From the NCBI GenBank assembly GCA_003150315.1, contig QAML01000020.1, forward strand, positions 1 to 24,441: a stretch of DNA of 24,441 nucleotides, read 5' to 3'. The notes under the pieces were generated by a model. The model searched no databases, was not told the DNA's origin, and saw nothing but the letters and a program-made list of their open reading frames with translations. The stretch is from Prevotellaceae bacterium (GTDB lineage Bacteria > Bacteroidota > Bacteroidia > Bacteroidales > Bacteroidaceae). The position numbers and the translations under genes are program-made. Shown piece by piece: positions 1 to 24,441 of the stretch; position 1 is the stretch's first letter, and every line of letters starts with the position of its first letter.

Positions 1-69
1 TGAAAAATACAAGGCATTTATTTCAAAATATAAGGCACATATTTTAAAATATGTGCCTTATATTTTTTG
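1..69. repeat. Intergenic phased-box repeat, copy 1 (left end outside window)
   Basis: This is one of four related intergenic elements in the window. AAGGCA boxes lie at 11-16 (forward), 32-37 (forward) and 54-59 (reverse, TGCCTT). A first box would be expected about 21 bp to the left, outside the window. The second visible box and the reverse box form a perfect 42-bp palindrome at 25-66 centred on TTTTAAAA, and the right end runs into six T residues. The spacing matches the complete copies. The function is unknown; it could be a protein-binding array, a small mobile repeat or a hairpin terminator. Confidence 0.85.
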
Positions 70-103
70 CGTTTGCAAGTGTCTGTAGTACAATGTCATA
101 CAA

Positions 104-132
104 ACGCCGTTTTTTCGACCCGAAAACGGCGT
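104..132. other. GC-rich hairpin
   Basis: A perfect 10-bp inverted repeat, ACGCCGTTTT at 104-113 and AAAACGGCGT at 123-132, has a 9-nt loop. It has no strong T-run on the plus strand and only TTTGTAT on the minus side, so it is a weak terminator candidate. It may end transcription of a gene left of the window, or act as a structural element upstream of the glycosidase promoter. Confidence 0.45.
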
Positions 133-212
133 GGAAAATTGTCTGATTTATAAATAACTGATGAATTTCCGGCAAAAAAGATGTAGAAAGATGTCTTGTG
201 TCGGTATTTTAT

Positions 213-220
213 TACATTTG
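213..220 (+). promoter_or_regulatory. Probable -7 element for the glycosidase gene
   Basis: TACATTTG matches the Bacteroidota -7 consensus TAnnTTTG. No convincing -33 TTTG lies at the expected distance, so the call rests on one box. Transcription would begin near 226 and give a leader of about 69 nt. Confidence 0.45.
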
Positions 221-232
221 CAGTGCAAAAGC

Positions 233-262
233 CATTTCCTGTTATGGAAATGATTTTATTTT
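233..262 (+). other. Leader hairpin followed by T-rich run
   Basis: CATTTCC at 233-239 and GGAAATG at 246-252 form a perfect 7-bp stem with a 6-nt loop. The T-rich stretch ATTTTATTTT follows. It lies inside the predicted leader of the glycosidase mRNA, so it could act as an attenuator or a 5' stabilising hairpin. The stem is AT-rich and short, so the effect may be slight. Confidence 0.35.
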
Positions 263-294
263 GTGTGGAATAAACCAATTTACTTATAAAAGAT

Positions 295-1938
295 ATGAAG
301 CGAACAATTATTGCATTAGCGGCATTAATGGCATTTTCCATGTCTGATATTAATGCCGATGATGTTTTTAAGCAAGAACGCAGCCGATGGCTCGAAATTG
401 CAGAACAATCCAAGCCCAAACTGCATAGAACTGTAGTTTATCCCAAATCCATTGTCAAGGCTGTTAAAGACAATTCGGCATTCCAAGGTTGGAGATACGA
501 ACCTACAGGAAAACCGGAGGATGTTTTCAAAAGCAATTTCAGACAGGTAAGAAGTGTAACCTTTGATCTTGGCAGACATGCGGTGGGATATTTGTCATTA
601 CATTTCAAAACTCTCACAAATTGTCAGGATGCTCCCATAAGAGTTAAGGTGTTTTGTGGAGAGTTACCGGCAGAGTTAAACACGGATATGCCTGAAAATT
701 GGACTGCAGGCTTGAGTCGTGCTTGGATGCAGGATGAAATTTTGACGGTGGAGCAGATGGATACAACGGTAACTCTTGCAAGGCGTGTGGCATGTCGTTA
801 TATTAAGATTGAATTATTGGCGGAATCATACGGATTTGACTTTGCTCTTGACGGATTATCGTTTACGGCGGAAACTTCTGCTCAAACCGACCGTTTAAGT
901 CTGCCGCAGACATGTTCTCCTCAAATACGTAAGATACGCGAAGTGGCTGTCAACACTCTGCAAGAGTGTATGCAAACGGTATATGAGGACGGACCTAAGC
1001 GCGATCGCCGTCTGTGGCTTGGAGATTTGTATTTGGAATCACTGGCAAACATGTACTCTTTTCAAACACACGATTTGACTCGTCGCTGCTTGTATCTGTT
1101 TGCGGGACTGTCAGCAGAAAATGGGATTATATATGCCAACAGTTTTGAAACTCCCAAACCACATCCGCAATATGCCTGCTATTTATTACCGTATAACCTG
1201 CTGTTTATTTCCACATTGCTTGAATATGTCAATGCTACGGGAGATATGAAAACCGGCAGAGATTTGTGGAAAGTGGGGAAGCGGCAGTTGGACGATGCAA
1301 TAGAATATGTTGATGCGAATGGCATGTTTAATACGGCTCATCGCCCGACATGGCTGTTTTTTGACTGGCGTGAAGGATTGGATGTCAATGTTTGCATGCA
1401 GGGTGCTATGATATTCGCTCTAAATCAAATGACAGAACTCACGCAACGTTTGGGAATAAAAGAAGATGTGAGCAAATGGAAAAAACTTGAGACGCTCATG
1501 AAGAATTACGCTCGCAAAAATATGTATAATTCGTCCCGTCGTGTTTTCCTATCCGGCAAGGATAATCAGTTTTCTGTGCTTAGTCAGGTTTGGATGATCA
1601 AATCCGGTGTCATTTTCGGAAAGAAAGCTCAAACCGCTCTCCGTTCTGCTTTGGCTTCTGCAGAATCTGTAAAACCGGGTACGCCTTATGCAACGCATTA
1701 TGTTATTGATGCAATGCTTATAAGCGGCATGAAAGACGAAGCGCGAAAGTATCTTGAAGACTATTGGGGCGGAATGGTAAGAAAAGGAGCTGATACATTC
1801 TGGGAGGCATATGATCCTAATGATGATTTTATCTCGCCTTATAATTTTTCTCCTCTAAACAGCGCCTGCCATGCGTGGAGTTGCACTCCCGTATATTTCA
1901 TACACAAATATCCCGAAGTATTTCAAAAGGGAAATTAA
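295..1938 (+). CDS. Secreted GH78-like six-hairpin glycosidase (alpha-L-rhamnosidase-related)
   Basis: The 547-residue product starts with a signal peptide (residues 1 to about 21: KR, a hydrophobic core, then NADDV), so it is probably periplasmic. The middle carries DGPKRDRRLWLGD at 232-244. This aligns with the GH78 alpha-L-rhamnosidase motif DCPQRERxGWTGD, whose acidic residues bind sugar and act as general acid. The usual acid Glu is Asp here (D237). Near the C-terminus TFWE ends in E504, in the place of the catalytic base, followed by a typical segment (NSACHAWSCTPVYF). An N-terminal beta-sandwich-like region (about 75-195) precedes the (alpha/alpha)6 domain, but the protein is shorter than classical multi-domain GH78 enzymes. 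No SusC/SusD-type genes are visible beside it. The substrate is unknown, rhamnose specificity is not proven, and a divergent clan member or weak enzyme is possible. A strong terminator follows. Confidence 0.7.
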   Translation: MKRTIIALAALMAFSMSDINADDVFKQERSRWLEIAEQSKPKLHRTVVYPKSIVKAVKDNSAFQGWRYEPTGKPEDVFKSNFRQVRSVTFDLGRHAVGYLSLHFKTLTNCQDAPIRVKVFCGELPAELNTDMPENWTAGLSRAWMQDEILTVEQMDTTVTLARRVACRYIKIELLAESYGFDFALDGLSFTAETSAQTDRLSLPQTCSPQIRKIREVAVNTLQECMQTVYEDGPKRDRRLWLGDLYLESLANMYSFQTHDLTRRCLYLFAGLSAENGIIYANSFETPKPHPQYACYLLPYNLLFISTLLEYVNATGDMKTGRDLWKVGKRQLDDAIEYVDANGMFNTAHRPTWLFFDWREGLDVNVCMQGAMIFALNQMTELTQRLGIKEDVSKWKKLETLMKNYARKNMYNSSRRVFLSGKDNQFSVLSQVWMIKSGVIFGKKAQTALRSALASAESVKPGTPYATHYVIDAMLISGMKDEARKYLEDYWGGMVRKGADTFWEAYDPNDDFISPYNFSPLNSACHAWSCTPVYFIHKYPEVFQKGN

Positions 1939-1954
1939 GAAAAAGCATGCCGAA

Positions 1955-1990
1955 AGAAGGCGGTTACGAATTTCGTAACCGCCTTCTTTT
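1955..1990 (+). terminator. Terminator after the glycosidase gene
   Basis: A 16-base inverted repeat (1955-1970 with 1972-1987, GC-rich core GGCGGTTACG) is followed by TTTATTTT on the plus strand. It lies between two convergent genes. On the minus strand it is followed only by TTTCGG, so it would end the export gene less efficiently. Confidence 0.9.
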
Positions 1991-2006
1991 ATTTTATATA
2001 ATAAGT

Positions 2007-4535
2007 TTATTTCGAAAGATTTGCTATCGTAGCAATCATTGTGGCAATTGAAGCAAGTCCGTTTCCTATAGACAGCCATTGCGCAATGGCATTTCCGTTG
2101 GCTTTGGGCTTGCTCGGCACAACTATTTCACAACCCGGTTCGGGTTTAACACCATTTCCTGCTTTTGCCACCATGCCATTCATATATACTATATAGGTAT
2201 GGCTCTTCTTGGAACGCAGTCCGTATCCTCCGGCTTGGTTAACGTATTTTCTAATGCTGTTCCCTTTATGATACGGAACAGTATTGGGATACATAACATT
2301 TCCGGAAACTCTTACAGTATTGGTGTATTGCGGAATTTGAAGCACATCTCCTTCGCGAAGCACTATATCATATTCACTTCCCGGATTGGCAAGTGCTTTG
2401 TCAAGCTCTATTCCGACACTATATGTATCGCCTAATTTCACTTTGGCAAGCGAGATGGAGTCTTCTCCCGTAGCAGATTGCTGCGCAACCTTTAGAACAG
2501 ATTCCATACGGGCACGCTCTGCACTGTTCATCTTTCTTTCAAGTCTTGCTCCGCGAACATATCCCATTTTAGTTACACCGCCGGCTTTATTTACAAGGTC
2601 GCTCAGACGTTCTGTCTTTTTAGCCAATGTATAAACTCCGCGATATGTAATTTCTCCGTCAACGTAAACATTTTGCTGTACATTGTATTCCGGACTTATT
2701 CTTACATATACTTCGTCGTAAGGTTTAAGCTTGAAAGAACTGTCTCCATTGATTACGAAACCATCTTTAAGGGAAAATGTAAAAGTTTGAGCCAACTGGT
2801 CGCTGCTTTCTGTGGATGCAGGATTGTTTATTCGGCGTGAAACATCAATTTTAGCCGTGGAAGCGTTGTCTTTTAAGCCTCCTGCCTGCAGAATAAAGTC
2901 TTCCAGCGTTTCGTTTTCTGCATATTCGTAAGTTCCGGGGTAGAAAACTTCTCCGAATATAGATATTTTGCGGTCTTTGATTCTGTCTTTTACAGAAGGA
3001 ACAAACAAAACATCGCCATTTCTAATGGGAATATCAGCAACTTTGCCGCTTAAGATTCCTTCTATGTCCACACTCTTTGCTTCAAGTGTGCGGTCAGCTT
3101 TAAGACGATGAAGAACTGCGTGAGTCTTGAAAGCGTCTTCGGTAACTCCTGATGCAGCTTCAATCAGTTGCTTAATCGTTGTAATATTTGTTCCAACGTT
3201 ATACATGCCGGGACGGAACACTGCTCCTTTTACTTCTACCATATTGGAGTAGCGATTTATTACGCTGTCAACTGTTACAGAATCGGCATCTGCCAATCGG
3301 AATTCATTTGTTTCAAATTCATTTACATTAAAAACGGAATATTCAGCTCCGTCCTTGCGCATAACTCTTACCGACTTTTTATAAGCATCTCCTGTAAATC
3401 CTCCAGAATATCTTAAAAGAGATGCAAGACTTTCGTTTCGTTTCATTTCGTAATACATCGGACGCTTTACTTTTCCGCTAATATTTACGAGACAATCGTA
3501 AGGACCAACAACGATAACGTCTCCGTCGTTCATGCGAATATTTCCGCTCATTTTTCCGTTGAGTATATAATCATATATATCAACGTTGCTCATGAGTTTT
3601 CCCTTTCTGTAAACTTTTATGTCTCGAAGAGTTCCTATATCGCTTATGCCTCCCGCCATGTAAAGCGCATGAAATACAGAAGCAAATGCAGAGAGTGTGT
3701 AAGTTCCGGGAGCTTTTACTTCACCCATGACGTTTATTGTGATTGTTCTGCTTTGCCCCAAAGTCATTTTTATTTTAGACGAACGGTATCTGCTGCCGAG
3801 TCTGGAACGTATTAATGCGTTTGCTTTTGAGATACTAAGCCCGCCTATTTCAATAGGTCCGAAACCTTCTACGGTGATAGTTCCGTCGGGAGACACTTCT
3901 TGATTCAGAGATTTTTGTGAAGCTCCCCAAATATCAATTATAACATTGTCGCCTGGACCAACAACGTAGTTCTGAGGCGTGGCAATATTCATGTTGGGTT
4001 CAAAACTAAGCAACTTGTTGTTGAAAATGTCGCGTCCGAAAACCTTTTTACGGTATTTCGCGAGACGTTCTTCTACAAGTAAATCAACACTGTCAAGGTA
4101 TAATTTTCCAAGTTCCGTGGACATTTCTACATATTCGGGATCGTTTTCGTCATAAGTATGTTCGTAGTCCACTTTGTTGGTGTTGTAAGATTCTTTACGT
4201 CCGTTGGTCATGAGTTCTCCATCATCATCAGCTTTACCTTTTTTGCTTTTGGCGTTTTTATTTCGCAAACGACTTTGAGCGTATGTGGAATTTCCCAAGT
4301 CTTTTGCGTTCATGACTTCGTTACCTTCCTGTATTTTCTTTTGTATGGAACGAATCTGGTCAATCTTCACACCTCTTTGCATAAGGTGAGTAACGATTTG
4401 CGAACGTGGTGTTCCGCGTTCCTGTTCGCGAACCACGTAATCTATTATTTGTTTGTCCGTCATTCCGCTTTGAGCCATTATTTCTATGGCTGAAGAGAAT
4501 GTGAATATTGCCAATAAGAAAAGAATCTTTTTCAT
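2007..4535 (-). CDS. SLBB-domain polysaccharide export protein (Wza-like)
   Basis: The 842-residue protein probably forms or gates an outer-membrane channel for capsule or exopolysaccharide export. Residues 1 to about 21 are a signal peptide ending IMAQSG. No lipobox cysteine is present, unlike Wza. A helical, charged region (25-130) leads to a polysaccharide-export domain with YVVGPGDNVIIDIWG at 190-204. Six SLBB repeats follow, starting near G271, G354, G437, G528, G627 and G745, each with a G-x-V/I-x-x-P/R-x-x-Y-like turn. The last 28 residues form a glycine- and alanine-rich hydrophobic helix, matching in position the C-terminal helix that builds the alpha-barrel in Wza. No Wzc, glycosyltransferase or flippase gene is adjacent, so it is an orphan here. 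The ATG at 4535 gives a good signal peptide. No clear promoter was found between it and recA. Confidence 0.85.
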   Translation of the reverse strand: MKKILFLLAIFTFSSAIEIMAQSGMTDKQIIDYVVREQERGTPRSQIVTHLMQRGVKIDQIRSIQKKIQEGNEVMNAKDLGNSTYAQSRLRNKNAKSKKGKADDDGELMTNGRKESYNTNKVDYEHTYDENDPEYVEMSTELGKLYLDSVDLLVEERLAKYRKKVFGRDIFNNKLLSFEPNMNIATPQNYVVGPGDNVIIDIWGASQKSLNQEVSPDGTITVEGFGPIEIGGLSISKANALIRSRLGSRYRSSKIKMTLGQSRTITINVMGEVKAPGTYTLSAFASVFHALYMAGGISDIGTLRDIKVYRKGKLMSNVDIYDYILNGKMSGNIRMNDGDVIVVGPYDCLVNISGKVKRPMYYEMKRNESLASLLRYSGGFTGDAYKKSVRVMRKDGAEYSVFNVNEFETNEFRLADADSVTVDSVINRYSNMVEVKGAVFRPGMYNVGTNITTIKQLIEAASGVTEDAFKTHAVLHRLKADRTLEAKSVDIEGILSGKVADIPIRNGDVLFVPSVKDRIKDRKISIFGEVFYPGTYEYAENETLEDFILQAGGLKDNASTAKIDVSRRINNPASTESSDQLAQTFTFSLKDGFVINGDSSFKLKPYDEVYVRISPEYNVQQNVYVDGEITYRGVYTLAKKTERLSDLVNKAGGVTKMGYVRGARLERKMNSAERARMESVLKVAQQSATGEDSISLAKVKLGDTYSVGIELDKALANPGSEYDIVLREGDVLQIPQYTNTVRVSGNVMYPNTVPYHKGNSIRKYVNQAGGYGLRSKKSHTYIVYMNGMVAKAGNGVKPEPGCEIVVPSKPKANGNAIAQWLSIGNGLASIATMIATIANLSK

Positions 4536-4634
4536 TTGCGGTATGGTAGATTTACATCAATTGTGCTTTAATTTGTTTATTTATAACGTACCCAAGTCTT
4601 TATTATTATTTCGGATAAGACTGATTTCAATAAG

Positions 4635-4678
4635 AAAGTCCGGAACTGTGAAGTGTTTGCCACAGATTCGGACTTTTT
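4635..4678 (-). terminator. recA terminator
   Basis: AAGTCCG at 4636-4642 pairs with CGGACTT at 4669-4675. A 3-nt internal mismatch and five more pairs (CTGTG with CACAG) follow. On the minus strand the stem ends in GGACTTTCTTATT. It sits 18 bp beyond the recA stop codon, and the T-run on the opposite strand makes it potentially bidirectional. Confidence 0.75.
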
Positions 4679-4695
4679 ATTAGCGTATTTGTGTT

Positions 4696-5763
4696 TTACT
4701 CTTCGGCGTTTTCAACATCGTTCATGTCGTCTTCGGCTTTGGGATTGCCGCGTAGGAATTCAACAACTTTGTTTTCCACATCCTGACGGAACTCCGGGTT
4801 ATCTTTCAGAAGATTCATCACAGAGTCGCGACCCTGACCTATTTTGGTATCGCCATAGCTGAACCACGAACCGCTCTTTTTAATTATATCGTTTTCTATA
4901 GCCACATCTATGATTTCGCCAATGCGCGAAATTCCTTCGCCGAAAATCATATCGAATTTACAAACACGGAATGGGGGAGCAACTTTATTCTTCACGATCT
5001 TCACGCGTACCTTGTTTCCGTAAACCTTATCGCCGGTTTTCAGAGCTTCCGACTTACGTATGTCCAAACGAACCGAAGCGTAGAATTTCAGAGCGTTACC
5101 ACCGGTTGTGGTTTCAGGATTGCCGTACATAACTCCGATTTTCTCACGCAACTGATTTATGAAAATACACGTGGTTTTTGTTTTGCTTATTACAGAAGTG
5201 AGTTTTCTGAGAGCCTGACTCATGAGTCTTGCCTGCAGACCAACTTTGTTTTCGCCCATAACTCCTTCTATTTCGGCTTTAGGAGTTAGCGCAGCCACAG
5301 AATCTATAACAATAAGATCAATAGCCGCTGAGCGAATTAATTGGTCGGCAATATCAAGAGCCTGTTCACCGTTATCGGGTTGCGAAACAAGCAAATCGTC
5401 AACTTTAACTCCGAGCTTTGCTGCATAAAAACGGTCAAAAGCGTGCTCTGCGTCTATAAAAGCGGCTATTCCTCCCTGTTTTTGAGTCTCTGCTATGGCA
5501 TGGAGGGCAAGTGTTGTCTTACCGGAACTTTCAGGACCGAAAATTTCAACAATTCTTCCGCGCGGATAACCGCCTACGCCAAGAGCAGCATCAAGCAAAA
5601 TGCTACCGCTCGGTATTACCTCTACTTTTTCTATATGCTCATCTCCAAGGCGCATTATAGTGCCTTTGCCAAAGTCCTTTTCTATTTTGGCCATTGCAGC
5701 ATTCAGAGCTTTCAGTTTCTCTGAATTTGCAGCAGGCGTTTCTTCGTTAATTTTTTTCACCAT
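4696..5763 (-). CDS. recA: RecA recombinase
   Basis: RecA is the 355-residue ATP-dependent strand-exchange protein of homologous recombination and the co-protease of the SOS response. The Walker A motif GPESSGKTT is at 76-84. The family features [25 protein letters not shown], the ATP-sensing loop [29 protein letters not shown] and an acidic C-terminal tail ([11 protein letters not shown]) are all present. The start at 5763 (MVKKINEE) is preferred over an in-frame ATG at 5829. The longer version adds 22 residues foreign to RecA, and the promoter -7 box (5808-5815) lies inside that extension. recA is flanked by its own promoter and terminator and is probably monocistronic. The leader carries a sequence matching one box of the intergenic repeat family. 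Confidence 0.98.
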
Positions 5764-5807
5764 GATATATCGGCTTTGTGCCTTGTATGTTTTGTTAGTT
5801 AATAGTA

Positions 5808-5838
5808 CAAAGTTAAGAATAAAATTCAATATGCCAAA
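5808..5838 (-). promoter_or_regulatory. recA promoter (Bacteroidota type)
   Basis: On the minus strand TTTG (5835-5838) and TAACTTTG (5808-5815) are separated by 19 bp, an excellent match to the -33/-7 consensus. The predicted start is near 5802, giving a leader of about 39 nt. TTAAC occurs twice, 14 bp apart, across the -7 box. No known LexA-type palindrome was recognised. Confidence 0.85.
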
Positions 5839-5950
5839 CTGAAAATATGTAAGGAGCGAATAAAGGGTTTAGATAAACAGATCATGGAAAAATTGTAAGC
5901 CGGAAAAACTACGTAAAAGCGATTTTTTTTAGAAACAGATTAGACATGTA

Positions 5951-6039
5951 AAAAAACATAAGGCACTTAATTAAAAATACAAGCCATATATTTTAAAATA
6001 TGTGCCTTGTATTTTAAAATATATGGCTTATATTTTTTG
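5951..6039. repeat. Intergenic phased-box repeat, copy 2
   Basis: Four boxes are present: AAGGCA 5960-5965 (A, forward), AAGCCA 5981-5986 (B, forward), TGCCTT 6003-6008 (C, reverse) and TGGCTT 6024-6029 (D, reverse). A to B and C to D are each 21 bp. B and D form an exact 20-bp inverted repeat (5981-6000 with 6010-6029) enclosing box C. Box A (AAGGCAC) is complementary to box C. The ends are roughly inverted, with an A-run on the left and a T-run on the right. The element lies between the 3' end of glnN and the recA promoter. The function is unknown. Confidence 0.9.
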
Positions 6040-6115
6040 TTGTCTTAAGCATTTGAAACTGCGCGACTTATAAAAGCCTCTAAAAACCTTGAAAAACAGA
6101 GCTAAAATCGCTTGT

Positions 6116-6163
6116 AAAAAAACGGCGGTTACACTACGCATAAAACGTAAGCTGCAACCGCCG
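6116..6163 (-). terminator. Terminator of the gltB-gltD-glnN operon
   Basis: On the minus strand a GC-rich stem of 8 perfect pairs (CGGCGGTT with AACCGCCG), extended by a G-U pair and two more pairs, is followed by seven T residues (A-run 6116-6122 on the plus strand). It lies about 50 bp beyond the glnN stop codon. Confidence 0.9.
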
Positions 6164-6214
6164 CACGACACAGAAATATTACGATAGAGTAATGTGCCAG
6201 ATAGTTAAAACAAA

Positions 6215-8404
6215 TTAGCGTATGAACAGGAGTTCGCGATATTTCGGAAGCTCCCACATCTTGTCGCTTACAATCAACTCAAGTTTGTCAATGTGATAGC
6301 GGATGTCATCGAACATAGGTACAACTGTGTCATGATATGCCACGGCTTTTTCGCGGTTATCCTCAATGCGGTTTGCCACTTTGCGTGCCTCGATCATTGC
6401 ATGAACTTTATCTTCGATATATGCAGTATGTTTCGAAATTTTATCTATGAGCTCCAAATCTTTCTTTGAGTCTTCCGCATAGCGGTCTGCAGGGAGAATC
6501 TGTTTCAACTTGAATGCGTTGTCAACAAGTTGGGTCTGATATTGTGTGGCAACAGGTATAATCATGCTCATGGCAAGGTCGCCAAGCACACGGCTTTCTA
6601 TCTGCACTTTCTTGGTGTATGTTTCCCATTTCACTTCGTTACGTGCTTCAAGCTCTTTCTTGGTCATTACGCCCGTGCTCTCAAACATATTAACGGAAGA
6701 TTCGGAAAGATAATTATCATAAATAACGGGGACGGAACTTTCGCAGTCCAATCCGCGACGTTTGGCTTCTTCAACCCATTCATCGCTATATCCATTGCCT
6801 TCGAAATGTATGGCTTTGGTTTCCTTGATGATTTCCTTGAGAACTTCAAGTATGGCTGCGCTCTTTTCTTCGCCTTGGGCAATGCGGGCATCAACAGCTT
6901 TCTTAAAGTTTTCCAACTGTTCTGCAACTGCAGTGTTGAGAACTATCATGGCAGCGGCACAGTTTGCCTGTGAACCAACAGCACGGAATTCAAAACGGTT
7001 ACCGGTAAATGCGAACGGAGAAGTGCGGTTACGGTCTGTATTGTCAACAAGCAGTTCGGGAATGCTCGGTATGTCCATCTTCATTCCGTGCTTCTTGCTG
7101 AAATTGGTCATATCCTCGTCATCGCTCTTTTCGATATGATCGAGAATACTTGTGAGCTGCTCGCCAATGAATGAAGAAATGATTGCGGGAGGTGCTTCGT
7201 TTGCGCCAAGACGATGTGCGTTGGAAGCACTCGATATACTTGCCTTCAAGAGTCCGTTGTGATGATAAACAGCGGCAAGCGTATTTACAATGAAAGTAAC
7301 GAATCGCAAGTTGTCGATGTCGGTTTTACCCGGCGACATAAGTCCAATACCCGTATCTGTTCCGAGCGACCAGTTGTTGTGTTTTCCGCTACCATTAATG
7401 CCCTTGAACGGCTTTTCGTGAAGCAGAACACGGAAGCCGTGGCGACGTGCGATGTTGCGGATAAGTGCCATGATAAGCATGTTGTGGTCGTTGGCAAGAT
7501 TGCACTCTTCAAACACAGGTGCCAATTCAAACTGGTTGGGGGCAACTTCGTTATGACGAGTTTTAACGGGAATTCCAAGTTTCAAAGCTTCAATTTCCAA
7601 TTCCTTCATGAATTGAACAACACGAGGAGGAATGGCTCCGAAGTAATGGTCTTCCAACTGCTGGTTCTTTGAACTTTCGTGTCCCATCAGTGTGCGTCCT
7701 GTAAGAAGAAGGTCGGGGCGTGCAGCGTATAAGCCTTCGTCTACAAGAAAATACTCCTGTTCCCAACCAAGATAAGAATAAACTTTCTTGACATCAGGAT
7801 TGAAATAATGGCAAACGTCAACTGCTGCTTTGTTAACTGCGCGAAGAGCTTTCAATAGAGGAGCTTTGTAGTCAAGACATTCTCCGGTATATGCCACAAA
7901 GATTGTGGGGATGTAAAGAGTATCATCAACAATGAAAGCCGGTGAAGAAGGATCCCATGCAGAATATCCGCGTGCTTCGAAAGTATTACGTATTCCACCA
8001 CTTGGGAAAGAAGAAGCATCGGGTTCCTGCTGAACGAGAAGTTTGCCTGTAAATTCTTCTATAACACCGCCACGTCCGTCCGGTTCGACAAAGGCATCGT
8101 GCTTTTCGGCTGTACCTTCTGTAAGCGGAGAGAACCAATGGGTGTAGTGTGTGGCTTTCATTTCAATAGCCCAACGTTTCATGCCTTCAGCCACAGCATC
8201 TGCAATGGCGCGGTCTAAGACGCCGCCGTTTTCAATAGTGTCAGTAAGCTTGCGGAAAATTTCTTTGGGAAGATAACGACGCATCTTCTCTTTGTTGAAC
8301 ACGTTCTTTCCGAAATATTCGGAAGGACGTTCCGCAGGCTGTTCGACTGCTACCGGCTTTTTGCTGAAAGCCTCTTCTACTACTTTGAATCTCAATGTTG
8401 ACAT
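6215..8404 (-). CDS. glnN: Type III glutamine synthetase
   Basis: GlnN makes glutamine from glutamate, ammonia and ATP in the cytoplasm. At 729 residues it has the size of the GSIII class, which is much longer than GSI/GSII and typical of Bacteroidota and cyanobacteria. Visible motifs include NEVAPNQFELAPVFEECN, LLHEKPFKGINGSGKHNNWS (glutamate/ATP site), LGANEAPPAI and FEFRAVGSQANCAAAM, all characteristic of GSIII. It is the last gene of the gltB-gltD-glnN run, 33 bp after gltD, with no separate TAnnTTTG promoter in that gap. A strong terminator follows. It is therefore likely co-expressed with glutamate synthase as a complete GS-GOGAT cycle. The start at 8404 gives MSTLRFKVVEEAF, a usual GSIII N-terminus. 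Confidence 0.97.
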   Translation of the reverse strand: MSTLRFKVVEEAFSKKPVAVEQPAERPSEYFGKNVFNKEKMRRYLPKEIFRKLTDTIENGGVLDRAIADAVAEGMKRWAIEMKATHYTHWFSPLTEGTAEKHDAFVEPDGRGGVIEEFTGKLLVQQEPDASSFPSGGIRNTFEARGYSAWDPSSPAFIVDDTLYIPTIFVAYTGECLDYKAPLLKALRAVNKAAVDVCHYFNPDVKKVYSYLGWEQEYFLVDEGLYAARPDLLLTGRTLMGHESSKNQQLEDHYFGAIPPRVVQFMKELEIEALKLGIPVKTRHNEVAPNQFELAPVFEECNLANDHNMLIMALIRNIARRHGFRVLLHEKPFKGINGSGKHNNWSLGTDTGIGLMSPGKTDIDNLRFVTFIVNTLAAVYHHNGLLKASISSASNAHRLGANEAPPAIISSFIGEQLTSILDHIEKSDDEDMTNFSKKHGMKMDIPSIPELLVDNTDRNRTSPFAFTGNRFEFRAVGSQANCAAAMIVLNTAVAEQLENFKKAVDARIAQGEEKSAAILEVLKEIIKETKAIHFEGNGYSDEWVEEAKRRGLDCESSVPVIYDNYLSESSVNMFESTGVMTKKELEARNEVKWETYTKKVQIESRVLGDLAMSMIIPVATQYQTQLVDNAFKLKQILPADRYAEDSKKDLELIDKISKHTAYIEDKVHAMIEARKVANRIEDNREKAVAYHDTVVPMFDDIRYHIDKLELIVSDKMWELPKYRELLFIR

Positions 8405-8437
8405 AATCTTGTAGTTTTATGAGTTTTGGTTATGTTT

Positions 8438-9781
8438 TTATTTTTCCTTTAGATACTTATCAATTTTGCATGCTGTTTCGCGTCCCGAAGCCATGGCTTT
8501 AACCACAAGCGTCGCTCCGTTTTTGGCATCTCCTGCAACAAATACGTTTTGGGGAAACTCGCGTTCTGGGTTACGTAGGAATCCCATGGCGAGAAGCACC
8601 ATATCAGTATTGAATATTTCTTTCTTTCCTGTGGGAATCATTTGGGGACGACTGCCATCTGTTGGTTTTGACCATTCTATTTCTTCGAGTTCTGCGCCTA
8701 CTACATGACCATCTTTACCAATGAAATTATTGGTGTTAATAAGCCAACGGCGTGTACATCCTTCTTCGTGCGAGGAAGTTGTCTTGAAAATTCTCGGCCA
8801 TTCTGGCCAAGGAGTTGCAGGATTGTATTCAACAGGAGGCTTGGGCATGATTTCTATTTGAGTAACGCTCTTGGCTCCCTGACGAATGCAAGTTCCTATG
8901 CAGTCTGAACCGGTATCACCGCCACCGATAACAAGAACGTTTTTGCCTTTTGCATTAACCAATTCGTCTGAAGAGAAACTGGCTCCTGCAAGAATACGGT
9001 TCTGCTGTGAAAGAAGTTCAAGCGCGAAATACACACCTTTTAATTCTCGTCCCGGAACTTTTAAGTCTCTCGGAGTAGGAGTACCTATACAGATGCAATA
9101 AGCATCGAAACCTTCGGGAAGACGCTCGGGATCAATCTCTGCGTTCATTACGAAATGGATTCCTTCGGCTTCGAGAATTTTCATTCGGCGGTCAATGACA
9201 GTTTTGTCAAGTTTGAAATTCGGAATGCCGTATCTCAAAAGTCCGCCGGCAGATTCGTTCTTATCGAAAAGTGTTACATCGTAACCTTTGTGATTAAGTC
9301 TGTTTGCACAAACTAATCCCGCAGGACCGGCACCGATTACGGCAACGCTTTTACCATTACGTTTTATTTCCTTCGGCTCTATATAGTTTTCTCGAAAAGC
9401 TGCCTCTATTATTGCAGCTTCGTTTTCTCGAACGGTAACAGGCTCGTGGCACGAAAGATTTAGCACGCAACTTTTCTCACAAAGTGCCGGACAAACTCTC
9501 CCTGTAAATTCAGGAAAATCGCATGTCTCTGACAAAATTTCATATGCGTCTCTCCATTTTCCTTTATATAATGCATCTTGCCATTCCGGCTGACGGTTAC
9601 CAAGTGGACAAGCCCAATGGCAAAAAGGAACTCCGCAAGCCATGCAACGTGATGCTTGTAAACGGCGGTCGTGCGTGTTTAGAGTTTGTTCAACTTGACT
9701 GAAGTCGTGTATTCTTTCGTGTATTGGACGATAACCGGCTTCTTTACGATGTATGGTTAAAAATGCTTTGGGATCTCCCAT
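8438..9781 (-). CDS. gltD: Glutamate synthase small subunit (NAD(P)H)
   Basis: GltD takes electrons from NAD(P)H through FAD and passes them to the large subunit for reductive transfer of the glutamine amide to 2-oxoglutarate. The 447-residue length is close to the usual 450-490. Cysteines C46, C49, C54, C58 and C97, C101, C105, C111 form the two 4Fe-4S motifs of the N-terminal domain. GAGPAG at 150-155 is the FAD fold, GGGDTG at 286-291 the NAD(P)H fold, and VFVAGDAKNGATLVV near the end closes the FAD site. It lies 44 bp after gltB and 33 bp before glnN, all in one direction, so co-transcription is likely. NADH versus NADPH preference cannot be read with confidence. Confidence 0.96.
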   Translation of the reverse strand: MGDPKAFLTIHRKEAGYRPIHERIHDFSQVEQTLNTHDRRLQASRCMACGVPFCHWACPLGNRQPEWQDALYKGKWRDAYEILSETCDFPEFTGRVCPALCEKSCVLNLSCHEPVTVRENEAAIIEAAFRENYIEPKEIKRNGKSVAVIGAGPAGLVCANRLNHKGYDVTLFDKNESAGGLLRYGIPNFKLDKTVIDRRMKILEAEGIHFVMNAEIDPERLPEGFDAYCICIGTPTPRDLKVPGRELKGVYFALELLSQQNRILAGASFSSDELVNAKGKNVLVIGGGDTGSDCIGTCIRQGAKSVTQIEIMPKPPVEYNPATPWPEWPRIFKTTSSHEEGCTRRWLINTNNFIGKDGHVVGAELEEIEWSKPTDGSRPQMIPTGKKEIFNTDMVLLAMGFLRNPEREFPQNVFVAGDAKNGATLVVKAMASGRETACKIDKYLKEK

Positions 9782-9825
9782 GATTTTTCTTTCTTTTTAT
9801 TGTCTGTTTTATGAACAGATAGTTG

Positions 9826-12800
9826 TTAAAATTCTGTTTGAACTGCTGCTACTTTTTCTTGTAGTTTCTTCATCTTTTCTTCTTGTAGAACCTTGATATA
9901 TTCTATAGGCACTACTTGAATGAATTGCTCTACATACTTATTCCAGTTATCAAGCATCTTGTGAGCAAGTTCGCTACGTGTATACATATAGTGTTTGCGG
10001 ACAAGATCTTTCAACTCTTTGTTTGAAACAGAGTCCTCTATAAGCGAGAGCTCAACAGAATCCATATTGCAAAAATAGTCAAAGTTTTCGTTGTAGTTCC
10101 ACACGTAAGCAATTCCGCCGCTCATTCCGGCTGCAAAATTCTTTCCGGTAGGACCTAATACAACAACTCTACCTCCTGTCATATATTCGCAGCAGTGGTC
10201 TCCCACACCTTCTACAACAGCCGTTGCTCCGGAATTTCTTACTGCGAAACGTTCTCCTGCGCGTCCTGCAATATAAACTTCTCCTGAAGTTGCTCCGTAA
10301 AGGAGAGTGTTACCTGCAATTGTATTTTTTGATGCTTCAAAAGTACTTCTCAAAGAAGGCATGACAGATATAACGCCTCCGCAAAGTCCTTTGCCTAGAT
10401 AATCGTTTGCTTCGCCTTCGAGAGTGAAATCAATGCCTTTTTCTAGGAATGCACCGAAACTTTGCCCTGCCGAACCACGGAATTTTACATTAATTGTATG
10501 GTCAGGCAAACCTTCGCCGCCCCATTTCTTTGCAACAGTTCCCGAAAGCATTGCTCCTACGGCACGGTCAGTGTTTTTAATAACACGGTCAAGCGACATT
10601 TCGCTCTTGTTGTCTATAGCGTCTTTTAGCTTGGCTATCAAATCTACATCGATAACATTGTCAATGTTGTGGATTTGTGGAATAACTTTATGTATTGCCG
10701 CTCCGTTTTCTTTAGACGGCATATAAAGGAGTTTGCAGAAGTCAAGAGAATTACCGTTGATACATTTTGTGTTTTTGCGTACAATTAAATCTGCACGACC
10801 GATAATTTCTTCCATTGAAGTGAAGCCCATTTCGGCAAGATATTCGCGAACTTCGGTTGCAAGGAATTTGAAATAGTTTACAATATATTCGCTTCTTCCG
10901 ATGAAACGTTTGCGAAGTTCTTCGTTTTGTGTTGTAACACCCATGGGACAAGTGTTTGTATGACATTTTCTCATCATTACACATCCCAAAACAATCAGAA
11001 CACTTGTAGCAAATCCAAATTCTTCTGCACCGAGAAGTGCCATGAGAATTACATCACGACCGGTTTTCAACTGACCATCCACTTGAAGTTTTACCTGACC
11101 TCTAAGACCGTTTTTTACGAGTGTTTGCTGTGTGTCGCTTAGTCCGAGCTCCGGTGAAATTCCTGCGTAGTAAATTGAAGAACCCGGTGAAGCTCCCGTT
11201 CCTCCATCAGCTCCTGAAATAGTAATCAAATCAGCTTTGGCTTTTGTAACGCCCGCAGCAATAGTTCCTACTCCAGACTCTGCAACGAGTTTCACGCTTA
11301 TCATTGCGCTTGGGTTTACGTTTTTGAGGTCAAATATCAATTGCGCAAGGTCTTCTATGGAGTAAATATCATGATGTGGCGGAGGGGAAATAAGAGAAAT
11401 TCCAGGAATTGAATGACGTACTCGTGCAATGATTTTATCTACTTTGTAACCCGGCAACTGTCCTCCTTCTCCCGGTTTTGCTCCTTGGGCAATTTTTATC
11501 TGTATTTCATCAGCGTTTACAAGGTATTCAGCAGTTACACCGAAGCGTCCAGAAGCTACTTGCTTAATAGCACTTCTTAAAGAAGTCCCATCTGCTTGCG
11601 GTTTGAAACGGTCGGAATCTTCACCGCCTTCTCCCGTGTTGCTGCGGCTATGGATCGAGTTCATTGCCAAAGCTATTGCTTCGTGAGCCTCTTTGCTTAG
11701 CGCACCGAAACTCATGGCTCCAGTTACGAAGCGTTTCATTATACTTTCGATAGGTTCCACTTTGTCTATCGAAATAGGATTGCGTTTGAAATCAAAGAAG
11801 TCGCGTATAAATATAGGAGCTTCCTTGTGGTCTGAAAGATTGGTAAACTCCTTGAACTTTTTATAGCTTCCGGTTCTTGTTGCAAGTTGAAGCGTACGAA
11901 TTGTATCGGGATTCCATGCGTGTTTGTTGCCACCTTTACGGAAACAATATTCTCCGGTGAAATCAAGTCTGCCGTCTTTGTTTTCAAAGCCATAGTCATG
12001 CATGATTTTATAATCACGAGCTATTTCTTCAAGACCAATACCGTCAATAGGCGAAGGCATTCCACCGAAGTATGTGTCGCTAAGTTGTTTGCCGAGACCG
12101 ATAGCTTCGAATATTTGTGCACCACGATACGAACGTATGGTGCTTATACCCATTTTGCTCATTATCTTAAGCAATCCCTTGCGAACCGCTTTTATATAAT
12201 TGCTCTCGGCTGTGTTGTAGTCAAGTTGGATTTCCTTGCGTTTCACAAGGTCGTCTATAATGGCGAATGCCATGTACGGGTTGAGTGCACTTGCTCCGAA
12301 TCCGAGCAGAAGGGCTGCGTGTTCTGTTTCACGTACTTCTCCGCTTTCCACAATGATTGCGGTTTGTACCCGCTTGCCTACAGAAATAAGATAATGATGA
12401 ACTGCCGAAACTGCAAGCAACGAAGGTATAGGAGCATGGCTTCCGTCAATGTCGCGGTCGGTAAGAACTATGTAGTTTACGCCGTTATCCACAGATTTTT
12501 CTGCTTCCAAGCATAAGTGCTCTATAGATTTTTTCAAACCTTCTGCACCTTCGTTCACGTCAAACAACATCTTGAGTTTTTCTGTTTTGAAACCTTTGTA
12601 GCGTATGTTGGTCAAGAGGTCAAGTTGAGTGTTTGTCAGAATAGGATAGGGCAGACGAACCATTTTGCAATGCTGCTCGTTAGGAACAAGTATGTTCATA
12701 CCCACTGCTCCGATGTATTCCGTAAGACTCATTACTAATTCCTCGCGAATCGGGTCAATGGAAGGGTTGGTTACCTGTGCGAATTGCTGACGGAAATAAT

Positions 12801-14364
12801 TGAAAAGTAATTGCGGTTTTTCCGACATAACTGCCAAAGGCTTGTCGTTACCCATTGACATAGTAGGTTCTTTGGCATCTTTTGCGTATGAAGCAATAAG
12901 CTTTTCAACATCTTCTTGCGTAAATCCGAACACACGTTCTTTTTCACGCAAATTTTCTACACTGCTTCCGATATGTCTTCCGCTTTTCAGCTTATCGAGT
13001 TCGATTCTGTTTTCATGAAGCCAGGTGCGATAGGGGAATTCGTCGGCGAGCTGCTTTTTCAGTTCCTCATCGTGTATAACTTTTCCTTCCTGTGTGTCAA
13101 CCAAAATCATCTTTCCCGGTTGCAGGCGTCCTTTTTCTTCTACGTCCTGAGGAGGTATGTCCAAAACTCCAACTTCTGAGGAAACAACCATCATACCTCC
13201 CTTGGTTATGACATATCTTGCAGGACGAAGTCCGTTACGATCAAGCATTCCGCCTGCGTATCTGCCATCACAGAAAAGCAATGCAGCAGGTCCGTCCCAC
13301 GGTTCCATTAATATTGAATGGTATTCATAGAATGCTTTCAAATCTTCACTGATAGGATTCTTTGCATTGAAAGATTCCGGAATAAGCATAGCCATTGCAT
13401 GAGGAAGTGAAAGACCTGAAGCCACAAGAAATTCGAGAACGTTGTCAAGCGATGCGCTGTCGCTCATGCCTTCCTGAACAATGGGTTTCAAATCTTTTAT
13501 GTCGCCGAGCGCTGGCGTGGACAATACGCTTTCGCGAGCTTTCATCCAGTTTCTGTTTCCGCGAATGGTGTTTATTTCTCCGTTATGACATAACATGCGG
13601 AACGGTTGTGCAAGTCCCCATGTCGGGAATGTGTTTGTACTGAAACGTGAGTGCACCAAAGCAAGTGCAGTGGTGAAGTAGGGGCTTTCCAAGTCGGGAT
13701 AGAATGTTCGCAACTGCGAAGATGTCAACATTCCTTTGTATATAAGCGTCTGAGTAGAAAGCGAAACGAAATAGAAATCTTTTTTGCCTTCAATCTTAGA
13801 TGCGCCTACTTTGTTCTCAATATGTTTGCGTACAACATATAATGTTCTTTCGGCAGTATCTATATCTGTGAAACCGGTAATAAATATCTGTTTTATCAAC
13901 GGTTTTGTAGCCATTGCATCGCGACCAAGTACATCGTTGTTCGTGGGAACATCGCGCACATGCGAGAGTTTCAACTTGTGAGCCTCGACTTCGTCGCTTA
14001 TAATCTTCATTATTTCTTCTATAGACTTTTCATTGTCAGGGAGAAATACCATACCAGTACCATAGCGTCCGCGTTCGGGAACTGCAATGCCCTGAAGAAG
14101 AATGAATTCGTGGGGAATCTGTACCATAATTCCGGCACCGTCGCCGGTTTTATTGTCTGCTCCTTCTGCACCACGATGTTGCAGGTGTTCGAGCACTTTC
14201 AGCGCGTTGTCGACAATAGCGTGAGATTTTTCGCCGTTGATGTTGACAACCATACCAATACCGCAAGCATCGTGCTCGTTAGCGGGATTGTATAGTCCGC
14301 ATTCATGTTGCATGTTTAGTTTTTTTTGCACATGCACCAACATTTCGTTTTCGGATTTACTCAT
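9826..14364 (-). CDS. gltB: Glutamate synthase large subunit
   Basis: GltB (1512 residues, a normal length) hydrolyses glutamine, channels the ammonia and forms glutamate from 2-oxoglutarate on FMN. The N-terminal glutaminase nucleophile is expected at C34 (EHDACGIGM), so a 33-residue propeptide would be removed by self-cleavage. LEHLQHRGAEGAD and HSRFSTNTFPTW belong to the same amidotransferase domain. The FMN barrel includes ISGADGGTGASP and GAKPGEGGQLPG. The 3Fe-4S ligands are C1128, C1134 and C1139 (CVMMRKCHTNTC). A GxxxG-rich beta-helix lies at the C-terminus (GGRVVVLGPTGKNFAAGMSGG). It is the first gene of the operon, preceded by a good promoter at 14396-14425. Several long open frames on the opposite strand are shadows of this gene. 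Confidence 0.98.
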   Translation of the reverse strand: MSKSENEMLVHVQKKLNMQHECGLYNPANEHDACGIGMVVNINGEKSHAIVDNALKVLEHLQHRGAEGADNKTGDGAGIMVQIPHEFILLQGIAVPERGRYGTGMVFLPDNEKSIEEIMKIISDEVEAHKLKLSHVRDVPTNNDVLGRDAMATKPLIKQIFITGFTDIDTAERTLYVVRKHIENKVGASKIEGKKDFYFVSLSTQTLIYKGMLTSSQLRTFYPDLESPYFTTALALVHSRFSTNTFPTWGLAQPFRMLCHNGEINTIRGNRNWMKARESVLSTPALGDIKDLKPIVQEGMSDSASLDNVLEFLVASGLSLPHAMAMLIPESFNAKNPISEDLKAFYEYHSILMEPWDGPAALLFCDGRYAGGMLDRNGLRPARYVITKGGMMVVSSEVGVLDIPPQDVEEKGRLQPGKMILVDTQEGKVIHDEELKKQLADEFPYRTWLHENRIELDKLKSGRHIGSSVENLREKERVFGFTQEDVEKLIASYAKDAKEPTMSMGNDKPLAVMSEKPQLLFNYFRQQFAQVTNPSIDPIREELVMSLTEYIGAVGMNILVPNEQHCKMVRLPYPILTNTQLDLLTNIRYKGFKTEKLKMLFDVNEGAEGLKKSIEHLCLEAEKSVDNGVNYIVLTDRDIDGSHAPIPSLLAVSAVHHYLISVGKRVQTAIIVESGEVRETEHAALLLGFGASALNPYMAFAIIDDLVKRKEIQLDYNTAESNYIKAVRKGLLKIMSKMGISTIRSYRGAQIFEAIGLGKQLSDTYFGGMPSPIDGIGLEEIARDYKIMHDYGFENKDGRLDFTGEYCFRKGGNKHAWNPDTIRTLQLATRTGSYKKFKEFTNLSDHKEAPIFIRDFFDFKRNPISIDKVEPIESIMKRFVTGAMSFGALSKEAHEAIALAMNSIHSRSNTGEGGEDSDRFKPQADGTSLRSAIKQVASGRFGVTAEYLVNADEIQIKIAQGAKPGEGGQLPGYKVDKIIARVRHSIPGISLISPPPHHDIYSIEDLAQLIFDLKNVNPSAMISVKLVAESGVGTIAAGVTKAKADLITISGADGGTGASPGSSIYYAGISPELGLSDTQQTLVKNGLRGQVKLQVDGQLKTGRDVILMALLGAEEFGFATSVLIVLGCVMMRKCHTNTCPMGVTTQNEELRKRFIGRSEYIVNYFKFLATEVREYLAEMGFTSMEEIIGRADLIVRKNTKCINGNSLDFCKLLYMPSKENGAAIHKVIPQIHNIDNVIDVDLIAKLKDAIDNKSEMSLDRVIKNTDRAVGAMLSGTVAKKWGGEGLPDHTINVKFRGSAGQSFGAFLEKGIDFTLEGEANDYLGKGLCGGVISVMPSLRSTFEASKNTIAGNTLLYGATSGEVYIAGRAGERFAVRNSGATAVVEGVGDHCCEYMTGGRVVVLGPTGKNFAAGMSGGIAYVWNYNENFDYFCNMDSVELSLIEDSVSNKELKDLVRKHYMYTRSELAHKMLDNWNKYVEQFIQVVPIEYIKVLQEEKMKKLQEKVAAVQTEF

Positions 14365-14395
14365 TACTTTAATATTTTCTTGTCGTTATCGAATG

Positions 14396-14425
14396 CAAAG
14401 ATACGGATTTGCTTGCAACTGCAAA
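14396..14425 (-). promoter_or_regulatory. Promoter of the gltB-gltD-glnN operon
   Basis: On the minus strand TTTG (14422-14425) and TATCTTTG (14396-14403) are separated by 18 bp, matching the Bacteroidota -33/-7 promoter. The predicted start is near 14390, a leader of about 26 nt. No sigma-54 motif or recognisable nitrogen-regulator site was seen. Confidence 0.85.
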
Positions 14426-14610
14426 AGAGATTTGGTGAAAAATTTTACAAAATGACGGAAAAATAAGAAATATCCGACAAATTGGTATTTATTCAAAAGA
14501 AAAGCGAGACAAATAATAATGTGATGCAAACCATGCCTTACATTTATAACATAAAGTATGTACATAAACTGTTTTGAAGCCCATGGAAATTTGTCGGGAT
14601 ATGATGCGCT

Positions 14611-14699
14611 AAGAAATATAAGGCACTTAATAAAAAATACAAGGCATATATTTTAAAATAAGTGCCTTGTATTTCAAAATATATGCCTTATGTTTTTTG
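14611..14699. repeat. Intergenic phased-box repeat, copy 3
   Basis: Boxes are at 14620-14625 (A, AAGGCA), 14641-14646 (B, AAGGCA), 14663-14668 (C, TGCCTT) and 14684-14689 (D, TGCCTT), with the same spacing as copy 2. B and D match over 20 bp with one mismatch (14641-14660 with 14670-14689). A and C share AAGGCACTTA exactly in inverted sense. Where copy 2 has AAGCCA in both B and D, this copy has AAGGCA in both. It lies between divergent promoters, where no terminator is needed. Confidence 0.9.
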
Positions 14700-14789
14700 A
14701 TGTTTATAATATTGTGATTAATAGTAATTTGCAAACTTCGAAAATGATACTGAAAAATAAAGGTAAATCTGTAGAGAATCGAGTAAGTT

Positions 14790-14817
14790 TTTGTTTGTTG
14801 CAAATGAATTATCTTTG
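14790..14817 (+). promoter_or_regulatory. yigZ promoter; transcript likely leaderless or nearly so
   Basis: TATCTTTG at 14810-14817 matches the -7 consensus. TTTG at 14790-14793 is a -33 candidate at a short 16-bp spacing. The ATG begins at 14823, only 5 bp after the -7 box, so the 5' leader would be 0-3 nt and no ribosome-binding site can be present. Confidence 0.65.
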
Positions 14818-14822
14818 CACTT

Positions 14823-15413
14823 ATGGAAAAAGATGAATTTCTTACAATATCTGCACCTTCTGAGGGCTTTTATTCGGAACTTCGCAGCAAGTTTCTGGCG
14901 TTTTCATATCATGTTGCGGACGAAAAAAGTGTGAAATGTGAAATATCGGAATTAAAACGCAAGTTCCATGATGCGCGTCATGTGGCTTACGCATATATTA
15001 TAGGGGTAGAAGGAAATGTTTGCAGGGCTAACGATGACGGCGAACCGTCGGGTACTGCAGGAAGACCGATACTTGGGCAGATTAAATCGGTAGGATTGAC
15101 CGATACTCTTGTTGCGGTAGTAAGATATTTTGGTGGTGTTAAGCTCGGAACAAGTCGTCTTGCAGAAGCTTACAAGTTGGCGGCAGCCGATGCTCTTGAA
15201 AAATCGGAAAAAAAGATGTGTTTTGTTGAAGAGGTGCTGACGCTGCGTTTCGGATATGAACGCATGACGGCTGTAATGAAAGCTGTAAAAGATGCCGGAG
15301 TAAAGATTGTGGAAAACGGATATGACGATAATTGCATACTGAAAGTAAGCATGAGAAAGTCTGTGGTGGAAAGTTTTTGCGAATGTCTTGACAGAACGAT
15401 AAAGGTGGAGTGA
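14823..15413 (+). CDS. yigZ: YigZ/IMPACT family protein (UPF0029)
   Basis: The 196-residue protein belongs to the conserved YigZ/IMPACT family. Eukaryotic members bind GCN1 and damp GCN2 signalling; bacterial roles are not settled, with links to translation or nucleotide binding proposed. The family signature DDGEPSGTAGRPIL lies at 71-84, followed by VAVVRYFGGVKLGTSRL. The C-terminal part (about 135-196) fits the small ferredoxin-like DUF1949 domain. It precedes the acetyltransferase gene by 3 bp and is very probably co-transcribed with it. The start is the first ATG and gives the normal family N-terminus. It sits directly against the promoter, which implies leaderless translation. Confidence 0.9.
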   Translation: MEKDEFLTISAPSEGFYSELRSKFLAFSYHVADEKSVKCEISELKRKFHDARHVAYAYIIGVEGNVCRANDDGEPSGTAGRPILGQIKSVGLTDTLVAVVRYFGGVKLGTSRLAEAYKLAAADALEKSEKKMCFVEEVLTLRFGYERMTAVMKAVKDAGVKIVENGYDDNCILKVSMRKSVVESFCECLDRTIKVE

Positions 15414-15416
15414 GAA

Positions 15417-15968
15417 ATGAAAGAAAATGATATTGTCATAAAACGCATATCAAGCGAAGAAGAACTTTGGTTTGCCGAAAGGTTGTATTTGTCAAGTTTC
15501 CCCGACGGCGAGAGAAGAGAAATTGCAGACTGGATAAGGTATACTTGGACAAAGCCGGAGTTTTTCAACAACATTATCGAGTATGGTGGAGAAAGAGTGG
15601 GCTTCATTTCGTATTGGGGGTTGGATGATTTCTTGTATGTGGAGCATTTTGCCATGGACTCACGCATTCGCGGCAAAGGATATGGTGGTATTGCTATAGA
15701 AACTCTTGTAAACGAAACGAGAAAAGTTGTTGTTTTGGAAGTTGAACTCCCGACTGATGAAATGTCAAAGCGTAGGGTTGGCTTTTATGAGCGTCATGGT
15801 TTCAAACTGTGTGAGAAAAAATATGTACAGCCCCCATATAAAGCCGGCGACTGTGAATTGGAAATGAAAATAATGTGGTGCAATGCGGAAGACATTTCCG
15901 ATAAATTCGACAGAATGGTTGCGTGTATATATAATAATGTATATAAAAAAGTATCGGGCAAACCGTAA
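15417..15968 (+). CDS. GNAT family N-acetyltransferase
   Basis: The 183-residue protein has the GNAT fold signature: a beta strand with FLYVEHFAMDSRIR, then the acetyl-CoA pyrophosphate loop RGKGYGG at 85-91, and later RRVGFYERHGFKL, the usual motif B. This family transfers acetyl from acetyl-CoA to small molecules or protein amines. The substrate cannot be told from sequence. It starts 3 bp after the yigZ stop and ends in a terminator whose left arm overlaps its last codons. The C-terminal 30 residues (CNAEDISDKFDRMV onward) lie beyond the core fold. Confidence 0.85.
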   Translation: MKENDIVIKRISSEEELWFAERLYLSSFPDGERREIADWIRYTWTKPEFFNNIIEYGGERVGFISYWGLDDFLYVEHFAMDSRIRGKGYGGIAIETLVNETRKVVVLEVELPTDEMSKRRVGFYERHGFKLCEKKYVQPPYKAGDCELEMKIMWCNAEDISDKFDRMVACIYNNVYKKVSGKP

Positions 15969-15990
15969 AAAGTTTGCCCGATAACGTTTG
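15952..15990 (+). terminator. Terminator after the GNAT gene, shared with lysA
   Basis: TATCGGGCAAAC (15952-15963) and GTTTGCCCGATA (15972-15983) form a perfect 12-bp stem with an 8-nt loop. The left arm includes the end of the GNAT coding sequence. AACGTTTGTTTT follows on the plus strand. It sits between convergent genes and could also end the lysA transcript. Confidence 0.85.
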
Positions 15991-15992
15991 TT

Positions 15993-17138
15993 TTAGAGCA
16001 GGTATCCTTTTATTAACGGACGGGCGTTATATGTAGAAGCCATAACTTCTCCATAAGCTCCCGCAGAATGTATAGAAAGAATATTACCTCGTTTTGTAGG
16101 AGACAACGGACGGTCTTTTGCAAAGACATCACTGCTTTCGCAAATAGGTCCGACAATGTCATATTTCTCTTTTGCTACATCTTGGTTAGATAGATTCTCT
16201 ATATCGTGATAAGCTCCATATAGTGCAGGGCGGACCAAGTCGGTAAATCCTGCATCAACAATTACGAATTGTTTGTGCGCTGTCTGTTTGGTGTAAAGCA
16301 CTTTCGTTATCAAATTGCCGCATTGTGCAACAACCGAACGACCGAGTTCGAAATGGATTTTTGTGTCTTTCGAAACTTTCAAACAGTTGCGAAAAGTGTT
16401 GAAATATCCATTGAAATCGGGTATGGGATTAGCTTTCGGATTGTCATAGTCAATGCCCAAACCTCCGCCAACATCAATCATCTCGCACTTTATACCATGT
16501 GATTCGAGTTTGTCGGTTAGTTTGTTAATAACCTTGCAAAGATTCTCGAAGCATGTATATTCTGTGATTTGTGAACCAATATGGAACTGCAAACCGCGAA
16601 ATTCAAGTCCTTTCATCTCATGAATGGCTTTAACTGTAGTCAAGACATCTTCGAGTGCAATACCAAACTTGTTTTCTTCTGTTCCGGTAGTGATTTTTTC
16701 GTGAGTGTGTGCGTCAACGTTGGGATTTACACGTATGGCAACGGGAGCAACAGTATTCATGCGCGACGCAATTTCGTTTATAACCTCTATTTCCTGTATG
16801 CTCTCAACGTTCAAACTGTATATGCCGTTTTTAATGGCAATTTCAATTTCTTCGTCTCTCTTTCCAACACCGGCAAAAACAATCTTAGCGGGATTGAAAC
16901 CGTTGTTCACGGCTTTTTCAATCTCTCCACCACTCACACAATCCGCTCCAAGGTTGTATGAGCTGATAAATTTAAGAACATCAGGATTATCATTAGCCTT
17001 AATGGCGTAGTGAATAATGAAATTTTTGTCTTTTTCCGTAGCTTGCGCTATGGCATCAAGCGTTCTTTTAAGAATGTCTTTTCTGTATAAATAATATGGC
17101 GTGCGGAAATCCGGCACGCCTTTTATTAGCTCTTGCAT
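15993..17138 (-). CDS. lysA: Diaminopimelate decarboxylase
   Basis: LysA removes CO2 from meso-diaminopimelate to give L-lysine, using PLP. The 381-residue protein is a fold-type III enzyme. The PLP lysine is K47 in HYAIKAN, HIGSQI and GGGLGIDY bind the cofactor phosphate, and PICESSDVFAKDR supplies the catalytic Cys at the partner-subunit active site. SAGAYGEVMASTYNARP closes the C-terminus. It is somewhat shorter than the usual 400-420 residues. It follows lysC by 5 bp and is the last gene of the seven-gene run. Related carboxynorspermidine decarboxylases are an alternative, but the CESSD motif and lysC neighbour favour LysA. Confidence 0.95.
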   Translation of the reverse strand: MQELIKGVPDFRTPYYLYRKDILKRTLDAIAQATEKDKNFIIHYAIKANDNPDVLKFISSYNLGADCVSGGEIEKAVNNGFNPAKIVFAGVGKRDEEIEIAIKNGIYSLNVESIQEIEVINEIASRMNTVAPVAIRVNPNVDAHTHEKITTGTEENKFGIALEDVLTTVKAIHEMKGLEFRGLQFHIGSQITEYTCFENLCKVINKLTDKLESHGIKCEMIDVGGGLGIDYDNPKANPIPDFNGYFNTFRNCLKVSKDTKIHFELGRSVVAQCGNLITKVLYTKQTAHKQFVIVDAGFTDLVRPALYGAYHDIENLSNQDVAKEKYDIVGPICESSDVFAKDRPLSPTKRGNILSIHSAGAYGEVMASTYNARPLIKGYLL

Positions 17139-17143
17139 CAGTT

Positions 17144-18469
17144 CTATGCTTTTGGGTCGTTAAACAGTTTCTTGCTCAATTCCTGCAACGCTTTTTCTTT
17201 GTCGCACGAACGAATCAAAAATGAAATATTGTGGAAACTACCGCCATAGGAAATCATTCTTACGGGAACGGAAGCCATGGCATCTGTTGTGAGACTTTCG
17301 TAACCGATGTTGCCCCAACGTAAATCGCCAACCACACAAATTATACACATGTCTCGGTCTATGTCGACAGTTCCGTATTTCTTGAGTTCTCCGATTATTT
17401 CATTCAAATGAGTAGGATTGTCTATACTCATAGAAACACCGACTTCGGAAGTGGTTATCATATCAATGCTCGTGTTGAACGTATCAAAGATATTGAAAAC
17501 CTTGCTCATGAAACCCGAGGCAAGAAGCATTCGGGACGAAACGATTCTTATGGCAGTGATTCCGTCTTTTGCGGCAATGGCTTTAATCTTACCGCTCTCC
17601 ATTTCGTTGTTTATGATAGTTCCCTTTGCCGATGGGTCGAGAGTATTAAGAAGTCTTACGGGGATTCCGGCAAATTTGGCAGGAAGAATGCAGGTGGGGT
17701 GGAGTATTTTTGCGCCGAAATAAGCAAGTTCTGCTGCCTCCTCAAAATTAAGTTGATCAACAGGTTTTGTACCTTCTACGAAACGCGGATCATTATTATG
17801 CATTCCGTCAATATCCGTCCAGATTTGTATTTCTTCTGCTTTGATTGCCGCTCCAATCAGCGAGGCTGTATAGTCGGAACCGCCGCGTTGCAGGTTGTCG
17901 ATATAACCATCTGCGTTGCGGCAAATGAATCCCTGAGTTATATATATATTGTAATCGGGTTCTTTTTTGAGAATCTCGTTAAGACGTTTGGAGATCTGAA
18001 GTTCGTCTGGCTCTTTGTCTTTGTTGGTACTCATAAAATCAAGAGCAGAAAGCAGGATAACATTCTTGCCAAGTTCTTTCAGGTAATTTGTCATCATGTT
18101 TGTGCTGATAACTTCGCCCTGCGCAAGAATTTCTTTGTCTACATTTTCGTCATGTTTCTTTTGAGTGAGTTTATGAAGATACCCAAACTCTTCCGTAATA
18201 AAATCGTCTGTTATTTTGCGATATTTCTCTGTTGAATAAAGTTCGCTTACGTGTTTGTGATAAACACTTTCAAGACGGCTTATTACATTGTTTGCACCAA
18301 GAGAATTCTCTTTGTTTAAGTAATCAGTTATCTCTACAAGAGTGTTTGTTGTTCCCGACATTGCGGAAAGAACAACAAATTTCTGCTCGTCAGAAGAAAT
18401 CAGATTCGCAACGTTTTTTATTCTTTGTGGCGACCCTACCGAAGTGCCGCCGAATTTCATTATTTTCAT
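17144..18469 (-). CDS. lysC: Aspartate kinase, monofunctional
   Basis: LysC phosphorylates aspartate, the first step toward lysine, diaminopimelate, methionine and threonine. The 441-residue protein begins MKIMKFGGTSVGS, the ATP-binding signature, and has GFICRNADGYIDNLQRGGSD and WTDIDGMHNNDPR of the kinase domain. Two ACT domains (about 300-441), including SEVGVSMSIDN, suggest feedback control by an end product such as lysine. No homoserine dehydrogenase domain is fused. It starts 3 bp after the ABC ATPase stop codon and ends 5 bp before lysA, so translational coupling is likely. A second ATG three codons downstream is possible but would trim the signature strand. Confidence 0.96.
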   Translation of the reverse strand: MKIMKFGGTSVGSPQRIKNVANLISSDEQKFVVLSAMSGTTNTLVEITDYLNKENSLGANNVISRLESVYHKHVSELYSTEKYRKITDDFITEEFGYLHKLTQKKHDENVDKEILAQGEVISTNMMTNYLKELGKNVILLSALDFMSTNKDKEPDELQISKRLNEILKKEPDYNIYITQGFICRNADGYIDNLQRGGSDYTASLIGAAIKAEEIQIWTDIDGMHNNDPRFVEGTKPVDQLNFEEAAELAYFGAKILHPTCILPAKFAGIPVRLLNTLDPSAKGTIINNEMESGKIKAIAAKDGITAIRIVSSRMLLASGFMSKVFNIFDTFNTSIDMITTSEVGVSMSIDNPTHLNEIIGELKKYGTVDIDRDMCIICVVGDLRWGNIGYESLTTDAMASVPVRMISYGGSFHNISFLIRSCDKEKALQELSKKLFNDPKA

Positions 18470-18472
18470 CAG

Positions 18473-19213
18473 TTATTCTGTAATATCAGTATTGTTATTT
18501 GTAGGAGTATATTCGTCTGTGGTATTATGAAACGTTCCTTCTTTACATTGGAAAACTTTTCCTGTGAAAGTTTTCACCAAGTCAAGATTGTGGGTACTCA
18601 TAATTACAGCTGCTCCGCTCTCACTTATCTTTCCTAAAAGGCGCGTGATATTTATAGCGGCATTCTTGTCAAGATTTCCCGTAGGCTCATCGGCGAGAAT
18701 AACTTTGGGATTATTGATTATTGCCCGGGCAATTGCAGCCCGTTGTTGTTCGCCTCCTGAAAGTTCGTTAGGATATTTGTCGCTTTTATCTTCGAGTTCC
18801 ACAAGTTTTAGCGTTTCGTCAATCTTTTCATTGATTTCGTTTTTTTGTTTTGCACCCGTTGCGCGAAGAATAAAAGCAAGATTTTCTCTTATGGTCAGAT
18901 TTCCTAATAGTTTATAATCTTGAAAGATTATTCCAAGTTGCTTTCTAAGCTCTGGAATCTGTTTCCTGCGTATAGTTGAAAGATCATATCCGAGTACAAA
19001 TCCTTTTCCTGCCGAAATGTCAAGATCTTTATAAATGGTGCGCAGAATAGAACTTTTACCCGAGCCAACATGCCCCGTCAAAAAAATGAAATCTTGAGGA
19101 TAAACAGAAAATGTAACATCTTTAATGATTTCATTTCCGTCGTGGCTTATGACTACTCCTTCATAGGATATAAGAGCATTGTCTTTTTCCGGAGATTGTG
19201 CGATGTTGTCCAT
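18473..19213 (-). CDS. ftsE: FtsE-like ABC transporter ATPase
   Basis: The 246-residue ABC ATPase resembles FtsE, which with FtsX couples the division machinery to cell-wall hydrolases at the inner membrane. Walker A is GHVGSGKS (47-54), the Q-loop lies in [10 protein letters not shown], the signature is [15 protein letters not shown], Walker B is [12 protein letters not shown] and the switch histidine is in STHNLDLV. LolD/MacB-type ATPases are close relatives, so FtsE is the best but not the only reading. No ftsX lies in the window. The start at 19213 ([11 protein letters not shown]) is preferred; an in-frame ATG at 19282 would overlap hisIE by 50 bp and add an unrelated leader peptide. It sits 19 bp after hisIE and 3 bp before lysC. 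Confidence 0.8.
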
Positions 19214-19232
19214 GATATATTTTGAAAGTAGG

Positions 19233-19850
19233 TTAGTGTTTGTGCCAACCGGGCTGATGACGTTCTGCAAGTTCTGCCGCAACTTGCTCTATTCGCAGAC
19301 CTTTAGAAGTCAACAAAACAACAAGATGATAGAACATGTCGGAGCATTCGTATATGAGTCTGTCATCATTGCCGCTTACAGCTTCTATAACGGCTTCGAG
19401 AGCTTCTTCTCCAACTTTTTGTGCCATGCGGTTTGTTCCGTCTTTGAAAAGACTGGTAGTATATGACTTTTCGGGCATTTCTTCATGCCGTTTGTTAATG
19501 AAATCCTGGAGCTCGGAAAGAAAAAGCAGAGGATTTCGTTTGTTTTCTTCTCCCCAACAAGTGTCTGTACCTGTGTGGCAAGTAGGTCCATGAGGAATAA
19601 CTTTTACGAGCAGTGTGTCATTATCGCAATCGGGCTTCATGCTCACAAGTTCGAGATAATTTCCACTTGTTTCACCTTTTGTCCAAAGACATTTGCGGGA
19701 ACGGCTGTAGAATGTTACCCGTTTTGTGGCAAGTGTTTTTTGATATGCTTCCTCGTTCATGAATCCGAGCATAAGCACATTCTTGGTTATGCTGTCTTGT
19801 ATTATTGCCGGTACAAGACCGTTCATTTTTTCGAAATCTATATTCATCAT
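19233..19850 (-). CDS. hisIE: Bifunctional phosphoribosyl-AMP cyclohydrolase / phosphoribosyl-ATP pyrophosphatase
   Basis: The fusion performs steps two and three of histidine synthesis: the HisE part cleaves PR-ATP to PR-AMP and the HisI part opens the ring. The HisI domain occupies about 1-108, with metal ligands in KPDCDND and HGPTCHTGTDTC. The HisE domain (about 110-205) carries KVGEEALEAVIEAV and LIYECSDMFYHLVVLL. The 205-residue length is normal for the fused form. It starts 4 bp after hisF. Two ATGs (19850 and 19847) are adjacent; the first was taken. Part of the run hisH-hisA-hisF-hisIE. Confidence 0.97.
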   Translation of the reverse strand: MMNIDFEKMNGLVPAIIQDSITKNVLMLGFMNEEAYQKTLATKRVTFYSRSRKCLWTKGETSGNYLELVSMKPDCDNDTLLVKVIPHGPTCHTGTDTCWGEENKRNPLLFLSELQDFINKRHEEMPEKSYTTSLFKDGTNRMAQKVGEEALEAVIEAVSGNDDRLIYECSDMFYHLVVLLTSKGLRIEQVAAELAERHQPGWHKH

Positions 19851-19854
19851 TTTA

Positions 19855-20616
19855 TTATTGTAGTCTTACGTCTATGTTTTCTTTTTGCAGATATTGTTTA
19901 AGCTCGGGAATTTTAATTTCGCCATAGTGGAATACACTTGCCGCAAGAGCTGCATCTGCACGACCTTTTACAAAAGCATCGCGAAAGTCTTTTTTCTTTC
20001 CGGCTCCTCCCGAAGCTATCAACGGGATGCCTACGCTTTCGCTTATTTTGCAAAGAGCTTCATTGGCAAATCCTTCTTTTGTACCGTCGTGATTCATGCT
20101 CGTAAACAAAATCTCTCCTGCACCGCGATTATAACCTTCGCGTGCCCAATCAAAAAGTGTGTGTGCCGTAGGAGTTCTGCCTCCGTTAAGATAGCAATGC
20201 CATTCTCCGTTTTCTTCTTTTTTTGCGTCTATGGCAAGTACGCATATCTGTGAGCCGAAATGCGATGCAATTTCGTCTATAAGCGCAGGTGTACGCAGCG
20301 CGGCAGAATTAACAGCCACCTTGTCTGCTCCTGCTTCAAGTAAACGTTCTACATCGTTAAGAGTACTCACACCTCCTCCCACGGTAAAAGGAATGGAAAG
20401 TTCTGAAGCCACTCTTCTTACCATTTCTGTAAAAGTTTTTCTTCCTTCAACGCTTGCCGTTATGTCGAGAAAGACGAGCTCGTCTGCCATTTGTTCGGAG
20501 TATATTTTTCCCATTTCCACTGGATCTCCGGCATCACGGAGACCAAGGAAATTTATACCTTTGACAGTTCGTCCGTCTTTTACATCAAGACACGGAATTA
20601 TGCGTTTAGCCAACAT
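19855..20616 (-). CDS. hisF: Imidazole glycerol phosphate synthase cyclase subunit
   Basis: HisF is the (beta/alpha)8 cyclase that uses ammonia from HisH to convert PRFAR into imidazole glycerol phosphate and AICAR. The 253-residue protein has both catalytic aspartates in their usual places, D11 (CLDVKDGR) and D130 (VLAIDAK). Phosphate-binding loops are seen in [10 protein letters not shown] and [12 protein letters not shown]. Its start overlaps the end of hisA by 11 bp, which suggests translational coupling, and hisIE follows after 4 bp. Confidence 0.98.
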
Positions 20617-21349
20617 GGTTTTTGCTTTGTTTGAATTTTACAGCAACTTGTTTCAAGTCGATTGTGCCTTCGTATATGGCTCTGCCGAAAACAACAGAGT
20701 CAATTCCTGCATCATTAAGTGCTTCAATATCGTTTATGTCTTTCACACCGCCGCTTGCCGTTAATTTGCAGTCGGGGAAGACAGACATGATTTCTTTATA
20801 AAGTTGTATATTCGGACCACACAGCATTCCATCGCGGGAAATGTCCGTGCAGAGAACGTTGCGCACTCCCAAAGACCAATATCTTTTCAGCAAATCATTA
20901 ATACTCATTCCCGAGTCTTCGGTCCAACCGCTTGTACGAACTTTGCCGTCTCGCACATCTGCCGATATAATGAATTTGTCTGCGCCATATTTTTCAATCC
21001 AACTGGCAACTTTTTTGTAATTGTTGACTGCCATGCTTCCAATACTCACTGCTTGGGCTCCACATTGGAAAACGGCAGAAATATCTTCGTCGGTTTTTAT
21101 TCCTCCGCCGAAATCCACAAAAAGTTTTGTGCTTTTTGTTATGCTTTCGAGCACGGAAAGATTTACCGGTTTACCTTGTTTTGCTCCGTCTAAATCTACA
21201 AGATGCAATCTTGTATAGCCGATTTTTTCAAAATCTTGTGCCAAATCGACAGGTGATGCCGAATAGTCGGTCTTTTTTGCGTAATCGCCTTGACACAGTC
21301 TTACACAGTGTCCACCTATTATATCTATAGCAGGAATTGGCTGTATCAT
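20606..21349 (-). CDS. hisA: ProFAR isomerase (1-(5-phosphoribosyl)-5-[(5-phosphoribosylamino)methylideneamino]imidazole-4-carboxamide isomerase)
   Basis: HisA carries out the ring-opening Amadori isomerisation that makes PRFAR, the substrate of HisF/HisH. The 247-residue (beta/alpha)8 protein has the catalytic pair at D9 ([13 protein letters not shown]) and D131 (IISADVRDG). The two-fold repeated phosphate sites are [13 protein letters not shown] and [12 protein letters not shown]. It starts 3 bp after hisH and overlaps hisF by 11 bp. A PriA-like dual role in tryptophan synthesis is not indicated. Confidence 0.97.
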
Positions 21350-21352
21350 CTT

Positions 21353-21946
21353 TTATAGTTCAAGGAAATTTTTGAGTATTAATTCTCCCGTTTTTCCACT
21401 TTTCTCGGGATGAAATTGAACTGCCATGAAATTGTCATGCTCAATTGAAGCACTAAAATTTACAGTGTAGTTGCATTGCGAAGTTGTAAACTTGTTGCAT
21501 GGCACATAATAGCTGTGCACGAAATACACATAACTTTCCTCATCAATTCCTTTGAATAGTGCGCTGTTCATATTGCTTATTGAATTCCAACCCATGTGTG
21601 GGATTTTTTCATTGTTTTTTGGCAGAAATCGAGTTACTTTAACTTCGGGAAAAATCCCGAGACATTTTACGCCTCCGCCCTCTTCTGAATAATCGCACAT
21701 GAGTTGCATTCCGATGCAAATGCCTAAAACCGGCTGTTTGAACGAGCGTATAACGTTGTCCATGCCTGTTTTACAGAGATAGTCCATGGTTACGGCAGCT
21801 TCGCCTTGTCCCGGTATGATTATATGGTCGGCTTTCGACAACAATTGAACATCATCGGTTACGATGCTGTCCACTCCCAAACGGGTCAGAGCCGATTTAA
21901 CCGAAAAAATGTTGCCTGCCGGATATTTTAGAATAGCTGTTGACAT
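21353..21946 (-). CDS. hisH: Imidazole glycerol phosphate synthase glutaminase subunit
   Basis: HisH is a class I glutamine amidotransferase that feeds ammonia to HisF. With the ATG at 21946 it has 197 residues, the usual family length, and begins STAILKYPAGNIFSV. The nucleophile is C77 in GICIGMQLM and the other triad members are H179 and E181 in VQFHPEKSG. The frame stays open upstream to 22228, but that part has no family resemblance, and a TAnnTTTG promoter (21978-21985) lies inside it, so the short start is right. It is the first gene of the seven-gene his-ftsE-lys run. Confidence 0.96.
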   Translation of the reverse strand: MSTAILKYPAGNIFSVKSALTRLGVDSIVTDDVQLLSKADHIIIPGQGEAAVTMDYLCKTGMDNVIRSFKQPVLGICIGMQLMCDYSEEGGGVKCLGIFPEVKVTRFLPKNNEKIPHMGWNSISNMNSALFKGIDEESYVYFVHSYYVPCNKFTTSQCNYTVNFSASIEHDNFMAVQFHPEKSGKTGELILKNFLEL

Positions 21947-21961
21947 ATAAAAATGTTTGCC

Positions 21962-21985
21962 TTGCAATATGCTATTGCAAATATA
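21962..21985 (-). promoter_or_regulatory. Promoter of the his-ftsE-lys run with overlapping inverted repeat
   Basis: On the minus strand TATATTTG (21978-21985) matches the -7 element; no clear TTTG was seen at -33. The predicted start is near 21972, a leader of about 26 nt. A perfect inverted repeat, TTGCAATA (21962-21969) and TATTGCAA (21973-21980) with a 3-nt spacer, overlaps the -7 box and start. It could be an operator or an initial RNA hairpin. Confidence 0.65.
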
Positions 21986-22176
21986 GTAAATATAAGCGTA
22001 ATTCTCTATTGAGCTGCACTTAAATAGAATGCAATTTGTTTTGAAAACCGTTCGAATGCTCGTTTTACTGCCATATAGCAAACTTTGTGTATCAATAAAA
22101 GACCATAAACTGATGAAATGTAAGCGTTGATATAGGGATGGCAAAGGACAACTTTTTCCATGCTTTTGAAGTGTAG

Positions 22177-22266
22177 AAAAACATAAGGCATCTCCTAAAA
22201 AATATAAGCCATATATTTTAAAATACAAGGCACCTATTTTAAAATATATGGCTTATATTTTTTAGG
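22177..22266. repeat. Intergenic phased-box repeat, copy 4 (central box inverted)
   Basis: Boxes are AAGGCA 22185-22190 (A, forward), AAGCCA 22206-22211 (B, forward), AAGGCA 22227-22232 (C, forward) and TGGCTT 22249-22254 (D, reverse). A-B and B-C are 21 bp and B-D is 43 bp, as in copies 2 and 3, but box C points the other way. B and D lie in a perfect 31-bp inverted repeat (22194-22224 with 22236-22266) enclosing an 11-nt spacer, which holds most of box C. The element ends about 80 bp upstream of the dnaK sigma-54-type promoter. Confidence 0.9.
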
Positions 22267-22347
22267 CTTCTTTTTGTCTGTGCATGACAAAATGTCATAA
22301 ACTAAATTTTTTGTCCTGCAAAAGAAAAAACAAAGCTATAGAAAAGT

Positions 22348-22364
22348 TTGGCACGCTCATTGCT
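22348..22364 (+). promoter_or_regulatory. Sigma-54 (-24/-12) promoter of dnaK
   Basis: TTGGCACG, four bases, then TTGCT matches the RpoN consensus TTGGCACG-N4-TTGCA. The GG and GC dinucleotides are 10 bp apart, as required. Transcription would start near 22375 and give a leader of about 63 nt. No TAnnTTTG element was found between this site and the ATG, and no CIRCE element is present. This promoter class needs an AAA+ activator, which is not encoded in the window. Confidence 0.75.
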
Positions 22365-22437
22365 TTTGTTATTGTGGTTGTTTGAAAAATAGTAGAACGC
22401 CAAAGAAAATAGAAATAATAATAAAAGAAATAGAATC

Positions 22438-24369
22438 ATGGGAAAGATTATTGGAATCGACTTAGGTACAACCAATTCTTGTGTTGCCGTTTTTGAAGGT
22501 AACGAACCGGTTGTAATAGCAAATAGCGAAGGTAAACGCACCACTCCGAGTGTTGTGGCATTTACCAAAGATGATGAAAGAAAAATTGGTGATCCTGCAA
22601 AACGTCAGGCAGTAACCAATCCGCAAAATACCATTTACTCAATAAAAAGATTCATGGGTGAAACCTATGATCAGGTACAGCAGGAAATAAGTCGTGTGCC
22701 TTATAAAGTGGAGCGTGGTGAAAATAATACTCCGCGTGTTGATATAGACGGAAGACTTTACACTCCACAAGAAATTTCTGCAATGATTCTTCAGAAGATG
22801 AAGAAAACCGCAGAAGATTATCTTGGTCAGAAAGTTACGGATGCGGTTATTACCGTGCCGGCATACTTCTCCGATTCACAGCGTCAGGCTACAAAAGAGG
22901 CTGGTGAGATTGCAGGACTTAATGTAAAGCGTATTGTAAACGAGCCTACAGCTGCAGCTTTGGCATACGGTCTTGACAAGGCAAAGAAAGATATGAAGAT
23001 TGCCGTGTTTGACCTTGGAGGCGGTACTTTTGATATATCTGTGCTTGAATTTGGTGGAGGTGTGTTTGAAGTTCTCTCAACCAATGGTAATACCCACCTT
23101 GGTGGTGATGATTTCGACCAAAAAATAATGGATTGGCTAGTAGGTGAGTTTAAAAACGAAGAAGGGGCTGACCTAACAAAAGATCCTATGGCAATGCAAC
23201 GTGTGAAAGAGGCTGCCGAGAAAGCAAAGATAGAACTTTCGTCTTCGGCTTCCACGGAAATTAATTTACCTTATATCACCGTTGTTGACGGTATGCCTAA
23301 ACATCTTGTAAAGACTTTGACACGTGCAAAATTTGAGAGTTTGTGCCACGACTTGATACAAAGTTGTCTTGAGCCCTGTCAGAAAGCTGTAGCCGATGCA
23401 AATATTAGCACATCGGACATAGATGAGGTAATTCTTGTGGGCGGCTCAAGTCGTATCCCGGCTGTGCAGCAGGCTGTTCAAGATTTCTTCGGCAAAGTTC
23501 CTTCGAAAGGTGTAAATCCTGATGAGGTCGTTGCGGTCGGTGCAAGTATTCAGGGTGCCATACTTAACAAAGAAAGCGGAGTAGGCGATATAGTTCTTCT
23601 TGACGTAACACCGTTGTCTCTGGGTATTGAAACACTTGGTGGTGTGATGACAAAACTTATTGATGCAAACACCACCATACCGTGCAAGAAAGCGCAGACA
23701 TTCTCAACTGCTGCTGATAACCAGACAGAAGTAACGATACATGTTTTGCAGGGCGAACGTCCTATGGCTGCTCAAAACAAGAGTATTGGTCAATTCAATC
23801 TTACCGGTATTGCTCCTGCGCGTCGTGGCGTTCCTCAGATAGAAGTATCTTTCGACATTGATGCAAACGGCATTCTTAAAGTATCTGCAAAAGATAAAGC
23901 CACAGGCAAAGAACAGGCAATACGTATTGAAGCTTCAAGTGGTTTGAGCAAAGAAGAAATCGACCGCATGAAGAATGAGGCAGAGCAGAATGCAGAAGCC
24001 GACAAAAAGCAGAAAGAGCGCATTGACAAACTCAATGAAGCTGACAGCATGATTTTCCAAACAGAGAATCAGTTGAAAGAACTGGGTGATAAGATTCCTG
24101 CAGACAAAAAAACTGCAATAGAAAGTGCGCTTCAGGCTTTGAAAGATGCACATAAGAGTGGTGATATTTCTGCGATAGATGCTGCAATCAAAGGATTGAA
24201 CGAAGCTTGGCAGGCTGCAAGTGCTCAAATGTATCAGCAAACGGGAACAAATCCCGGTGCGGGTGCTGCAGGAGGAGCAGGTTTTACAGGAAATCAGCAG
24301 ACTAATACATCAAATGAATCCAAAAAGGACGAAGACATCCAAGATGCCGACTTCGAGGAGGTTAAGTAA
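22438..24369 (+). CDS. dnaK: Hsp70 chaperone DnaK
   Basis: DnaK is the cytoplasmic ATP-driven chaperone that folds and rescues proteins with DnaJ and GrpE. The 643-residue length is normal. The nucleotide-binding domain shows [17 protein letters not shown] (5-21), [14 protein letters not shown] (about 191-204) and [13 protein letters not shown] (about 332-344). The interdomain linker is [13 protein letters not shown] (about 383-395), followed by the substrate domain and a helical lid. A Gly/Ala/Gln/Asn-rich tail ends DADFEEVK rather than the proteobacterial EEVD-like end. It stands alone: hisH diverges upstream and a terminator follows at once, so dnaJ and grpE are not co-transcribed. The start follows an A-rich leader typical of Bacteroidota. 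Confidence 0.98.
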
Positions 24370-24402
24370 TGCCGAAAGGTAAACACATAATAAACAATAA
24401 GC

Positions 24403-24437
24403 AAAAGCGTGCAGCTCAATGAGTTGCACGCTTTTTG
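24403..24437 (+). terminator. dnaK terminator
   Basis: A 16-base stem (24403-24418 with 24420-24435, one G-U pair) around CTCAATGAG has the GC-rich core GCGTGCA and ends in CTTTTTGC. It lies 33 bp after the dnaK stop codon and marks dnaK as a single-gene transcript. Confidence 0.9.
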
Positions 24438-24441
24438 CGTT

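Follow-up and report, generated by a model that had tools for sequence, protein, structure and literature searches.

The window, that is the whole stretch of 24,441 nucleotides that was analysed, contains four AT-rich elements (E1–E4) with a length of about 88 bp, one in each of its four intergenic regions longer than 200 bp. The elements are composed of AAGGCA/AAGCCA boxes (AAGSCA) on either strand. E1 (1..68, + strand, model score 76.1 bits) is cut at its 5' end by the window edge and shows boxes at 11 and 32 (forward) and 54 (reverse). E2 (5951..6038, + strand, 105 bits) has boxes at 5960 and 5981 (forward) and 6003 and 6024 (reverse), and E3 (14611..14698, + strand, 103.4 bits) has them at 14620 and 14641 (forward) and 14663 and 14684 (reverse). 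In E4 (22176..22263, + strand, 103.2 bits) three forward boxes at 22185, 22206 and 22227 are followed by a reverse box at 22249. Four boxes per element, as the sequence-only reading had it, are thus present in E2–E4, while three are visible in the truncated E1.

Neighbouring boxes on the same strand are 21 bp apart and forward-to-reverse neighbours 22 bp apart, and the four elements were aligned over 90 columns without a gap. Mismatches over these 90 positions numbered 9 for E2/E3, 16 for E2/E4 and 21 for E3/E4; the 40-bp flanks matched at 12–15 of 40 positions and are unrelated. The pattern AAGSCANNTATTTYRAAATANNTGSCTT was matched exactly four times in the window, once in each element, and with up to three mismatches eight times, always within elements (0 in 100 shuffles). 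An element family with these boxes at 21-bp pitch, as originally proposed, was confirmed by the box positions, the gap-free alignment and the shuffles. The third box (box 2, counting from 0) is forward in E1 and E4 but backward in E2 and E3, which makes the box order forward, forward, either, reverse. E2–E4 are bounded by terminal inverted repeats about 15 bp long that differ at 2–3 positions, and the internal units, of 21 bp, repeat the same sequence; the element ends lie near AAAAAAYATAAGSCA. Since the spacers are well conserved among the window copies, their spacing alone could reflect recent common descent. The 21-bp lattice of the window was not detected by an exact 9-mer repeat scan.

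All four elements are extragenic. The statement that they occur only between genes holds for genes as read; one mechanical ORF with a TTG start (21353-22228) reaches into E4, on the upstream side of position 21946, where hisH probably starts. The proposed common orientation proved softer, because the elements are near-palindromic: the + strand scored higher (76–105 bits), but the opposite strand still reached 58–84 bits with a model built from the + strand. Candidate promoters of the Bacteroidetes type (TTTG, a spacer and TAnnTTTG), each a consensus match only, lie on the - strand at 5808..5838 (TTTG-19-TAnnTTTG), between E2 and position 5763, where recA starts, and at 14396..14425 (TTTG-18-TAnnTTTG), between E3 and position 14364, where gltB starts, so that the recA promoter match is downstream of E2 and the gltB match downstream of E3.

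The exact core was found in eight stretches of an 84,980-species collection (Neobacillus, Psychrobacillus, Alkalithermobacter, two Gastranaerophilales, a Bacteroidales MAG, a Cytophagales MAG and Myroides), each with a single palindromic match; these were rejected as further family members, being lone hairpins that lack the array. No exact core was found in viral contigs. BLAST with 191 bp around E2 returned one plasmid record and twelve phage records, all of them short weak matches. A covariance model was applied to 364 Bacteroidales genomes, with 12 candidates scored in each, and matched two, referred to here as G124 and G039; at that depth, clear lattice copies were present in one of the 364, G124. 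R2 at 1e-4 gave no match in three other genomes of the family of G124, and over 334 genomes (mostly the same set as the 364) it yielded G124 and one weak match (7.6e-4) in a further genome, G110. The fixed ACGG box pair occurred once in G043. LysC identity reached at most 68% among 393 Bacteroidales and 69% among 60 genomes of one genus, and in one genus none of 37 genomes reached the LysC threshold of 1e-190. With the GH78-type protein, three of 399 genomes of one family passed 1e-205 (best 58%). Glutamine synthetase was 79% identical to Bacteroides and 78% to Parabacteroides, and the top matches, among the best 120 listed, were at 81–90%. These protein comparisons suggest that the window comes from a member of the Bacteroidales.

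In G124, a distantly related Bacteroidales genome, the boxes have diverged (ACGGYNTATC), and the 21-bp lattice and the inversion phase are as in the window. When the gap between same-strand boxes was left free from 1 to 30 over the whole genome, 48 matches were obtained and all 48 had a gap of 11, that is exactly 21 bp; the fixed-gap count was also 48 and the reversed-pattern control gave 0. The copies are related to one another, so these spacings are not 48 independent events. In the 370 kb examined, all 72 neighbour distances of up to 120 bp, inverted pairs included, fell on the lattice. Over 65 spacers, 149 of 655 letters departed from the consensus, and the expectation that spacing is kept while sequence varies was borne out. 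The suggested count of intergenic versus coding copies in related Bacteroidales also favoured an array: of 30 clusters, 26 avoid ORFs of at least 80 aa, against 15% of random windows. These 26 clusters lie between convergent (9), codirectional (13) and divergent genes (3), with one unresolved. They thus show no tie to promoters; placement between divergent promoters, noted for two window copies, stands for E3 and E4 by gene direction but is not a rule in G124.

The box order of E4 is present in 10 of the 30 clusters; seven others (six with three boxes, one with five) are compatible with it and 13 are incompatible. Alignment A2 was made from 15 of the 19 first-listed G124 places, those matching exactly 90 nt, and it overstates gaplessness because the four places of other lengths were excluded; the counts of 48 pairs and 72 distances are independent of it. 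Three of the 36 places grouped from 65 matches (L061, L064 and L066) appear to be other hairpins or another box family. For the shift comparison, the window was represented by three of its four elements and G124 by 10 of 15 rows, five rows of other box order being excluded. Agreement was 59.0% at shift 0, 59.6% at shift -21 and 56.6% at shift +21, below 50% off the lattice and 30% (sd 1.3) for shuffled rows; the reverse complement gave 59.0%, an equally good match. Given the best shift of -21 and the equal score of the reverse complement, the comparison demonstrates likeness of the units, not homology or orientation of whole elements.

Other box families were also encountered. A second family in G124 (ATACGTAY) has 49 of its 51 neighbour distances of up to 120 bp at 22, 44 or 66 bp. 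Its spacers are only 44% alike, which is near-random, so recent duplication can hardly account for this pitch. G110 contains one intergenic tandem array, 7.4 units long at a period of 21 bp (76% matches, 0% indels), whose box is again different and unrelated; as it is the single array in the 127 kb examined, dispersal in that genome is not demonstrated. In G039 the AAGGCA box belongs to a dispersed inverted repeat (three complete copies of 61–67 bp and one partial), in which AAGGCA and TGCCTT are 39 and 45 bp apart, off the lattice; the lattice is therefore not a rule wherever this box occurs. On the lattice reading, the G039 repeat and the G110 array pull in opposite directions.

We read the elements as REP/BIME-like dispersed repeats acting as predicted protein-binding arrays on double-stranded DNA, rather than as terminators or structured RNA. 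That these non-coding repeats work through about four boxes arrayed on a 21-bp lattice, serving as a protein docking surface on one face, we consider about equally apt to be right or wrong. G124 keeps this layout although its letters differ, which suggests docking by an unrecognised protein on one face of the arrays. Such a putative protein, sequence-specific and probably cooperative, would bind the boxes from one side of the helix, and with inverted boxes kept in register every subunit would still face that side. Whole elements would be copied around the genome, in the manner of REP/BIME units or MITEs, by a putative enzyme. As the window elements lie upstream of genes, they may, speculatively, be architectural or insulating patches.

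Helically phased operator or iteron arrays have boxes one or two turns apart that are bound on one face, and are confined to a single locus; the window elements differ in being dispersed and in carrying inversions in register. Dispersed palindromes of bacteria are best understood as RAYT-linked REPs. REP/BIME sequences and REPINs are dispersed extragenic palindromic units with alternating orientation and regular spacing, in the available part of the account (PMC2817692). The window elements are likewise dispersed, extragenic and palindromic, and their regularly spaced units alternate in orientation. They differ in their high AT content, their 21-bp box lattice and the lack of a common GTAG/CGTC tag: E1–E3 have none within 5-bp margins, and the GTAG/CTAC at the left edge of E4 (GTAG at 22173-22176) is unshared. 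Nor was an intact RAYT linked to the elements found in G124. In copy number, four elements in the 24-kb window stand beside 48 box pairs in G124.

A possible though somewhat unlikely alternative is a purely selfish family of miniature mobile repeats, akin to MITEs or REPINs, whose boxes are transposase recognition sites only and have no host function. The alike interiors within unrelated flanks, the terminal inverted repeats, the intergenic bias, the patchy distribution among genomes and the G039 repeats, which share the box and differ in geometry, all fit such an origin. Against it, E2–E4 have no consistent target-site duplication (longest flanking direct repeats of 3, 5 and 5 bp at differing offsets), and no transposase was found among the nine window proteins with Pfam or recognised in the ORF list. 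G124 has a single Y1_Tnp match, which scores weakly (25.9 bits), is interrupted by an internal stop and adjoins a different repeat, in a 3.2-kb locus from which the ACGG-type box is absent. Among Bacteroidales repeats, the BrickBuilt MITEs of P. gingivalis have 23-nt direct repeats, a leader, a tail and GAGACC-like terminal repeats over 84–991 nt (PMC4596501). They too are intergenic, repeat-built and dispersed, but these structural parts, so far as the available part of that source describes them, were not seen in the window elements. TnpA-REP subclass 2.6 of Bacteroidetes, as partially available, resembles the elements in its atypical repeated structures, which flank it and have copies elsewhere in the genomes (PMC6006769), and differs in that the Y1_Tnp match of G124 adjoins another repeat, not these boxes. 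At the capsule locus of P. gingivalis, another Bacteroidales, a large inverted repeat of 77 bp, studied with the HU protein PG0121 (PMC3969353), marks the 5' end of an operon; it occupies a single locus, and no box lattice is described in the part of the source available.

That the elements are bidirectional intrinsic terminators or insulators is improbable. All four fold below all 200 shuffles on both strands (z -5.8 to -11.0) and finish in a T-run on the + strand. A hairpin core with 28-nt arms and a 9-nt loop containing box 2 lies at 5973..6037 in E2 (same columns 3-67 in E1, 14633-14697 in E3 and 22198-22262 in E4); minimum-energy folds use these columns partly and vary between copies. In a terminator scan of positions 1-20000, E1 and E2 were listed as terminator-like but E3 was not, and divergent genes flank E3 and E4, so that the earlier objection to a plain terminator stands. 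The stems are AT-rich, those of E1 and E2 having 3–4 G-C pairs against 8 in the GC-rich terminator-like hairpin that stands between the GH78 and SLBB genes (1952-1990), and box 0, at its distance of 21 bp, would be superfluous in a terminator.

Very improbable is a neutral minisatellite with template-switch inversions, in which the pitch is mere unit length: the tandem-like units, the near-perfect palindromes and the plain tandem repeat of G110 agree with it, but no G124 spacing is off the lattice despite the 149 spacer substitutions, the ATACGTAY spacers are near-random, and box 2 of G124 carries its own sequence (ACGGCGTATC in 9 of 10 compared copies).

A structured RNA (leader, riboswitch or small RNA) is hardly credible: the folds are stable, the window and G124 copies together exceed all 500 shuffles in paired-cell share and covariation score, and pairing is far above slid versions in both, but two further measures of that test are unremarkable (196 and 58 of 500), pairing within 11 G124 copies equals that of shuffles (80.3% vs 79.6%, 125 of 500) without covariation, Rfam at gathering score gave no match in the window and only three tRNA matches in 10 G124 loci, and E2 and E3 are located 5' of the recA and gltB promoter matches. 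Where a protein-binding array or a folded nucleic acid had been envisaged, the array is supported by the spacing and intergenic bias in G124, and the folded RNA is disfavoured by the pairing within that genome.

No description of such an element was found in the literature searched, outside which most subscription journals lay. Under the reading as protein-binding arrays, the conserved property is geometry, namely two-turn spacing with in-register inversion, and the boxes are free to change across lineages; this points to an unrecognised DNA-binding partner. It is a rather unlikely, broader proposal that chromosomes of some Bacteroidales bear a dispersed, lineage-specific 'box code' of several unrelated box families, each kept on a one- or two-turn helical lattice in intergenic DNA; its readers would be fast-evolving proteins of a nucleoid or partition type, from a family not yet known.

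The four elements of the window (24,441 bp, 42% GC), located at 1-68 (E1, cut at its 5' side by the window edge), 5951-6038 (E2), 14611-14698 (E3) and 22176-22263 (E4), consisted of AAGSCA boxes, numbered 0 to 3, at a pitch of 21 bp, or 22 bp across an inversion. They were aligned without gaps over 90 columns. The sequence-only reading of four box-array elements at 21-bp pitch was right. Because the interiors are alike and the flanks unrelated, whole elements look to have been copied around; no consistent target duplication was found at their flanks. Window position 1 falls within E1; should this be the contig end, a contig broken at a repeat would be in keeping with an element present in many copies.

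Pfam identified recA, glutamine synthetase III, an SLBB export protein, a GH78-type protein, a UPF0029 protein, a GNAT protein, an ABC ATPase, a hisH-like amidotransferase and dnaK in the window, while gltB/gltD, lysC/lysA and the remaining his genes were assigned by reading translations. Four stretches between genes exceed 200 bp, and every one contained a single element: 1-294 (truncated at the window edge), 5771-6214, 14365-14822 and, according to the gene list, 21989-22437, which would begin at 21947 with a hisH start at 21946. The next longest, 4536-4695 (160 bp), was without one. Matches to the Bacteroidetes-type promoter consensus were located between element and gene for recA and gltB, so that the elements probably lie outside those leaders; the same search gave no match for the other genes neighbouring window elements. 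Off the lattice, at 5777-5788, a single 12-base stretch, TGTGCCTTGTAT, repeats part of E2 exactly; it is flanked by the promoter match of recA on one side and the start of recA on the other. Upstream of dnaK, TGGCACGCTCATTGC at 22349-22363 (+), the sole TGGCAC-5-TTGC match in the window, is close to the sigma-54 -24/-12 consensus.

The exact core pattern gave no array anywhere in the genome contig collection. A covariance model of the four window elements, with 12 candidates scored per genome, matched at 1e-4 in 2 of 364 Bacteroidales genomes, G039 and the distant G124, whose LysC is 62% identical to that of the window. A separate search of G124, in which 150 candidates were scored, returned 65 matches up to E = 1.

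The G124 boxes read ACGGYNTATC and share the lattice and inversion phase of the window, a forward-reverse distance of 18 bp for a 10-base box being equivalent to 22 bp for a 6-base box, with the box at offset 7 of the 21-bp unit in both. Exact boxes formed 30 clusters of at least two members; ten had the forward-forward-forward-reverse order of E4, six three-box clusters and one five-box cluster were compatible with it, and 13 were not. Agreement between three window rows and ten G124 rows was 59.0% at shift 0, 59.6% at -21, 56.6% at +21 and again 59.0% for the reverse complement at its lattice positions, against less than 50% off the lattice and 30% for shuffled rows. Since the shifted and reverse-complemented alignments match comparably, the likeness shown, as judged from these alignments, covers the unit and its phase, not whole-element homology.

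When the gap between same-strand boxes was left free (1-30), all 48 matches across the whole G124 genome had a gap of 11, equalling the fixed-gap count; across 393 genomes the fixed-gap pattern occurred 48 times in G124 and once in G043, and the reversed control pattern gave 0 among the matches listed. All 72 neighbour distances of up to 120 bp in 370 kb of G124 were on the lattice, although the copies are related to one another and the spacings are not independent events. The 65 spacers differed from consensus at 149 of 655 letters. The conserved property in G124 is spacing.

Twenty-six of the 30 clusters lay outside ORFs of at least 80 aa, compared with 15% of random windows from the same sequence (543/3,683); the other four overlapped ORFs of 81-134 aa. 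Two window copies had been noted to lie between divergent promoters. By gene direction those two cases stand, but divergent placement is not a rule, because the 26 G124 contexts were codirectional (13), convergent (9), divergent (3) or unresolved (1).

In a second G124 family, ATACGTAY, 49 of 51 distances between neighbours were 22, 44 or 66 bp, and likeness among the spacers was 44%. Its boxes lay within 500 bp of 27 of the 30 ACGG clusters, a rate biased by stretches mostly picked around those clusters; 200 kb of one contig held 6 ACGG and 9 ATACGTAY boxes. At many G124 loci, L039 and L061 among them, the ACGG boxes are accompanied by ATACGTAY boxes on a 22-bp lattice and by AAAGGCATT/AACGTATTT boxes spaced mostly 21-22 bp apart. 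Short-box arrays at 11-bp pitch (GGAGCATACGT, CTGTGGAGC, TACTCCTCCGA) were seen in G222, of the same family as G124 (L103, about 375-425, 1171-1257 and 7512-7556). A tandem array between two ORFs of G110 (L153, 10701-10855; period 21, 7.4 copies, 76% matches, 0% indels) has a further, GTAGCGNTAC-like box, and no second array with such a box was found in 127 kb of that genome.

TnpA-REP genes with atypical repeats are recorded in Bacteroidetes (PMC6006769), so the window's elements may be linked to such a gene in their own genome. The sole Y1_Tnp match in G124 scored 25.9 bits and carries a stop, and its 3.2-kb locus was free of ACGG-type boxes. This interrupted Y1_Tnp (RAYT-like) gene lies beside a repeat containing GGTTGGATCCACGTATCCAACC (L079, about 1060-1230 and 1330-1690).

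The dispersed repeat of G039 comprised three complete inverted repeats, two of 61 bp and one of 67 bp, plus a partial copy; the arms contain TATAAGGCATAT. It reads AACCATATAAGGCATATAAG...CTTATATGCCTTATATGGTT, including AAGGCA (L026, L030, L032), and the L030 copy has an ORF on either side, one of 370 aa and the other of 400 aa. Where both were intact, AAGGCA and TGCCTT were 39 or 45 bp apart, off the lattice; the repeat has the window's box in common but not its geometry.

A protein-binding array or a folded nucleic acid had been proposed. Window elements gave strong single-strand folds on both strands; boxes 1 and 3 lie in columns able to form a hairpin with 28-nt arms, whose 9-nt loop contains box 2 (in either orientation) and which leaves box 0 outside. 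Boxes 1 and 3 change their middle base in concert across the four copies, but that number is too small: 73 of 500 shuffles attained the observed covariation score. In the combined window and G124 set, which mixes two lineages with different boxes, paired cells and covariation exceeded 500 of 500 shuffles, and two further measures did not stand out. Pairing in 11 G124 copies was far above slid versions, as expected of any palindrome, but not above shuffles (80.3% vs 79.6%, 125/500), which counts against the folded-RNA part of the proposal. Because of this, and because the box 0-box 1 spacing is maintained despite box 0 lying outside the hairpin, putative recognition as double-stranded DNA is favoured. 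With the box in another geometry in G039 among the reasons for restraint, an array bound by a putative protein is the best-supported reading of these elements, and we consider its chances about even.
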